64,000 bases of DNA from Octadecabacter antarcticus 307 (GTDB lineage Bacteria; Pseudomonadota; Alphaproteobacteria; Rhodobacterales; Rhodobacteraceae). Shown here piece after piece: positions 1 through 64,000 of the stretch. Below the pieces are notes generated by a model. That model had not been told where the DNA came from. It did no database searches and saw only the letters and a program-made list of their open reading frames with translations. The stretch is taken from assembly GCF_000155675.2 (NCBI RefSeq), contig NC_020911.1, positions 4,330,501 to 4,394,500 on the forward strand, read 5' to 3'. The position numbers and the translations under genes are program-made. Positions within the stretch are counted from its first letter, which is position 1. Every line of letters starts with the position of its first letter.

Positions 1-96
1 TGGTTCACCAGCCAAAACACCAGCAAAGCCACCGACCGCCAGACCAATGATTGCTCCGAGGAAAATACCGCCAAAAGACGTAAATATGCGATTCAA
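1..96 (-). CDS. Partial glycine-rich hydrophobic ORF downstream of adk
   Basis: An open frame runs from a possible TTG start at 96 off the left edge of the window. It encodes a very hydrophobic, glycine-zipper-like stretch (motif GGIFLGAIIGLAVGG), so if real it is a membrane protein. It begins 5 bases after the adk stop and has no clear ribosome binding site. In related genomes rpsM would be expected after adk; this sequence is not rpsM. Only about 31 codons are visible, so the start and even the reality of the gene are uncertain. Confidence 0.25.
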   Translation of the reverse strand, partial: MNRIFTSFGGIFLGAIIGLAVGGFAGVLAGEP

Positions 97-100
97 CGAC

Positions 101-745
101 TTAGCCAAGAACGCCAGCTATTTCAGCCGCAACAACGTCCATTGATCCAAGCCCGTTTACCGAAGAAAGCTGACCTTTGGCGTAATAGTAGCCAATCAGC
201 GGTGATGTCTGCTTGTAATAGGCCAGCAGACGGGTCTTGAGGCTGTGTTCGTTATCGTCCGCGCGGCGCTGGAACTTGGAGGCCCCGCAATTCGTGCATT
301 TCTCGTCCGCGGGGATCGGTTTGGTCGCGTCATTATAGACCTCACCACATTCGCCACAGGTCGAGCGTGCCGTGATGCGCGCAACGAGCGCCTCGTCGTC
401 CACGGCCATTTCGACCACGTTCTGGAGATTTTGGCCCATCTCGGACATCAATTCAGCCAGCGCATCGGCTTGTGCCAAAGTGCGCGGGAAACCGTCAAAA
501 ATGAACCCACCGGTGTGTGACGTGTCTTCTAACTGTTCGCGGATCAGGCCGATGACGATCTCGTCCGTGACCAGATTACCCGCGTCCATAACTGCCGCAA
601 CCTTTTTGCCCATTGCCGTACCGGATGACCGTGCTGCCCGCAGCATGTCGCCCGTAGATAATTGCACCATATCGCGGCTATCGACTAATTTACGCGCTTG
701 TGTACCTTTTCCAGCGCCGGGTGGTCCAAGAAGGATAATGTTCAT
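101..745 (-). CDS. adk: Adenylate kinase
   Basis: Adenylate kinase interconverts ATP plus AMP and two ADP in the cytoplasm. The 214-aa product has the P-loop GPPGAGKGT at residues 7-15, the FDGFPRT motif near 83-89 and a long LID domain. The LID carries four cysteines (130, 133, 150, 153) in a CxxC...CxxC pattern, so it probably binds zinc, as in many adenylate kinases with a long LID. The ATG overlaps the secY stop as ATGA, giving translational coupling; secY-adk is a conserved pair of the spc operon. Length and motifs are normal for a long-form enzyme. Confidence 0.97.
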
Positions 746-2100
746 TTGCGCGCAGGGCTCCGCTTTTTGCCGCCCCGCTTACCGCGCAGTTGGCTTTTCT
801 CGATCAGACCCTCGTATTGATGGGCGAGTAGATGAGACTGGATTTGTTGGATGGTGTCCATCCCCACGCTAACAATAATCAGAACCGACGTGCCGCCAAA
901 GTAGAACGGAATGGAAAACTGGCTACGCAGAATTTCAGGCAAAAGACACACGAGCGCCAGATAACCGGATCCCAAAACAAGAATGCGTGTCACGACATAA
1001 TCAAGATATTCCTGCGTGCGCTTTCCGGGACGGATGCCAGGAACAAAGCCATTCTGATTTTTCAGGTTGTCAGCAACTTCGTCTGTCTTGAACGCAACTT
1101 CGCGGGTGTAGAAGAACGTGAAGAACACGATCATCGCCGTGAAGAACAACAGGTACAGCGGTTGGCCCGGGCCAAAATATGCAAGCAACGTGGACATCAC
1201 AGGGCCCGCCGTTTCGCCACCCGAAAACGTCGACAGCGTCGTCGGGAGCAAAAGAAGCGCTGACGCAAAGATCGCCGGGATAACGCCAGCAGGGTTCACC
1301 TTGATAGGCAGGTGGCTTGACCCGCCATCAAAGACCTTCATGCCGACTTGACGGCGCGGGTACTGGATATGGATCTTGCGCAAGCTGCGTTCCATGAAGA
1401 CCACAAATGCAAGGATCACTATGACCATGGCAAAGACGCCCAGCACCAGACCCCAGTTGTTGGTTTCCTGACCTTGGGCCAGAAATCCAGCAAGGGCTGC
1501 GGGAACTTCGGCGATGATACCAACGAAAATGATGAGCGAGATACCGTTACCGATGCCACGCGCGGTAATTTGTTCGCCCAACCACATCAGGAACATCGTT
1601 CCGCCGACAAGTGTAATGACGCAGGCAATTTTAAAATACAGACCCGGATCGGTGACAAGGCCACCGGCCTCAAGACCCGATGCCATGCCGTAGGCTTGGA
1701 ACGTTGCCAGCACCACAGTGCCATAGCGTGTGTATTGGTTCAGCTTCTTGCGGCCAGCGTCACCCTCTTTCTTGAGGTTCTTGAGCGGCTCCCACATCGC
1801 GCCGAGCAGCTGCACGATAATGGACGCAGAAATATAAGGCATGATGCCCAAAGCAAAGATACCCATGCGCGCCAGAGCGCCACCAGTAAACATCGACAAA
1901 ATCCCGCCGATACCTGCTGCGGCTTCGTCCATAAACGACCGCAATTGATCTGAATCGATGCCAGGAACGGGAATATATGTGCCGATGCGGTACACGACGA
2001 GAAGACCGAGCGTGAACAGGATGCGTTGGCGCAATTCTTTGGCTTGGCCAAAGGCGCTCCAGCTAGTGTTCGCGGCCATTTGCTCTGCTGCTGATGCCAT
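742..2100 (-). CDS. secY: Preprotein translocase subunit SecY
   Basis: SecY is the ten-helix channel of the Sec translocon in the inner membrane. The frame can be extended to a TTG at 2139, but ATG at 2100 gives the usual roseobacter-type N-terminus ([11 protein letters not shown]) and 452 aa, so it is preferred. Multiple hydrophobic segments and a basic C-terminus ([12 protein letters not shown]) fit the family. The stop overlaps the adk start. It lies 118 bp after rplO in a rplO-secY-adk unit, probably transcribed from the promoter at 2782-2810. Confidence 0.97.
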
Positions 2101-2218
2101 TGGTAGGTGCCTATCTGTTAGCTTGGGTCTGTTATGCAAACGCCGCCAGCCGGTAGATCCGGTTAGCGGCGTCGGGTCTGTTAACGATGTAGGGGGCGCA
2201 GTCGCCCCTCACAAGGTA

Positions 2219-2689
2219 TTATTCAGCAGCTGTCTTAGCTGTGACCGTCAGTTTACCGCCAGCCTTTGCGACCGCTTCGATTGCGCCCGCAGATGCACCA
2301 GTGACGTCGATCGTGACTGTGGAGGTGATCACGCCCTTTGCGAGAACGCGTATACCGTCAAGTTTGCGACGGATCAGGCCCGATGCGATCAGCGAGTCTT
2401 CGGTGATCGTTGTGTCCAGCTTCTTTTCGTCGATAAACTTCTGGATCAGACCAAGGTTCACAACCGAGAATTTTTTGCGGTTCGGCTTGGTAAAGCCGCG
2501 CTTTGGCAGACGTTGGTACAAAGGCATCTGACCGCCCTCGAAGCCCTTGATCGCCACACCGGAACGCGATTTCTGACCTTTGATACCGCGGCCACCCATT
2601 TTACCCATGCCGGAACCCGGACCACGGCCAACGCGCTTGCGTGGTTTTGTGGCACCTGGGTTGTCGTGAAGTTCGTTAAGTTTAACCAT
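2219..2689 (-). CDS. rplO: 50S ribosomal protein L15
   Basis: L15 is a 23S rRNA-binding protein of the large subunit. The 156-aa product starts [13 protein letters not shown] and has the glycine- and lysine-rich N-terminal arm ([15 protein letters not shown]) typical of L15. The frame runs on upstream to 3085, but an AGGAG site 7 bases before the ATG at 2689 decides the start. It is first in the rplO-secY-adk unit and is separated from rpmD, its usual upstream partner, by about 2.1 kb of non-ribosomal genes. Its own promoter is predicted at 2782-2810. Confidence 0.96.
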
Positions 2690-2781
2690 GTCGCTGTCTC
2701 CTTGCCGGAAGACCTGACCCAGCGACGGGAAAGGCACGCGGCGTTTGTTTGAATCAGTGGCGGATGTGGTGCCACTGGCGG

Positions 2782-2810
2782 CGTATAGGACATGGGTGGT
2801 GGGGTGGCAA
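2782..2810 (-). promoter_or_regulatory. Sigma70-type promoter for rplO-secY-adk
   Basis: On the minus strand TTGCCA (2810-2805) and TATACG (2787-2782) are 17 bp apart, with a C-rich spacer. This is about 95 bp before the rplO start. The same -35 hexamer, spacing and C-rich spacer occur in front of rpmC (9206-9234), the head of another displaced ribosomal unit. A start of transcription near 2775 is inferred. Confidence 0.6.
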
Positions 2811-2849
2811 GCGTGAACCTGTTCATCAAACAGGTCCCCACAGGACGGA

Positions 2850-3119
2850 TCAGTGGTTTCCGTCAGAACACCACTGCGCCGCTTTTTCAAGTTGCTCGAC
2901 GTAGCTGCGGTCGTTCCCGCCGCGGCCGCCCATCGTAAAGTGCGGGATGTCGAAATCCAGACAGTTTTCGACGTCATCACTGATATCGAGTGATCCCGCC
3001 GCGACCTGCGAAAGCACAGCGGCGCTGAGCCCGACCAAAGCAGCAGTAAGGACAACCCAATCGACTGTTGTTGCGCCATCTTCATCAGAACGGAATTTCA
3101 GAAGGAATTTGTGCAGCAT
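2850..3119 (-). CDS. Flp/Fap-like pilin-type small membrane protein
   Basis: A predicted 89-aa protein. After a short basic leader it has the sequence [10 protein letters not shown] followed by a hydrophobic helix ([15 protein letters not shown]). This matches the layout of Flp-type pilins: prepilin-peptidase cleavage after Gly, an acidic residue five positions on (here Asp instead of the usual Glu), then a transmembrane helix. The C-terminal part is polar with two Cys. ATG at 3119, with GGGGA 8 bases upstream, is preferred over ATG at 3134, which has no binding site. No tad genes are nearby, so a role in a pilus is only inferred. A small hairpin lies just past the stop at 2815-2834. Confidence 0.6.
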
Positions 3120-3239
3120 TTTAAATGTCCCCATTAAGCAATATTTGGTAACGGGTATTTCTCTTAAAAGAGTGTCGAAATTAGGTCAATTTGGGGCCTT
3201 AGTCTGCCTCGTTCAAAAAAATGATGGGTGGTTGCAGTT

Positions 3240-4451
3240 TCATACCCCACTATCCGTCCGCACCCTGAACCCCTGCCCGCGCAGCGCCCCCACAATCGTC
3301 TTCACATGCCCCATATCCCGCGCCTCAATCACTACGTCCAACTCCGCCTGTTTCAGCGACACCGATTGCATCATGCGTTGGTGGATGACTTCGACGACGT
3401 TGGCGCCAGCCTCGCCGATGATGCGTGAAATGGTGGCGAGTTGGCCGGGGGTGTCGTCAATCTCGAATGTCAGGCGGGTGATGCGGCCATCGCGCACGAG
3501 GCCGCGTAGGATCAAGGTGGACAGCAGGCGGCTGTCGATGTTGCCGCCGCAGATCACCAGCCCAACTTTCTTGCCGCGATACGCTGCGAGGTTATTTTTG
3601 ATCACGGCGAGCCCTGCCCCCGGCGCACCTTCGGCAACGAGTTTTTCTGCTGACAGCAGGTCAAACACCGCATCCTCGATCTCTGCCTCGGTTGCAATAT
3701 CGATGCGGGTGACATGTTGTTTGATGATCTCGACGTTGGCCGGCGCAGGCGCTTTGACGGCGATGCCTTCAGCAAGCGTCGCGCCCGCGAAATGCGTTTC
3801 GGTCCCGTCGAACTGGGCCTTAACCGCATCAAAGATCGCGGCCTGTGCGCCAATGATCTGCACGTCCGGCTTGACGGATGTGGCAGCCACAGCCATGCCC
3901 GCGATCAAGCCACCACCACCAACGGGCACGACGATAACATCAAGGTCGGGCAGGTCTTCGAGCATTTCAAATGCGACAGTGCCCTGCCCCGCCGCAACGA
4001 TCGGATCATCAAAGGGATGAATGAATGTCAGCCCGTAACGCGCCGCCAGATCGAGGGTAAATTGGACGCTGTCATCAAAGCCGACCCCATGCTGGATCAC
4101 CGTTGCGCCAAAATCTTCGGTGCGTTTGACCTTATTGAAGGGCGTGCCTTCGGGCATGACGATTGTGGACGCGATGCCGAGGCGGGTGGCGTGGTAGGCG
4201 ACGCCTTGGGCGTGATTGCCAGCGCTACAGGCGATGACGCCCGCCTGTTTTTGGGTGTCAGTGAGCGTCAATAATTTGGCCAGTGCGCCGCGGGCCTTGA
4301 ACGCATTTGTATGCTGCAGGTTTTCGAGCTTTAGATGCAGGTCAATACCCAGCTGCAGCGACAACCGCGCCGCTTGAATCGTGGGCGTGCGGATTGTGGC
4401 GTCGCGGATCGCGGCGTAGGTTTGATGGATTAGGGTGGGGGTCAGCGTCAC
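3240..4451 (-). CDS. ilvA: Threonine ammonia-lyase (threonine dehydratase)
   Basis: A PLP-dependent enzyme deaminating threonine to 2-oxobutyrate, the first step towards isoleucine, or acting in threonine catabolism. The 403-aa product has the fold type II PLP segment with the lysine in NAFKARGA, the SAGNHAQG substrate loop, the GGGGLIAG phosphate-binding loop and a C-terminal ACT-like domain (about the last 80 residues, motif DTPGQLATI), which suggests allosteric control. The frame continues to 4511, but GTG at 4451 has AAAGGA 7-8 bases upstream and gives the normal length. It sits between rpmD and rplO, an unusual place for a metabolic gene. Biosynthetic versus catabolic form cannot be told from sequence alone. 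Confidence 0.9.
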   Translation of the reverse strand: MTLTPTLIHQTYAAIRDATIRTPTIQAARLSLQLGIDLHLKLENLQHTNAFKARGALAKLLTLTDTQKQAGVIACSAGNHAQGVAYHATRLGIASTIVMPEGTPFNKVKRTEDFGATVIQHGVGFDDSVQFTLDLAARYGLTFIHPFDDPIVAAGQGTVAFEMLEDLPDLDVIVVPVGGGGLIAGMAVAATSVKPDVQIIGAQAAIFDAVKAQFDGTETHFAGATLAEGIAVKAPAPANVEIIKQHVTRIDIATEAEIEDAVFDLLSAEKLVAEGAPGAGLAVIKNNLAAYRGKKVGLVICGGNIDSRLLSTLILRGLVRDGRITRLTFEIDDTPGQLATISRIIGEAGANVVEVIHQRMMQSVSLKQAELDVVIEARDMGHVKTIVGALRGQGFRVRTDSGV

Positions 4452-4741
4452 GGGCGCATCCTTTCGTGGGCAATCCGTGGGACTGTCCGTCGACGTGCAA
4501 CCTGTTGTCAACGCATGTCACGCGCGCCGCTGATCAGGATGCCAAGACCGAGAAAGGATGTGATCGGATTGATGCAGAACGTGACTGGCCTGACCAAAGA
4601 TATTGCTGTCCGGTGCCCCGACGATTGAGGTGTCCTTTTCCGGGTACTCCAAGCGGGACTGGAAATGGCACATATTCGGAAGAATTTAGATGTGGCATGG
4701 TGGAGGCGCCGCTGTCTTAGATCAATCTGAGACATCTCCAA

Positions 4742-4779
4742 CAACAAAAAACGCCCCACTCGTGAGAGCAGGGCGTTCA
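4742..4779 (-). terminator. Intrinsic terminator after rpmD
   Basis: On the minus strand a 7-bp stem, AACGCCC (4777-4771) pairing with GGGCGTT (4756-4750), is followed by a U-rich tract. It lies about 25 bp after the rpmD stop, so the rpmC-rpmD unit should end here and rplO-secY-adk would need another promoter. Confidence 0.85.
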
Positions 4780-4801
4780 ATTCCGGAAATCGAACGGGCT
4801 T

Positions 4802-4990
4802 CTAGCCCTTTTCTTCGATGATCTCCACCATGTGAGAGATCTTGTTGACCATGCCACGAACAGAAGGTGTGTCTTCCAACTCGCGGGTTTTGTGCATCTT
4901 GTTCAGACCCAGACCGATCAGCGTTTGCTTTTGGTCTTTTGGGCGACGGATCGGCGAACCGATCTGTTTTACGACGATTGTTTTAGCCAT
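4802..4990 (-). CDS. rpmD: 50S ribosomal protein L30
   Basis: A 62-aa L30 with the typical start [16 protein letters not shown] and the conserved block [18 protein letters not shown]. It binds 23S rRNA in the large subunit. Three bases separate it from the rpsE stop, so the two are probably coupled. It is the last gene before the terminator at 4742-4779. Confidence 0.96.
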
Positions 4991-4993
4991 GGC

Positions 4994-5572
4994 TTAGGCC
5001 TCCTCAGCTTCAGCTGCGACATCGGCTGCTGGCGCATCGTCGCGCTTTGGCAGAATATCAGCAACTTTTTTACCGCGACGTTGGGCGACGGAACGAGGCG
5101 ATGCCTCCTTCTTGAGGCCGTCCATGGTGGCGCGGATCATGTTGTATGGGTTGGACGAGCCAATGGATTTCGCAACGATGTCCTGGATTCCGAGCATTTC
5201 GAACACGGCACGCATTGGACCACCAGCGATGATACCGGAACCTTGTGGTGCGGAACGCATCACAACTTTACCGGCGCCGTGGCGACCTTCCATGTCGTGG
5301 TGCAGCGTGCGACCTTCGCGCAGCTGAACGCGGATCATCTGGCGTTTGGCTTGCTCGGTTGCTTTGCGGATCGCCTCAGGGACTTCCTTGGCTTTACCTT
5401 TTCCGAACCCGACGCGGCCTTTTTGATCGCCTACAACCACGAGAGCTGCGAAGCCGAAACGCTTACCACCCTTAACAGTCTTGGACACACGGTTGATCGC
5501 AACAAGGCGATCTTGGAATTCTGGGTTTTCGTCACGACGGTTACCGCCGCGTTGATTTTGATCACGAGCCAT
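4994..5572 (-). CDS. rpsE: 30S ribosomal protein S5
   Basis: S5 (192 aa) helps maintain decoding accuracy in the small subunit. The N-terminal dsRNA-binding-like domain ([18 protein letters not shown]) and the C-terminal domain with GRHGAGKV and [11 protein letters not shown] are clear. The C-terminus has an alanine- and acid-rich tail (DVAAEAEEA), common in alphaproteobacteria. An AGGAGG-type site precedes the ATG. The 133-bp gap upstream to rplR is long for this operon and contains several hairpins. Confidence 0.97.
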
Positions 5573-5679
5573 GTGGCCCTCCTAGATTTGGGTGGCGCAT
5601 TGGCGCGCCGTTTATGTCGATCGTAGTGACTTGCGTCCTAGATCATCGGAGGGGCCACATCGCGGCCCCCCGCATATTT

Positions 5680-5702
5680 CGTAGGGTGGGTGAAACCCAC
5701 CG
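5680..5702. repeat. REP-like palindrome between rplR and rpsE
   Basis: The sequence GTGGGTGAAACCCAC, flanked by CGTAGG, forms a small hairpin. Similar motifs are widespread as intergenic palindromes in proteobacteria. Two more hairpins (about 5651-5668 and 5595-5611) fill the rest of this gap. Whether they affect expression of rpsE relative to rplR is not shown. Confidence 0.45.
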
Positions 5703-5705
5703 CTT

Positions 5706-6065
5706 TTAGATTTTCAAGCCACCTTCACGTGCAGCTTCGGCCAAGGCCTTCACTTTGCCGTGGAACAAGAAACCGCCACGGTCGAAGTAGGCTTCGGACA
5801 CGCCGGCCTTCTTTGCACGTTCTGCGATTGCTGCGCCAACTTTGGCCGCTGCTTCGACGTTGTTCTGACCAACAACGCCCAGATCCTTCTCGAGAGAAGA
5901 CGCTGACGCAAGTGTTACGCCGTTCACATCGTCGATCAACTGCACGCTGATGTTCTTGTTGGAGCGGTGAACGGACAGACGCGGGCGTCCTGCGTTCACT
6001 TTGCGAAGCTTGTTCCGAACGCGCATACGGCGTTTGATGAACAACTGTCGTTTTGTGTTTGCCAT
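5706..6065 (-). CDS. rplR: 50S ribosomal protein L18
   Basis: L18 (119 aa) binds 5S rRNA in the central protuberance. Conserved features are the basic start ([22 protein letters not shown]), [13 protein letters not shown] and the C-terminal [23 protein letters not shown]. It follows rplF by 11 bp in the same unit. Confidence 0.97.
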
Positions 6066-6076
6066 CTGTTCGGTCC

Positions 6077-6607
6077 TTACCTTTTGCCTTCTTTGCGGAA
6101 GACGTATTCGCCCGCATACCGGATGCCTTTGCCCTTATAGGGCTCGGGCTTGCGCCATTCGCGGATGTTTGCCGCTACCTGACCGACCTGTTGTTCGTCG
6201 ATACCTTCGACGACAATCTGGGTCAGCTTGGGTGCCGTAACTGTGACACCATCAGGGACGATGAAATCCACATCGTGGCTGTAGCCTAGGTTCAGTTTCA
6301 AAACGTTGCCTTGGATCTGAGCGCGGTAACCAACGCCCTGAATCTCAAGCTCTTTTTTGAAGCCTTCGGTGACGCCCTTCACGAGGTTCTGAATCCGCGT
6401 ACGCGACATACCCCACTGCTGACGTGCGCGCTTGGACTTGCCACGCGGCACGACTGACACAGACCCGTCTTCAACGGACAACGTCACGTCGTCTGTCGCT
6501 TTGAAGCTCCGGGTCCCCTTGGGGCCTTTTACTTCGATAGATTGGCCGGATACCAAGGCAGTTACGCCATCAGGAAGACCAACCGGTTTTTTACCAATAC
6601 GAGACAT
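6077..6607 (-). CDS. rplF: 50S ribosomal protein L6
   Basis: L6 (176 aa) lies near the factor-binding site of the large subunit. The start [15 protein letters not shown] at 6607 is preceded by AGGAG; the longer frame to 6652 adds an unrelated extension and is rejected. The C-terminal signature [19 protein letters not shown] is intact. The rpsH stop is 10 bp upstream. Confidence 0.97.
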
Positions 6608-6617
6608 CTTGCGCTCC

Positions 6618-7010
6618 TTAGAATACGGTGCAAAGCACTTCGCCGCCAACATTGGCCGCCCGTGCTGACGCGTCCGACATCACACCCCGTGGGGTGGAGA
6701 CAATCGACACGCCGAGGCCCTGACGGACCGTTGGAATGTCATTGACGCCCATGTAAACGCGACGACCGGGAGTAGAAACCCGTTTCACTTCGCGAATGAC
6801 AGGAGTGCCTTCGTAATATTTTAGGCTAATGTCGAAAGCCGGATGGCCGTCGGCACCAGTCGTGGCTTCGTAGCCGCGAATGTAGCCTTCGTCTGCCAGC
6901 ACATCGAGTACCCAGCCGCGCAGTTTAGACGCAGGTGTTGCCACCATGGACTTACCACGCATTTGGCCGTTCCGGATGCGTGTCAGCATATCTGCGATAG
7001 GATCGTTCAT
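6618..7010 (-). CDS. rpsH: 30S ribosomal protein S8
   Basis: S8 (130 aa) organises the central domain of 16S rRNA and in enterobacteria is the translational repressor of the spc operon. The start [15 protein letters not shown] and the C-terminal [23 protein letters not shown] are typical. It sits between rpsN and rplF as expected. Confidence 0.97.
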
Positions 7011-7022
7011 ACTATGTGCTCC

Positions 7023-7328
7023 TTACCAGCTAGACTTGACCATACCGGGAATTTCGCCATTGGAACCAAGGTTCCGCAGGGCGATCCGGCTGATCTTAAG
7101 CTTACGGTAGTACGCGTGTGGGCGACCTGTAAGCTGGCAACGGTTATGCAAGCGGACCGGCGCAGAGTTGCGCGGCAGCTTGGCAAGTTTCAGACGAGCG
7201 GTAAAACGCTCGGCTTGGGTCTTGCTGTCATCGAGTGCGATTGCTTTGAGTTCGGCGCGCTTGGCTGCGTACTTTTTAACGAGCTTTTCACGCTTAACTT
7301 CGCGGGCGATCATGGATTTTTTAGCCAT
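7023..7328 (-). CDS. rpsN: 30S ribosomal protein S14
   Basis: S14 of 101 aa, starting [16 protein letters not shown] at 7328; the longer frame to 7436 is inside rplE and is rejected. The protein is the long zinc-free form: the CxxC pairs of short S14 are absent and the C-terminus reads [20 protein letters not shown]. It lies between rplE and rpsH. Confidence 0.97.
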
Positions 7329-7342
7329 ATTATCTGTCCCCT

Positions 7343-7906
7343 TTAGCTGTTGAACGGCATGTTGAAATGCTTCAACAGCGATTTTGCTTCTGCATCGTTG
7401 TCTGCAGTTGTGCAGATGACGATATCCATGCCCCAATTCACATCAACTTTGTCGAAGTTGATTTCGGGGAAGACGATATGTTCCTTGAGGCCCATGGCGT
7501 AGTTGCCACCACCATCGAACGATTTTCCGGGTACGCCGCGAAAGTCACGGATACGGGGCATTGCGATCGTGGTCAGACGGTCAATGAATTCATACATGCG
7601 ATTGCCACGAAGTGTGACTTTCGCGCCAAGCGGCATGTCTTCACGAACACGGAAACCAGCGATTGATTTCTTTGCTTTAGTGATGACGGCCAGCTGGCCT
7701 GCAATTGCGGACAAGTCATCTTGCGCCGATTTGGCTTTCTTGGTGTCGTTCACGGCTTCGGATCCGCAACCAATGTTCAAGACGATTTTTTCCAGACGGG
7801 GCGTCTGCATCGCGTTCTTGTATGAAAACTCTTCCATCATGGCAGCACGAATGCTGTCATTATACATGGCCTTCAGACGCGGGGTGTATGTTGTAGCATC
7901 AAGCAT
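7343..7906 (-). CDS. rplE: 50S ribosomal protein L5
   Basis: L5 (187 aa) binds 5S rRNA and contacts the P-site tRNA. Conserved segments are [28 protein letters not shown] and [20 protein letters not shown]. Its ATG overlaps the rplX stop (TGATG), so translation is coupled. Confidence 0.97.
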
Positions 7907-8211
7907 CAGATTACATCCCCTGTTGTCTTGGCGAAGCGCACTTTCTTATCGCCGTCCATTTTGAAACCGACGCGCGTTGCTTTGCCGTTCGCATCCACAA
8001 CCGCGAGGTTGGAAAGCTGGATCGGCATCGCCTTGGGTGTGCGACCACCCTGCGTTGTCTGGCTTTGTTTGACGTGGCGGATGGCGACATTGACGCCATC
8101 AACGATTGCTTTGCCGGACTTGGGGTCAACAGACGAAATTTCGCCTGTCATGCCTTTGTCTTTGCCGGCCAGCACGATGACATTGTCACCTTTACGGAGC
8201 TTAGCAGCCAT
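7906..8211 (-). CDS. rplX: 50S ribosomal protein L24
   Basis: L24 (101 aa) is an assembly initiator of the large subunit. It starts with a KOW-type motif ([22 protein letters not shown]). It overlaps rplE by one base and follows rplN by a single base. Confidence 0.97.
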
Positions 8212-8212
8212 T

Positions 8213-8581
8213 TTAGAGCACCTCCGGAGCGAGCGAGATGATCTTCATGAAGTTCTTCGCGCGAAGCTCACGAACCACTGGCCCGAAGATACGGGTGCCA
8301 ACAGGCTCGTTTGCGTTGTTGAGGATGACAGCCGCGTTGGTGTCAAACTTGATTGCAGTGCCGTCATCGCGACGAACCTGCTTTTTGGTGCGAACGACGA
8401 CGGCCTTGCGGACGTCACCCTTCTTAACACGGCCACGTGGAATGGCCTCTTTTACCGATACGACGATAATATCGCCGACCGATGCGTACCGACGGTGTGA
8501 ACCGCCGAGAACCTTAATGCACTGAACACGGCGAGCGCCGCTGTTGTCAGCCACTTCAAGGTTGGTCTGCATCTGGATCAT
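8213..8581 (-). CDS. rplN: 50S ribosomal protein L14
   Basis: L14 (122 aa) forms an intersubunit bridge. The sequence starts [18 protein letters not shown] and contains the conserved [16 protein letters not shown] and GPVVRELRA blocks. The 81-bp gap to rpsQ is the only sizeable gap in this unit and shows no clear signal. Confidence 0.98.
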
Positions 8582-8662
8582 TTAGATTACTCCCGACCTA
8601 TAGGGTAAATCCCGATTACTGACCGGGCCCCTAGGGTTTCGTTAAACTGGAAAAGTGCTCGC

Positions 8663-8890
8663 TTACGCGATCACTTCCCAGCGCTTGGTTTTAGACCGTG
8701 GCGCACATTCTTGGATGCGAACTTGGGCACCGACTTGGATTGTGTTGGCTTCATCGTGGGCCCGGTATTTTTTGGACTTACGAATGGTCTTTTTCAGGAC
8801 TGGGTGCGTAAAGCGGCGCTCTACAGACACAGTGACGGTTTGTTCGTTCTGGTTGCTTGTGACAACGCCGGTCAGGATACGCTTGGGCAT
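8663..8890 (-). CDS. rpsQ: 30S ribosomal protein S17
   Basis: S17 (75 aa), an OB-fold 16S rRNA-binding protein. The start [12 protein letters not shown] and the block [18 protein letters not shown] are typical. It follows rpmC by 3 bp. Confidence 0.97.
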
Positions 8891-8893
8891 CTA

Positions 8894-9127
8894 TTAAGCC
8901 TCCGCTTTATCGTTAGCGGACTTTTCGTCCGACGCAGCCGCAGCTGCCATTTCGTTCAGGATGGTTTTCACACGCGCAGCAGAGCGTTTGACAACGCGCA
9001 TACGGGCTGTGTTTTCCATTGTGCCAGTCGCCTGCTGAAAACGCAGGTTGAAGGCTTCTTTCTTGAGGTTGGACAACTCTTCACGGAGTTGATCCGGCGT
9101 TTTACCGCGCAGTTCAGTTGCATCCAT
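8894..9127 (-). CDS. rpmC: 50S ribosomal protein L29
   Basis: L29 (77 aa) lies at the exit of the peptide tunnel. Typical blocks are [25 protein letters not shown] and [19 protein letters not shown]; the C-terminus has an alanine- and acid-rich tail. AAGGA lies 8 bases before the ATG. rplP, its normal upstream neighbour, is 3.86 kb away, so rpmC heads a separate unit with its own promoter at 9206-9234. Confidence 0.96.
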
Positions 9128-9205
9128 TGGACTATTCCTTTGTCAACATCACCGGAGGGCCGCAAAAGCGTGACCCGATTCCCGATGGAGTGGGTAGAAG
9201 TGGGG

Positions 9206-9234
9206 TCTATAGGGGAGGTGTGTGGGTGTGGCAA
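9206..9234 (-). promoter_or_regulatory. Sigma70-type promoter for the rpmC-rpmD unit
   Basis: On the minus strand TTGCCA (9234-9229) and TATAGA (9211-9206) have a 17-bp spacer made almost only of C and A. It lies about 80 bp before rpmC, where the S10 operon has been cut. It closely resembles the rplO promoter at 2782-2810. Confidence 0.65.
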
Positions 9235-9246
9235 GGGGTGTGTTTC

Positions 9247-9621
9247 CTAGCTCGGCACACATCTCCCAAAATGTTGTGCTGCGACGATTTCTCCAAAGAT
9301 AACTGAGTTGCGGGAATGGACTGCAAGTCCTCGTCCTGTGACAGTTGTCGACTGAACGATACCGCTAGCTGGTTTTTCCAGGAAACTGAAAGCTGAGTCA
9401 CCTACATGAACATCTACATCCACCAGACCGAGATTGCCCTCCATGAACGCTCGTCCTGTTATCGTGTCGATGCCGAAAACCAAGAGCATTCGTTCCGCAG
9501 TTCGTCTTTCTTCATCAATCCTATATTCGAATTGGCAGTCCCAACTGCGGACCTTCGCATTAGCTGGTGCAATGCCAATTACTGTACAGATTGATGCAAT
9601 TACGACAGGTAAATTTTTCAA
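9247..9621 (-). CDS. Small secreted protein of unknown function
   Basis: A 124-aa protein with a clear Sec signal peptide: a short basic start, a hydrophobic core (VVIASICTVIGIAP) and a likely cleavage after ANA at about residue 22. The mature part is small, soluble-looking and mostly beta-prone, with two Cys (in WDCQF and GRCVPS) that could form a disulfide. I do not recognise the family. It is the first gene of the block that separates rpmC from rplP; its stop lies 13 bp from the -35 box of the rpmC promoter. Confidence 0.55.
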   Translation of the reverse strand: MKNLPVVIASICTVIGIAPANAKVRSWDCQFEYRIDEERRTAERMLLVFGIDTITGRAFMEGNLGLVDVDVHVGDSAFSFLEKPASGIVQSTTVTGRGLAVHSRNSVIFGEIVAAQHFGRCVPS

Positions 9622-9701
9622 ACACTGGTCCTTTCAATTTGGTCAGGTGTTTTGGACCTAACTTTTTAGTTCGAAAGATTTTGTCACACCGTCTCAGGGA
9701 T

Positions 9702-10076
9702 TCAGGAGGGACGCACCCACTCCGCAAACTCTTCTTCACTCACCACATCCCTTGCCAAGTCTTCCATCATGCGCACGCCGTCAATGGGATCAGGTCGAAA
9801 CGTATAACCGTTCAACCGCAAAAACGTGAACGCCGTCACGAACGCCGTGCGTTTGTTGCCATCCACAAACGCATGTGCTTTGGCGATGCCGTATGCATAG
9901 GCGCCGGTGAGGGTGGGCAGGTCTGTTTCCCCGTATTCGAATTTATTGACGGGTCTTGCGCAGGCGGCTTCGAGCAGGCCGCGATCTCGCATACCCGCTG
10001 CCCCGCCATGCCGCGCGATTTGTCGGTCGTGGATTATGATTGTGACGGGGAGCGGGACCCAGATGGGTGCGGTCAT
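9702..10076 (-). CDS. Doc/Fic-type toxin of a toxin-antitoxin pair
   Basis: A 124-aa death-on-curing family protein. The Fic core motif HAFVDGNKRTA (about residues 68-78) is present; in Doc from phage P1 this domain phosphorylates EF-Tu. The N-terminal part IIIHDRQIARHGGAAGMRDRG is also typical of Doc proteins. It overlaps the upstream AbrB-type antitoxin gene by 4 bases. If the target is also EF-Tu, a Doc toxin here lies in the same ribosomal cluster as tuf; this is inference. Confidence 0.88.
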   Translation of the reverse strand: MTAPIWVPLPVTIIIHDRQIARHGGAAGMRDRGLLEAACARPVNKFEYGETDLPTLTGAYAYGIAKAHAFVDGNKRTAFVTAFTFLRLNGYTFRPDPIDGVRMMEDLARDVVSEEEFAEWVRPS

Positions 10077-10297
10077 GCCAAAGCTTGAAGGGTGTCGCGG
10101 TTTTCGTCCATGACGATTTCGGCGGCGGCGAGGGCTTCGGCAATCGCAGGGTCCTGCGCCATGATCCGTAGGCTGCCGTCATCGCCGCGCACCACAAACA
10201 GGCTGTCACCCTCTTTGGCGTCCAGAAGCGTCAGCATTTCGGTCGTGAGGGTCATAACTGCTGAGTTGCCGACCTTGCGGATACGTGTTTCGATCAT
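10073..10297 (-). CDS. AbrB/MazE-family antitoxin
   Basis: A 74-aa protein starting MIETRIRKVGNSAVMTL, the swapped-hairpin DNA-binding fold of AbrB/MazE/SpoVT proteins, followed by an acidic C-terminal tail that would contact the toxin. The frame extends upstream to 10330, but ATG at 10297 has GAAAGG about 7 bases upstream and matches the family. The 4-base overlap with the Doc-type gene indicates a two-gene addiction module. Self-repression through the palindrome at 10311-10328 is likely. Confidence 0.88.
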   Translation of the reverse strand: MIETRIRKVGNSAVMTLTTEMLTLLDAKEGDSLFVVRGDDGSLRIMAQDPAIAEALAAAEIVMDENRDTLQALA

Positions 10298-10310
10298 AGC
10301 GTTGCCTTTC

Positions 10311-10349
10311 GTATATTCATCTGTATACACGACTTACGTTATTTCGCAA
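10311..10349 (-). promoter_or_regulatory. Promoter and operator palindrome of the toxin-antitoxin pair
   Basis: The 18-bp imperfect palindrome GTATATTCATCTGTATAC (10311-10328) overlaps a -10 box TATACA (10327-10322 on the minus strand). TTGCGA (10349-10344) is 16 bp upstream as -35. The layout is what is expected for autorepression by an AbrB/MazE antitoxin. Confidence 0.5.
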
Positions 10350-10363
10350 GTTAGGACCTATCT

Positions 10364-10972
10364 GTGACCACCATCCGCTCCCTCTTCGCAACCCGCCTCT
10401 ACCAAGCCACGCTTGGCCCCATTGACGCCGATGAGCTTCGTGCGTCGTGTTATTCCGTCGCCGAGGATGATGACGCCGGAAACGATTGGTGTGAGGCGAA
10501 TGATTTCCCCGGCTACACATCCTATGCGTCGCTCACTGATCTGCCGTGGCGGTTTCCGATCTTTGAGGATGTGGTCAAAGCGCTCGATAAGCATGTCGCA
10601 GAATTTGCGGTGGATTTGGAGTTCGATCTGGACGGCCGCAAGTTGGTGATGGAAGACATCTGGATCAACATCCTGCCTGAGGGCGGTATCCACACGTCCC
10701 ACATTCACCCACATTCGGTGATTTCCGGCACGACCTACGTGAAGATGCCCGAAGGCGCGTCTGCGCTGAAACTCGAAGACCCGCGCAGCCAGATGATGAT
10801 GGCCGCCCCTGCCCGCAAACCCGATGCGCGCGAGGAGATGAAGCAGTTCGTTTATGTCCGCCCAGTCGTCGGGGATGTGCTGATGTGGGAAAGCTGGCTG
10901 CGCCATGAGGTGCCGATGAACATGTCCGAGGACGACCGCATTTCCGTGAGTTTCAATTACCGCTGGGAATAA
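10364..10972 (+). CDS. Putative 2OG-Fe(II) oxygenase family protein
   Basis: A 202-aa protein resembling the small putative 2-oxoglutarate/iron oxygenases known as TIGR02466. A histidine-rich proximal block (HTSHIHPHS, about residues 108-116) precedes a beta strand (SGTTYVKMP), and a distal histidine (SWLRHEVPMN) lies near residue 185, as in the double-stranded beta-helix fold. The substrate is unknown. The start is GTG with TTAGGA 8 bases upstream. It is divergent from the toxin-antitoxin pair and points against the ribosomal genes. Confidence 0.7.
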   Translation: MTTIRSLFATRLYQATLGPIDADELRASCYSVAEDDDAGNDWCEANDFPGYTSYASLTDLPWRFPIFEDVVKALDKHVAEFAVDLEFDLDGRKLVMEDIWINILPEGGIHTSHIHPHSVISGTTYVKMPEGASALKLEDPRSQMMMAAPARKPDAREEMKQFVYVRPVVGDVLMWESWLRHEVPMNMSEDDRISVSFNYRWE

Positions 10973-11061
10973 GCCACGGTAAGGATTTAGAGACCTTTTA
11001 GGAACCAAACCTAAACCTCTTGCTGCCAAAAGCGTCACAATCTCAGAAGGGGTGCGACGCG

Positions 11062-11772
11062 ATGGTGCGAATTTTATGGCCGGCTTTGGTATTAACGGTT
11101 GGCGCGGGGATGGCCCGTGCTGAATTAAACTCCCTATTCCCCCGCGCGGATGCATCGCCAGAAACCGCAACACGGGCGAGCCTGTTTGCGCCAGACGCAC
11201 GAATGGGGTTCTTTGCCCCACTGCCTGACCGCATTGCGCCGACCAGCGTCGCGCCAATCATCGTCGCACCGATCATCGGGACAGGTACCGCTGCCGTGGA
11301 TCGACTGCTGAGCCTGATCGCGCGCGCCGAAGCGGGGTCGGCTGGCTATGACGCCGTGCAACACGGCGCCCGCGTGCGCCCCGTTCGTTTGCCGACCCAG
11401 ATGACATTGGGCGAAATCTATCAGTGGATCGACGACACCCCTGGTCAGCCGCATGCGATTGGGCGGTATCAGTTTATTCCCCCGACGCTGCGGCGCGTGG
11501 CAAATGTGCGTGGGTTCGGGCCTGACACGCCATTTACGGCAGGGGTGCAGGACGCCTTGGCATTGGTATTATTGGAAGACGCGGGGCTATCGCAGTTTAA
11601 AGCCAGTGCGCTGGGGCGGCGGCAATTCATGCACAACCTCGCACGGATATGGGCGGGGCTGCCGTTGCCCAACGGTCGGTCGTATTACGAAGGCTACGCA
11701 GGGAATTCGGCGACTATGTCATGGGTCGCGTTTAGCGGCGGGATGGAGAGGATTTGGCCAGTTGGTGGATAG
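11062..11772 (+). CDS. Secreted lysozyme-like glycoside hydrolase
   Basis: A 236-aa protein with a signal peptide (hydrophobic WPALVLTVGAGMA, probable cleavage after ARA near residue 20). The rest resembles phage-type muramidases: IARAEAGSAGYDAVQHG places a glutamate in the catalytic position of such folds, and MTLGEIYQWID plus PHAIGRYQFIP match the substrate-side helices. It would act on peptidoglycan in the periplasm. ATG at 11062 is preferred to the TTG at 11020 because AGAAGGGG precedes it. It may be a remnant of prophage or secretion-system cargo. Confidence 0.7.
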   Translation: MVRILWPALVLTVGAGMARAELNSLFPRADASPETATRASLFAPDARMGFFAPLPDRIAPTSVAPIIVAPIIGTGTAAVDRLLSLIARAEAGSAGYDAVQHGARVRPVRLPTQMTLGEIYQWIDDTPGQPHAIGRYQFIPPTLRRVANVRGFGPDTPFTAGVQDALALVLLEDAGLSQFKASALGRRQFMHNLARIWAGLPLPNGRSYYEGYAGNSATMSWVAFSGGMERIWPVGG

Positions 11773-12238
11773 GCCGGTTTCTTTGACAACTGGTTGAATG
11801 CTTGGCGTGCCGCACGAAGCCGCCCCACCCGCATAGAAAACCAAGCAGGGGGATCTATGAAACTATTTGCAGCACCCGTTTCGAAAAATTGGCCATGAGG
11901 TATATATACCTTCCTCTCAGCCACATTTGTTCAAGGACGTTACCAGCAAACCCAATGAAAGGTGGTTCCCAAAGAGATCATAGCTTCTCTTTAAATCAGC
12001 CTTATTGAGCCAATTGCCCGAGCGCGAAACCAATTATCTAATCCCAAGTTCCCACTTTCAAAATGCGAAATAATGTGAGTCCCGTACTCAGTTGGTAATC
12101 CCCCGAAAAATGGTTGTGTTGAAAACTAGAATTTTCGCAGCAAGGTATGCCAAGGAGATTCAATGTGAAGGGCACCTCTAAAAATTGCCCTGCCCTTGGC
12201 CCTGGTATATGATTGGGAAGTAGACCGGCCAAGAGAGT
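11773..12238. other. Gap without recognisable gene
   Basis: Between the lysozyme-like gene and the IS5 remnant no coding frame looks real. The base composition drops. A 14-bp perfect palindrome, AGGTATATATACCT, lies at 11898-11911. No terminator with a T-run is evident. Confidence 0.4.
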
Positions 12239-12300
12239 GTGGTGATTTCCGACGACCAGATTGAGTATCAGGTTCGCGATAGGCTATCCTTCATGTATGT

Positions 12301-12336
12301 CTGGCAGGCGATTGCAAAGCAATCTGCCGAGACGGG
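12301..12336 (+). repeat. Dispersed hairpin element, degenerate copy
   Basis: It has the family layout CTGGCA, then GGCGATTGC-AAA-GCAATCTGCC, then GAGACGGG. The left end is shortened and the right end has one change from GAGAGGG. It lies at a joint where about 40 codons of the IS5 transposase are missing. The stem is identical to the copy at 20837-20877. Confidence 0.7.
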
Positions 12337-12592
12337 TCACCCTAATTGGCAGGGATACATCGCCCGCGGCGGTCAGATCCTTGACGCTTCCATCGTGCCG
12401 GTTCCGCGCAACGAGAACGTAGCGATCAAGACGGGCAAGGTGCCTGAGGATTGGGCAGGTAAGCCCGCGAAATGAGTGCAGAAGGACATGGCCGCGCGCT
12501 GGACTAAAAAGCACGGCAAGAGCCACTACGGCTACAAAAACCATGTGAATGTGGACCGAAAGCACAAGCTGGTGCGGCGCTATTACGTCAGC

Positions 12593-12632
12593 CCCTCTCG
12601 GGACATTGCTGCGCAATGCCCTGCCGGTTGAT
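12593..12632 (-). repeat. Dispersed hairpin element
   Basis: Read on the minus strand: ATCAACCGGCA, stem GGGCATTGC-GCA-GCAATGTCCC, right end GAGAGGG. It sits at the second deletion joint of the IS5 remnant, between the codons for VRRYYVS and GKPPTKQ. Confidence 0.75.
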
Positions 12633-12713
12633 AGGCAAGCCGCCGACCAAGCAGGCTGAGGGTAGCAACCGGACCAAGTCCGCCGTGCGGGTTCGGGATG
12701 AAGAACTTCGCTT

Positions 12714-12830
12714 AGTGGACCGCCGGAATATGGGCATCGGCGGCTTCACACCCGCAAAGAAACTGTACCAGCACCAAATGGCTGCGTAATTCTAGGTTGA
12801 AACACCTCCATAAGTGGGGGGATTGCTCAC
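12714..12830 (+). pseudogene. IS3-family transposase tail and IS end
   Basis: The frame encodes DRRNMGIGGFTPAKKL...MAA and a stop, the C-terminus of an IS3 OrfB (compare DRPNMGMGGTTPAQKLKMAA in the remnant at 42905-43254). It is joined directly to the IS5 remnant, so it is a chimera of two dead elements. The following CACC...GGGGGATT stretch resembles the terminal repeat after the IS3 copy at 42.9 kb. Confidence 0.7.
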
Positions 12831-12908
12831 TATAAAATGCAATTTTGTCAAACTCGGCCGCGTTGGATAGTCACAATGGGCGGTGGCCTCGACAGGTGGA
12901 CGCTCAGC

Positions 12909-12946
12909 AAAAAAATACCCCCGCCGATTTCTCGGCGGGGGTATTA
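12909..12946 (-). terminator. Strong intrinsic terminator after rplP
   Basis: A 14-bp perfect stem (12932-12945 with 12914-12927, GC-rich, tetraloop-sized loop) is followed on the minus strand by a run of seven to eight T. It lies about 40 bp past the rplP stop, so the rplB-rplP unit ends here. Confidence 0.95.
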
Positions 12947-12982
12947 CTTTCAATAATGTGGTGGGCAATTTGCCCGCCTACA

Positions 12983-13396
12983 TTACCAGTCCTCGCGAAC
13001 AATAGTTCGTGTCTTGACGGGAAGTTTCATAGCGGCAAGGCGCAGGGCCTCACGCGCGATATCTTCGTTCACGCCGTCGATTTCAAACATGATGCGGCCG
13101 GGTTTAACCTTACAGGCCCAATAATCCACGGAACCTTTACCCTTACCCATACGAACTTCGGTGGGCTTGGACGTCACAGGTACGTCCGGGAAAATACGGA
13201 TCCAGACACGGCCCTGACGTTTCATGTGGCGTGTCATCGCGCGGCGTGCTGCCTCGATCTGACGTGCAGTCACACGCTCCGGCTGAGTCGCTTTAAGGCC
13301 ATAAGTACCGAATGTCAGGTCAGAGCCGCCTTTGGCTTCTCCCTTAATGCGGCCTTTATGTTGCTTGCGGAATTTAGTGCGTTTTGGCTGAAGCAT
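12983..13396 (-). CDS. rplP: 50S ribosomal protein L16
   Basis: L16 (137 aa) contacts the peptidyl transferase centre. It starts [15 protein letters not shown] and contains [23 protein letters not shown] and [18 protein letters not shown]. It is now the last gene of its unit, followed by a strong terminator; rpmC normally follows directly. Confidence 0.97.
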
Positions 13397-13408
13397 TGAT
13401 CAATCCCC

Positions 13409-14125
13409 CTAGCGATCACGGCCACCAGGACGTGCGCCGCGCGGGGGCGGGCCATCCTGTAGCTCTTGCAGCTTACGATCATGTGCAGACGGGTCGTGCT
13501 CCATGATTTCACCTTTGAAGATCCAAGTCTTGATCCCGATGATACCATAGGCAGTCTGCGCTTCCACATGCGCGTAATCGATGTCGGCACGAAGTGTATG
13601 CAAAGGCACGCGGCCCTCACGATACCATTCGGTCCGCGCGATCTCGGCGCCGCCAAGACGGCCCGCGAGGTTCACACGAATACCAAGGGCACCCATACGC
13701 ATTGCGTTCTGCACGGCACGCTTCATAGCGCGGCGAAAGGACACACGGCGCTCAAGCTGCTGCGATATACTCTCACCGACAAGTTGGGCATCAAGCTCGG
13801 GCTTGCGGACCTCAAGGATATTGAGGTGCAGTTCGCTGGCGGTCAATGCTGCAAGCTTCTTGCGGAGAGTCTCGATGTCCGCGCCCTTCTTGCCAATGAT
13901 GACGCCAGGGCGTGCAGTGTGAATGGTCACGCGGCACTTCTTGTGCGGACGTTCGATGATGACACGGCTAATACCAGCCTGCGCGCATTCTTTCTTGATG
14001 AAGGCCTTGATCTTAAGGTCTTCGAGAAGAAGATTACCGTAGTCTTTGGTATCTGCGTACCAGCGGCTGTCCCAGGTCCGGTTGACCTGAAGACGCATGC
14101 CGATCGGGTTTACTTTATTACCCAT
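13409..14125 (-). CDS. rpsC: 30S ribosomal protein S3
   Basis: S3 (238 aa) lines the mRNA entry tunnel. It begins [13 protein letters not shown] and has a KH domain with the GxxG loop in [15 protein letters not shown], and the C-terminal domain block [21 protein letters not shown]. The ATG overlaps the rplV stop (TAATG). Confidence 0.97.
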
Positions 14126-14505
14126 TATGCTTGCTCCTCAACTTGGCGCACTAGGATTGTCAGCTCAGAGAACGGCTTGACGATTTTACCGAAGCGGCCA
14201 CGGGCACGTGGACGTCCGCGTTTCATCGTCAAGTTTTTACCCACGTAGGCTTCGGCGATGACCAATTCATCAACGTCGAGGTTGTGGTTGTTTTCTGCAT
14301 TCGCAATTGCTGACTGAAGACATTTCTTCACATCTGCTGCGATCCGCTTTTTGGAGAATGTTAAGTCCGTGAGGGCCTTGTCCACCTTTTTGCCGCGGAT
14401 CATTTGTGCGACGAGGTTCAGTTTCTGCGGCGATGTCCGAAGCATGCGCAGTTTTGCCCGCGCTTCGTTGTCAGCCACGCGGCGGGGATTTTTATCCTTG
14501 CTCAT
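14125..14505 (-). CDS. rplV: 50S ribosomal protein L22
   Basis: L22 (126 aa) extends into the exit tunnel. Typical segments are [26 protein letters not shown] and the tunnel hairpin region around [14 protein letters not shown]. It is coupled to rpsC and lies 3 bp after rpsS. Confidence 0.97.
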
Positions 14506-14508
14506 GGC

Positions 14509-14787
14509 TTATTTCCGCTTCGCTTTTTTATCAGCCGAGTGGCCATAATAGGTACGGGTCGGGCTGTATTCGCCAAACTTCTGACCGATCATGTCTTCGG
14601 TGATGTTCACTGGGATGTGCTTGCGGCCATTGTAGACGCCAAACGTCAAGCCAACAAACTGTGGCAGGATCGTTGAGCGACGGGACCAGATTTTGATTAC
14701 GTCATTGCGGCCAGATTCCTTGGCAACTTCGGCTTTCTTAAGCACGTAGCTGTCAACGAACGGACCTTTCCATACGGAACGAGCCAT
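14509..14787 (-). CDS. rpsS: 30S ribosomal protein S19
   Basis: S19 (92 aa) is at the head of the small subunit. It starts [20 protein letters not shown] and has the signature [16 protein letters not shown] and [20 protein letters not shown]. It follows rplB by 2 bp. Confidence 0.97.
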
Positions 14788-14789
14788 TC

Positions 14790-15632
14790 TTAACGACCCT
14801 TCTTTTTGGCGTGCCGTGACCGGACAATAAGCCGGTTGGACGCTTTGTTCTTGTTGCGGGTTTTTGCACCCTTCGTGGGCTTACCCCATGGCGTCACTGG
14901 GTGACGACCACCAGACGTACGACCTTCACCACCACCATGCGGGTGGTCGACAGGGTTCATTACGACACCACGGACCGACGGACGCTTACCATAATGGCGC
15001 ATACGACCGGCTTTACCCATGTTCTGGTTGGAGTTGTCAGGGTTGGACACGGCACCTACGGTGGCCATGCATTCCTGACGCACGAGGCGAAGTTCACCCG
15101 AGCTCAGACGGATCTGCGCGTAACCGCCATCCCGACCAACGAACTGAGCATATGTTCCAGCGGCGCGCGCAATTTGCCCGCCTTTGCCTGGCTTCATCTC
15201 AATGTTGTGGATGATGGTACCGATGGGCATACCGGAAAACGGCATCGCGTTGCCCGGCTTGATGTCTGCCTTGGCAGACGCGATGACCTTGTCACCAATC
15301 GCAAGACGCTGCGGTGCGATGATATAGGTCTGTTCGCCATCAGTATATTGAACCAGCGCGATAAACGCGGTGCGGTTCGGGTCATATTCAATACGCACTA
15401 CGACAGCTTGAATGTCGAGTTTGTTGCGCCTGAAATCTACGATGCGGTAAAGGCGTTTTGCCCCACCACCACGACGACGTGATGTGATCCGTCCGGTGTT
15501 GTTCCGTCCGCCCGATTTGCTAATACCCTCAGTGAGGGCCTTAACTGGGCGGCCTTTCCAAAGCTCCGAACGGTCAATCAGCACCAACCCACGTTGGCCA
15601 GGCGTCGTCGGTTTATACGACTTGAGTGCCAT
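14790..15632 (-). CDS. rplB: 50S ribosomal protein L2
   Basis: L2 (280 aa) is essential for peptidyl transfer and subunit joining. The conserved loop [15 protein letters not shown] with the key histidine is intact, as is the C-terminal [16 protein letters not shown]. It heads the rplB-rplP unit. rplW, its normal upstream neighbour, is 8.1 kb away behind IS630, a HEPN-type gene and a nested IS3/IS110 block. Confidence 0.97.
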
Positions 15633-15720
15633 GTTTGCTACTTCCGTTTGCTTGGCGGACCGCTCGCGCGGCCCTGATGTTATAGGCCCCCGTAGGTGCC
15701 CGACTTAGTTGTCGATAAAG

Positions 15721-15754
15721 ACAAAAAACATAGCCCCAGACGAATCTGGGGCTG
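15721..15754 (-). terminator. Intrinsic terminator or attenuator in the rplB leader
   Basis: On the minus strand a 9-bp stem AGCCCCAGA / TCTGGGGCT (15753-15745 with 15740-15732) is followed by a run of six T. It lies about 90 bp before rplB and directly after the promoter at 15767-15795. It may be the old end of an upstream gene, or an attenuator. Confidence 0.8.
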
Positions 15755-15766
15755 TGTTGATGAGGT

Positions 15767-15795
15767 CGTTTAGGGGGGATGGGGGGGCGGGTCAA
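15767..15795 (-). promoter_or_regulatory. Putative promoter upstream of rplB
   Basis: On the minus strand TTGACC (15795-15790) and TAAACG (15772-15767) are 17 bp apart with an almost pure C spacer, the same style as the rpmC and rplO promoters. A weaker -10-like TATAAC is at 15684-15679, after the terminator, and could be a second start. Which one feeds rplB is not clear. Confidence 0.45.
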
Positions 15796-15830
15796 TAGCT
15801 CCATCAATTGCATACAACTTGAACACTAAC

Positions 15831-16971
15831 TATACTGCGCGTCATTGAGGACCCGAAGAACTTGTTGATGTTTGCACGGGAATAGATTCTTCTTCGCCTA
15901 TGATCCGTCCCAACTTTCTTTCCTGCGAAGACCGCCGCGAGCTTTTGAGCTGTGTAAAACGCCAACGCGAGGATCATGGCGTTGCGCGCCGCGCGAATGC
16001 GCTTTTGCTACTGGATGACGGGAAGTCCTGTGTCGAGATTGCGCAGGTGCTTTACCTTGATGACGACACGGTGCGTGGCTGGCACAAACAATATCTGTCC
16101 GAGGGCTGGGATGCGGTAGCATATGACGGTTGGAAAGGCGGGCAATCGCGGCTGTCTGTCGCGCAGGAAGCCGCTCTTTGCGTTTGGCTTGAGGAACATT
16201 TCTGCCGATCTACAGTGGAAATCCGCACCTATGTCGCGGCGCAGTTCGATCTGGAATATTCTCATTCAGGCTATGTTAAGCTTTTAGCGCGACTAGGCTT
16301 TGAATATCGCAAGCCCAAGGCGCTGCCGCGCGTGGCCGATGTAGCCAAACAGGCCGAATTCATCGCAATGTATGAAAACATGCTGAATTCTCTGGCCGAT
16401 GATGAGGCGGTTTACTTTGCAGATGCCGTGCACCCAGAATATCAAAGCAAGCCTGCCTTTGGTTGGGTGAAGAAGGGCACAAACCCCACGCTCAAAACGA
16501 CTTCAGGCCGGGCGCGCGTCAACATTCACGGCGCGTTGAACCTTTAAACCTTCGATACCCCTTTCGTAGCGCCGATCACAGTGGACGGCGTGAGTGCCGT
16601 GCAATTGCTGGCCAAAATCGAGGCACGCAACCAAGATAAACGCATCATCCACGTGATCTGGGACAACGCCGCCTACCACAAAGGGCCTGATGTGAGGGGC
16701 TTCCTGGCGCGCAAAAACTGCCGCATCCACTTGATCCAGCTGCCGCCCTATTGCCCGCACCTAAATCCGATTGAAAGGCTTTGGGCCGTGATGCACCAGC
16801 ACGTCACCCACAACCGCGCATATCCCACACAGAAGCAATTTACCGGAGCCATATTGAAGTTCTTCCGAGAAACCATCCCAGAACAATGGCGCGACTTCCG
16901 AAATCAGGTCACTGATAATTTCCGCATCATATCACTCCAAAAACTTCGGGTTTTAGAGTGAAGTGAGTATA
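15831..16971 (+). mobile_element. IS630-family insertion sequence
   Basis: Related ends are seen as TATACT...ACCCGAAGAACTT at the left and its inverted counterpart (TATACT...ACCCGAAGTTTTT) at the right, next to TA, the target of this family. It holds one transposase frame with a single stop codon. It is inserted between the rplB leader and the HEPN-type gene. Confidence 0.8.
15900..16961 (+). pseudogene. IS630-family transposase with one nonsense codon
   Basis: The N-terminal half (HTH, RRANALLLLDDGKS; WHKQYLSEGW) and the C-terminal DDE half are in the same frame, separated only by TAA at 16545-16547, where GAA would restore the normal NLETFD sequence. Catalytic residues are visible in YFADAVHP, IWDNAAYHKG and NPIERLW. 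It is dead by a single substitution, which suggests recent loss. The full product would be about 353 aa, normal for IS630. Confidence 0.88.
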
Positions 16972-17030
16972 ACGCATTCCGTTAGCCAAGCCCGCCGGCT
17001 CAAAACGTCGAGGAACGTTATATAACGCCA

Positions 17031-18020
17031 ATGAGTTATGTTTCTGTAACCTTGCTGCCAGCGCCAGCTAAGCTAACCCAATTGAGACAGGTAGTTGACT
17101 TGCTTGGTTATCAAGTATCGCGCGATAGCATGAAAATTCCTAATCGCGTAGGAAATTACTTTTGGTATGAGCGTTCCGACTACAAGTCTTGGACGGGCGT
17201 CGAACTAGATATTTATAAGTCAAACGGGGCAATTATGGTGAACACCCGCTCTAGATCGGGGCGAAGCTACTGGGATTTGGTTAAGCAAAACGAAACAATT
17301 AAGTTGATACGAGACCTTTTTGGAGGAACTTTTGAGACCGATGCGGGTAACGGCCGATACTTTCGTCCATACAATGATCCTCCGTCGCACGTTTCATCTG
17401 GCTGTTATCTTGCTCGATGGAGGTGTCACAATGCTTTAACGAAGGTTGATTTTTACCTTCAGAGCAGAAAACTTGAAGGACAAATCGCGCGCGACAGGCC
17501 GTCTGGCTTCCCATTTATCGACGAAATGAACCCACGACTGCTTTCAAACAATCTTCTCGTCCCTTACGTTTTGGCAGTTTGGGAAGAATACTTCAGAGCA
17601 ACATTCGCTGTAATATTTCAGCATTCGGATGCTCGGCAATCTGTGCTCAAGAAAGCTAGATTAAGCCACTCTCAATTGGAGAGCATCGCGGCGCAGTCCT
17701 ATCAAATTGAGAGGGTCATCGCAGATTGCTTTTCGTTTCAACGACCGAGCGCAATTGGCAAAAATTTCAAACTCATTGACTCCCAGCTCGATCTTGCTGG
17801 CGCAATACGCAAACCGTATCGAAATCGCAAGCGAACTCTGTTCGACTCAATAGATAAAGTTGTCGAAATGCGGAACATCATTGTTCACGAAGGCGATTTC
17901 GATCACACTCTTTTTGATAAGGAACTCAAGACAGTAGTTGATGATGTAAGGGTGGCGATCGACAGGATTTACGATGCACTGGGCACACGCTTTGATTTTG
18001 AGCCGATACGAGACTATTAA
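17031..18020 (+). CDS. HEPN-domain protein, putative RNase of a defence or stress type
   Basis: A 329-aa protein of unrecognised overall family. The C-terminal third is helical and ends with KVVEMRNIIVHEGDFD (near residues 280-295). The RNxxxH motif (RNIIVH) is the hallmark of HEPN ribonucleases, and the layout with a preceding helical SHSQLESIAAQSYQIERV segment resembles RiboL-PSP-HEPN-type proteins. The N-terminal 180 residues are mixed alpha/beta without a motif I can name. Base composition is clearly more AT-rich than the ribosomal genes, indicating transfer. It stands alone between IS630 and transposon debris. Function is inference from the motif. Confidence 0.65.
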   Translation: MSYVSVTLLPAPAKLTQLRQVVDLLGYQVSRDSMKIPNRVGNYFWYERSDYKSWTGVELDIYKSNGAIMVNTRSRSGRSYWDLVKQNETIKLIRDLFGGTFETDAGNGRYFRPYNDPPSHVSSGCYLARWRCHNALTKVDFYLQSRKLEGQIARDRPSGFPFIDEMNPRLLSNNLLVPYVLAVWEEYFRATFAVIFQHSDARQSVLKKARLSHSQLESIAAQSYQIERVIADCFSFQRPSAIGKNFKLIDSQLDLAGAIRKPYRNRKRTLFDSIDKVVEMRNIIVHEGDFDHTLFDKELKTVVDDVRVAIDRIYDALGTRFDFEPIRDY

Positions 18021-18045
18021 AATCGCCTTCGAAAAAGCGCCTAAA

Positions 18046-18091
18046 AAAGGCCCCCGCATCACTGCTGACGCATTCCGGCTTTTGGGACACA
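18046..18091 (+). repeat. 46-bp repeat, copy 1 (3' of the HEPN-type gene)
   Basis: Twenty-six bases at 18066-18091 are identical to the complement of 23666-23691, and flanking bases back to AAGGCCC are also similar. This copy lies inside a long inverted repeat AGGCCCCCGC (18048-18057) / GCGGGGGCCT (18115-18124) just after the HEPN-type stop. Its partner is in the 3' untranslated region of rplW. Confidence 0.7.
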
Positions 18092-18141
18092 TAGAGGCTT
18101 TCGCGATTTATTTCGCGGGGGCCTCTTGATTGAGAAAGCCA

Positions 18142-18555
18142 TTACCGTGTCTCGAACTTTCTCCAAAGCGGTGTGCCGTGGAACAACCAAGGTCGATAAA
18201 AGATCCTGCGTGGATCAGGTGCCTTGTTCTTTGGATTGTCGGCACCCAGCCGCATCGCCGGGGTCCGCATTACCGGCGCGGCGGTTCGCCGCTTCGGGAC
18301 TTTCAGGGATTTGGACGATCCAGGAACCCGCACTGTAGAGACACCTTGGGCCACCTCGGTTGTGCCCTGCCCCGACGACCCAGACGCTACATACTGCCGT
18401 GTCTCGAACCAGTTGTAATACACGCGATAGATATTGAGCAGGGCGACCAAGCTAGCAGGATTAAATACTGCGCCGTTTATGTAGCTGGGACCGTTTCGAC
18501 TGCCGCGCCCACCTGCCCGCGCGGTTGGACTGATCCGGCTCCGCACAGAGTTCAT
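18142..18555 (-). pseudogene. C-terminal remnant of an unidentified, probably mobile-element, protein
   Basis: The frame encodes VALLNIYRVYYNWFETRQYV and, further on, VPKRRTAAPVMRTPAMRLGAD and YRPWLFHGTPLW. This looks like a conserved protein tail without its N-terminus; no start with a ribosome binding site is seen. Similar tails occur in transposase-like proteins of marine alphaproteobacteria as far as I recall, but I cannot name the family. It lies next to the larger broken gene at 18670-20405. Confidence 0.4.
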
Positions 18556-18669
18556 AAAAGCGGTTCATACAGGCTGGATTGTGGTGTTCAACACACGACG
18601 AGCGAGCGCCTCCCTTAGATCGTCATCAGCTATCTTTTGATCGAAGCCTACCGACTTCAAACGCTTTCG

Positions 18670-20405
18670 CTATTTTGACCGGAGCACTGGAAAGCCCACC
18701 GTCTTTTCGGTCTCACCGTAATGCTGGACAGGCGAGCTGGCCCAGAACTGTGGGAACTGGGCAGATTGAAAGTTGGCGATCGGAAAAGGATGCACCGCGT
18801 CCTGGCTATCAGTCTTCACTGCTGGCATTAGCCCTGCTGCGCAGAACCGTCTCAATAGCTCCCATCTCGGAAGCTCTTCGCCTACAATCCGCGTCTGAAT
18901 CTCACCAAACTCCTCGAACGCCTTTTCGAATTTTTTGATACGGCTTTGGTTCGTTGGCGTAGAAGCTTCCTTGTCGAAGGACATCACAAACCATTCGAAC
19001 TTGTCCTCCCTAATCAAGTCTCGGAAAATGTGAGGGACAACTCGCACCATCGCAGCTTCTTGTTCGCCAACCAGGGTAATCTTGCCATCTGGCAGCATCT
19101 TTCGCAGGCACGCAAGGTGCGCAGCCTTTGTATAGGTCTGTTTAACGACTACCCCCTTGAAACTGCCGCGGTGATCGCGGTTGGTATCTACAAGGCCGAA
19201 GTATCCGTTGCGGATCTCATTGAGAACCCGGCGTCGCGCACCTGATTCCCAAAGACCTTGCTGAACATCATCGGGCAGATCAATGCCGCAAGAAATGTCT
19301 TCCTCATAGGCCTTCTTCAACTTTTCCTCAAAAACCCGCCAGCTACTCTCGGCGCTGGCAAAGAACGCGGCCTCATCAAACCTACCGCTCGGCCTTTGGA
19401 AGTGAAGCAATGGGGCGCTCACGACCTTGCCAGACTTCTGGGTGTATTGTTTACGGATATTGCGGGGCTGGCCGGCAACATCGAGGTAGTGCTCTTCGAA
19501 GAAAGCAGCAGGATCGACACGCGGGTCGAAGTTGGCATCAATCCGGAAGACATATCCACTGCGGATGTCTGCGCTGACCGAGCAGTGAAGAGGCGTCAGG
19601 CGGCGATCAAACCGACTTTCCCAGTTTACTGAAATGACCACATCATCGTGCGCGATGCGCATATGGCTGAACCGGTCGGATGCGTCTTCCTTAGCTTTCC
19701 AATCTTGCAGTTTCGCGCGCTCAAACGCGAGCAGGATCTTTTCCAAAAAGAAAATACGACTGTAAATACGGCTCACACCGCATTTCTTGCCCGTATCGGG
19801 GTCCGACAAAAGGCGTTGGAGGTCGTTGATACTTGCGCCATTGACCAACTCCCTGAGCAGGCGCACCATTATCGCTCTTCTTCTTTTGTGCCTGATGGTC
19901 CAGGGAAACGGAGATACGCGCACCGGGCTGCCCTTTACAGGGTTTATGAATGATCCGGAATCCAGAAGGCTTCGGCCGCTTCCCTCTACGCGCGGGCGCG
20001 AGTTTGCCGTGCGTTCCATTGAAGATAAACTCGTCCGGTGCATCCAGATACCGAGCGCCACAACACCCACAGACTGGCCCTTCAAGTAGTCCATTCTGTG
20101 TCATCAGCCTGTCGATTTCGTCGAGGAGATGTTCATTCGAGAAAATATTAAACGATACCTCGCAGGTTCGGTTTCCCTTTTGATGATGGCAAATGAGATT
20201 TCTCCCGTCATCCCAAGCGTGCGGATCGCCCTGATACTCGAAAACCTGGGATACCCTCGACGCCTTATCATCACCGTCGAGCGTGTATATGCCTTTGCCA
20301 GTCGCAAGGGCTGGCAGCTTTATTGATGCGAGAAGTTTGCGTTGAGTAGCATTGCGGCCCTTGAAGGTGGGTAGCGAAAAATCCGGAGCAACACCGTCGT
20401 TGTCG
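18670..20405 (-). pseudogene. Large zinc-finger and HTH protein, 3' part, interrupted by IS3 and frameshifted
   Basis: The gene continues from 23578-23366 and resumes here after the IS3 at 20406-23365 (target duplication GTCG); the two sides join in frame as DVDC-DNDGVAP. Visible parts: a zinc-binding stretch (LICHHQKGNRTC, GPVCGCCGARYL), a basic segment (CKGQPGARISVSLDHQAQKK), a frameshift near 19870, an HTH-like region (LLRELVNGASINDLQRLL), and a possible RNase H-like core (HDDVVISVNWESRFD, VFRIDANFDP). The order zinc ribbon, HTH, nuclease core suggests a large IS1-like or other DDE transposase. The family is not certain. The intact protein would be near 640 aa. Confidence 0.6.
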
Positions 20406-20690
20406 TGACCTGCGCCCCTAAAACTCCTCCAGATTTGTGTAGAGTCCGCCCAACAAAAGGACGGACAAATGAAGGCACGATTTACAGACGAACAGATCAT
20501 AGCAATTATCAAAGAACAGGAATCTGGGGAGAAGACTGCTGATGTATGTCGGCGGCACGGGATCAGTTCAGCGACGTTCTATAAATACACATCGAAGTAT
20601 GGAGGCATGGAGCCGTCTGACGCGAAGCGGTTGCGGGCCTTGGAAGACGAGAACGGGAAGCTAAAGAAGCTGCTAGCGGAACAGATGCTC

Positions 20691-20731
20691 TCTTCTCGGG
20701 ACATTGCTGCGCAATACCCTGTCAGGCGAGG
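20691..20731 (-). repeat. Dispersed hairpin element in IS3 OrfA/OrfB
   Basis: 41 bp inserted cleanly between ATGCTC and GACAATGCA; removing it restores the conserved MLDNAMLRD. Read on the minus strand: left end CCTCGCCTGACA, stem GGGTATTGC-GCA-GCAATGTCCC, right end GAGAAGA. It is a diverged copy whose stem keeps pairing. Identical sequence is in the duplicate block at 45498-45538. Confidence 0.8.
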
Positions 20732-20836
20732 GACAATGCAATGTTGCGAGACATCAATTCAAAAAAATGGTGACGCCCGTTGGGAAGCTTAAAGCTGTGG
20801 TTCACTTGATGGAAACTCATCAGGTTAGCCAGCGAC

Positions 20837-20877
20837 CATTGCCCGGCAGGCGATTGCAAAGCAATCTGCCGAGAGGG
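20837..20877 (+). repeat. Dispersed hairpin element in IS3 OrfB
   Basis: CATTGCCCGGCA, stem GGCGATTGC-AAA-GCAATCTGCC, GAGAGGG. About 40 bp inserted in the codons for QRRACDVL, a near-universal IS3 motif; excising it restores the motif. The duplicate is at 45352-45392. Confidence 0.9.
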
Positions 20878-21316
20878 GGCGTGCGATGTCTTGCAAGTTG
20901 ATCGATCAACGGTGCGGTATCCGTCTCGCCGTGGCGATGACGCTGAGTTGCGTGATGCCATCAAGCGGGTTTCGAGGGAGCGGCGACGGTTTGGTTGCCG
21001 TCGTGTTCATGTGATGATCGCGCGCGAAGGCTTTGCGGTGAACCACAAAAAGGTGAGACGCATTTACACTGAAGAGAAGCTCCAAGTGCGTCGTAGGGGC
21101 GGTAGAAAGCGCGCTTTGGGCACGCGGAAGCCGATGGTGCTGCCTGTGATGGTCCTAACCAGAGATGGTCATTAGATTTTGTGTCTGACGCGCTGACTGA
21201 CGGTCGCCGGTTTCGTATTCTGACGGTTGTCGATGACTTCAGCCGCGAGAACCTGGTACTTGTCGCGGACACATCATGCTGAGCGCGGCAAACCCCAAAC
21301 CATACGTGTCGATAAC

Positions 21317-21577
21317 GTCCTATGCGCGGAATGATTAGCTGAATTGGCGTCAGGTTATTGTCGCATCGAGGCGTCTCGACACGTTAGAAGCATTGCTCAG
21401 TTTGGCATTTTGGTCAACGAACTGTCTCTCCCATAACAAACACAGAGTACGCTTTTGCGGCTCTCACCGTCCTTAAGACGAGATCTTTGGGTCGTTGAGC
21501 AGAAGGCCTAAACATTATCTACGAGGTCAGTTGTCTGCCTCCACGGCCCTTACAGAGAAAGGTCCTACTGCTGTCGA
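21317..21577 (-). ncRNA. Candidate bridge RNA region of IS110 copy 1
   Basis: IS110-family elements encode a bridge RNA in a long non-coding end that pairs with target and donor DNA. The non-coding end after the transposase stop is the long one here (261 bp). It contains TCGACACGT (21376-21384), the complement of ACGTGTCGA at 21304-21312 in the IS3 target next to the insertion point. This 9-base match is suggestive only; no fold was computed. Confidence 0.3.
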
Positions 21578-22839
21578 TCACCCCTCAAAGAAGGGGCGAT
21601 ATGGTTCGCCGTGCTTGATGATCCCATGAACGGTTCGGGCCATCTTCGCTGCGATTGCGGTGTACGCCTTTCGGCGCAAATGGGTGTTGTGACGGTCTTT
21701 GGCGATGTAGCGCTCGAACTTGTCGCGGAAGCTGTTGGTGCGCTGCAGAATAGCAACCTGTCCAGCCATCCAAAGCGTTCAACGAAGCCGAGCATTGCCA
21801 TATTTTGACAGTTTGGTTTGCCCTCTGAATGTACCTGATTGCATAGTCGCAAGGTCCATTCCACAGAACTTCAAAAACTGCCGGTGATGACGAAAGCGCC
21901 GTACATCCCCAGCTTCTGCCAAAATTGTCAAAGCATTGCGTATTCCGGGGCAATCCGGCCACCCATACCGATTTGATCCGGCCGGGGGTTCCGGGGCATC
22001 CGGCCACCCCCCTTTGACCTGATTTAGTGTGCTGCGAGGCGATCTGTAGCAGGGCTACTCTGACGTTCCTTTTGAACATGCTTATCGCGTCGGAATCTGC
22101 GGCAACCGGCAGTCCGACTGATACTTTGGCAGTCTCGTAGATATCTGAAAGTAAACGCTCTTTTGCAACCTTGAGGCCCACCACATCCCAAGCGTCAGCG
22201 ATGAATGCCTCCTTGCTCATGGCTGAGATCAAGTGTGGTGACGGATAACGTTCAAGGAAAGCAAAGAACCAGTCACTGCGAGAACTGCGAGAACTGCGAT
22301 GGAAACGATCAGCTTCAGGAAAATACAGCGGCAGATAATGGGTTAAAACTCGGTGCCACAACTCGGTGCCACAACTCGGTCTTCGACTTGGATACGATGT
22401 CATGCGTTTTGGAAAGCTCTTGGATGTCGTTAGTGCCACGCACGAGGGGGGCATGATAAAACTGCTCGTTCCCGATCTCCATCATGTGAAGAATGACCTG
22501 GGCATCCTTAGGGTCGTTTTTGTCCCAACTGTTGTGCAAGGCCTCTCGCGTTCTGGCCAGGGCCACAGATGACACCAACTTCAACTCAAAACCTGCTGCG
22601 GCAAGATGATAAGCCAAGGCACGGTGATAATTACCCGTTGCTTCAAAAGCTACACGGACAGGGCGGCCGTAGCAGGCAAGCGATGTGATTAGACGATTGA
22701 AGTCGTCTAGCTGGTTCAGAACAGTCAAACGACGGCAGCGCTTCTTGTCCGCAATAGCAATGAGAACTTCGTCGCGGGCCTTCGAGATATCGATGGCCAC
22801 CAAAACGGGCGCAGTTTGTGTAATAATGATATCGGTCAT
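21578..22839 (-). pseudogene. IS110-family transposase, frameshifted
   Basis: The N-terminal DEDD part starts MTDIIITQTAPVLVAIDISKAR (D in the VAIDISK motif) and runs to KTELWHRV. There a 13-bp unit (AACTCGGTGCCAC on the plus strand) is tandemly duplicated near 22345-22385 and shifts the frame. A GC-rich insert at about 21939-22018 breaks it again before the C-terminal Transposase_20-type part (TILAEAGDVRRFRHHRQFL, KLSKYGNARLRRTLW). All lesions are shared with copy 2. Confidence 0.88.
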
Positions 22840-22974
22840 AGTTGGTCTCCTTTGCGGTGTGGTTTGTACAAAACCACCGTAGGGACCTGAGGCACGGCTA
22901 TGACCACCTGCTGCGTTATTTGGGGCTGCGCAGGCAGTCATAGCCTTAAATTAGCGATATTCCGAAGGTGTTAC

Positions 22975-23304
22975 GGCACAGAATTCACCAGCATGGCGAT
23001 CCTCAAATGGGTTCAAAATACGGGTATCGATTGGCATTATATCGCGTCCCGCCGCCCGGCAGTGGTTTGCTTGCAAACCATGAGAGGGGGCAAGCCCCAG
23101 CAGAACGGGTTCATCGAAAGCTTCAACGGTAAACTAAGAGATGAATGCCTCAATGAAACGCTGTTTGCTACATTGGGCGACGCCCGCAAAACGCTTGAAG
23201 AATGGCAGGACGACTACAACTGGCGCAGACCACATTCAGCTCTGGGGAACCTGACGCCAATGGAATTTTTAGAGAGAAGGATCATCGACAAGATGGCCGC
23301 TTAA
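22975..23304 (+). pseudogene. IS3 OrfB, 3' part
   Basis: Continues the IS3 gene after IS110: [20 protein letters not shown], then [19 protein letters not shown] with the catalytic Glu, then [19 protein letters not shown] hairpin element (23050-23088) is inserted between the codons for HYIAS and GKPQQ. Because it is 39 bp and has no stop in this phase, the frame stays open through it. Confidence 0.9.
23050..23088 (+). repeat. Dispersed hairpin element in IS3 OrfB 3' part
   Basis: CGCCGCCCGGCA, stem TGGTTTGC-TT-GCAAACCA, then GAGAGGG; 39 bp. It is the only copy here that leaves the host frame fully open, adding 13 codons in front of the conserved GKPQQNGF motif. Confidence 0.92.
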
Positions 23305-23365
23305 GGTCAAAGATTTAGCACCAAGGACTCCGCGCAAAGCTGGAGGGAAATTGGGGCACAGGTCA

Positions 23366-23578
23366 GTCGCAATCGACATCACCACAAGTATTGTGGTTGA
23401 TTTCTTCGGACACTGCGGGATAAACTTCACGCAAGTTTAGTTTTGGAACACTCTTGACCATCAGATTTCCTATCTGTCGTTTCGTCAAGATGGCCTCCAA
23501 AGCCGAAAGAGATGTTGGTCGTTTCGGATGAAACGGAAACCTTTCGGACATTTTTTGCAATGTGTGGTCGCGGGACAC
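23366..23578 (-). pseudogene. 5' part of the zinc-finger gene cut by IS3
   Basis: Starts at GTG 23578 with GGGGGAG upstream (or ATG 23551). It encodes about 70 residues ending NHNTCGDVDC, where the IS3 target duplication GTCG begins, and continues in frame at 20405. See the entry at 18670-20405. Confidence 0.6.
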
Positions 23579-23621
23579 TTCTCCCCCAACTCTTAGTATC
23601 TCCTATCTCTAAATGATCTGT

Positions 23622-23660
23622 AAAATCAAACGCCTACCAAGCAAAAACTTGGTAGGCGTC
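23622..23660 (-). terminator. Intrinsic terminator after rplW
   Basis: A 12-bp perfect stem (23659-23648 with 23641-23630) followed on the minus strand by TTGATTTT. It lies about 90 bp past the rplW stop and ends the rpsL-rplW unit, so rplB cannot depend on read-through. Confidence 0.9.
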
Positions 23661-23665
23661 AGTTC

Positions 23666-23711
23666 TGTGTCCCAAAAGCCGGAATGCGTCACATCACTGC
23701 GAGGGCCTTCT
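23666..23711 (-). repeat. 46-bp repeat, copy 2 (3' of rplW)
   Basis: Partner of 18046-18091, in opposite orientation, lying between the rplW stop and its terminator. The two copies bracket the 5.6 kb that holds the broken zinc-finger gene and IS3/IS110. Confidence 0.7.
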
Positions 23712-23751
23712 TTATTCTCAAACGTTCCTAACCCTTACAGGCCAGATCAAA

Positions 23752-24063
23752 TTAAAGACCTGTGGATACGTCGATTGTGTTGCCTTCAACGAGCGTCACG
23801 TAGGCTTTCTTGACGTCTTTGCGACGGCCGAGTTGGCCGCGGAACCGCTTGGACTTACCTTTGGTGATCATCGTGTTGACCGCTTTGACCTTGACCCCAA
23901 AGAGCGTTTCAACCGCCTCTTTGATCATTGGCTTGTTCGCGTCGATATGCACTTCGAAAACCACGGCGTTGTGTTCGGACGCCATTGTTGCCTTCTCGGT
24001 GATGATCGGCTTGCGGATCACGTCGTAGTGTTCTGCTTTGGTGGTTGTTTCAGACTTACTCAT
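23752..24063 (-). CDS. rplW: 50S ribosomal protein L23
   Basis: L23 (103 aa) is the docking site for trigger factor and SRP at the tunnel exit. Typical blocks are [18 protein letters not shown] and [30 protein letters not shown]. It overlaps rplD by 4 bases and is now the last gene of its unit. Confidence 0.97.
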
Positions 24064-24677
24064 TTGAGACGCGCCTCCAGAGCTTCGACACCTGCTTTGG
24101 TCAACACAAGTGTGTCGGAGCGCAGGATGTCATAAACGTTCGCGCCCATGACAGGCAGAGCGTTGATGGACGTGATGTTGCGCGCGGCAACGGCGAAATC
24201 TTCGTTCACAGTCGCATCGATGATCAGGCAACGCTTCCAACCGAGTGCACCAACCGTTTTGGCCAATGCAGAGGTTTTAGCGTCTTTGATGTCGATGTTG
24301 TCCACGATGACCAACTCACCAGCTGCGACTTTTGCAGACAATGCGTGGCGAAGACCCAATTTGCGGAACTTCTTGGTCAGTTCGTGGCCGTGGCTACGCG
24401 GGGTTGGACCCTTGTAGATACCACCACCGCGAAAGATCGGTGCAGAACGTGCGCCATGGCGTGCGCCACCCGTACCCTTCTGGCGATAGATCTTCTTGGT
24501 GGAATATTTGACTTCAGACCGTGTCTTTACCTTGTGGGTGCCGGCCTGCGCGTTGTTACGCTGCCAACGGACCACACGGTGCAGAATGTCGATACGTGGC
24601 TCAAGACCGAAGATGGCCTCGTCCAGTTCAACAGACCCAGCGGCTTTGCCGTCCAGTTTGATTGCATCAGCTTTCAT
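24060..24677 (-). CDS. rplD: 50S ribosomal protein L4
   Basis: L4 (205 aa), a tunnel protein and in enterobacteria the regulator of the S10 operon. The ATG at 24677 ([14 protein letters not shown]) has GGAG upstream; the longer frame to 24716 is rejected. The loop [20 protein letters not shown] is intact. Its start overlaps the rplC end by 11 bp. Confidence 0.97.
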
Positions 24678-25497
24678 TGGAAGAATCTCCTTCCGGTGTC
24701 GCTGTTTCGGCTGCATCCTGTGCGGCCTGTTCAGCTTCTGCGGCGGCTGCGGCTGCGGCGGCTTCTACTGCTGCGGCTTCTGCGGCGGCGGCTTCGGCCA
24801 TCTTAGCGGCTTCTCTCGCAGCGGATGCGAGACCAGCAGGGTAGATCACGTTTTCAGACGCTGGCTTCTTAACCGCATCTTTAACCGTAACCCAACCACC
24901 TTTGGATCCAGGCACTGCGCCCTTAACCATGATGAGGCCACGATCTGGGTCAGTCTTAATAACCACCAGATTCTGCGTGGTGATCTTGGCGGCACCCATG
25001 TGACCAGCCATTTTTTTGCCTTTGAAAACCTTACCGGGATCCTGACACTGGCCAGTGGAACCGTGTGAACGGTGCGAAATCGACACACCGTGTGTCGCGC
25101 GCAAACCACTAAAGTTGTGCCGCTTCATGGCACCAGCGAAACCTTTACCGATCGACGTGCCAGACACGTCAACGAATTGGCCTTCGAAGTAATGCGAAGC
25201 AATAATCTCTTCCCCGACAGGGATGAGGTTTTCCTCCGAAACGCGAAATTCGCAAACCTTCCGCTTAGGCTCAACTTTTGCAGCTGCAAAGTGCCCACGC
25301 ATAGGTGCGGATGTCCGCTTGGCTTTGGCCGTACCGGCGCCGAGTTGAACAGCTGTATAGCCATCCTTTTCAGCAGTCCGCTGGGCCACAACCTGCAGCT
25401 TGTCGAGTTGAAGAACAGTGACAGGTATCTGCCGTCCGTCTTCTTGAAAAAGGCGGGTCATGCCAACCTTTTTTGCGATAATACCAGAGCGCAACAT
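24667..25497 (-). CDS. rplC: 50S ribosomal protein L3
   Basis: L3 (276 aa) reaches the peptidyl transferase centre. ATG at 25497 ([17 protein letters not shown]) is preferred to 25503 because the AGGGGG site then has a normal distance. The [28 protein letters not shown] region, written here as [10 protein letters not shown] and KKMAGHMG, is intact. The C-terminus is extended by about 60 alanine- and glutamate-rich residues ([17 protein letters not shown]), longer than in enterobacteria; such tails are common in alphaproteobacterial L3. Confidence 0.96.
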
Positions 25498-25511
25498 ATT
25501 CATCTGCCCCC

Positions 25512-25823
25512 TTATACCTTAATCTCGACGTCAACACCGGCAGCAAGGTCGAGCTTCATCAGCGCGTCCACAGTTTGCGGTGTCGGGTCGACGATATCCA
25601 GCAGACGCTTATGCGTGCGGATTTCGAACTGATCGCGGGATTTTTTGTCGATGTGAGGTCCACGCAGAACGGTGAACTTTTCAATCTTGTTCGGGAGCGG
25701 GATTGGACCCCGAACCGAAGCACCCGTACGTTTGGCCGTTTGAACGATTTCCTGTGTGGACGCATCCAACACACGGTAGTCAAACGCCTTGAGACGGATG
25801 CGAATATTTTGGCTGGCTGCCAT
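25512..25823 (-). CDS. rpsJ: 30S ribosomal protein S10
   Basis: S10 (103 aa) also acts as NusE in antitermination. Conserved blocks are [33 protein letters not shown] and [12 protein letters not shown]. It lies between tuf and rplC. Confidence 0.97.
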
Positions 25824-25904
25824 TTTATACGCCCTCTTAGGCTAAGAATTGAGAGGTGGAAAAAGCGGAATTACTCCCCCACGTCGAACTCTGGAATTAG
25901 AGTG

Positions 25905-25927
25905 GCGGGCCTACGAGAGGCCCGCCA
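25905..25927 (-). promoter_or_regulatory. Hairpin between tuf and rpsJ
   Basis: A 9-bp perfect stem GGCGGGCCT / AGGCCCGCC with a 5-base loop lies 22 bp after the tuf stop. There is no T-run, so it is more likely an mRNA-stabilising or processing hairpin than a terminator. Confidence 0.5.
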
Positions 25928-25948
25928 GATCGTCAACCGTTAAAACGA

Positions 25949-27124
25949 TTAAGCGAGTATCTTTGACACGACACCAGCACCAACAGTGCGGCCCCCTTCG
26001 CGGATGGCGAAGCGAAGGCCGTCTTCCATCGCGATCGGTGCGATCAGTTCGACTTCGAACTTCAGGTTATCGCCAGGCATCACCATTTCTGTGCCCTCGG
26101 GCAGGTTCACGGTGCCCGTCACGTCCGTCGTGCGGAAGTAAAACTGCGGGCGGTAGTTCGCGAAGAATGGCGTGTGACGGCCACCCTCGTCCTTGGTGAG
26201 GATATACGCCTCGGCCTCGAACTTCGTGTGCGGCATCACCGACTTAGGCTTACACAAAATCTGGCCGCGCTCGACGCCTTCGCGATCAACACCGCGCAGC
26301 AATGCGCCGATGTTGTCGCCAGCTTCACCACGATCCAACAGCTTGCGGAACATTTCAACGCCCGTACAGGTCGTCTTTGACGTGTCGCGGATACCGACGA
26401 TTTCAATCTCGTCGCCCACGTTAATCACGCCACGTTCGATGCGACCCGTCACAACGGTACCACGACCCGAAATCGAGAACACGTCCTCAACCGGCATCAG
26501 GAACGGCTGGTCAATCGCACCCTCGGGCGTTGGAATGAACGTATCGACAGCTTCCATCAACTTGCGGATGGAATCTTCGCCGATTTCAGGCATCGTGCCG
26601 TTCATCGCGTGCAGAGCGGAACCGGGGATCACTGGAATGTCGTCGCCATTATAGTCATACTTTGACAACAGCTCGCGGATTTCCATCTCGACCAGCTCAA
26701 GCAGCTCATCGTCGTCAACCTGATCAACCTTGTTCATGTAGACGACCATCTCAGGGATGCCGACCTGACGACCGAGCAGGATGTGCTCACGGGTCTGTGG
26801 CATTGGGCCATCAGCCGCGTTCACAACCAAGATCGCGCCGTCCATTTGCGCAGCACCGGTGATCATGTTTTTGACGTAGTCGGCGTGGCCGGGGCAGTCG
26901 ACGTGGGCGTAGTGACGCGCTTCAGTCTCATATTCCACGTGGGCCGTGGAGATTGTAATGCCACGGGCCTTTTCTTCTGGCGCACCATCAATCTGGTCAT
27001 ACGCTTTGAATTCACCAAAATACTTGGTGATCGCTGCTGTCAACGTCGTCTTGCCGTGGTCAACGTGACCGATCGTGCCGATGTTAACGTGTGGTTTATT
27101 ACGTTCAAACTTTGCCTTAGCCAT
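25949..27124 (-). CDS. tuf: Elongation factor Tu
   Basis: EF-Tu (391 aa) delivers aminoacyl-tRNA to the ribosome. G1 GHVDHGKT (19-26), G3 DCPGH (76-80) and G4 NKVD (131-134) are intact, as are domains 2 and 3. AAGGAGG precedes the ATG. It is the only tuf in the window. A UUCG-capped hairpin separates it from fusA. Confidence 0.98.
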
Positions 27125-27187
27125 GATGGCCTCCTTTTAAGATATGCGCTGCGGGAGCTGAGACTGCCGCATGAATAGGTGGGCCGC

Positions 27188-27203
27188 GGCGGCCGAAGCC
27201 GCC
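27188..27203 (-). promoter_or_regulatory. UUCG tetraloop hairpin between fusA and tuf
   Basis: GGCGGC-TTCG-GCCGCC on the minus strand, 8 bp before the fusA stop region ends and about 65 bp before tuf. It has no T-run; a role in RNA stability is inferred. Confidence 0.4.
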
Positions 27204-27210
27204 ACGGGAT

Positions 27211-29328
27211 TTATGCGAATTTTTCCTGAATCTCTTGCGAGATGTTGCTCGGAACCGGATCATAGTGATCGAACTGCATCGAGAAGTTCGCGCGGCCCGA
27301 AGACATGGACCGCAGGGTGTTGATGTAGCCGAACATATTCGCCAGTGGCACCATTGCTTCGATAGAAATGGCGTTGCCGCGTGTGTCCTGACCCTGAACC
27401 TGACCCCGACGCGATGTCAGGTCACCAATGATACCACCGGTGTATTCGTCTGGCGTGATCACTTCGACCTTCATGATAGGCTCGAGCAATTTTGCCCCAG
27501 CTTTGCGCATGCCTTCGCGCATACACATACGTGCAGCGATTTCGAATGCCATGATGGACGAGTCCACGTCGTGGAATTTACCGTCAAGCAAGATCACTTT
27601 GAAGTCGATCACAGGGAAGCCAGCCAAAGGACCGTTGTCCATAACGGACAGGATGCCTTTTTCGACGCCCGGGATGTATTCCTTTGGAACCGACCCACCA
27701 ACGATCTTCGATTCGAACGAATAGCCTTCGCCTGGCTCCGTCGGAATGATCGCCATCTTCACTTCGCCAAACTGACCGGACCCACCGGACTGCTTTTTGT
27801 GGGTGTAGGTGTGCTCAACCTCGTGGCCAATCGTTTCACGATAAGCAACTTGTGGTGCACCGATGTTCGCCTCGACTTTGAATTCGCGACGCATACGGTC
27901 AACGAGGATGTCGAGGTGAAGTTCGCCCATACCCTTCATGATGGTCTGACCACTTTCGATGTCAGTTTCCACGCGGAAGGATGGATCCTCGGCTGAGAGA
28001 CGCTGCAACGCGACGCCCATTTTCTCTTGGTCGCCTTTTGTCTTCGGCTCAATCGCGATCTCGATCACTGGATCGGGGAACGTCATTGTTTCGAGGACAA
28101 CTGGGTCTTGTGGCGAACTCAGGGTGTCACCTGTTGTGGTATTCTTCAAGCCACCCAGCGCGATGATGTCACCAGCGAATGCTTCGCTGATTTCTTCACG
28201 GTCGTTAGAGTGCATCATCATCATACGGCCAACACGCTCTTTGTTGCCTTTGGTCGTGTTGATTAGGTTGTCACCCTTTACCAGCGTACCGGAATAGATC
28301 CGTGTAAACGTCAGGGTCCCAACAAAGGGGTCGTTCATGATTTTGAACGCAAGGCCAGAAAACGCCATGTCGTCATCAGCGCGGCGCGCGATGTTACGTG
28401 TTTCTGTCTCATCGCCCGGCTTAAAGCCCATGTAGTCAATCACGTCGAGCGGGCTCGGCAAATAATCGACAACAGCATTAAGCAGCGGCTGAACGCCTTT
28501 GTTTTTGAAAGCCGAACCACCAAGAACAGGGACGAACGACAGCGACAGGCAAGATTTACGGATCAGTGCGCGCAGAGTTTTAACGTCGGGCTCGGTGCCT
28601 TCAAGATAGGCCTCCATCGCGGCGTCGTCCATCTCAACTGCAGCTTCGATCAGCAATTCACGGCCTACGGCAGCCTGTGCCGCAAGGCTTTCGCGGATCG
28701 GTGCTTTAACCCAAGAGGCGCCAAGGTCTTCGCCCTGCCACAACCATTCTTCCATGGTCACAAGGTCAACGAGGCCTTCAAGTTCAGTTTCTGCACCGAT
28801 CGGGAAGGAAACAGGAATAGCGCGCGCACCGGTCCGGTCCTTAACCATATCAACACATTTCTGAAAGTCAGCGCCGATCTTGTCCATCTTGTTAACAAAA
28901 ACCATACGTGGGACTTTGTAGCGGTCAGCCTGACGCCACACAGTTTCAGTCTGTGGTTCAACGCCAGCGTTGGCGTCAAGAACAACAATCGCACCGTCGA
29001 GAACAGCCAAAGACCGTTCCACTTCGATCGTGAAGTCAACGTGGCCTGGTGTGTCGATGATGTTCATACGGTGCTTCAGACCATCAGGTTCAACGCCGTT
29101 TTCGGTGCGTTCCCAGAATGTCGTCGTCGCAGCGGAAGTAATTGTAATACCCCGTTCCTGCTCCTGTTCCATCCAGTCCATTGTCGCAGCGCCATCGTGC
29201 ACTTCGCCCAAGTTGTGGGACTTGCCTGTGTAAAACAGGATGCGCTCAGAACATGTGGTTTTACCTGCGTCGATGTGCGCAATAATACCAAAGTTGCGGT
29301 AGCGGTCGAGAGGATAGTCGCGTGCCAT
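27211..29328 (-). CDS. fusA: Elongation factor G
   Basis: EF-G (705 aa) is the translocase GTPase. The P-loop AHIDAGKTT (17-25), the G3 region DTPGHVDF and NKMD are present, followed by domains II-V (for example YRETI and [15 protein letters not shown]). It follows rpsG by 15 bp in the str operon. Confidence 0.98.
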
Positions 29329-29343
29329 ATCGAGTGCTTCCTA

Positions 29344-29814
29344 TTACCAGCGGTAGTGGCTGAACGCTTTGTTCGCGTCGGCCATCTTGTGCGTATCTTC
29401 GCGCTTTTTGACGGCTGTGCCACGGCCTTGAACCGCATCCACAAGCTCGCCTGCGAGACGCTCTTCCATGGTTTTTTCGTTACGCTTTTTCGCAGCTGCG
29501 ATCAGCCAACGAATTGCCAATGCCTCACGGCGCTCGGGGCGAACCTCGACGGGCACCTGATAGGTGGCACCACCGACGCGGCGCGAGCGCACTTCGAGGT
29601 TTGGTTTGATGTTGTCGAGGCTCTCGTGGAACACTTCGAGCGGGGACTTCTTCAACTTGTCCTCAACGCGGTCAAATGCGTTGTAAACAATCCGCTCAGC
29701 GACGGATTTTTTACCGTCAACCATCAGGTTGTTCATAAACTTGGACAGAACCCGATCGCCAAATTTGGCATCGGGCAGGATTTCGCGTTTTTCAGCGGCG
29801 TGACGACGTGACAT
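29344..29814 (-). CDS. rpsG: 30S ribosomal protein S7
   Basis: S7 (156 aa) nucleates assembly of the head of the small subunit. Conserved parts are [33 protein letters not shown] and [16 protein letters not shown]. It follows rpsL by 12 bp. Confidence 0.98.
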
Positions 29815-29826
29815 GCTATCTCTTCC

Positions 29827-30198
29827 TTACTTCGGCTTTTTCGCGCCATACTTCGAACGACGTTGCTTACGATCCTTGACGCCTTGCGTATCGAGAACGC
29901 CGCGCAGGATGTGATAGCGAACGCCGGGAAGGTCTTTGACACGACCGCCACGGATCAGAACCACAGAGTGTTCCTGAAGGTTGTGACTTTCACCACCGAT
30001 GTAGCTGATGACCTCAAAACCATTTGTTAGGCGCACTTTGGCGACCTTACGCATAGCGGAGTTCGGCTTCTTTGGTGTCGTCGTATACACTCGCGTACAA
30101 ACGCCGCGTTTCTGCGGGTTGCCTTCGAGGTGAAGCGACTTCGAGATTTTTCTTTTGGGCTGCCGGGGTTTCCGGATCAGCTGCTGGATCGTTGGCAT
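29827..30198 (-). CDS. rpsL: 30S ribosomal protein S12
   Basis: S12 (123 aa) sits in the decoding centre. Lys43 (TTPKKPNSA) and Lys88 ([12 protein letters not shown]) are the wild-type residues, so the allele is predicted to be streptomycin sensitive. It is the first gene of the str unit and has a leader of about 220 nt from the promoter at 30424-30452. Confidence 0.98.
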
Positions 30199-30417
30199 TG
30201 GGCTTGTGTCCCCACTTCTTACACATGTGTCGCGAACCGTTATGGTTCGCAGTTTTCAATTCTCAGCGCCTCTTGCGTCCAAAAAGCACAACAAACCCGC
30301 TGTCGTTGCCTTACCGGAGCAACGGAGCGGTGGGTCTACAGAGGATCGGACCAGTAGTAGGTCGGATCTTGACCACGACGATAATGATGCCTGACCGAAG
30401 GCGAACCTATGGCAGGT
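30199..30417 (-). promoter_or_regulatory. Long rpsL leader
   Basis: The mRNA leader inferred from the promoter is about 219 nt. It contains a clear hairpin GCGAACC-ATAAC-GGTTCGC (about 30233-30251) about 40 nt before the rpsL start. It could be a feedback site for a ribosomal protein; no known motif was matched. Confidence 0.4.
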
Positions 30418-30423
30418 CCGCGC

Positions 30424-30452
30424 TCTATAGGTCGACTCGAATTTAGTGTCAA
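30424..30452 (-). promoter_or_regulatory. Strong sigma70 promoter of the str unit
   Basis: On the minus strand TTGACA (30452-30447) and TATAGA (30429-30424) are exactly 17 bp apart. It lies just past the stop of the EamA transporter gene. It is the best promoter match in the window. Confidence 0.8.
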
Positions 30453-30458
30453 CAGCGT

Positions 30459-31361
30459 CTAGCGGATGCGCAGTCCTGTTTGGGTTTTCGACGCAGTTGC
30501 ACGTTCACGGTAGAGCGTGAAAAGACCCGTTGCTACGACGATTCCCGCCCCGAACAATGTCCAACCATCTGGCCATTCATCCAGTAACACATACCCCAAA
30601 AACAGCGCCACCAGCAGCGAGGTATAGCGGAACGGCGCGACGAAGCCGATCTCGCCAAGGCGCATGGACCCGACTGCGGCGGTATAACCCACCATCAAAC
30701 ACAGCGACGCGCCACCGATCAGCAGCCATTCACGCAACGACAGTATGGCCCATTGTTCGCGCATCACGAGCGACCCAATGCCAGCCATGACTGTCACGCC
30801 AAGGGCGGCCGAAAGTGCGACGCGGCTTGACGGAATGGTTTTGGAAAGTTTGCGCGACGCGAGATCGCGAAAGGTCACGCCGATCACCGCAGCCACACCA
30901 TACAACGAATAGACGCTAAAGCCGTCCATACCGGGACGGATGATGATGGTGACGCCAATGAATCCGACCCCGATGGCCAAAAGGCGGCGCCAGCCGACGG
31001 GTTCGCCCAAAAAGATTGCGGCCGCTAAAGTCACGGTCAGCGGCAAGGCTTGCAGAATCGCAGATAGGTTCGCTAACGGGATGCTGAACAACGCCGTCAG
31101 GAGGAAGATCGTGCTGAACATTTCAGCAAATGTCCGTAATGCAGTTAAGGCGCGATCTTTGCTGCTGGGCTTGTAGCCCAGATGCCCCCAAAGGGCCGCC
31201 AAGATGAACAGGCCAAACGTAATCATCACGCCACGGATCACAATCTGTTGAAAGAACGGCAGGTTCGGCGCGGCGAGTTTCATCAGCGCGTCGTTGATCG
31301 TGAACGCCGCCATGGACAGCGCCATCATAAGCGCCGCGCGCATATTATCAGATAGGATCAT
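30459..31361 (-). CDS. EamA/DMT-family transporter
   Basis: A 300-aa inner-membrane protein with about ten hydrophobic helices in two EamA repeats (first repeat with SIPLANLSAILQALPLTVTL; second with GSMRLGEIGFVAPFRYTSLL). This family exports metabolites or drugs; the substrate is unknown. It lies between rpoC and the rpsL promoter, in the same direction. The start at 31361 gives a normal length. Confidence 0.9.
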   Translation of the reverse strand: MILSDNMRAALMMALSMAAFTINDALMKLAAPNLPFFQQIVIRGVMITFGLFILAALWGHLGYKPSSKDRALTALRTFAEMFSTIFLLTALFSIPLANLSAILQALPLTVTLAAAIFLGEPVGWRRLLAIGVGFIGVTIIIRPGMDGFSVYSLYGVAAVIGVTFRDLASRKLSKTIPSSRVALSAALGVTVMAGIGSLVMREQWAILSLREWLLIGGASLCLMVGYTAAVGSMRLGEIGFVAPFRYTSLLVALFLGYVLLDEWPDGWTLFGAGIVVATGLFTLYRERATASKTQTGLRIR

Positions 31362-31605
31362 GAAACGGATGTGTCACAGCTAAACGGGCGTTACTACAAC
31401 AAAGACCCGACCTGTCTTGCAGGGGCTTGACTCAAAAAAATATGTCTTCTCACTGCGTTGGCTATGCTTGAACAACACACAGACATTGTAAAAGACAAAA
31501 TCGTCAACAAACCTGTCGTATGTGCCGAAAGGTTTTAAGGGACGAGATAAATGCCGAACATAGCCCCCTGTTGGTCCGATTGGCGTAACCAATTCGATCT
31601 CACAA

Positions 31606-31639
31606 CGAAAAAGGCCGCTGGAGATTCCAACGGCCTTTC
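31606..31639 (-). terminator. Intrinsic terminator after rpoC
   Basis: AAAGGCCG (31638-31631) pairs with CGGCCTTT (31617-31610) around a partly paired interior, followed by TT and a weak U tract. It is 25 bp past the rpoC stop. Confidence 0.75.
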
Positions 31640-31662
31640 TCAATTCTTCAAGCCAAGCGATC

Positions 31663-34600
31663 TTACTCGTCACGACTTTCCGGTGTGTCCACGATGATCG
31701 TGTCGAATACGTCGCCACCGATTACGTCCTCGGAAACAGGCTCAGGAGCTGCCAAAGCGGCGGCTGCCTCTGCCTCTATGCGACGGGCCTGAATAACCAC
31801 GTTGTCACGTTCGCCCGCGATGCGGGTGACGCGCTGCGTGGCCCCACCAGTACCGGCCGGGATCAAGCGACCTACGATGACATTCTCTTTGAGACCGACC
31901 AGTTTGTCCCGCTTGCCCTGCACGGATGCTTCCGTAAGAACGCGCGTGGTTTCCTGAAATGACGCCGCAGAGATGAACGAACGCGTTTGCAACGACGCCT
32001 TGGTGATACCAAGCAAGATCGGCTCACCCTGCGCAGGGCGACCCTTACGGGCGATTGATTTGGCGTTCGCCTCGTCAAACTCGGCCTTGTCGACATTTTC
32101 ACCCTTGAGCAATGTCGTGTCACCGCTGTCGGAGATTTCCCATTTCTGGAGCATCTGACGCACGATTACTTCGATGTGCTTGTCGTTGATCTTCACACCT
32201 TGCAAACGATAGACGTCCTGAACTTCGTCGATCATGTAATCCGCAAGCGCTTCGACACCCATGATGGCGAGGATATCATGCGGCGCTGGATTGCCGTCCA
32301 TGATGTAGTCGCCCTTTTGCACGAAGTCGCCCTCCTGCACGGGGATGTGTTTGCCCTTTGGCACCATGTATTCAACTTTGATATCCGCATCTTCCGAGGA
32401 CTCAATCGCGATACGGCGCTTGTTTTTGTAGTCCTTGCCGAAACGAACATAGCCGTCGATTTCCGCGATGATGGCGTGATCTTTGGGGCGTCGTGCCTCA
32501 AACAATTCAGCCACACGTGGAAGACCACCTGTAATGTCCTTGGTCTTGGCGCCTTCACGCGGAATACGCGCAACAACGTCACCGGCTTGGATGTCCTGAC
32601 CGTCTTCGATGGACAGAACCGCGTCGACGGACATCGGGTAGGTTACAGGATTGCCCGCATCGTTACGAACAGGTTCGCCATTCGAGTCTAGGATCATAAT
32701 TTCAGGCTTCAGCTCGTTGCCTTTTGGCGCGGAACGCCAATCGGTTACGATACGCTGGGTCATACCTGTCGCATCATCCGTGTCTTCGCGAATTGCGATA
32801 CCGTTGATGAGGTCGACAAACTTAACCATACCCGCCTTCTCTGCGATGATCGGCAGAGTGTAGGGATCCCATTCGAACATCTTGTCACCACGGGTAATCG
32901 TGGATCCGGCTTTGACAAACACCTTGGAACCGTAACCAACCTTGTGGTTTGCACGTTCTTCACCGTTCTCGTCCATAATCGCGAGGACCATTTTCCGCCC
33001 CATAACGACCTGCTCACCCATCTCGTTTTCGAGGATCTGCTCATTGCGCAGCTCCACGATACCGCTCACGGATGCTTCAAGGAACGACTGCTGACCACCT
33101 TGGGCAACGCCGCCGATGTGAAACGTCCGCATCGTCAGCTGTGTACCAGGTTCACCGATAGACTGCGCAGCAATGATGCCGACAGCTTCGCCTATGTTCA
33201 CACGGGTACCGCGCGACAGGTCACGACCGTAACACATGGCGCAGACGCCGTCTTCGGCCTCACACGTCAACGGGCTACGGATGCGCATCTTGGCGACACC
33301 AGACGTTTCGATGATATCGGCAGAGCGTTCGTCGATCAGCTCTCCTGCTTTCACCAGAACTTCTTCTGTACCTGGCTTGAGAACGTCATCAGCAGAGACA
33401 CGACCAAGCACGCGATCGGACAACGACGATACAACTTCACCGTCGTTCACTGCGGCTTCTGCTGTGATCGCACGTTCGGTTCCGCAATCAACTTCGCGGA
33501 CGATACAGTCTTGGGCAACGTCAACCAGACGACGTGTCAGGTAACCGGAGTTCGCAGTCTTCAACGCAGTGTCCGACAGACCCTTACGGGCACCGTGGGT
33601 CGAGTTGAAGTATTCCAGAACCGTCAGGCCTTCTTTGAAGTTCGAGATGATCGGCGTTTCGATGATTTCGCCATTTGGCTTGGCCATCAGACCGCGCATG
33701 CCGCCCAGCTGTTTCATCTGCGTCACAGAACCACGCGCACCGGAGTGGGCCATCATATAAACTGAATTTGGCTCGGATTCGGACCCGTCAGCGTTGCGCG
33801 CCGTGGTCGAAATCGTTGTCATCATCGCCTCTGTGACCTTGTCGTTGGCCTTGGACCACGCATCCACAACTTTGTTGTACTTTTCACCCTGAGTGATCAG
33901 GCCGTCCATGTATTGTTGTTCAAAATCCTTCACCAAGGAACGGGTTTCTTCAACCAGTGGCCATTTGGTGTCAGGGATGACCATGTCGTCTTTACCAAAC
34001 GAAATGCCAGCTTTGAACGCTTCGCGAAAGCCCATCGTCATGATCTGGTCACAAAAGATAACGGACTCTTTTTGTCCGCAATACCGATAGACCGTGTCGA
34101 TGATCTGCTGAACTTCCTTCTTACGCAAAAGACGGTTCACAAGGCTGTACGGTGCCTTGTTGTTCGTTGGCAAAAGCGCGCCAAGACGGACACGACCCGG
34201 AGTGGTTTCAAAGCGTTCAAACACTTCGTTGCCTTCGGTATCGATCTGGGGAAGTCGCGCTTGAATTTTGGCGTGCAGGTGAACTTCACCAGCCTGCAGA
34301 GCATGCTCGACTTCTTCGATGTTGGAGAAGACCATGCCTTCGCCCTTCATACCTTCGCGTTCAATCGTCGTGTAATACAGACCAAGGATCATATCTTGGG
34401 ACGGCACGATGATTGGCGCGCCGTTGGCAGGCGACAGCACGTTGTTGGTGGACATCATCAGAACGCGACATTCCAACTGCGCCTCAAGCGAAAGTGGCAC
34501 GTGGACAGCCATTTGGTCACCGTCGAAGTCGGCGTTAAACGCAGAACACACGAGTGGGTGCAGCTGGATGGCTTTTCCTTCAATCAAGACAGGTTCGAAC

Positions 34601-35916
34601 GCCTGAATGCCAAGACGGTGCAGCGTTGGCGCACGGTTCAGCATGACAGGGTGTTCGCGGATAACCTCATCCAAGATGTCCCAGACTTCCGGACGCTCTT
34701 TTTCGACCAGCTTTTTGGCTTGTTTGACCGTTGAAGACAGTCCTTTGGCTTCAAGACGCGAATAGATGAACGGTTTGAACAATTCCAAGGCCATCTTTTT
34801 TGGCAAACCACACTGGTGCAGTTTCAATTCTGGGCCCGTCACAATGACCGAACGACCGGAAAAGTCGACGCGCTTACCCAAAAGGTTTTGACGGAAGCGA
34901 CCCTGCTTGCCTTTCAGCATGTCCGACAGCGATTTGAGCGGCCGCTTGTTGGCACCCGTGATCACGCGGCCACGACGGCCGTTGTCGAACAATGCGTCGA
35001 CAGATTCCTGCAACATGCGCTTTTCGTTACGCACGATGATGTCAGGTGCGCGCAATTCGATCAAACGCTTCAAACGGTTGTTACGATTGATCACGCGGCG
35101 ATACAGATCGTTGAGGTCGGACGTCGCAAAACGGCCACCATCTAGCGGCACCAGCGGCCGCAGTTCAGGTGGAATTACGGGAACGACCGTCAGGATCATC
35201 CATTCCGGACGGTTGCCAGATTCGATGAAGCTTTCGACGATCTTCAAACGCTTGATGATCTTTTTCGGCTTCAATTCACCGGTGGCGACCTTAAGGTCTT
35301 CACGCAGTGTGTCGGCTTCACCTTCGAGATCGATCGCGGCCAGCATTTCGCGGATCGCTTCAGCGCCGATGTTGGCGGTGAACGCGTCCATGCCGTAAGC
35401 GTCCTGCGCGTCGAGGAATTCTTCCTCGGTCATTAGGGCACCGTATTGCAGGTCCGTCAGGCCGGGTTCGATCACGACGTAGTTTTCGAAATACAGGATG
35501 CGTTCGAGGTCACGCAAAGTCATGTCCAGCATCAGGCCGATGCGGCTTGGCAGCGACTTGAGGAACCAGATGTGCGCAACAGGCGCGGCCAGTTCAATGT
35601 GGCCCATGCGTTCGCGGCGCACCTTTTGCAGCGTGACTTCCACACCACATTTCTCGCAGACAACGCCGCGATACTTCATGCGCTTATATTTGCCGCACAG
35701 ACATTCGTAGTCTTTGATCGGGCCAAAAATACGCGCGCAGAAAAGGCCGTCGCGTTCTGGTTTGAACGTCCGGTAGTTGATGGTTTCCGGCTTTTTGATC
35801 TCACCAAAAGACCACGACAGGATCCGTTCTGGCGATGCCAAAGACACCTTGATTTCGTCGAACGTTTTAGCCGGTGTGAGCGGGTTAAACGGGTTGTTTG
35901 TAAGTTCCTGGTTCAT
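31663..35916 (-). CDS. rpoC: RNA polymerase subunit beta'
   Basis: Beta' (1417 aa) contains the catalytic loop [12 protein letters not shown], the N-terminal zinc site CLCGKYK...CEKC, and the second zinc cluster region [13 protein letters not shown]. Length is normal for alphaproteobacteria. It follows rpoB by 79 bp. Confidence 0.99.
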
Positions 35917-35995
35917 ATCGATACCTTTTCAGTATGGCGGGAGTTGGGAGTGGGCCGGCGTTGTGCGCCGGCCCGAACGAATTGGGCGGGTGCCC

Positions 35996-38900
35996 TTATT
36001 CGTCGTCCTCCTCCGCATCCAGGAGTTCCATGTTGAGACCAAGGCCCCGTACTTCTTTGACAAGAACGTTGAACGATTCTGGAATACCAGCTTCGTAGTT
36101 GTCTTCGCCTTTGACGATGCTTTCATAGACTTTCGTCCGGCCAGCCACGTCGTCCGATTTCACCGTCAGCATTTCCTGCAAGGTGTAAGCGGCGCCGTAA
36201 GCTTCGAGCGCCCAGACTTCCATCTCACCAAATCGCTGACCACCGAACTGTGCCTTGCCACCCAGCGGCTGCTGTGTGACGAGGGAGTACGGGCCCGTGG
36301 AACGGGCGTGGATCTTGTCATCGACAAGGTGGTGCAGTTTGAGCAAGTACTTCACACCGACCGTGACCTTACGGCTGAACTGTTCACCCGTACGGCCATC
36401 AAACAAGATGGACTGACCGGATGTGTCGAACCCAGCACGCGTCAGACTGTCGTTCACGTCGGCTTCTTTTGCGCCGTCAAAAACAGGTGTCGCGATTGGA
36501 ACGCCGTGGGTGACGTTACCAGCTGCTTCGACCAGCTCATCTTCGGTCATGTCAGCGATGCCTTCGTCGTACACATCGTCACCGTAGGCAATTTTCATTG
36601 CTTCGCGGACCGGCGTCAAATCGCCGGAACGGCGGTATGCACCCAAGGCTTCGTCAATTTCGATGCCCAGACCACGTGCGGCCCAGCCCATGTGGGTTTC
36701 AAGGATCTGACCGACGTTCATACGCGATGGCACGCCCAGCGGGTTCAGACAGAAGTCCACCGGAGTACCGTCTGCGAGGAACGGCATGTCTTCCATTGGA
36801 ACAACCTTGGAAATGACGCCTTTGTTGCCGTGACGACCAGCCATTTTATCACCGGGCTGCAGCTTACGCTTCACCGCGACAAACACTTTGACCATCTTCA
36901 TAACACCGGGGGGCAGATCATCGCCGCGGCGTACTTTCTCGACTTTGTCCTCAAAGCGGGCATCCAGAAGCTTTTTCGCTGCCTCATACTGCTCGTTCAG
37001 GGCTTCAACGATTTGCGCGTCGCCTTCTTCCTTGAGGGCAATCTGCCACCAATGGCTGCGGGGCATATCATCAAGCATGGCGGCATCGATAATTGCGCCA
37101 GTTTTGATGCCCTTGGGGCCTTTAGCGACAGTTTTGCCCTCGATCATTGACCGAAGACGCGCGTAGATGTTGCGATCAAGGATCGTCATCTCGTCATCAC
37201 GGTCACGGGCCAAACGTTCAACTTCTTCACGTTCGATCTGCAGCGCACGTTCATCTTTTTCCACGCCGTGGCGGTTGAACACACGAACTTCGACGACCGT
37301 ACCAAAATCACCAGGCTTTACGCGCAGCGATGTGTCACGGACGTCAGACGCTTTTTCACCAAAGATGGCGCGCAGAAGCTTTTCTTCTGGTGTCATCGGG
37401 CTTTCGCCCTTTGGCGTGATCTTACCCACAAGGATATCACCCGGCTCAACTTCGGCGCCGATGTACACGATGCCCGCTTCGTCGAGGTTGCGCAGCGCTT
37501 CTTCACCGACGTTGGGGATGTCGCGTGTGATTTCTTCTGGGCCGAGCTTTGTGTCACGTGCTGCGACTTCGAATTCATCAATGTGGATTGATGTAAACAC
37601 GTCATCACGCGTGATCCGTTCTGAGATCAGGATCGAGTCTTCATAGTTATAGCCATTCCACGGCATGAACGCGACGATGACGTTCTTACCAAGGGCCAAT
37701 TCACCGATGTCCGTAGATGGACCGTCGGCGATGACTTCGCCCTTCAAAACCGTATCACCAACTTTGACCAGCGGACGCTGGTTGATGCAGGTGTTTTGGT
37801 TGGACCGCTGGAACTTACGCATGCGGTAGATGTCGACGCCAGGATCGCCAATCTCAAGATCAGATGTTGCACGCACAACGATACGGGTCGCATCGACTTG
37901 GTCGATGATACCAGCACGTTTCGCCATGATCGCAGCACCAGAATCCCGTGCCACGACTTCTTCAATACCAGTACCAACCAGCGGGGCCTCTGCCTGAAGC
38001 AGTGGAACCGCCTGACGCATCATGTTCGAGCCCATCAGGGCCCGGTTTGCGTCATCGTTTTCAAGGAACGGGATCAAGGATGCCGCAACCGAGACCAGCT
38101 GTTTTGGTGAGACGTCAATCAGGTTCACATTCTCGCTTGGCGCGAGTGTGTATTCGCCGTTCTGACGTGTCGACACGAGGTCGTTCACGAAACGCATGTT
38201 TTCGTCAAGGTTCGCGTTGGCCTGCGCCACTGTGTGACGCATTTCTTCGGTCGCGGACATGTAGTGCACTTCGTCCGTAACAACGCCATCGGTGACGACG
38301 CGGTACGGTGTTTCGATGAAGCCATACTTGTTCACGCGCGCGAACGTTGCCAGCGAGTTGATAAGACCAATGTTCGGCCCTTCTGGTGTCTCAATCGGAC
38401 ACATGCGACCGTAGTGCGTTGGGTGAACGTCACGGACTTCGAAACCGGCACGTTCGCGTGTCAGACCCCCTGGCCCAAGCGCGGAAAGGCGACGCTTGTG
38501 CGTGACTTCCGAAAGCGGGTTCGTTTGGTCCATAAACTGCGACAACTGCGAAGAGCCGAAGAATTCACGCACGGCAGCCGCCGCAGGTTTCGCATTGATG
38601 AGATCTTGCGGCATAACCGTGTCGATCTCAACGGATGACATGCGTTCCTTGATGGCACGCTCCATACGGAGTAGACCAACGCGGTACTGGTTTTCCATCA
38701 GCTCACCAACGGACCGAACACGACGGTTGCCGAGGTGGTCGATGTCGTCAATGTCGCCCTTACCGTCGCGTAGCATAACCAGCGCTTTGATACAGGACAC
38801 GATGTCTTCTTTGCGCAGGGTGCGAATAGTGTCTTCGGCATCCAGTGCAAGACGCATGTTCATCTTCACACGACCAACAGCAGACAGGTCGTAACGTTCG

Positions 38901-40138
38901 GAGTCAAAGAACAGGCTGTCAAACAAATTGGAGGCCGCGTCGACGGTGGGCGGTTCACCCGGACGCATGACGCGGTAAATGTCCATAAGCGCCGTTTCGC
39001 GGCCCATGTTTTTATCTGCCGCCATCGTGTTGCGCATGTAGGGACCGACATTGATGTTGTCGATGTCTAGAACGGGGATGGTTTTGATGCCCGCGTCAAC
39101 GAGTTCTTTCAGCGTACCGCCGATAACGTCGCCCGCTTTGTCCATTTCCAACGTCAACTCGTCACCGGCTTCGACGTAGATCGCACCAGTTTCTTCGTTG
39201 ATGATGTCGTTGGCTGCGAATTTACCAAGGATCTGTTCGTATGGGACGAGCAGATCTTTGACATTGCCTTCATCGATCAGGGCCTTGACGGCACGTGGCG
39301 TGACTTTCTTGCCCGCTTCGGCAATAACTTCGCCAGTTTTAGCGTCAACCAGATCGAACACAGGGCGGGTGCCGCGCACGCGCTCCGGGAAGAATTTCGT
39401 CTTCCAACCGTTCGCCTTCTTGTCGAAGGTGTAATCCACGTGGTCGTAATACGCGTTCATGATCGTTTCTTGATCAAGGCCCAGCGCATACAGCAGTGTG
39501 GTGACTGGCAATTTACGACGACGGTCAATGCGGCAGAACACAAGATCCTTGGCGTCGAATTCAAAGTCGAGCCATGAGCCGCGGTATGGAATGATGCGGC
39601 AAGCGAACAGCAATTTGCCCGAGCTGTGCGATTTACCTTTGTCGTGGTCAAAGAAAACGCCGGGGGAGCGGTGCATCTGGGAAACGATCACACGCTCGGT
39701 GCCGTTCACAACGAACGTGCCGTTTGGCGTCATCAAGGGCATGTCGCCCATGAACACATCTTGTTCTTTAATGTCTTTCACCGATTTCGTGCCGGTGTCA
39801 TCATCCATATCAAACACGATCAGACGGAGAGTCACCTTGAGCGGCGCGGCATATGTCATGTCACGTTGCTGGCATTCTTCGACGTCATATTTCGGCTTCT
39901 CGAGCTCGTACTTAACGAACTCTAGAACGGACGTTTCATTGAAGTCCTTGATCGGGAAGACCGACTGAAAGACGCCCTTGATGCCTTCGCCGTCAAGCGG
40001 CGTGTCGCTGTCGCCGGAGCGCAGGAACAGATCATAGGACGATTTTTGAACCTCAATGAGGTTCGGCATCTCGAGAACTTCGCGAATTTTACCGTAGTAT
40101 TTGCGCAAGCGTTTCTGGCCGAGGAAGGATTGAGCCAT
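35996..40138 (-). CDS. rpoB: RNA polymerase subunit beta
   Basis: Beta (1380 aa). The start ATG at 40138 ([17 protein letters not shown]) has AAAGGTG 8 bases upstream; GTG at 40150 is rejected. The rifampicin region ([20 protein letters not shown]) and [11 protein letters not shown] are wild-type. The C-terminal ends with an acidic tail. It is separated from rplL by a 266-bp gap full of hairpins. Confidence 0.99.
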
Positions 40139-40228
40139 GTGCGTTGTCACCTTTCAAAATCTCTATGGGTGCTACACCGTTGGGCGACGGTGCAGAGCCC
40201 TGAGAACAGATCGTTTCGGCCAATTCTT

Positions 40229-40344
40229 GGCACCCATCCCACTGGGTGCCTCCCGACCATTGAACCGATCTAAAACAGGGCATTTCAACAAGTGCCCTGA
40301 TTAAGACGGGTTAGGCTGGACCCGCCTTTTCAGCGGATCCAGCC
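40229..40344 (-). promoter_or_regulatory. rplL-rpoB intercistronic hairpin cluster, possible attenuator
   Basis: Three stems follow each other on the minus strand: GGCTGGA...TCCAGCC (40344-40314), CAGGGCA...TGCCCTG followed by TTTT (40299-40272), and GGCACCCA...TGGGTGCC (40250-40229). The middle one looks like a weak terminator, as expected for the partial attenuation between rplL and rpoB known in enterobacteria. Confidence 0.6.
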
Positions 40345-40404
40345 AGATTTGGATAATAGCAAGCTAGGCACATAGGTGTCCTGCCCCGCCATTTAAAGAC
40401 CGGC

Positions 40405-40788
40405 TTAAGCCAGCTCGACTTCGGCGCCAGCTGCTTCCAGCTTGCCCTTAACGTCTTCGGCTTCTTCTTTCGAAACGCCTTCTTTGATTTTGCCACCGGC
40501 TTCAACCAAGTCTTTGGCTTCTTTGAGGCCAAGACCAGTGATGCCGCGGACTTCTTTGATCACGTTGATCTTGGAAGCGCCTGGGCTCTTGAGAATGACG
40601 TCAAATTCAGTCTTCTCTTCTTCAGCAGCGCCGCCATCAGCAGGGCCAGCCATCATAACAGCGCCACCAGCGGCTGGTTCGATGCCATACTCGTCTTTGA
40701 GGATGGTTTTCAGTTCTTGTGCTTCGAGCAGTGTCAGACCGACAATGTCTTCAGCCATTTTTTTCAGATCAGCCATTTGCTTTTCCAT
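40405..40788 (-). CDS. rplL: 50S ribosomal protein L7/L12
   Basis: L7/L12 (127 aa) forms the flexible stalk that recruits elongation factors. The N-terminal dimer domain, an alanine- and glycine-rich hinge (around [13 protein letters not shown]) and the C-terminal domain ([20 protein letters not shown]) are all present. It follows rplJ by about 57 bp. Confidence 0.98.
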
Positions 40789-40845
40789 TTCTAAGGTTGT
40801 GTTCCAACGACAGGAGTATTCCCTACGTCAGCCAATCAAGTTGCT

Positions 40846-41361
40846 TTAGGCAGCAGCCTTCTCTTCGATAGTCGAAAGAATGCTCGCGATGTTAGATGCA
40901 GGCGCGCCAATGGCCCCAGCGATGTTGCTAGCAGGTGCCGCAATGCAGCCAACGATGGAAGCAATAAGCTCCTCACGCGACGGCAATTCGGACACAGCTT
41001 TGACACCAGCAGGGTCAAGATCGATATCACCCATAGCACCGCCAAGAATAACGAGCTTTTCGTTATCTTTGGCGTACCCCTGTGTCACCTTGGCCGCAGC
41101 CACAGGATCCTCAGAGAAGGTCATAACGGTCATACCGTCGAGGTGCTTGGCAATGCTTGCGCATGCCTTACCCTCAAGGGCGATTTTGGCGAGCTTGTTC
41201 TTGGCAACGCGTACAGAACCACCCGCTTCACGCATGCGTGCGCGCAGGTCCTGCATCTCTGCAACTGTCAGGCCTTCGTAGTGGGATACCACAACGACGC
41301 CAGAGCTTTCAAAGATTTGGCCGAGATCCTCGACCAATTGTTCTTTTTGTGCTCTATCCAC
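40846..41361 (-). CDS. rplJ: 50S ribosomal protein L10
   Basis: L10 (171 aa) anchors the L7/L12 stalk. It begins [17 protein letters not shown] and has [15 protein letters not shown]. It is now first in its unit, since rplK and rplA, normally upstream, are replaced by mobile debris. Confidence 0.97.
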
Positions 41362-41598
41362 AGTTTCACTCCAATATCGGGACCAGACCTAAATCTGGTA
41401 TCCCGGCTCAGTCTTAACCGGATTACTCCGGCGGTTGGGTCCATCTAACGGGACGCCCGAACCGCCAAGAGCTTTCGCCCAAAGGTCAATTTGGCTTACC
41501 CGCCTCAGGCAGGAATTAACGGAGGCAAAGCCCCCAACCCACCGTCTTGGACGAATGCAAAAAGCGCGTGACGAATCGCGCGCTATTAAGCTGAAGAC
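41362..41598 (-). promoter_or_regulatory. rplJ leader with several stems
   Basis: The 220-240 bp before rplJ contain pairing segments (for example ACCAGATTTAGGTCTGGT at 41381-41398, and GGCGGTT / AACCGCC at 41465-41423). In other bacteria the L10(L12)4 complex binds such a leader to repress translation. The region is conserved-looking up to about 41600, then IS sequence begins. No secondary structure was computed. Confidence 0.4.
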
Positions 41599-41627
41599 CA
41601 TGTAGTCGGGTTGGGAGCATTTGTGAA
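41599..41627 (-). promoter_or_regulatory. Putative promoter of the rplJ-rpoC unit
   Basis: TTCACA (41627-41622) and TACATG (41604-41599) are 17 bp apart on the minus strand. The -10 match is weak. A promoter is needed here because rplKA and their promoter are absent. Confidence 0.35.
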
Positions 41628-41663
41628 GGGGCAGTGTTTGCATGAGTTGCGAAAGTCGGCCTC

Positions 41664-42014
41664 GAGCCTATTCTGTTGAAAAAATCTTTCATGATCTGGG
41701 TTCCTCCTGCTGATTCAACTTCCTTATTTGCACGGGAGATTGATCGCGTTGATGGGACCACGTCAGGAAGTACAGACGGCTCTGTTCTATGATTTTTCGA
41801 TGGCAGATCATATTCCAAGTGGTTTTGTATTGCGGGCGATTGATGGCGTCATCGATCTATCTAGCATTCATACGCATCTGACCGAGTTCTATAGTTCCGC
41901 GGGTCGTCGTTCGGTTGACTCGGAGCTTATGATGCGCATGCTGCTCGTCGGTTATATCACGGGAATTTGATCCGAGCGGCAGCTCTGCGAAGAGGTTCAC
42001 CTGAGCCTTGCATA
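41664..42014 (+). pseudogene. IS1182-family transposase N-terminal remnant (left)
   Basis: The IS end GAGCCTATTCTGTTGAAAAA is followed by a frame from ATG 41752: MGPRQEVQTALFYDFSMADHIP..., a typical IS1182 N-terminus. TGA replaces CGA at 41968, then SERQLCEEVHLSLAY continues before the sequence breaks off in a sulfotransferase fragment. A related element in opposite orientation is at 47506-47833. Confidence 0.85.
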
Positions 42015-42325
42015 CGCGCCGAAAAGTGAGCGCCTACCGGATGCCGGTAGACGGTGATGTAACGAAGTTCGTCCCAGATCGGCATTCCATCCAAGGACGT
42101 ATGTGTTTTGACATGCCTGCGCCCGAATTTTGCCTCAAGATGCCCGACGATCTGGTTCATATCGTCAAATTTGGTGTCGAACCACGGCGCGTTTATGGAT
42201 GGGTTCGCTGCAACCAATGGATAGCCAGAAAAGAGAAGCGCAAGGATTGCTTGCATCCAAGTTGTGCCGGGCTTTGGAGGCGTAGCGACGACTGCGTCGC
42301 CAAATCTGGGAGTGTAGTACGTCAT
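42015..42325 (-). pseudogene. Sulfotransferase, 5' fragment
   Basis: About 100 residues of a PAPS-dependent sulfotransferase: the 5'-phosphosulfate loop is in TPPKPGTTWMQAIL, the catalytic-type histidine region in HVKTHTSLDGMP and the 3'-phosphate segment in YITVYRHPVGAHFS. It starts at ATG 42325 with GGAG upstream and is cut off by the IS1182 remnant, so the last two thirds are lost. Confidence 0.8.
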
Positions 42326-42729
42326 TGCTTCGACTCCGTCAGCATGCCGCTATATGAGGATTGAGGAGCTAATGGGTCTGAAATTCGGTTGATCATGTGA
42401 GTTCCCTTTCAAACAACTGAACCCAAACTATCACCAAAAGTCTTGTGTTGATGGCTCCTGCATAGCAAGACATTTTTGATCAGATTTGTGCATTTGTCAG
42501 AAGCAGTCGTGTGTTCCCGCTGCCCGGCAGTTGATCGCAAGGCAATCAATGAGAGGGGCCTGTTGGCGCGGCTTACTCGACCGCTGGCCCTGATGGTTTC
42601 TACTAACCGAGTCCAATTCTGCACATCGAACAGCGAGCGTTCAGGACAAAGCACGGTGTGTCTTGGTTCTAGGACTGACAAGTTTTCCATCACTTCATTG
42701 GTATTGCTATCTCCGTGTTTCAGTTTGGG
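42326..42729. other. Region without identifiable gene, containing one hairpin element
   Basis: No frame here resembles a known protein. The hairpin at 42518-42557 is the only clear structure, so this copy may lie outside a transposase gene. Sequence character suggests further decayed mobile DNA. Confidence 0.4.
42518..42557 (+). repeat. Dispersed hairpin element
   Basis: CGCTGCCCGGCA, stem TTGATCGC-AAG-GCAATCAA with one mismatch, GAGAGGG; 40 bp. Host sequence unidentified. Confidence 0.88.
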
Positions 42730-42876
42730 TCAGATTGTTCTGATGCGGTAAGGTTCGTTACGGGTTAGGATGGCCCAGACCATGCGAGCAGTTTTAGTCG
42801 CCATCGCGACGGCGGCCACTTTGCCTCGTTTTTGGGCCATGATGTCCGCGAACCATGGGTCCTTTGGTAATCCCCC
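42730..42876 (-). pseudogene. IS110-family transposase C-terminal remnant
   Basis: Encodes ADIMAQKRGKVAAVAMATKTARMVWAILTRNEPYR and a stop, the usual end of IS110/IS1111 transposases. It is from a different element than the two long IS110 copies. It abuts the end of the IS3 remnant at 42905. Confidence 0.75.
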
Positions 42877-42967
42877 CATTTCTAACGGGGTGGTGCGGTA
42901 GAACTTACGCGGCCATCTTTAGTTTCTGGGCGGGTGTTGTGCCGCCCATGCCCATATTGGGGCGGTC

Positions 42968-43007
42968 CACTGCCCGGCAGGGCATACGAAGTATGCTCCC
43001 GAGAGGG
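42968..43007 (+). repeat. Dispersed hairpin element
   Basis: CACTGCCCGGCA, stem GGGCATAC-GAA-GTATGCTCCC, GAGAGGG; 40 bp. It splits the codons for TYNN-DRPNM in the IS3 OrfB (on the opposite strand). Removal restores the motif exactly. Confidence 0.92.
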
Positions 43008-43142
43008 ATTGTTGTAAGTCCATAGCCATTGTGTGGCGAAGTCTTGCGCCTCCGGTATGTTTTCAATGATATGTTGGTCCAGCCATTCATGCCTAACCGC
43101 GCGGTTATAGCGCTCGATGCAAGTGGTCTGTTGCGGCTTTCC

Positions 43143-43179
43143 CATTGCGCGGCAATGCATGTTTACATGCATGAGAGTG
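43143..43179 (+). repeat. Dispersed hairpin element
   Basis: CATTGCGCGGCA, stem ATGCATGT-TT-ACATGCAT, GAGAGTG; 37 bp. It splits the codons for YIQP-GKPQQ in the IS3 OrfB (opposite strand), the same protein position as the copy at 23050-23088 but in reverse orientation. Confidence 0.92.
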
Positions 43180-43255
43180 CGGTTGGATATACTGGATGGT
43201 AATACCTTGTTTTTCAGCCCATTCCTGCAGCTTGCCACTGATGTATTCCGGCCCA

Positions 43256-44912
43256 TAACACCTTCGGAATATCGCTAATTTAAGGCTATGACTGCCTGCG
43301 CAGCCCCAAATAACGCAGCAGGTGGTCATAGCCGTGCCTCAGGTCCCTACGGTGGTTTTGTACAAACCACACCGCAAAGGAGACCAACTATGACCGATAT
43401 CATTATTACACAAACTGCGCCCGTTTTGGTGGCCATCGATATCTCGAAGGCCCGCGACGAAGGTCTCATTGCTATTGCGGACAAGAAGCGCCGCCGTCGT
43501 TTGACTGTTCTGAACCAGCTAGACGACTTCAATCGTCTAATCACATCGCTTGCCTGCTACGGCCGCCCTGTCCGTGTAGCTTTTGAAGCAACGGGTAATT
43601 ATCACCGTGCCTTGGCTTATCATCTTGCCGCAGCAGGTTTTGAGTTGAAGTTGGTGTCATCTGTGGCCCTGGCCAGAACGCGAGAGGCCTTGCACAACAG
43701 TTGGGACAAAAACGACCCTAAGGATGCCCAGGTCATTCTTCACATGATGGAGATCGGGAACGAGCAGTTTTATCATGACCCCCTCGTGCGTGGCACTAAC
43801 GACATCCAAGAGCTTTCCAAAACGCATGACATCGTATCCAAGTCGAAGACCGAGTTGTGGCACCGAGTTGTGGCACCGAGTTTTAACCCATTATCTGCCG
43901 CTGTATTTTCCTGAAGCTGATCGTTTCCATCGCAGTTCTCGCAGTTCTCGCAGTGACTGGTTCTTTGCTTTCCTTGAACGTTATCCGTCACCACACTTGA
44001 TCTCAGCCATGAGCAAGGAGGCATTCATCGCTGACGCTTGGGATGTGGTGGGCCTCAAGGTTGCAAAAGAGCGTTTACTTTCAGATATCTACGAGACTGC
44101 CAAAGTATCAGTCGGACTGCCGGTTGCCGCAGATTCCGACGCGATAAGCATGTTCAAAAGGAACGTCAGAGTAGCCCTGCTACAGATCGCCTCGCAGCAC
44201 ACTAAATCAGGTCAAAGGGGGGTGGCCGGATGCCCCGGAACCCCCGGCCGGATCAAATCGGTATGGGTGGCCGGATTGCCCCGGAATACGCAATGCTTTG
44301 ACAATTTTGGCAGAAGCTGGGGATGTACGGCGCTTTCGTCATCACCGGCAGTTTTTGAAGTTCTGTGGAATGGACCTTGCGACTATGCAATCAGGTACAT
44401 TCAGAGGGCAAACCAAACTGTCAAAATATGGCAATGCTCGGCTTCGTCGAACGCTTTGGATGGCTGGACAGGTTGCTATTCTGCAGCGCACCAACAGCTT
44501 CCGCGACAAGTTCGAGCGCTACATCGCCAAAGACCGTCACAACACCCATTTGCGCCGAAAGGCGTACACCGCAATCGCAGCGAAGATGGCCCGAACCGTT
44601 CATGGGATCATCAAGCACGGCGAACCATATCGCCCCTTCTTTGAGGGGTGATCGACAGCAGTAGGACCTTTCTCTGTAAGGGCCGTGGAGGCAGACAACT
44701 GACCTCGTAGATAATGTTTAGGCCTTCTGCTCAACGACCCAAAGATCTCGTCTTAAGGACGGTGAGAGCCGCAAAAGCGTACTCTGTGTTTGTTATGGGA
44801 GAGACAGTTCGTTGACCAAAATGCCAAACTGAGCAATGCTTCTAACGTGTCGAGACGCCTCGATGCGACAATAACCTGACGCCAATTCAGCTAATCATTC
44901 CGCGCATAGGAC
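43256..44912 (+). mobile_element. IS110-family element, copy 2
   Basis: Same element as 21317-22974. Flanked by TATGGGCCGGAATAC codons of IS3 type 2 on one side and GTTATCGACACG of IS3 type 1 on the other. The corresponding non-coding end with the possible bridge RNA is 44652-44912. Confidence 0.85.
43390..44651 (+). pseudogene. IS110-family transposase, frameshifted, copy 2
   Basis: Starts MTDIIITQTAPVLVAIDISKAR. It carries the same 13-bp tandem duplication (near 43850-43885), the same 9-bp repeat in RSSRSSRSD and the same GC-rich insert (about 44212-44292) as copy 1. The C-terminal Transposase_20-type part is intact in another frame from about 44298. Confidence 0.88.
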
Positions 44913-45351
44913 GTTATCGACACGTATGGTTTGGGGTTTGCCGCGCTCAGCATGATGTGTCCGCGACAAGTACCAGGTTCTCGCGGCTGAAGTCATCGAC
45001 AACCGTCAGAATACGAAACCGGCGACCGTCAGTCAGCGCGTCAGACACAAAATCTAATGACCATCTCTGGTTAGGACCATCACAGGCAGCACCATCGGCT
45101 TCCGCGTGCCCAAAGCGCGCTTTCTACCGCCCCTACGACGCACTTGGAGCTTCTCTTCAGTGTAAATGCGTCTCACCTTTTTGTGGTTCACCGCAAAGCC
45201 TTCGCGCGCGATCATCACATGAACACGACGGCAACCAAACCGTCGCCGCTCCCTCGAAACCCGCTTGATGGCATCACGCAACTCAGCGTCATCGCCACGG
45301 CGAGACGGATACCGCACCGTTGATCGATCAACTTGCAAGACATCGCACGCC

Positions 45352-45392
45352 CCCTCTCGGCAGATTGCTTTGCAATCGCCTGCCGGGCAATG
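45352..45392 (-). repeat. Dispersed hairpin element (duplicate of 20837-20877)
   Basis: Identical sequence carried by the duplicated block; not an independent insertion. Confidence 0.9.
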
Positions 45393-45497
45393 GTCGCTGG
45401 CTAACCTGATGAGTTTCCATCAAGTGAACCACAGCTTTAAGCTTCCCAACGGGCGTCACCATTTTTTTGAATTGATGTCTCGCAACATTGCATTGTC

Positions 45498-45538
45498 CCT
45501 CGCCTGACAGGGTATTGCGCAGCAATGTCCCGAGAAGA
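45498..45538 (+). repeat. Dispersed hairpin element (duplicate of 20691-20731)
   Basis: Identical sequence carried by the duplicated block; not an independent insertion. Confidence 0.8.
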
Positions 45539-45828
45539 GAGCATCTGTTCCGCTAGCAGCTTCTTTAGCTTCCCGTTCTCGTCTTCCAAGGCCCGCAACC
45601 GCTTCGCGTCAGACGGCTCCATGCCTCCATACTTCGATGTGTATTTATAGAACGTCGCTGAACTGATCCCGTGCCGCCGAAATACATCAGCAGTCTTCTC
45701 CCCAGATTCCTGTTCTTTGATAATTGCTATGATCTGTTCGTCTGTAAATCGTGCCTTCATTTGTCCGTCCTTTTGTTGGGCGGACTCTACACAAATCTGG
45801 AGGAGTTTTAGGGGCGCAGGTCACAATC

Positions 45829-46343
45829 AAGAAGCTTGCTGAGATCATCCTTGAAAAACTGGTTATGAGAAGGTCGATTTGAAGCTGCGCTCAGCGGATG
45901 CTTGGGAAATTGCGCGGTACCGATTTGGGCTCGTTGGGATAAAAATGGTCGTGATCGATGAATGCCATCACTTCCTTCGAAGCGGGCCTGGGCGCGATGT
46001 GCTCGCTGCCATTCAGTCTTTAAAGCATATCATGCAGTCAGATCCAGGCGTCGCTTTGGTTATTGCAGGTGTACCCACACTACGAGACGCGATCATGTTG
46101 GAGCCTTCTGGTGAGACTTATCGCCGTTTCATGGAATACCACCTGTCAAAGATTTGTCTTGGTACTAACTCGGCCAAGCTCTTCGGTGCGAACTTTTCAA
46201 AATCTGCCGACAAACTGGGGTTGCAGGTTCACTCGGAAGACGCATTCGCCGAACGCATCCTTTTTGCGGAATGTGGTCAGGTTGGCCGCTGCGTGAAATT
46301 GGGAAAGGAAATCCTGCGCGATGCTAGCGGCAATTCGTGCCAC
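45829..46343 (+). pseudogene. TniB-like transposition ATPase remnant
   Basis: After IKKLAEIILEKL and a frameshift it reads DLKLRSADAWEIARYRF, the Walker B segment MVVIDECHHFLRSG, then ALVIAGVPTLRDAI and RFMEYHLSKI. This is the middle of an AAA+ ATPase of the TniB/TnsC type, which serve Tn402/Tn5053-like and Tn7-like transposons. The Walker A part is lost at the IS3 junction and the end is lost at the next IS. No tniA or tniQ is nearby. Confidence 0.75.
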
Positions 46344-46353
46344 TTATGCGGCA

Positions 46354-47116
<763 letters not shown>

Positions 47117-47120
<4 letters not shown>

Positions 47121-47467
47121 TTGCGAAACGGGCGGTCGAGCTCCGCCTGTGCAAAATACGCCGACGCCTTACGCAAAATCTCATTGGCTTGACGCAGTTC
47201 GCGGTTCTCACGCTCAAGTTCCTTGATCCGCGCCTTCTCAGCGCTGGTAGGCTCTGGCCGTTCGCCGCCATCGCGCTGGACCTGACGGGCCCAAACGCGA
47301 AGGCTGTCCGGTGAACAACCCAATTTACCCGCGATCGCCGTCAGCGCCGCAGCTTCGCTCTGATATTCATCGCGGTGTTCCATAAGCAGCCGAACCGCAC
47401 GCTCGCGGAACTCAGGTGAATACGGCTTCGAGGTCTTCTTCTTTTGTGTCTGTTCCATAACGGGCAA
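47117..47467 (-). CDS. IS3-family OrfA
   Basis: A 116-aa protein with the IS3 helix-turn-helix (SPEFRERAVRLLMEHRDEY, GCSPDSLRVWARQVQRD) and a leucine-zipper-like tail (ELERENRELRQANEIL). It overlaps OrfB by ATGA, the usual site of programmed frameshifting. It appears intact, although OrfB is broken, so no active transposase is expected. Confidence 0.85.
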
Positions 47468-47505
47468 TTCTCCGAGAGTTTTGCCCTCCGGTAAAGCCGG
47501 GCCGG

Positions 47506-47833
47506 TTCACTTCGCAGAGGCGACGCTCAGAGCGGATGCCGAGGCAATAGCCGACCAGCAACATGCGAATAAGCAGTTCCGGATCAACCGAAGGACGGCC
47601 TGTATGGCTGTAGAAATCGGTGAGATGTTGGCGAATGCCGGACAGGTCGACAAACCGCTCAATGGATCGCAGCAGATGATCTTGAGGAACGTGATCGTCT
47701 ATCGAGAACTCATAAAACAACGCGCCTTGTGCTTCTTGCTTTGGCCCCAACATCGAAAATACCCCCAGTTGTTAGGAACAATTGAATCAGGGGCCAAGCC
47801 TCAAATCAACAAGAGTTTTTCAACAAAATAGGC
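47506..47833 (-). pseudogene. IS1182-family N-terminal remnant (right)
   Basis: Starts MLGPKQEAQGALFYEFSIDD at 47753 and reads to CEVNRPGFTG where the IS3 end begins. The outer end TTTTTCAACAAAATAGGCTC (47814-47833) mirrors that at 41664. The two IS1182 remnants face each other and bracket the 6-kb debris field. Confidence 0.85.
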
Positions 47834-47852
47834 TCTTTGCTGCCATTCCCTG

Positions 47853-48065
47853 AGCACCCACGAAGGTCGTCTCAGGGCCGCTATCGTCGAAAGCCTTGAG
47901 GCCGGTGTTCGGCCCTGGCTGAAACCTTGGAACGCCGAGCATGCCGCAGGCAAGATTACCGGGCCCCTGCGGCACAATGGCCAGCCCTATTCCGGCATCA
48001 ACGTGTTCATGCTGTGGATGATTCCCTACCAAGACCGGTGCCGATGTGTCCCTTGGCTGCAATAA
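47853..48065 (+). pseudogene. ArdC-like (DUF1738) antirestriction protein remnant
   Basis: The plus-strand frame reads AIVESLEAGVRPWLKPWNAEH, GKITGPLRHNGQPYSGINVFMLWM, then drifts out of frame to a stop at 48063. This is the N-terminal ssDNA-binding part of ArdC-type proteins of conjugative plasmids. The protease-like C-terminal half is missing. It points to a former plasmid or ICE. Confidence 0.75.
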
Positions 48066-48133
48066 GGCGCTCTGCACGCTCTCTCATGGCGGACCAGCCC
48101 CGGAAGCGCTCCGGAGCCAGTCGGCCGGAGCGG

Positions 48134-48607
48134 TCAGCCCTCGTCGTCGCTTTCGATTGAGAAGTTCGAGCCGTCTTCGTGGACCTCGGCTTCGGTCATC
48201 TCGCCGTTGAATTGACCCTCGAACTCATAGACGACCAGCGTGCCATCCTCTCGGGTGTTCTTCTCGATGATCTCGGGCAGGAATCCAGGCAAATCGGCGT
48301 TGAACGCAGCCACCACTATCTCCGGCACTTGCTCCATGGTGATCTCCTCCGCGGTCTCCCAGAGGGTACCGTCGGCAAACACTTCGACGGCGAAGCCCAG
48401 ACCGTCAACCTTGGTGCCTATGAATTCGTACATCAGAACGCCTTGCTCGATTTGCCGCAGGACGCCGTCGAATTCGCGCCCTTGGGAGTTCGCCTGCGCG
48501 GTGGCGACCGCAGCATCAGGCGCCTCATTCATCATGATTTCTTCTTCTTTTGCGAGCGCCGGGATGGCGATCGTAAGAGCAGCGACTGTTGTCAAGAACG
48601 TCTTCAT
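48134..48607 (-). CDS. Secreted acidic protein, PepSY-like
   Basis: A 157-aa protein with a clear signal peptide (MKTFLTTVAALTIAIPALA, cleavage after ALA at 19). The mature part is strongly acidic. The region VPEIVVAAFNADLPGFLPEIIEKN followed by LVVYEFEGQF resembles the beta-lactamase-inhibitor-like PepSY fold found in periplasmic proteins. Function unknown. It is intact amid the debris and has no partner gene. Confidence 0.6.
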   Translation of the reverse strand: MKTFLTTVAALTIAIPALAKEEEIMMNEAPDAAVATAQANSQGREFDGVLRQIEQGVLMYEFIGTKVDGLGFAVEVFADGTLWETAEEITMEQVPEIVVAAFNADLPGFLPEIIEKNTREDGTLVVYEFEGQFNGEMTEAEVHEDGSNFSIESDDEG

Positions 48608-49300
48608 TATATGCTTCCTGTTTTTCTGGACTGACGCGCGATGCGCAATTAGAATTTTTAACGGGAGAGTTCAGTTACGTCCCGAGTTTGTCTTGTACTG
48701 GGAGCTGGCGATTGCTGGCAAAAACAACGGTATTGGGAGCACCTCAAAACTGCAACAGGGGTAACCTGCAGAACACGACAAATTGAGTCAGGTTAATAAT
48801 CCGCCCCTCGTCCGGCAGCGTTGCCGGGGCTGAACACCTGCTCGCTGAAAGTCCAATGACCAACAGGTTGGCATCCAACTTGTTGCTCGGTCGCCAGTTC
48901 TCTTCGCTTGTGCGGATAAAGCGACTTTTGGTAGCAGTATGGCCAATGGCTTGCATGGGGTGGCTCCTCTCATATGCAGATATCGACACCTGCATTATAG
49001 CGCATTGCGACGCTGGTTGGAGCAGGAGGCATCCACCCCATCAGCTTTCGAAAAAAGTGGGCACAGGCCCGATGGGATTCTATTCGTTCAACAAACGGTG
49101 GTTTTTGGAAGGGTGTTTGAAAGGAGCAGTTTCACTGCGAGCTACAACTGTACACGTGTAAGCGTCGAGTAATGTTCAGCGTTATGAACTAAATTCAAAG
49201 TGGTATTTTCCCCAAATACATCCTTCAGTTTTGTGGACATCGCCGGAGGCGACCAAGTGTCTTTAATGCCATGCCAAAGATCGACAGGGTACTGCACACC
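48608..49300. other. Region without recognisable gene
   Basis: Frames here are short and unlike known proteins. A compact hairpin CCGGCA-ACGC-TGCCGG followed by ACGAGGGGCGGAT (minus strand, about 48813-48842) recalls the dispersed hairpin family and a structure at 59650-59700 that ends with the same CGAGGGGCGGAT. Confidence 0.4.
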
Positions 49301-49893
49301 TTAGTTGTTCGGTCCCGGCATCTGTTGGATCGGATTAACGATGAATCTTTCTGGTTCTGAAGTCCCTATCTTGCAGATGTATTCGTACGGCGTCAGGCCG
49401 TTGAGCGTCTTCAGCCTTCGAGCGAAATTGTAGGCCGCTATGAAGTCTGCGAGATGGGTGTGCAGCTGATCATTCTTGTCGTAGTGATGCCGCCTGACTG
49501 TTGCGTCCTTGATCGTGCGGTTCATCCGCTCAACCTGGCCATTGGTCCATGGATGGTTGGGCTTGGTCAGCCGGTGCTCAATCCTGTTGGCATCGCAGAT
49601 CATGTCGAACCGCATAGGCCGTGAATATGGTGTGTTCCGGTTACGTGGTTGCTCACAAAATTGAATGCCATTGTCCGTCAGAATTGTGTGGATCTTGTAT
49701 GGCACCGCTTCCAGCACAGCCTCCAGGAACTCCCAGGCCGTCTTGCGATTTGCTTTTTCTACAAGCCGTGCCACGGCAAACTTGCTGGTTCGGTCCCTCT
49801 CGTGACATCGCTTTGCGATTCACTGCCGGGCAATGAATGGCAACAAAGAGATAAAGTTTTCCTTCGTTGGTGCGCAACTCTGCAATGTCGATA
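49301..49893 (-). pseudogene. IS481-family transposase, 3' part with hairpin
   Basis: Reads IDIAELRTNEGKLYLFVAI, hairpin, then DRTSKFAVARLVEKANRKTAW, ILTDNGIQF, NHPWTNGQVERMNRTIKDATV and a normal end. The hairpin stands directly before the first catalytic Asp. The 5' part is cut off by the IS5 element at 49894. Confidence 0.88.
49796..49835 (-). repeat. Dispersed hairpin element in IS481 transposase
   Basis: CATTGCCCGGCA, then GTGAATCGC-AAA-GCGATGTCAC, GAGAGG; 40 bp between GCCATT and GACCGA. Removal restores FVAIDRTSKFA exactly. No target-site duplication is evident. Confidence 0.92.
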
Positions 49894-49947
49894 GGCTTTG
49901 TTGCACAAATCGCCCTTATGGCGTGCTTCCCCTGACCCCTGACGGAT

Positions 49948-50919
49948 TCAGCCTACAGTAACGGTGTTTGGGATGCCAAGGGCGGTGAAGCCGTTGAGTA
50001 TCGCGGCACGGATTTGGACTTCCGCAACTTGCCGGTCAAAGTCTCGTGCGGCCAGGCGCTGCCCGAGTAGTTTCAAACAATGCATCTTTGTCTCAACACG
50101 ACTCCTGCGGTGGTATCCGCTCAAGCGACGCCATTGAGCGCGGCCGAGATCCTTTGAGGACTGTACCGCTTCGTTTCGGGCTCTGGCCCCCAGCGTATCC
50201 GGCTTCCATAGCTTGGCATTCTTGCGTGGCGGGATGACAGCACGGGCATTGCGGGCCGCAATCGCATCATGGCATTTGCGGGTGTCATATGCCCCATCTG
50301 CTGTGACACTGCCAATCTTCTGATCTGGTGTGATCTGACCGAGAAGGTTGGGCAACATGGGTGGGTCTCCAATGCTGCTACTCGTCACTTCGACCGCGCG
50401 TATCTCCAACGTTTCTTCATCAATCCCTATATGTATCTTGCGCCACACCCGACGTTTCGGCCCGCCATGCTTGCGAGCGTTCCACTCACCTTCGCCCTCA
50501 ACTTTGATGCCGGTACTGTCGATAAGGAGGTTTAGCGGGCCCTTTGAGCCCTGATACGGGATGGTAACCGATAGCCTTTTCTGACGCCGACATAACGTGC
50601 TGAAGTCTGGGACCTCCCAGTCAAGGTCGATCAATTTCAACAGGCTTTCCACAAAGCCCGTCGCCTGCCTCAAAGGCATTCCGAACAGCACTTTCAACGT
50701 GAGACAGGCTTGGATCGCCGCATCGCTATAGCGTGGCTGGCGGCCCCGTTTGCCCCCCTCTCATGGTTTGCAAACAAACCACTGCCGGGCAACGGTAGGC
50801 GCAGCTTTCCAAGTGACCTCTGGGTTAAACCAAATGGTCAGTGACCCGCGTCGCTTCAGGGCCTTGTTATACTCAGGCCAGTTCCTCGTGCGGTAAATCG
50901 GGGCGATAGGTTTACTCAT
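49948..50919 (-). pseudogene. IS5-family transposase interrupted by a hairpin
   Basis: Starts at ATG 50919 (MSKPIAPIYRTRNWPEYNKAL), reads to WKAAPT, then the 39-bp hairpin adds an in-phase TGA, then GKRGRQPRYSDAAIQACLTLK and the whole catalytic part from about 50697 (LLIDSTGIKV, TADGAYDTRK, RSRVETKMHC). Apart from the hairpin the gene looks intact, which makes it the cleanest test case. Confidence 0.9.
50756..50794 (-). repeat. Dispersed hairpin element in IS5 transposase
   Basis: CGTTGCCCGGCA, stem TGGTTTG-TTTG-CAAACCA, GAGAGGG; 39 bp between the codons for APT and GKRG. It is the only lesion seen in this transposase. Confidence 0.92.
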
Positions 50920-50986
50920 GACGCCAGCTACCATGCTGGATTTACAACATGAATCCCTGATACGAGACTATTTGTGCAACAAAGCC

Positions 50987-51395
50987 CCCTTCTTGTCGAA
51001 ATGTGTGCAACGCAGCATTTGTCACAAACGCCCTAGCTCGTCACCGACACTTCCGTCCCACAGCTGACCTTCGAGGATGACGCAGCGAATGGCGGCAGTG
51101 AGCCCAGTGTGTGAATTCGAATTTCACGCTGCGTGCGCTCGCAGCGAGAAAATTGCTGCACCTGCTAAGATTCTAGTGTCGCACTGCGGCGTGAAAACCA
51201 GTCATTCATGCCCACCGCAGCGTGAGCGCAAGGCTGAAGGATCAAGTTGCGGACGAAGTTAGCTTTCGCTGCGTGTGCGCCAATGGCTGGTGTTGTTCAA
51301 CCGCTTAAAAAAGGCCATTATCTTTGGCACTGTCCAATGGGCTAAAATAGATAGGGGCAGACCCTTCGGTTGGATTTCACTGATTGGATACATCG
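50987..51395. repeat. Non-coding region with repeats shared with 52.1 and 52.95 kb
   Basis: Contains GTCGAAATGTGTGCAACGCA followed by GCATTTGTCACAAACG (compare 52966-53003) and GAGCCCAGTGTGTGAATTC (compare 52110-52130). No gene is seen. It precedes the acetyltransferase gene. Confidence 0.5.
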
Positions 51396-51893
51396 ATGAA
51401 GAACTTTACGTACAAGACAGTTACTTGTGACTATGCTTCAGACTGGAGAAATCTAAGGCTTGAAGGAGCACGGGATTTTCCATTGGGATTTTTAGTAACG
51501 CTGGACGAGATGGCTGCAGCGGACATAGCCCGTTGCAGTGATATCTTGAGAGGAGGCCACATCCGAGGTGTCTATGATGTTGAAAAGCTAGTTGGGTTTT
51601 GCGGATATCGCCCTCAACCGCTCGAACGGACCAAGCATCGAGGCGAGATTGGTCCGTTCTTTGTGACTCGAAGATACCACGGTAGTCCCGCAGCTACAGT
51701 GATGATGACTGGGGTGATCGGGGAAGCCAAAGAAAATGGTTTGGAACAACTCGAACTCTTCGTCGATACTGAAAACTCAAGAGCAATAGCATTTTACGAG
51801 CGATTTGGTTTTGAACGAATTGCGACCCATATAGATGGTGTGCGGATCGAAGGACGGTCCAGGGACGACTTTTTCTATACGCTTCGGATGTGA
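51396..51893 (+). CDS. GNAT-family N-acetyltransferase
   Basis: A 165-aa acetyl-CoA-dependent acetyltransferase. The acetyl-CoA loop lies around RRYHGSPAATVMMTGVI, and the C-terminal LELFVDTENSRAIAFYERFGFERI is typical of the fold. The substrate is unknown. ATG at 51396 is chosen over TTG at 51384, although no good ribosome binding site is seen. It is flanked by repeat-rich non-coding DNA, which suggests a cassette-like acquisition. Confidence 0.8.
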   Translation: MKNFTYKTVTCDYASDWRNLRLEGARDFPLGFLVTLDEMAAADIARCSDILRGGHIRGVYDVEKLVGFCGYRPQPLERTKHRGEIGPFFVTRRYHGSPAATVMMTGVIGEAKENGLEQLELFVDTENSRAIAFYERFGFERIATHIDGVRIEGRSRDDFFYTLRM

Positions 51894-52317
51894 CGTCGAA
51901 GTAGCATAGCCGTCATTCATAGATTTTGCAGCATCGGTGAGTCGGGCTCGAAGCCGCCTAATGCTAGTGCAGCACCGTGATCTGTTGAGTGCCCCTTGAA
52001 CCCGCCGTTCGTCAAAATTGGAAATCTGTTGCTTTCCAGCCTGTTGTCGGCTTTCGCTGGCATTGGCGTTTTGGGTGCAGTCGTTGCAATTTGTAGGCGT
52101 AACGTCGGCAAGGAGCCCAGTCTGTGAATTCAATTTTCTCGCTGCACGCGCTCGCAGCACAGAAAATGCCGCAACTACGAAAAAATGCTGCGTGAGCAAT
52201 AGCCGTGAGTGCATCAGGCCGGTTTGTCCGCAGCTTGACCCTTGGAGCTTATACGCTGAGTGTGGTGCGCAGGATTTCAGTCTGATATGGCTGCAAATTT
52301 GTTTAGAGAAGTGAACA
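51894..52317. repeat. Non-coding region with repeats
   Basis: Includes GGAGCCCAGTCTGTGAATTC and CGCTCGCAGC blocks shared with 51.1 kb. No credible gene is seen. It fills the gap between the acetyltransferase and the membrane protein. Confidence 0.45.
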
Positions 52318-52689
52318 ATGAATCAAATTGCATCCATCCTTTATTCTGTTTGTTCCCTGGGTATCATCTTGTTCCAGTTGTGCCTGATAGCAGGTGCGCC
52401 TTGGGGGAGACTGACACAAGGAGGTAAGGTTGATGGCTCTCTGCCGACGTCTGGTCGAATTGCTGCTGCCATCAATATTCTCCTTTTTGCAGCGATGAGC
52501 TTGGCAATCCTGTCGGCGGCAGGCTATTGGCCGAATTGGCCGATTTGGACAGGCTGGACGACACTGACTATTCAAGCCGTTTCAGCGATTCTCAATTGGA
52601 TCACACCATCTGTTCAAGAGAGAAAGCTTTGGGGGCCCATTACCTTAGTAATGCTATTATTTGTTTTGTTGGTTATGTTGTCCGTATAG
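52318..52689 (+). CDS. Small four-helix membrane protein of unknown function
   Basis: A 123-aa protein with about four hydrophobic segments (ILYSVCSLGIILFQLCL, INILLFAAMSLAILSAAGY, TLTIQAVSAIL, ITLVMLLFVLLVML). GAGAAG lies before the ATG. I do not recognise the family; it is probably in the inner membrane. It is flanked by repeat DNA. Confidence 0.6.
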   Translation: MNQIASILYSVCSLGIILFQLCLIAGAPWGRLTQGGKVDGSLPTSGRIAAAINILLFAAMSLAILSAAGYWPNWPIWTGWTTLTIQAVSAILNWITPSVQERKLWGPITLVMLLFVLLVMLSV

Positions 52690-53129
52690 ATTTGGCTGAA
52701 AGCAGATTTTGTTAAATTACCTCCGAACAGCGGCTTCGCCCGCGATGTTTGAGCTCGAATATGACGCGGCGAAAAGTCGGTTTGGAATCCGCCAAGACCA
52801 GTAGCGTTGAACGGCCGCTTTGACGACACAGGCTGCACTGCAGCTACAAACTGGCCGCATCTGCAAAGTAATGCTGCGTCAGCGAAGGCGAAAAATCCAA
52901 GGTCGGTTTTGTCCGCGTAGCAGACCTCGGTGCAACGCGCAGCGAAGGTCTGCTATCCGCCCTTGGTGTCGAAATGTGCGCACCGCAGCATTCGTCACAA
53001 ACGGCCCAAGCGCTAAACCGCTCCGCGATATGGGCGCTCGTGGCGGGTGTAAGCCATACGCAAAAAGCCTCACTTTTTCTGGAGGACTCGTCAAACGTTG
53101 AGGTGGCGTTGATGTGTTTTGGACGCACG
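52690..53129. repeat. Non-coding region with repeats
   Basis: Contains a second copy of the GTCGAAATGTGCGCACCGCA / GCATTCGTCACAAACG block and GCAGCGAAGG repeats. No gene seen. Confidence 0.45.
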
Positions 53130-53156
53130 AAAGCCCGACTGATTAGGTCGGGCTTT
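53130..53156 (+). terminator. Hairpin terminator-like structure
   Basis: AAAGCCCGAC pairs with GTCGGGCTTT around a 7-base loop; the flanking A and T runs would serve either direction. It is followed by GGTTGCGGGAGCACGCAACC, a small palindrome often seen next to terminators in this group. Confidence 0.7.
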
Positions 53157-53309
53157 AAGCGTTTGATATTGTTTATTATATTGGTTGCGGGAGCACGCAA
53201 CCGCCGCAACCTACCCACTTTATGCTGTATTGTTTGATTTTAGCACAAGCCCAACTAATACGGGGCTTCTGCCAGTGTGCTTTTGGCGCTTTTTGTGCGC
53301 CGCTTGTCA

Positions 53310-53612
53310 TGGCCAGCGGCTTGAAATGGACGCTTGGAATGCGCCGTCTATCACGCGCTGCCAAGGCCCGTCGCGCGTGTGTTCAAGACCCAGAACCGAG
53401 ATCACCATCTCGTGTCCAGCAGACTTGGCTTGTGCCTCCGTCAGACCAACGCTTACCACTTGCGGATCGGAGAAGATCCACAGCAGGCATGACGCTATGA
53501 CCATAGGATAACGTGTTTCCGTTCATTGCATTTTTGGCGACGAGCTTCGCACCGAATGCCGCCATATAGATAAGCTGACCCATCCCAGTCACATCGCCAG
53601 TCGCATACATGA
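53310..53612 (-). pseudogene. Mercuric reductase-type flavoprotein, C-terminal remnant
   Basis: Two frames give YATGDVTGMGQLIYMAAFGAK, then SDPQVVSVGLTEAQAKSAGHE and LGLEH. This matches the FAD-binding and dimerisation region of MerA-like pyridine nucleotide-disulfide oxidoreductases. The ends are lost and the frame is shifted near 53490. It may reflect an old mercury-resistance transposon; a different oxidoreductase of the same family is possible. Confidence 0.7.
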
Positions 53613-53661
53613 TCAGCTCTAAAGTGGACACGCTGGCCGGCTCAGGCAGAACCGGTCAGCG
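53611..53661. repeat. 51-bp repeat, copy 1
   Basis: GATCAGCTCT(A/G)AAGTGGACAC followed by GCTGGCCGGCTC and GGCAGAACCGGTCAGCG. The second copy is at 61110-61160 with two differences. Both are at the edge of a truncated gene, so it is probably the end of an unidentified mobile element. Confidence 0.75.
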
Positions 53662-53671
53662 ATTAACGCAA

Positions 53672-53876
53672 CCTATTCGACTGGCAGCCATTGAACTGCA
53701 CACCTCCAAAGCTTTTGGTGAGCCCAGCACCCGGCGTGTTCACCTTGCGTTCCCAACTTAAGAGTGTAACAAAGTGGAGATTTAATCATGACAAATACTG
53801 TTAAGGCCAAGGGGCATCTGAGGCCGAATGATTACTATGTCGTACCTGTGACGGCAATGCAGCTGAGCTACATGAC
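53672..53876. repeat. About 205-bp repeat, copy 1
   Basis: Similar over its length to 63725-63930, covering a leader and the first codons of the gene starting at 63842. Identity is moderate, so this is an older duplication. Confidence 0.7.
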
Positions 53877-53886
53877 ATCCTTTTGA
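53788..53886 (+). pseudogene. Truncated copy of the gene at 63842
   Basis: Encodes MTNTVKAKGHLRPNDYYVVP and AMQLSY before breaking off; the partner at 63842 reads MTNTVKTEEHLQSNDYYIVP. GTGGAG precedes the ATG in both. Function unknown. Confidence 0.7.
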
Positions 53887-54078
53887 CGACGTGTTGTTGA
53901 TCAAGCAGATGTTGATTGGTTGGCGCATGCTCGAAGCCCAAATCTATATCTGTCGTACCAGCGGGTTGACACAAATCGCGCGCCGAACAATGGCATATGT
54001 ACGATCTATCCGCAGGACCAAAATTTGTCGCTCAAAGTGCAGCTTCTCTTGGATCTACTGAACGAGGAATTAAGTTAA
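53887..54078 (+). pseudogene. LysR-type regulator C-terminal remnant
   Basis: About 60 codons ending in TAA: VDQADVDWLAHARSPNLYL and CTIYPQDQNLSLKVQLLLDL, which resembles the end of a LysR-family effector domain (xxVYPxxxxLSxKVRxFxDFL). The rest is missing at the junction with the previous fragment. Confidence 0.55.
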
Positions 54079-54118
54079 ACCTGCGTGGTCTATCCATGTC
54101 ATTGAAAAGGAATATCAT

Positions 54119-55024
54119 GTGATCGTCAGGGACCATCCGTCATCGTTTCGGCTATTTTTTGTCATGCAGGGATCTGTTGTGCCCAAAATTCTGGGCAAAA
54201 TCATCGGCATTGCGCTGTTATCAGTCGTTGTCCTGTTGGTTAATCACTACGTTGTCACGCTACCTAAAATTTCGATCGGGGCGATGGGAATATTTGGCGT
54301 CGCACTTTCGCTTTTCCTCGGGTTTCGGAACAACGCAGCATATGACCGATGGTGGGAAGCCCGCAAACTATGGGGGTCAATGATCGCCGATGTCCGTAAT
54401 CTGGGGCGACATATGTACGTCTTTGTCGGTAAGGGGGAGGAACGCGAAGTCATCCTGGCTTATGCGGTCGCCTTTGCACATTTGCACCGTGGTTTCTTGC
54501 GAGGGGTCGATGTGCAGCCTGAGGTTACCGGCTGGGTCGGCGAAGAAAGCGCCGCGTCGATGATCGGGAAACAGAACCCGGCAGATGCGGCATTGCGAGC
54601 GATAGCCCACAGGATTGGGGCGCTGATCAAAAAGGACGCGATCAGCGGATTTGGTCAGATGACCATTTCGCAAACGCTGTCTTCGCTGGCTTTCGCGCAA
54701 GCCGGATGTGAACGCATTTTGACGACACCCTTGCCGTTCGTGTATTCTCTACTGGTCCGCCGCACGACCTATCTCTATTGCTGGTTGCTACCCTTCGCGT
54801 TGATTGACTCCACAGGCTGGTTTGCCCCAATATTTGCGGCAGTCGTGGCCTATGTGTTCTTTGGCCTACAGGCCGTCACGAACGAGCTGGAACTGCCGTT
54901 TCGTAATGTTCAGAACGGACTACCCGTCGATTCGATGTGTCGCACGATTGAGATTTCGGTGGCCGAAGCGCTGGATCGCACCCCGCCAGACAGCTTGTCC
55001 CCGACAAATCATGTGTTGAGTTAA
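54119..55024 (+). CDS. Bestrophin-family membrane protein (YneE-like)
   Basis: A 301-aa inner-membrane protein. The block LGFRNNAAYDRWWEARKLWG (about residues 62-81) is the bestrophin signature, followed later by RRTTYLYCWLLPFALID and the ELELPF motif. Bacterial homologues form pentameric ion channels. The start is GTG at 54119 with AAGGA 7 bases upstream. It stands alone; the neighbouring operon is convergent. Confidence 0.88.
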   Translation: MIVRDHPSSFRLFFVMQGSVVPKILGKIIGIALLSVVVLLVNHYVVTLPKISIGAMGIFGVALSLFLGFRNNAAYDRWWEARKLWGSMIADVRNLGRHMYVFVGKGEEREVILAYAVAFAHLHRGFLRGVDVQPEVTGWVGEESAASMIGKQNPADAALRAIAHRIGALIKKDAISGFGQMTISQTLSSLAFAQAGCERILTTPLPFVYSLLVRRTTYLYCWLLPFALIDSTGWFAPIFAAVVAYVFFGLQAVTNELELPFRNVQNGLPVDSMCRTIEISVAEALDRTPPDSLSPTNHVLS

Positions 55025-55122
55025 GGTATTGGGCTTGGGCAAGGCAGCCGTTCAACGCGCCTATGTGGAACTGGCTGACATAGGTTAGCCAGCCACATTG
55101 GTTTTTTGTATAGGAGAAAGAG

Positions 55123-55518
55123 TTAGACGCCCGCCAGACGCACCAAGACGATTGCGGATGTGCCGATATGGACCAACGTCAGCACAACTGACGCACTATG
55201 CAGTACTTTAGACTGCCGCTTATGCCCTGCATCCGTTGCGGCATTGATCATTGGCATCAATATTTGGCGCGCAAAAACGGTGGATATGGCTATAAATAGC
55301 AACGCAGCACCTGACGTTAGATCGCCTGCAAACGCTGCCAATGCCGCTACAGTTGCTGTCACAAAGACAAAGGTGTAGAAATGAGGAAAGGCTTTTCGGA
55401 TCAGTGGACTGGCGGTCTCTGCGGGTAGTGCAGTAAACAGGAACGCAGCAAAACCGAATGCGTATAACGTCATGCCACCAAACAAAAGTGCGGTGATGAG
55501 AAGAGCGAAAATCGTCAT
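55123..55518 (-). CDS. Small membrane protein, DUF4149/TMEM205-like
   Basis: A 131-aa protein with four hydrophobic helices (FALLITALLFGGMTLYAFG, YTFVFVTATVAALAAFA, AALLFIAISTVFA, VLTLVHIGTSAIVLV) and the LxxxINxxxDA segment LMPMINAATDAGHK typical of DUF4149 proteins. It overlaps the methyltransferase gene upstream by ATGA, so the three genes 57045-55123 form an operon. Confidence 0.7.
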   Translation of the reverse strand: MTIFALLITALLFGGMTLYAFGFAAFLFTALPAETASPLIRKAFPHFYTFVFVTATVAALAAFAGDLTSGAALLFIAISTVFARQILMPMINAATDAGHKRQSKVLHSASVVLTLVHIGTSAIVLVRLAGV

Positions 55519-56234
55519 TTTGAGAACTCCGGTAGGCTGGCAAGGCCCATATAAATAATCGTTTTGAACGGCAACGGACCAAAAGTAAAATCACCACGAC
55601 GATTGATGCCGCGTGGTCCCAACCCAGTTTGTGGACCAGAAACAAAGCCTGCCTTTGCAAGCGCATCACGCAGTTCTCTGGGCTTAATGAACATCTTGGG
55701 ATCGTGCGTCCCCTGCGGCAAAAGACCAAGCACATCCTCGGCGACTGTGATGGTTGCCAACCGAGCGATGGGATTGCGGTTGATCGTATCGTACAAAAAT
55801 AGCCCACCGGGTTTGAGCACCCGCGCAACTTCAGCCAAAACTTTGGTCAGATCAACGACATGTTCCAAAACATCAACGCAAACGACTGCATCGAAATGAT
55901 CGTCCGGATAAGGCAGGTTCTCACCCACACCGATATCATATCGGATCACTTGATCCATCTGCTTTGCTCGTTTGGTCGCGACAGAAATGGCTTGCGCGGC
56001 GGGGTCAACCCCGGTGACATTTGCGCCTTTATCTGTCAGCGCCTCGGCCATGAACCCCCCGGCGCAGCCCAAATCAAGCACTGCTTTTGCCTCCCAATCG
56101 ATGTGACGGCTGAACCACGCAAGCCTTGCAGGCACGAGATTTTTCAACGTTCGGACCCAGCGGATATCGTCTGACCACCAATCAGCAGCAACGTCATCGT
56201 AGATATCAAGGTTATTGCGCTGCTTATTCGTCAT
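55515..56234 (-). CDS. SAM-dependent methyltransferase, UbiG-like
   Basis: A 239-aa class I methyltransferase. The SAM-binding motif I is VLDLGCAGGFMAEALTDKG (about 51-69), followed by VTGVDPAA and the post-motif FDAVVCVDVLEHV. It resembles UbiG, the O-methyltransferase of ubiquinone synthesis, but in this context (between a membrane methyltransferase-like protein and a DUF4149 protein) it may act on another lipid or small molecule. It overlaps the upstream gene by 11 bp. Confidence 0.8.
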   Translation of the reverse strand: MTNKQRNNLDIYDDVAADWWSDDIRWVRTLKNLVPARLAWFSRHIDWEAKAVLDLGCAGGFMAEALTDKGANVTGVDPAAQAISVATKRAKQMDQVIRYDIGVGENLPYPDDHFDAVVCVDVLEHVVDLTKVLAEVARVLKPGGLFLYDTINRNPIARLATITVAEDVLGLLPQGTHDPKMFIKPRELRDALAKAGFVSGPQTGLGPRGINRRGDFTFGPLPFKTIIYMGLASLPEFSK

Positions 56235-57045
56235 GATGCTTTACTCTGCGTAGGGTTGGGAATGCGTAAGGGACGCGGTGTTTGTAGGCCGCAAAACGAT
56301 CGCCATAGCGTCGCGCGAACCGGCGTTCTTTCAATGTCGGTGCGACAAGACAGTAAAGTGTCAATCCCAATGCCAAGCCCAGTTGGTCGGGGGTCCACAC
56401 CGGTACAGTCCATGTGGTCAACGCGAAGGCCACATAGATTGGCTGGCGGATTACGCGGAACAGACCACGGGTAGGCATATCGGGGAACACAGGCCGGATC
56501 TTTTGCATCAATGACATCCACCCTAACGCCCCCGATTGCACCTCGGCACCCGCATCGAAGCTGGCCCAGATCAGCAGGAGCCATGACAGAGTATAAATCG
56601 CACAGATCAGCACCAAACCGGTTCCCTCTGCGCGCCACCAAATGATCCCGCTTGGTGTCCAAAAAGCGAAAATCGCCAATAGTTGGATCGATGCAATGAT
56701 AGCGTAAGTCGTGGTCAACAGTGTTTTCCCGTGCCCCATCGGTGCCAGCTTTGCAAGAAACCTGCTGCCATGAGATGATAGCAGCAACGAATGAACGGCA
56801 GGAAACTGCACGATCAACGCAATATTGGCGAGGACTGACCATGGCGCGGGGACACGGCCAAAGCTCTCACTCATCCCAAAGAACATCGCAGACATCATGG
56901 CCAGCACGGCAAGGCCGAACACGATATGACACAGTAGACCGTAGGCAAGCGCCAAAGCGATACGCGCGGCCCCCGGCGGTGGGCGCAGTGTCCCAAGGGC
57001 AAGTGTCCAAAGGCGGTTGGGAGGCGATTCCGGAGTTACGTTCAT
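56224..57045 (-). CDS. Integral membrane methyltransferase-like protein (ICMT/NnrU/MddA type)
   Basis: A 273-aa protein with about six hydrophobic segments. The C-terminal half has the isoprenylcysteine methyltransferase-like signature: RGLFRVIRQPIYVAFALTTW and ERRFARRYGDRFAAYKHRVPY. Relatives include NnrU and MddA, which methylates methanethiol to dimethyl sulfide; which one applies here cannot be decided from sequence. ATG at 57045 is preferred to TTG at 57114. It is the first gene of the operon. Confidence 0.7.
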   Translation of the reverse strand: MNVTPESPPNRLWTLALGTLRPPPGAARIALALAYGLLCHIVFGLAVLAMMSAMFFGMSESFGRVPAPWSVLANIALIVQFPAVHSLLLSSHGSRFLAKLAPMGHGKTLLTTTYAIIASIQLLAIFAFWTPSGIIWWRAEGTGLVLICAIYTLSWLLLIWASFDAGAEVQSGALGWMSLMQKIRPVFPDMPTRGLFRVIRQPIYVAFALTTWTVPVWTPDQLGLALGLTLYCLVAPTLKERRFARRYGDRFAAYKHRVPYAFPTLRRVKHHDE

Positions 57046-57209
57046 GAAGTCAAAAGTAGCGTTGAAAGGACTGTCGTCCAGCGTTCTCGACGATACGTCG
57101 CTGTTAAGATCCAAATGGGTTTGGCCGTTTAGACACTTCAGAAACTGAAATCAGCTGCGCCAGAAAACCCGTTTTTAAAATAGTACCTCTTATCTGTTAG
57201 AAGAGTCGT

Positions 57210-57527
57210 CTAACGAGGTCGCTTGCCGCGCCAGATGAGTGACAGCTTGTTAAGATCGTGCAGATTAATCCGATTGACCACAATGTCTTCACACAACTGT
57301 ACAGCACGGGCAGCTTGATCGTGGGTGAGATGTTTGTAAGCGGGTCGCGCGAGATGTTGATACCAAACCCCGTCACAGACAGCATCAAGAACTATGCGCT
57401 GGAAACAGTGATCATTTCTTACGGGCCATCTGTTTGAGGGATCACGCGCCATTTGAGGCATCACCTCTTTAGTAAGGACCAGATAACGGCTGACGAGGTC
57501 TGCGGTGCAGTTTATAGAAGGATTCAT
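57210..57527 (-). CDS. Conserved hypothetical protein
   Basis: A 105-aa soluble protein with the block RWPVRNDHCFQRIVLDAVCDGVWYQHL and RPAYKHLTHDQAARAVQLCE, which I recall as a common small protein of Rhodobacteraceae without known function. No ribosome binding site is obvious. It lies between the methyltransferase operon and an IS3 remnant. Confidence 0.6.
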   Translation of the reverse strand: MNPSINCTADLVSRYLVLTKEVMPQMARDPSNRWPVRNDHCFQRIVLDAVCDGVWYQHLARPAYKHLTHDQAARAVQLCEDIVVNRINLHDLNKLSLIWRGKRPR

Positions 57528-57649
57528 TTTGTATCCATGCTCATCGGTAGAAGAGCTTCAATAGCGAAGCCTGCTTCTTACTTACTTAACAACATGTTTC
57601 TAAATTTACATTATACATGCTGACCTGCCCCCCGAGGCTCCCTCATTCA

Positions 57650-58571
57650 TAACGAGAGTTTGCGGGTTTGGATTTTGTAATCTGTGGTTTCGTTTTGGGC
57701 AAGCGCGTCGTGCGTGGAGGCCTCAAATTGCTCAAGCGTACGACGCGCTTCTGCAGGTGTTTGGTTTCCGAGTGATGAGTGCGGCCTGACGTTGTTGTAG
57801 TCGTAGCGCCAGCTTGCGACGGGCGTCATCTAACGTATCGAAGATCTCCTCATTCAACAGCTCGTCACGCAAACTGCCGTTGAAGGACTCGATGAAGCCG
57901 TTCTGCTGCGGTTTGCCAGGGTCGATGTAATGCCCATCTACGTTGTTGTCGCCGGCCCACTTCAAGATCACCCGGCTTGTGAACTCAGTTCCATTGTCTG
58001 AGACAATGCAGACAGGTTTTCCGTAGACGCGCACAAGCGCGTCAAGTTCCCGCGCAACACGAGCGCCCGAGATGCTGGTGTCGGCCATTAGGCAGAGGTT
58101 CTCACGGCAGCAATCGTCATTCACACCCAACATACGGAACTTGCGTCCCTCTCATGATTTGCAAGCAAACCACTGCCGGGCAATGGACGCGCCAAACGTA
58201 TCGGACACAAAATTCAGCGACCAACGCTCGCCAAGCTGCAAAGCCACTGGCATAGGTGTCCGTGATCCGCGTGCACGTTTATGGCCTCTTCGCCGCCTGA
58301 CGCCCAGCATTTCCTCAATATAGAGCCGATACAGCTTCTTGTGGTTCATGATCATTCCCTTGCGCTCCAACAGCACGCCGATCCGGCGATAACCGAACCG
58401 ACGCCGCTTGCTGGCAATTGTTTTCATCTCTTTGAACTTTGGGATTATCCGGCAGCTGATCGCGCCGGACGGTCTTGGGATCGACACCGACAAGCCTGCA
58501 CGCCCGGCGTTGCGAGATATCATGTTCCGGCATTGCCTTGCGTGCTGCAGCCCGTCGCACATTCGGTGCCG
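57650..58571 (-). pseudogene. IS3 OrfB, multiply frameshifted
   Basis: Pieces in order: ISQRRACRLVGVDPKTVRR, KRRRFGYRRIGVLLERKGM, GERWSLNFVSDTFGAS, hairpin, [62 protein letters not shown]. At least two frameshifts occur besides the hairpin. Confidence 0.88.
58147..58185 (-). repeat. Dispersed hairpin element in IS3 OrfB
   Basis: CATTGCCCGGCA, stem TGGTTTGC-TT-GCAAATCA (one G-U pair in RNA), GAGAGGG; 39 bp between GCGTC and ACGCAAG. In phase it adds TGA. Confidence 0.92.
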
Positions 58572-58835
58572 TCAGTTCTTTCCCAGCAAATCCTTCAACA
58601 CAACATTGTCCAACATCGTGTCAGCCAGCAGGCGCTTCAATCTGCCGTTCTCATCTTACAGCGATTTAAGGCGGTGGGTATCAGACACGCTCATGCCCCC
58701 ATATTTGGCTTTGAACTTGTAGAACGTCGCTGGGCTCAAACCATGCCTGCGGCACACCTCCGCTGTCGGCATCCCAGCTTCTTGTTCTTTGATCATCCCG
58801 ATAATCTGGGCTTCAGTAAAACGACTCTGTCGCAT
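58572..58835 (-). pseudogene. IS3 OrfA with a stop codon
   Basis: MRQSRFTEAQIIGMIKEQEAG to HRLKSL, then TAA in place of GAA, then DENGRLKRLLADTMLDNVV. It would be 87 aa. Confidence 0.85.
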
Positions 58836-59043
58836 TTATTTGCTCCTTAGAAAGTTGAGCAAACTCTAAATTAAAGTGAGGGAAGTTTCGGGGGGGCTGA
58901 ACCGCCACTGCGTTCTCGAGACCATCAGAACAGGCATTGTTTAGGACGTCTGCGCCATACTGTCGCCATACCACGATCTAGCGGTGAAGTTGTCATGATC
59001 GATCCTATTTGTTGGGCAAGACAGAATAATTTGGAGTCGCAAA

Positions 59044-59490
59044 ATGCGCAAACTACTTATGACAACAGCATTGCTTATTGCATCCGCTGTTCCAGCCCTT
59101 GCTGAAACTATCGAAGTCCAGATGCTAAACGAGAACGCGGCCGGTGATCGCATGGTCTTCAGCCCAGAGCTGATCCACGCCGAAGTCGGCGATGTGATTA
59201 AGTTTATAGCAACTGACAGGTCTCACAATGCGCAATCAGTAAGAAATGCGCTCCCCGAAGGACAAGAAGCCTTCAAGGGAAGAATGAGTCAGGACGTTGA
59301 GTATGTCGTCACTGAGACAGGTTTGACGGCAGTCGTCTGTCAACCTCACCAAACCATGGGCATGGTGGCTTTGATTGTCGTTGGTGATGATTTCAGCAAT
59401 GCCCAAGATATTCTCGATGCGCGTATTCGCGGGGCGGGCAAAGACAAGATCGAGGCGCTCATCGAAGAGGCCCAAGCCGCTCAATCTTAA
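59044..59490 (+). CDS. Pseudoazurin (type 1 copper protein)
   Basis: A 148-aa periplasmic electron carrier, commonly the donor to nitrite reductase or nitrous oxide reductase. It has a signal peptide (LLMTTALLIASAVPALA, cleavage after ALA near 20). Copper ligands are visible: His in DRSHNAQ, and Cys, His and Met in VVCQPHQTMGM. GGAG lies before the ATG. No denitrification genes are adjacent, so its partner is unknown. Confidence 0.92.
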   Translation: MRKLLMTTALLIASAVPALAETIEVQMLNENAAGDRMVFSPELIHAEVGDVIKFIATDRSHNAQSVRNALPEGQEAFKGRMSQDVEYVVTETGLTAVVCQPHQTMGMVALIVVGDDFSNAQDILDARIRGAGKDKIEALIEEAQAAQS

Positions 59491-60298
59491 CGCCAAACAA
59501 CAAAGACCTAATAGGGCCGGATGGCATATGCCTTTTCTGCCTTGTCTTGTTATAAGGGCCTGAAGGCCAATTATCCTTTTCAGGTCATTGGAGAAAAGGA
59601 GGCCAACTTCACTCCTCCACGGTCCAGCACGACCTACAGGAAACGATCCGCCCCTCGCCGCTGCCTTGCGCTGCACGCGATTGCAGTGAAAGGCAACGGC
59701 TCCTGTATCGTTCAAAAGCCACATTCTGGATAAGGCAAACAAGACACGAGCGCCCTTGGAGCGTCAATCAATTGTTCTGGCGTCTGTGACTGGAGGGTTA
59801 AAGTGGGACGTGTGTAGTAGGCGACCCAAGGAAGTGGAGATCAAGGTTCAGATGTTGGGGCCATTTATGGAAGCCACAAATGTATAATTCAATGCAAGTT
59901 GTATAATTTGGGAACAAGGCTGTGCATGAAGTTAATGCTGCGAAGACGTTTTTTTGATTGCTACAGCGCTGTAGTGCTTGGGAGAAGTGATCATACACGA
60001 TCCGCGAGCCAATTGGCCGAAAAGAATGGAGTTCGACTCATTGATGTTTCTGAGCTTACAAACCTATCAAATGCTCTGGGGCTACCAAACGTTGCGTAAA
60101 CCGTCAGAGTTGCAAAAGTGGTTGGAGACGTCGGAACAGTCGGAGCAACATGAAAAACTTCAAGATATCAGCCATTGTTCAGACCGTTCCGATCCCGCTG
60201 CGGCCTACCTTCGTTGACTTGCCTCGTTGATGGAGTAGTAACGCCGGTGATTTGCCCGTGATATTATTGGGCAGCTAAATCGACAGGAGGCATTCGTC
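59491..60298. other. Region without recognisable gene
   Basis: Short frames only, none convincing (the one at about 60033-60217 ends RSDPAAAYLR but has no start with a ribosome binding site). A long hairpin, CCGTTGCC...GGCAGCGG followed by CGAGGGGCGGAT (minus strand, about 59650-59700), is similar in its end to the one at 48.8 kb. Confidence 0.4.
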
Positions 60299-60967
60299 AT
60301 GAAGGTCAGAGCAATCCTTTTTGGATCGATCGGCACACTTGTTGAAACTTCAGACATTCAGCGCCGTGCATTCAATCGCGCTTTTGCAGAAGCTGGACTC
60401 GACTGGAATTGGTCTATCGACACCTACAAACTTTTGCTTAAAAAGTCAGGTGGACGTAACAGGATCCAGGACTACGCTATCCAACAAGGCATCAACGTGG
60501 ATGCCAATATCCTACATCAGCGTAAGACTGAGATTTTCGATGCCTTTATGGCCGACGGCAACGTTCCACTGCGTCTTGGCATCGACAACGTCATTCAGTT
60601 TGCTAAAAAAAACAACATACAGTTGGCGTTCGTTACATCCACTTCAAAGGCAAATATTGATGCTGTGTTTTCTGCACTCAGCAGTCAGGTAACGCGCGAT
60701 GACTTTGCGTTCATCGGTAATGATGCGATGGTGACCAAACCAAAGCCAAGCTCAGATATTTACACAAAAGCGTTGTCTGATCTTGGCCTAAAAACGCAAA
60801 GTTGCATTGCGGTGGAAGATACAGAAACCAGCATGCAAGCCGCACTGGCTGCAGGTATCAGATGCATCGCATTTCCTGGCGCTTACGCCGCCACTCAAGA
60901 CTTTAGTGGTGCGCTACTGACCACAAGTTGCTTATCACTAGATCATTTCAGGGCCCCAAAACATTGA
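60299..60967 (+). CDS. HAD-superfamily-like protein lacking the nucleophile
   Basis: A 222-aa protein with the overall layout of CbbY/Gph-type haloacid dehalogenase hydrolases: a helical cap, motif II (AFVTSTSK), motif III lysine (TKPKPSSDIYTKAL) and motif IV (AVEDTETSMQAALAAG). Motif I reads ILFGSIGTLVETS, where the usual FDxDGT has Gly and Ile in place of both aspartates, so normal phosphatase chemistry is not expected. AGGAGG lies before the ATG. It may be a binding or regulatory protein. Confidence 0.8.
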   Translation: MKVRAILFGSIGTLVETSDIQRRAFNRAFAEAGLDWNWSIDTYKLLLKKSGGRNRIQDYAIQQGINVDANILHQRKTEIFDAFMADGNVPLRLGIDNVIQFAKKNNIQLAFVTSTSKANIDAVFSALSSQVTRDDFAFIGNDAMVTKPKPSSDIYTKALSDLGLKTQSCIAVEDTETSMQAALAAGIRCIAFPGAYAATQDFSGALLTTSCLSLDHFRAPKH

Positions 60968-60983
60968 AAAATGTGTATTTTCA

Positions 60984-61121
60984 ATTGATGCAGCCCGCGC
61001 TTACACTTCAACCTTAGGTATGCGTGATGATCTTCTCGACGAACGGCGGCCTATGATGCAAGATTTGGCCGATTACGTAACGGGCGGCACTATGCCTCCT
61101 CACCTACGAGATCAGCTCTGA
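60984..61121 (+). pseudogene. Possible recombinase or transposase C-terminal remnant
   Basis: A 46-codon frame ending with TGA inside the 51-bp repeat: IDAARAYTSTLGMRDDLLDE and MMQDLADYVTGGTMPPHL. It looks like the end of a tyrosine-recombinase-type protein, but the match is from memory and short. Confidence 0.35.
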
Positions 61122-61160
61122 AGTGGACACGCTGGCCGGCTCGGGCAGAACCGGTCAGCG
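61110..61160. repeat. 51-bp repeat, copy 2
   Basis: Two differences from 53611-53661. It begins within the remnant at 60984-61121. Confidence 0.75.
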
Positions 61161-61189
61161 CTTACCACCACACGGAATGCGTCATGAGC

Positions 61190-61735
61190 CTAAAGTGGGT
61201 CAAATTTTATAACTTCACAGTTTTTGGGTTGGATTCCGGTCAGCGCGCGAATGAAGTTACCGTGAGAGACAATAGCTGTGGAGTGGATCCGTTCGCGCTC
61301 TAGAAGTTCGGCAAACGCATTCGCTCTTTCTTTCAAGGTCTCATCGGGTTCAACTGAGATTCCTCTGTGGTCTTTTTCTCCGTCATGCCACCAGCACTCA
61401 TCTAGATGACCAAAATCGAGATGAGGGTAATCTCTAGCAAGTTCGTGGGGTGGACTTCCAACATCGCAGCTGTTGCAGAGTTGCTCTCGCACCGTGGCAT
61501 TGATCTGAAACGGCAGCCTGTTTCCAAAAATTAAATGGGCTGTTTGCAGTGTTCGGGTGAACGGCGAAACAATGACGTTCATAATAACAAGTTGATTGAT
61601 TTCGGTCCGAGTCTGCTGAGCCTGAGATTCTCCCAGCTTTGTGATAGGTGCATCGAATATCATGGGATCCGGTTTGTTTTGATCATAAACAGCATTAAAA
61701 GCTGATTGAGCGTGTCGAATAAGGTAAATTGTCAC
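61190..61735 (-). CDS. Histidine phosphatase family protein
   Basis: A 181-aa protein of the phosphoglycerate mutase-like family. The RHG-type motif is LIRHAQS (phospho-accepting His), the second catalytic His is in IVSHGNFIRAL, and SPFTRTLQTA matches the conserved arginine region. The substrate is unknown. GTG at 61735 is chosen because AGGA lies 8 bases upstream; the frame extends to ATG 61783 without a ribosome binding site. Confidence 0.85.
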   Translation of the reverse strand: MTIYLIRHAQSAFNAVYDQNKPDPMIFDAPITKLGESQAQQTRTEINQLVIMNVIVSPFTRTLQTAHLIFGNRLPFQINATVREQLCNSCDVGSPPHELARDYPHLDFGHLDECWWHDGEKDHRGISVEPDETLKERANAFAELLERERIHSTAIVSHGNFIRALTGIQPKNCEVIKFDPL

Positions 61736-61936
61736 TTTGAATATTTCCTGATTCTGAGAATAACTGAGTTGCCGTTCAAGCATTTGGCTTTGTAAGCCGT
61801 TTGAAGCACCTACTCCATGGAGAGGGATTGGTGAGTATCTTACGTCCTACAGATAGTGCATCCATCCCAAAATCGTACCACCTGTGCGGCGTTTTTATTT
61901 CATCGACACATGGATGGCGCTTAATACAAATTTACC

Positions 61937-63208
61937 TCAACGAACCACCGGCAAATCAGCAAGCCGCGTTGTATACTTCGGACTTCGGTGATCGGACCAA
62001 AGCTGCCAAGGTCGCTTCGTCCCCTCACTCTCCAATACCAACGTTTTCTTCCCGAACCGGTTATTGACTTGATCAAGTGCACTCATGAGAGCAGCAGACT
62101 TCGGCTTCTCAACATCAAAAAGGGTCAGGGGCCGATCCTCGAAGCGAATGAGGTCGGCAAGCATTATCCCGGCTTTCGTAAAGCCATACATCTGCCCCTC
62201 GCCTTTCGGCCAAGCCGCTTGCGCGCACCGTCGTGCTGCTTCGACCAGACCAAACGTATCTGACGACATTGGCGTGATGCGCGTTGAGCGTGAGCCTGAA
62301 TACTGCGGTCGGTCTAAGCGGTGCCGGTTCGTGTGGAAGAACACAGTCAGTGTTCCAGCCACCAAGCCATGTTGGCGTAGCTTTTCAGCTGCACGGGTCG
62401 CATGCGCAGTCACCGCCTGAAACACTGTGTCAAAATCCATCATAGGCGTTCCGGCAGACCGCGTGACCGCCATACCCTTGCGCTGCGGCTCTATGTCATC
62501 AAATGCGAGACAGGCTTCACCTTGCAGCTCAAGCACCGTCCGTTCCAAAACGACTGAACCAACAGCCCGCGCTTGCTTTGTCGGCATATCGCGCAGGTCA
62601 GCAGCAGTATAAATGCCAAGCTTTTGTAATTTGGCATCTGTTTTGCGCCCTATCCCCCAAATGTCGCCAACGGGTACTTTCGGCAAAAGCCAAGCCGACA
62701 ACGCGTCATCCATCACATCCAACACTCCACCAAAAATTGGGTTCTTCTTCGCTATGTCATTGGCGCACTTTGCCAGCGTTTTGGTGGGAGCAATCCCGAT
62801 CCGCACGGGCACACCAATCCGGCGTAGCACCTCGCGCCGCATGGCCCGCGCATGTGTGTCCCGATCTTTAAAACCACCAAAATCCAAGAAGCATTCATCT
62901 ATCGAGTAGATCTCAACGTTGGGTGTGAAATCCTCGTACACCTCAACAACGCGTCGGCTTATGTCGCCGTAGAGCGTGTAATTGGAGCTGAACACTCGGA
63001 CACCATGCGCTTTGATCTTGTCTTGCAACAGGTGCAGCGGTTCGCCCATTTTAATGCCAAGGGCCTTTGCTTCGTCACTGCGCGCCACGGCACAGCCGTC
63101 ATTGTTCGACAGCACGATCACTGGCACATTCTTCAAGGTTGGATCAAATATCCGCTCCGCTGAAACATAGAAGTTGGCGCTGTCCGAGATCGCAATGGGC
63201 CGCTTCAT
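61937..63208 (-). CDS. umuC: DNA polymerase V subunit UmuC
   Basis: A Y-family translesion polymerase (423 aa). Catalytic acidic residues are in [13 protein letters not shown] (Asp8) and in [10 protein letters not shown]. The [28 protein letters not shown] helix-hairpin-helix and little-finger regions are typical. It overlaps umuD by 4 bases. SOS induction is expected from the box at 63656-63670. Confidence 0.95.
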
Positions 63209-63639
63209 TCAAGATCATACCGTCGCACCACACCTGCAATAACGCCCCATATCTCGCTGTCTTCCGTCAACTCGATATCTGGAAAGCTCTCTGTGCTGTT
63301 GGCTGGAGCCAGAAAATACCGCCCGTCCCGCTTGCGCAACATCTTCGCGGTCACAGCACCTTCAACAACAGCTAAAACGGCGCGCCCAACTCTCCGCCTA
63401 CCAGCACGGTCTACAGCGATGATATCCCCATCTCGAATGCCTGCATCCCACAAACAATCGCCCTCAACGCGCCACCAAAACGTTGATGACGGGTGCCGAA
63501 CAACCCACGAAATGGGATCAATCTCGTCCTCAAGGTCATCTCCAGCAGGCGACGGGAACCCTGCGCTGACGGCGTTAGCAACCAGACGAACAGGGATACC
63601 ATTTGCAATAACTGGCGTCTCAACTGGAAAAACAGGCAC
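63205..63639 (-). CDS. umuD: UmuD-like S24 peptidase with Cys in the nucleophile position
   Basis: A 144-aa LexA/UmuD-type protein. The cleavage region SAGFPSPA and the catalytic lysine segment GAVTAKML are present. The nucleophile segment reads [11 protein letters not shown]: the normal GDSM has Cys-Leu instead of Ser-Met (codon TGT). The start is GTG 63639 with AGGGAG upstream; an ATG two bases before is out of frame. Self-cleavage might be slower, altered or absent. Confidence 0.9.
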
Positions 63640-63655
63640 ATAATTCTCCCTTGGT

Positions 63656-63670
63656 GTTCTGGTAATGTTC
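63656..63670 (-). promoter_or_regulatory. SOS box (LexA operator) of umuDC
   Basis: GTTCTGGTAATGTTC is an exact GTTC-N7-GTTC, the alphaproteobacterial LexA site, 17-31 bp before the umuD start. Confidence 0.92.
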
Positions 63671-63724
63671 CTCCATCTCTCTCAATTTGATATCAGGTGT
63701 CAATGACCAACGATGGGCAACGTG

Positions 63725-63930
63725 GCCTATTCGGCTGGCAGCCTTTGGACAGCACGCATCCAAAGCTATTGGCGAACCCAACGCTTGGCGTGTTCTCTTT
63801 ATGTTCCTATCTTTAGAGACTAACCAAGTGGAGCTTTAATCATGACAAATACCGTTAAGACCGAAGAGCATCTGCAGTCGAACGATTATTATATCGTACC
63901 TGCGACGGCAAAGCAGCTGAGCTATGCGCG
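63725..63930. repeat. About 205-bp repeat, copy 2
   Basis: Partner of 53672-53876; includes the leader and first 30 codons of the gene at 63842. Confidence 0.7.
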
Positions 63931-64000
63931 TCAAATCGCGAGCTCGTACAAGAAGTCTTTGCCCGAGGAAATTGAGCAGAACAGGTATGCCTTGTCGCGC
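63842..64000 (+). CDS. Hypothetical protein, cut by the window edge
   Basis: Starts ATG 63842 with GTGGAG upstream and runs off the right end (53 codons seen): MTNTVKTEEHLQSNDYYIVP, then ATAKQLSYARQIASSYKKSL. The TAKQLxYAR segment recalls small proteins on Rhodobacterales plasmids, without known function. A decayed copy is at 53788-53886. Confidence 0.65.
   Translation, partial: MTNTVKTEEHLQSNDYYIVPATAKQLSYARQIASSYKKSLPEEIEQNRYALSR

Follow-up and report, generated by a model that had tools for sequence, protein, structure and literature searches.

The window analysed here, a 64,000-nucleotide stretch of the Octadecabacter antarcticus 307 genome, carries copies of a family of small hairpins that, on balance, are probably non-autonomous single-hairpin DNA elements, mobilised in trans as folded single-stranded DNA and spreading further with insertion sequences (IS). 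A sequence-only reading of the window had proposed a family of mobile hairpins, and our results support this proposal, with mobility inferred from comparison. If correct, these elements are a very small, gene-free mobile DNA unit with hundreds of copies, defined by a fold and short fixed flanks, and bacterial transposons in a major marine group carry their own layer of parasites. The elements would then account for some of the numerous transposase pseudogenes found in genomes of this kind, provide ~150 natural hairpin variants for studying folded-strand recognition, and point to an enzyme that inserts DNA hairpins scar-free.

Architecture of the hairpin family

The elements have the architecture 5'-CRYT-GCCCGGCAG-[stem-loop]-(Y)GAGAGGG-3' and are usually 37-43 nt long. 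A genome-wide search for GCCCGGCA-N(10-30)-GAGAGGG revealed 309 exact matches, compared with 0 for a reversed control, and the family is present in many Roseobacteraceae. We counted 150 distinct hairpins at 210 sites and, in another count, 184 different hairpins in 217 site clusters; the tetranucleotide at the 5' foot of the stem was GCAG in 191 of 217 site representatives. Stems fall into two classes (A and B), one with a bulged base that is mostly T. C(GNA)G loops, a type that is very stable in DNA, were found in 24 of the 41 class-A hairpins of the core 37 nt, and the conserved GCCC and GAGAGGG flanks are able to pair. Even where copies share a site, the four nucleotides of CRYT vary (in 37 of 65 clusters), which counts against the explanation favoured below. 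Comparison shows that they belong to the element, which refines its earlier definition; they were rejected as a duplicated target because they match the target in just 4 of 135 sites.

All 14 copies first listed in the window were present at their positions (Table 1), and 12 are independent, since two pairs are inverted copies of one segment. Copies 12301, 12593 and 20691/45498 have decayed ends. A loose hairpin scan of the window gave 29 matches, of which the 15 beyond these 14 were weak and chance-like, and the 12-nt left-end pattern alone (at most one mismatch) gave 15 matches against 4.1 expected, some of which are not elements.

Table 1 Hairpin copies in the window (positions within the 64,000 nucleotides)
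Feature	Position	Strand	Remarks
Degenerate hairpin copy	12299..12335	+	left end decayed
Class A hairpin	12593..12633	-	left end partly decayed
Class A hairpin	20691..20731	-	ends diverged; same insertion as 45498
Class A hairpin	20837..20877	+	same insertion as 45352
Class B hairpin	23050..23088	+	no bulge; right flank resembles transposase, one of ten restored proteins (by eye)
Class B hairpin	42518..42557	+	variant hairpin in at least 2 further genomic copies of the site
Hairpin element	42968..43007	+	hairpin-free homologue gap-free
Class B hairpin	43143..43179	+	hairpin-free homologue with one gap near junction
Hairpin element	45352..45392	-	inverted copy of 20837
Hairpin element	45498..45538	+	inverted copy of 20691
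Class A hairpin, longer stem	46726..46768	+	
Class A hairpin	49795..49835	-	six copies share hairpin and site (among stretches examined)
Class B hairpin, IS5-type transposase	50756..50794	-	315-aa frame restored by removal; gap-free hairpin-free homologue
Class B hairpin	58147..58185	-	263-aa frame restored by removal; gap-free hairpin-free homologue

Stems differ between copies yet stay paired, as had been noted from the window. In the core 37 nt class, 95.3% of stem positions were paired compared with 73.6% after shuffling, and in this and five other length classes 0 of 500 shuffles, which do not preserve the relatedness of copies, reached the observed pairing. The further claim that changing stems imply selection on the fold is one of two readings: pairing is clearly kept, but stems rewritten during transposition, with each arm copied from its partner, would show the same pattern. 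Counts of one- and two-sided stem changes, which test for compensation at transposition versus in place, were 31/12 within sites and 66/47 between sites (p=0.14, not significant).

Insertion junctions and genomic setting

Hairpin-free homologues could be aligned at 77 of 149 distinct sites (the 42518 copy among them), and 42 of the 77 best alignments had exactly the four additional bases and were otherwise free of gaps near the join. A longer test found such homologues for 148 of 300 occurrences, representing 96 distinct sites, of which 60 were gap-free within 12 nt and 36, which count against the favoured explanation, were not; four of the 14 window copies were covered (42968, 43143, 50756 and 58147). 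In the best occupied/empty pair (L353/L104; 99.2% identity over 400 nt and 97.7% over 1195 nt), the difference at the site is a 42-nt element. These junctions bear out the claim of insertion with no target duplication. The target site duplication expected of miniature elements (MITEs) of DDE transposons was not seen at junctions compared with hairpin-free homologues.

Exact CRTC lies 5' of the element in 23% of 217 sites, compared with 1.4% of 4309 nearby control positions, and with at most one mismatch the values are 55% and 11%. A G directly follows the element in 68% of sites. The CRTC-like tetranucleotide is a preference and not a fixed requirement. Target positions 1-3 are associated with element position 2, which we put down to a presumed one-base shift (C-CGCT variants).

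The hairpins are concentrated in repeated DNA: 93 of 100 distinct own-genome sites (one of the 100, L091:2889, being a chance match) lie there, compared with 136 of 400 random positions (p=9e-29). Where examined, this DNA consisted mostly of IS genes, with hairpins in both orientations. Of ten proteins restored by hairpin removal, seven carry a DDE or rve transposase/integrase domain and one an IS110-type domain, another has helix-turn-helix domains only, and the last has no match. Once the hairpins were removed, 108 distinct insertions lay inside longest frames of 150 aa or more; 100 of the 108 break the frame, and 44 are sense and 64 antisense to it. In a larger scan of 238 rows, 85 were sense and 76 antisense to a frame, and for 77 there was no frame; chance matches remain among these rows, for example L081:4761 and, within an ABC-transporter frame, L091:2889. 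Thus, as first described, copies occur at many independent sites, in several IS families and in both orientations, and their removal restores transposase frames. Related hairpins in one other genome (G061) look intergenic.

The fold had been suggested to serve either mobility or an RNA function. Our comparisons point to mobility. With roughly half of the copies antisense to the interrupted frame, we do not favour an RNA role. It is extremely improbable that the family is an RNA element, such as a terminator, a regulator or a small RNA, whose function has been selected and has thereby spread it: the strong paired structure would fit, but sense and antisense copies occur alike, many copies lie in degenerate IS DNA, and none of the three Rfam matches at gathering scores in the window falls on a hairpin.

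Proposed mode of movement and candidate enzymes

In the explanation that we favour, the moving form would be single-stranded DNA folded into a hairpin. An enzyme acting in trans may read the fold and the fixed flanks, make one cut 3' of the target tetranucleotide and another after GAGAGGG, and join the hairpin into single-stranded DNA in the manner of IS200/IS605 and REP elements. The foot tetranucleotide GCAG may direct the element to CRTC, and the right end may be presented through CCC/GGG pairing. A precedent for a tetranucleotide target with a guide 5' of a hairpin is found in passages of PMC5934647 and PMC8266576. The guide idea failed when tested on nine sites with a GCAA foot, where targets end in C (six), G (two) or T (one). 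Once inside an IS, a hairpin would multiply with it and move between IS copies by recombination. A strong preference for IS does not follow from a single-stranded mechanism as such; IS multiplication and recombination, together with selection against hairpins that land in host genes, may explain the near-restriction to IS DNA.

We consider it unlikely that these are canonical REP/RAYT elements or IS200/IS605 MITEs, in which case a resident Y1 transposase would move the hairpins as ordinary REPs or as solo ends. Much of the anatomy agrees with this alternative: the elements match in size, have a single hairpin, lack a target duplication and keep a tetranucleotide target on their left. GCAG lies near the position of GTAG, which degenerates to GYAG in some REP families according to a passage of PMC3733652. 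Y1_Tnp matches are also at hand, with 24 in the window genome and 48 in G014. However, three verified hairpin-bearing genomes (G031, G066 and G068) have no Y1_Tnp match. In the 12 of 24 own Y1 loci inspected, the IS200-like elements have unrelated ends and nearby hairpins hold no fixed position, which led us to reject resident Y1 transposases as the source. The RAYT-like gene of G061, its one Y1, was likewise rejected as it sits among a different repeat. Y2_Tnp (IS91-type) is absent from the verified hairpin-bearing genomes G031 and G068, and RVT_1 from G066, G067 and G068. None of these three families therefore occurs in every verified hairpin genome, which also counts against the favoured explanation, and Y2_Tnp and RVT_1 were rejected as the mobiliser. 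G020, with 8 strict matches, was dropped as a hairpin host; the one match examined had no stem.

Like REP/REPIN sequences and their TnpA-REP (RAYT) proteins, the family consists of 20-40 nt hairpins with high copy number whose 5' foot bears a short conserved tag, and it shares with them a presumed single-stranded mobility and different stems and loops. It differs from REPs in having a GCAG foot in place of GTAG or CGTC, copies that sit within IS genes and are not extragenic, stems that change between sites of the same genome, and GCCC and GAGAGGG flanks that can pair; no RAYT flanks the copies among the Y1 loci examined. IS608 of the IS200/IS605 family also inserts 3' of a kept tetranucleotide, has folded ends and makes no target duplication, whereas the hairpin elements have no gene and one hairpin, and their ends are unlike those of the resident IS200-like elements examined. 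Rickettsia palindromic elements are palindromes inside alphaproteobacterial genes, but they are longer, in frame and in host genes; here most insertions break the frame and the interrupted genes, where identified, encode transposases. Mitochondrial byp elements are short mobile hairpins in coding sequence with matched take-off and landing codons, unlike the hairpins here, which lack such codons and occur in both orientations. The initial view that no named element fits agrees with the Rfam result and with the accessible literature (i.e., excluding subscription papers and preprints), in which we found no description of such hairpin elements; word searches of PMC3646047, PMC10969869 and PMC13386836 returned nothing on them.

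Probable spread between IS copies and possible coding constraint

Pairs of IS copies that share a hairpin are less diverged close to it. Across 65 such pairs, which were limited to a far divergence of 0.03-0.35, divergence was 0.051 in the nearest 25 nt, compared with 0.139 at 150-250 nt and 0.109 at 250-450 nt, whereas the same bins were flat in 244 occupied/empty pairs (0.252, 0.253 and 0.230) and in 21 pairs with different hairpins (0.234, 0.275 and 0.230). The dip persisted at a far divergence of at least 0.10 (43 pairs; 0.080 near vs 0.142 far). Homing-like spread, mainly by gene conversion between homologous IS copies with new sites being rare, would produce this gradient. We nonetheless judge such spread decidedly unlikely: the 217 site clusters and 184 different hairpins demand very many primary insertions, and neutral recombination between IS copies yields the same gradient because hairpin sharing selects recent local ancestry. 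In addition, the far-divergence cut adds some bias, and the pairs are not independent, with many coming from one IS1182-type lineage.

Some genes with three or four hairpins are otherwise intact, and an IS1182-type pair sharing three hairpins has a dS of 0.57 and a dN of 0.060. The sole near-complete hairpin-free copy of this IS seen in the genome has 69% protein identity, and it is the hairpin-bearing copies that multiplied. Within 30 nt of shared hairpins, synonymous changes numbered 34.8 and nonsynonymous changes 20.2 (pN/pS 0.19; 17 groups), and pN/pS rose to 0.24, 0.35 and 0.44 within 60, 90 and 150 nt, in an analysis that used longest frames and related copies. These data are consistent with silent intervening sequences (i.e., interrupted transposases that still function, with the hairpin removed as DNA or RNA), although we hold this reading to be decidedly improbable. 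Both orientations occur, which argues against a single RNA signal; ribosome bypass is unsupported, as none of the 44 sense and none of the 64 antisense insertions has matched take-off and landing codons; and the data are also explained by gene conversion over short tracts or by mobilisation in trans. As proof of function after insertion, dN/dS is weakened by the recombination signal and kept open by pN/pS near hairpins. Trans mobilisation with IS spread, which we prefer, does not account for the protein-conserving look of changes beside shared hairpins.

A hairpin that preys on transposons would combine several of these ideas: an intervening sequence, exactly removable from its transposase gene, whose stem is rewritten arm from arm at jumps, with transposases kept active through exact excision from a share of copies. 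Since two HUH families and the reverse-transcriptase family are not common to all verified hosts, this proposal, which we regard as highly unlikely, invokes an enzyme of an undescribed kind. At individual sites, different copies can bear different hairpins, and the 50756 hairpin recurs identically at the identical site in five other copies, plus two more in a further comparison.

Distribution of the hairpin element

The hairpin family is real and widespread. All 14 copies that the sequence-only reading had reported in the window, 12 of them independent, were found at their positions. Searching the window genome (4,875,481 bases, two contigs) with GCCCGGCA-N(10-30)-GAGAGGG revealed 309 matches, and the reversed pattern gave 0. 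Across 61 genomes, the window genome included, 27 had a strict match (1 to 309 per genome; some single matches lack a stem and are chance), and the reversed control gave 7 matches in total. A covariance model built from the window copies, scored on the best 150 candidates per genome, bore out the proposed family with at least 150 copies in genome G000, 111 in G014 (which we take to be, probably, O. arcticus 238), 37 in G031 and 75 in G066; it found none in G003 and G005. Whole-collection scans revealed a paired hairpin in 78 of 179 loci among the matches listed. A plasmid search with an E limit of 1 returned 101 records. Roseobacteraceae genera account for at least 83 of these (tallied by the first words of each record, with our own family assignment), and an O. 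arcticus 238 plasmid carries the element.

A Rhodospirillales metagenome bin (G061; locus L128 and other contigs) has its own hairpin set, with the same core and other stems, in seemingly intergenic DNA. Its RAYT-like gene sits among a repeat different from these hairpins. Outside Roseobacteraceae, strict matches also occur in Vreelandella neptunia (L131, two) and Labrenzia (L186, three), perhaps carried in with IS elements. No description of such hairpins was found in the literature searched, with subscription papers and preprints outside the search.

Anatomy, junctions and target

Alignment to hairpin-free homologues defined the element as C-R-Y-T, then GCCCGGCAG, followed by a stem-loop, in most cases a T or C, and finally GAGAGGG. 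Its length is mostly 37-43 nt, with a core from GCCC to GGG of mostly 33-39 nt. Class A hairpins (cores of 37 and 39 nt) carry a single bulged base in the 3' arm, three pairs up from the foot; this base is T in 35 of 40 distinct sequences of core 37 nt and in all 10 of core 39 nt. Class B hairpins (33-36 nt) lack the bulge, and their foot often has a G.T pair. For several window copies the predicted fold also has an outer CCC/GGG arm with an internal loop of GGCA against GAGA. C(GNA)G-type loops, which are very stable in DNA, close 24 of 41 class A hairpins of core 37 nt. Among distinct sequences with strict ends, the paired fraction was 0.953, 1.000, 0.974, 0.919, 0.917 and 0.915 for cores of 37, 39, 33, 34, 35 and 36 nt, the six lengths covered. 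That stems change but stay paired was upheld, as 0 of 500 shuffles, which preserve column composition and not relatedness, reached the observed fraction at any length.

Coordinates of individual features
Feature	Sequence	Position	Strand	Observation
Hairpin	window	12593 (start)		site not in repeated DNA
Hairpin	window	46726 (start)		~280 nt from the ALIL pseudoknot
ALIL pseudoknot (RF01497)	window	47046-47162	-	a type of frameshift signal in IS3-type elements
Hairpin	G014, C1	1273102-1273135		looks chimeric: left arm of one stem type, right arm of another

A hairpin-free homologue could be aligned for 77 of 149 distinct sites. Requiring at least 100 aligned bases on both flanks, we found such a homologue for 148 of 300 hairpin occurrences, with no gap within 12 nt in 100 of them. 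Counted as distinct sites, 60 of 96 were gap-free, in agreement with the earlier claim of insertion without target duplication, and the remaining 36 had gaps near the junction. In the cleanest pair, an IS5-type transposase in the window genome (L353) and in G014 (L104) with 99.2% identity over 400 nt, the empty site reads GAAGCCATC then TTCGTCG, and the occupied site has 42 nt between C and T. Insertions prefer C-R-T-C before and G after, with 23% of 217 sites showing CRTC exactly, versus 1.4% of 4309 control positions. The CRYT bases differ even between copies of one site (37 of 65 clusters).

Insertion into repeated DNA and dynamics between copies

In a sample of 20 dense stretches plus the window, 93 of 100 distinct sites lay in DNA that recurs within the set of fetched sequences, versus 136 of 400 random positions (p=9e-29). 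The other seven comprise three in an IS110-type frame, two with a Y1 element no more than ~450 nt away, a chance match inside an ABC-transporter frame and the window copy at 12593. Because these stretches were chosen for hairpin density, we also sampled 20 sparser regions, drawn from those of the 309 places among the matches listed; for all 40 hairpins there, other fetched loci contained homologous DNA, with weak homology in the case of L350. Ten restored proteins comprised seven with DDE or rve domains, one with an IS110-type domain, one with helix-turn-helix domains only and one with no Pfam match. With a fixed reference set of 13 presumed transposases, 107 of 160 hairpins of the window genome and 31 of 78 in other genomes overlapped a transposase match. 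Judged by eye, the frames at 22 of 47 unassigned sites in those other genomes often resemble other IS fragments, with family names resting on our own recognition, and some are ambiguous; hairpins in L187, L138 and L162 look intergenic. Both orientations occur, as first read: within longest frames of 150 aa or more there were 44 sense and 64 antisense insertions, and 100 of the 108 shifted or stopped the frame.

Different hairpins number 150 across the 210 distinct strict sites and 184 across the 217 site clusters. At one site, two unrelated hairpins occur between near flanks that are identical (L075 and L084 versus L083). IS copies with a shared hairpin are more similar beside it than far away (divergence 0.080 near and 0.142 far in 43 pairs with far divergence of at least 0.10); no such gradient was seen in occupied/empty or different-hairpin pairs. 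The gradient is a sign of recombination between IS copies, although alone it does not show drive, because a shared hairpin selects recent local ancestry. In an IS1182-type lineage, six complete or nearly complete copies have the same three hairpins, one has two of these, two carry another hairpin at the first of these sites, and further copies are broken. Between two of the three-hairpin copies, dS is 0.57 and dN 0.060. In 17 groups of copies, 34.8 synonymous and 20.2 nonsynonymous changes lay within 30 nt of shared hairpins (pN/pS 0.19, climbing to 0.44 within 150 nt). Such protein-conserving change would mean either that the hairpins are somehow silent, that they were brought by short conversion tracts into functional copies that had already diverged, or that the copies were mobilised in trans; if it holds, it would make the element much stranger.

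Candidate mobilising enzymes

The absent target duplication, retained tetranucleotide, kept fold and conserved 5' foot are consistent with the IS200/IS605 and REP single-stranded DNA pathway, as outlined in PMC5934647 and PMC8266576. The foot GCAG may form parallel pairs with CRTC, like AAAG in part with TTAC; the single test of this pairing failed. Among hairpin-bearing genomes, Y1_Tnp had no match in G031, G066 and G068, and Y2_Tnp none in G031 and G068; RVT_1 had none in G066, G067 and G068. Hairpins of enzyme-negative genomes could have been imported with IS elements. In style the element resembles REP and IS200 elements, but it fails tests of membership in both groups. The IS200-like elements of the window genome (L060-L071), which fall into two or more groups of Y1 elements, carry ACCGGC/GCCGGT hairpins at their ends that do not resemble the hairpin element.
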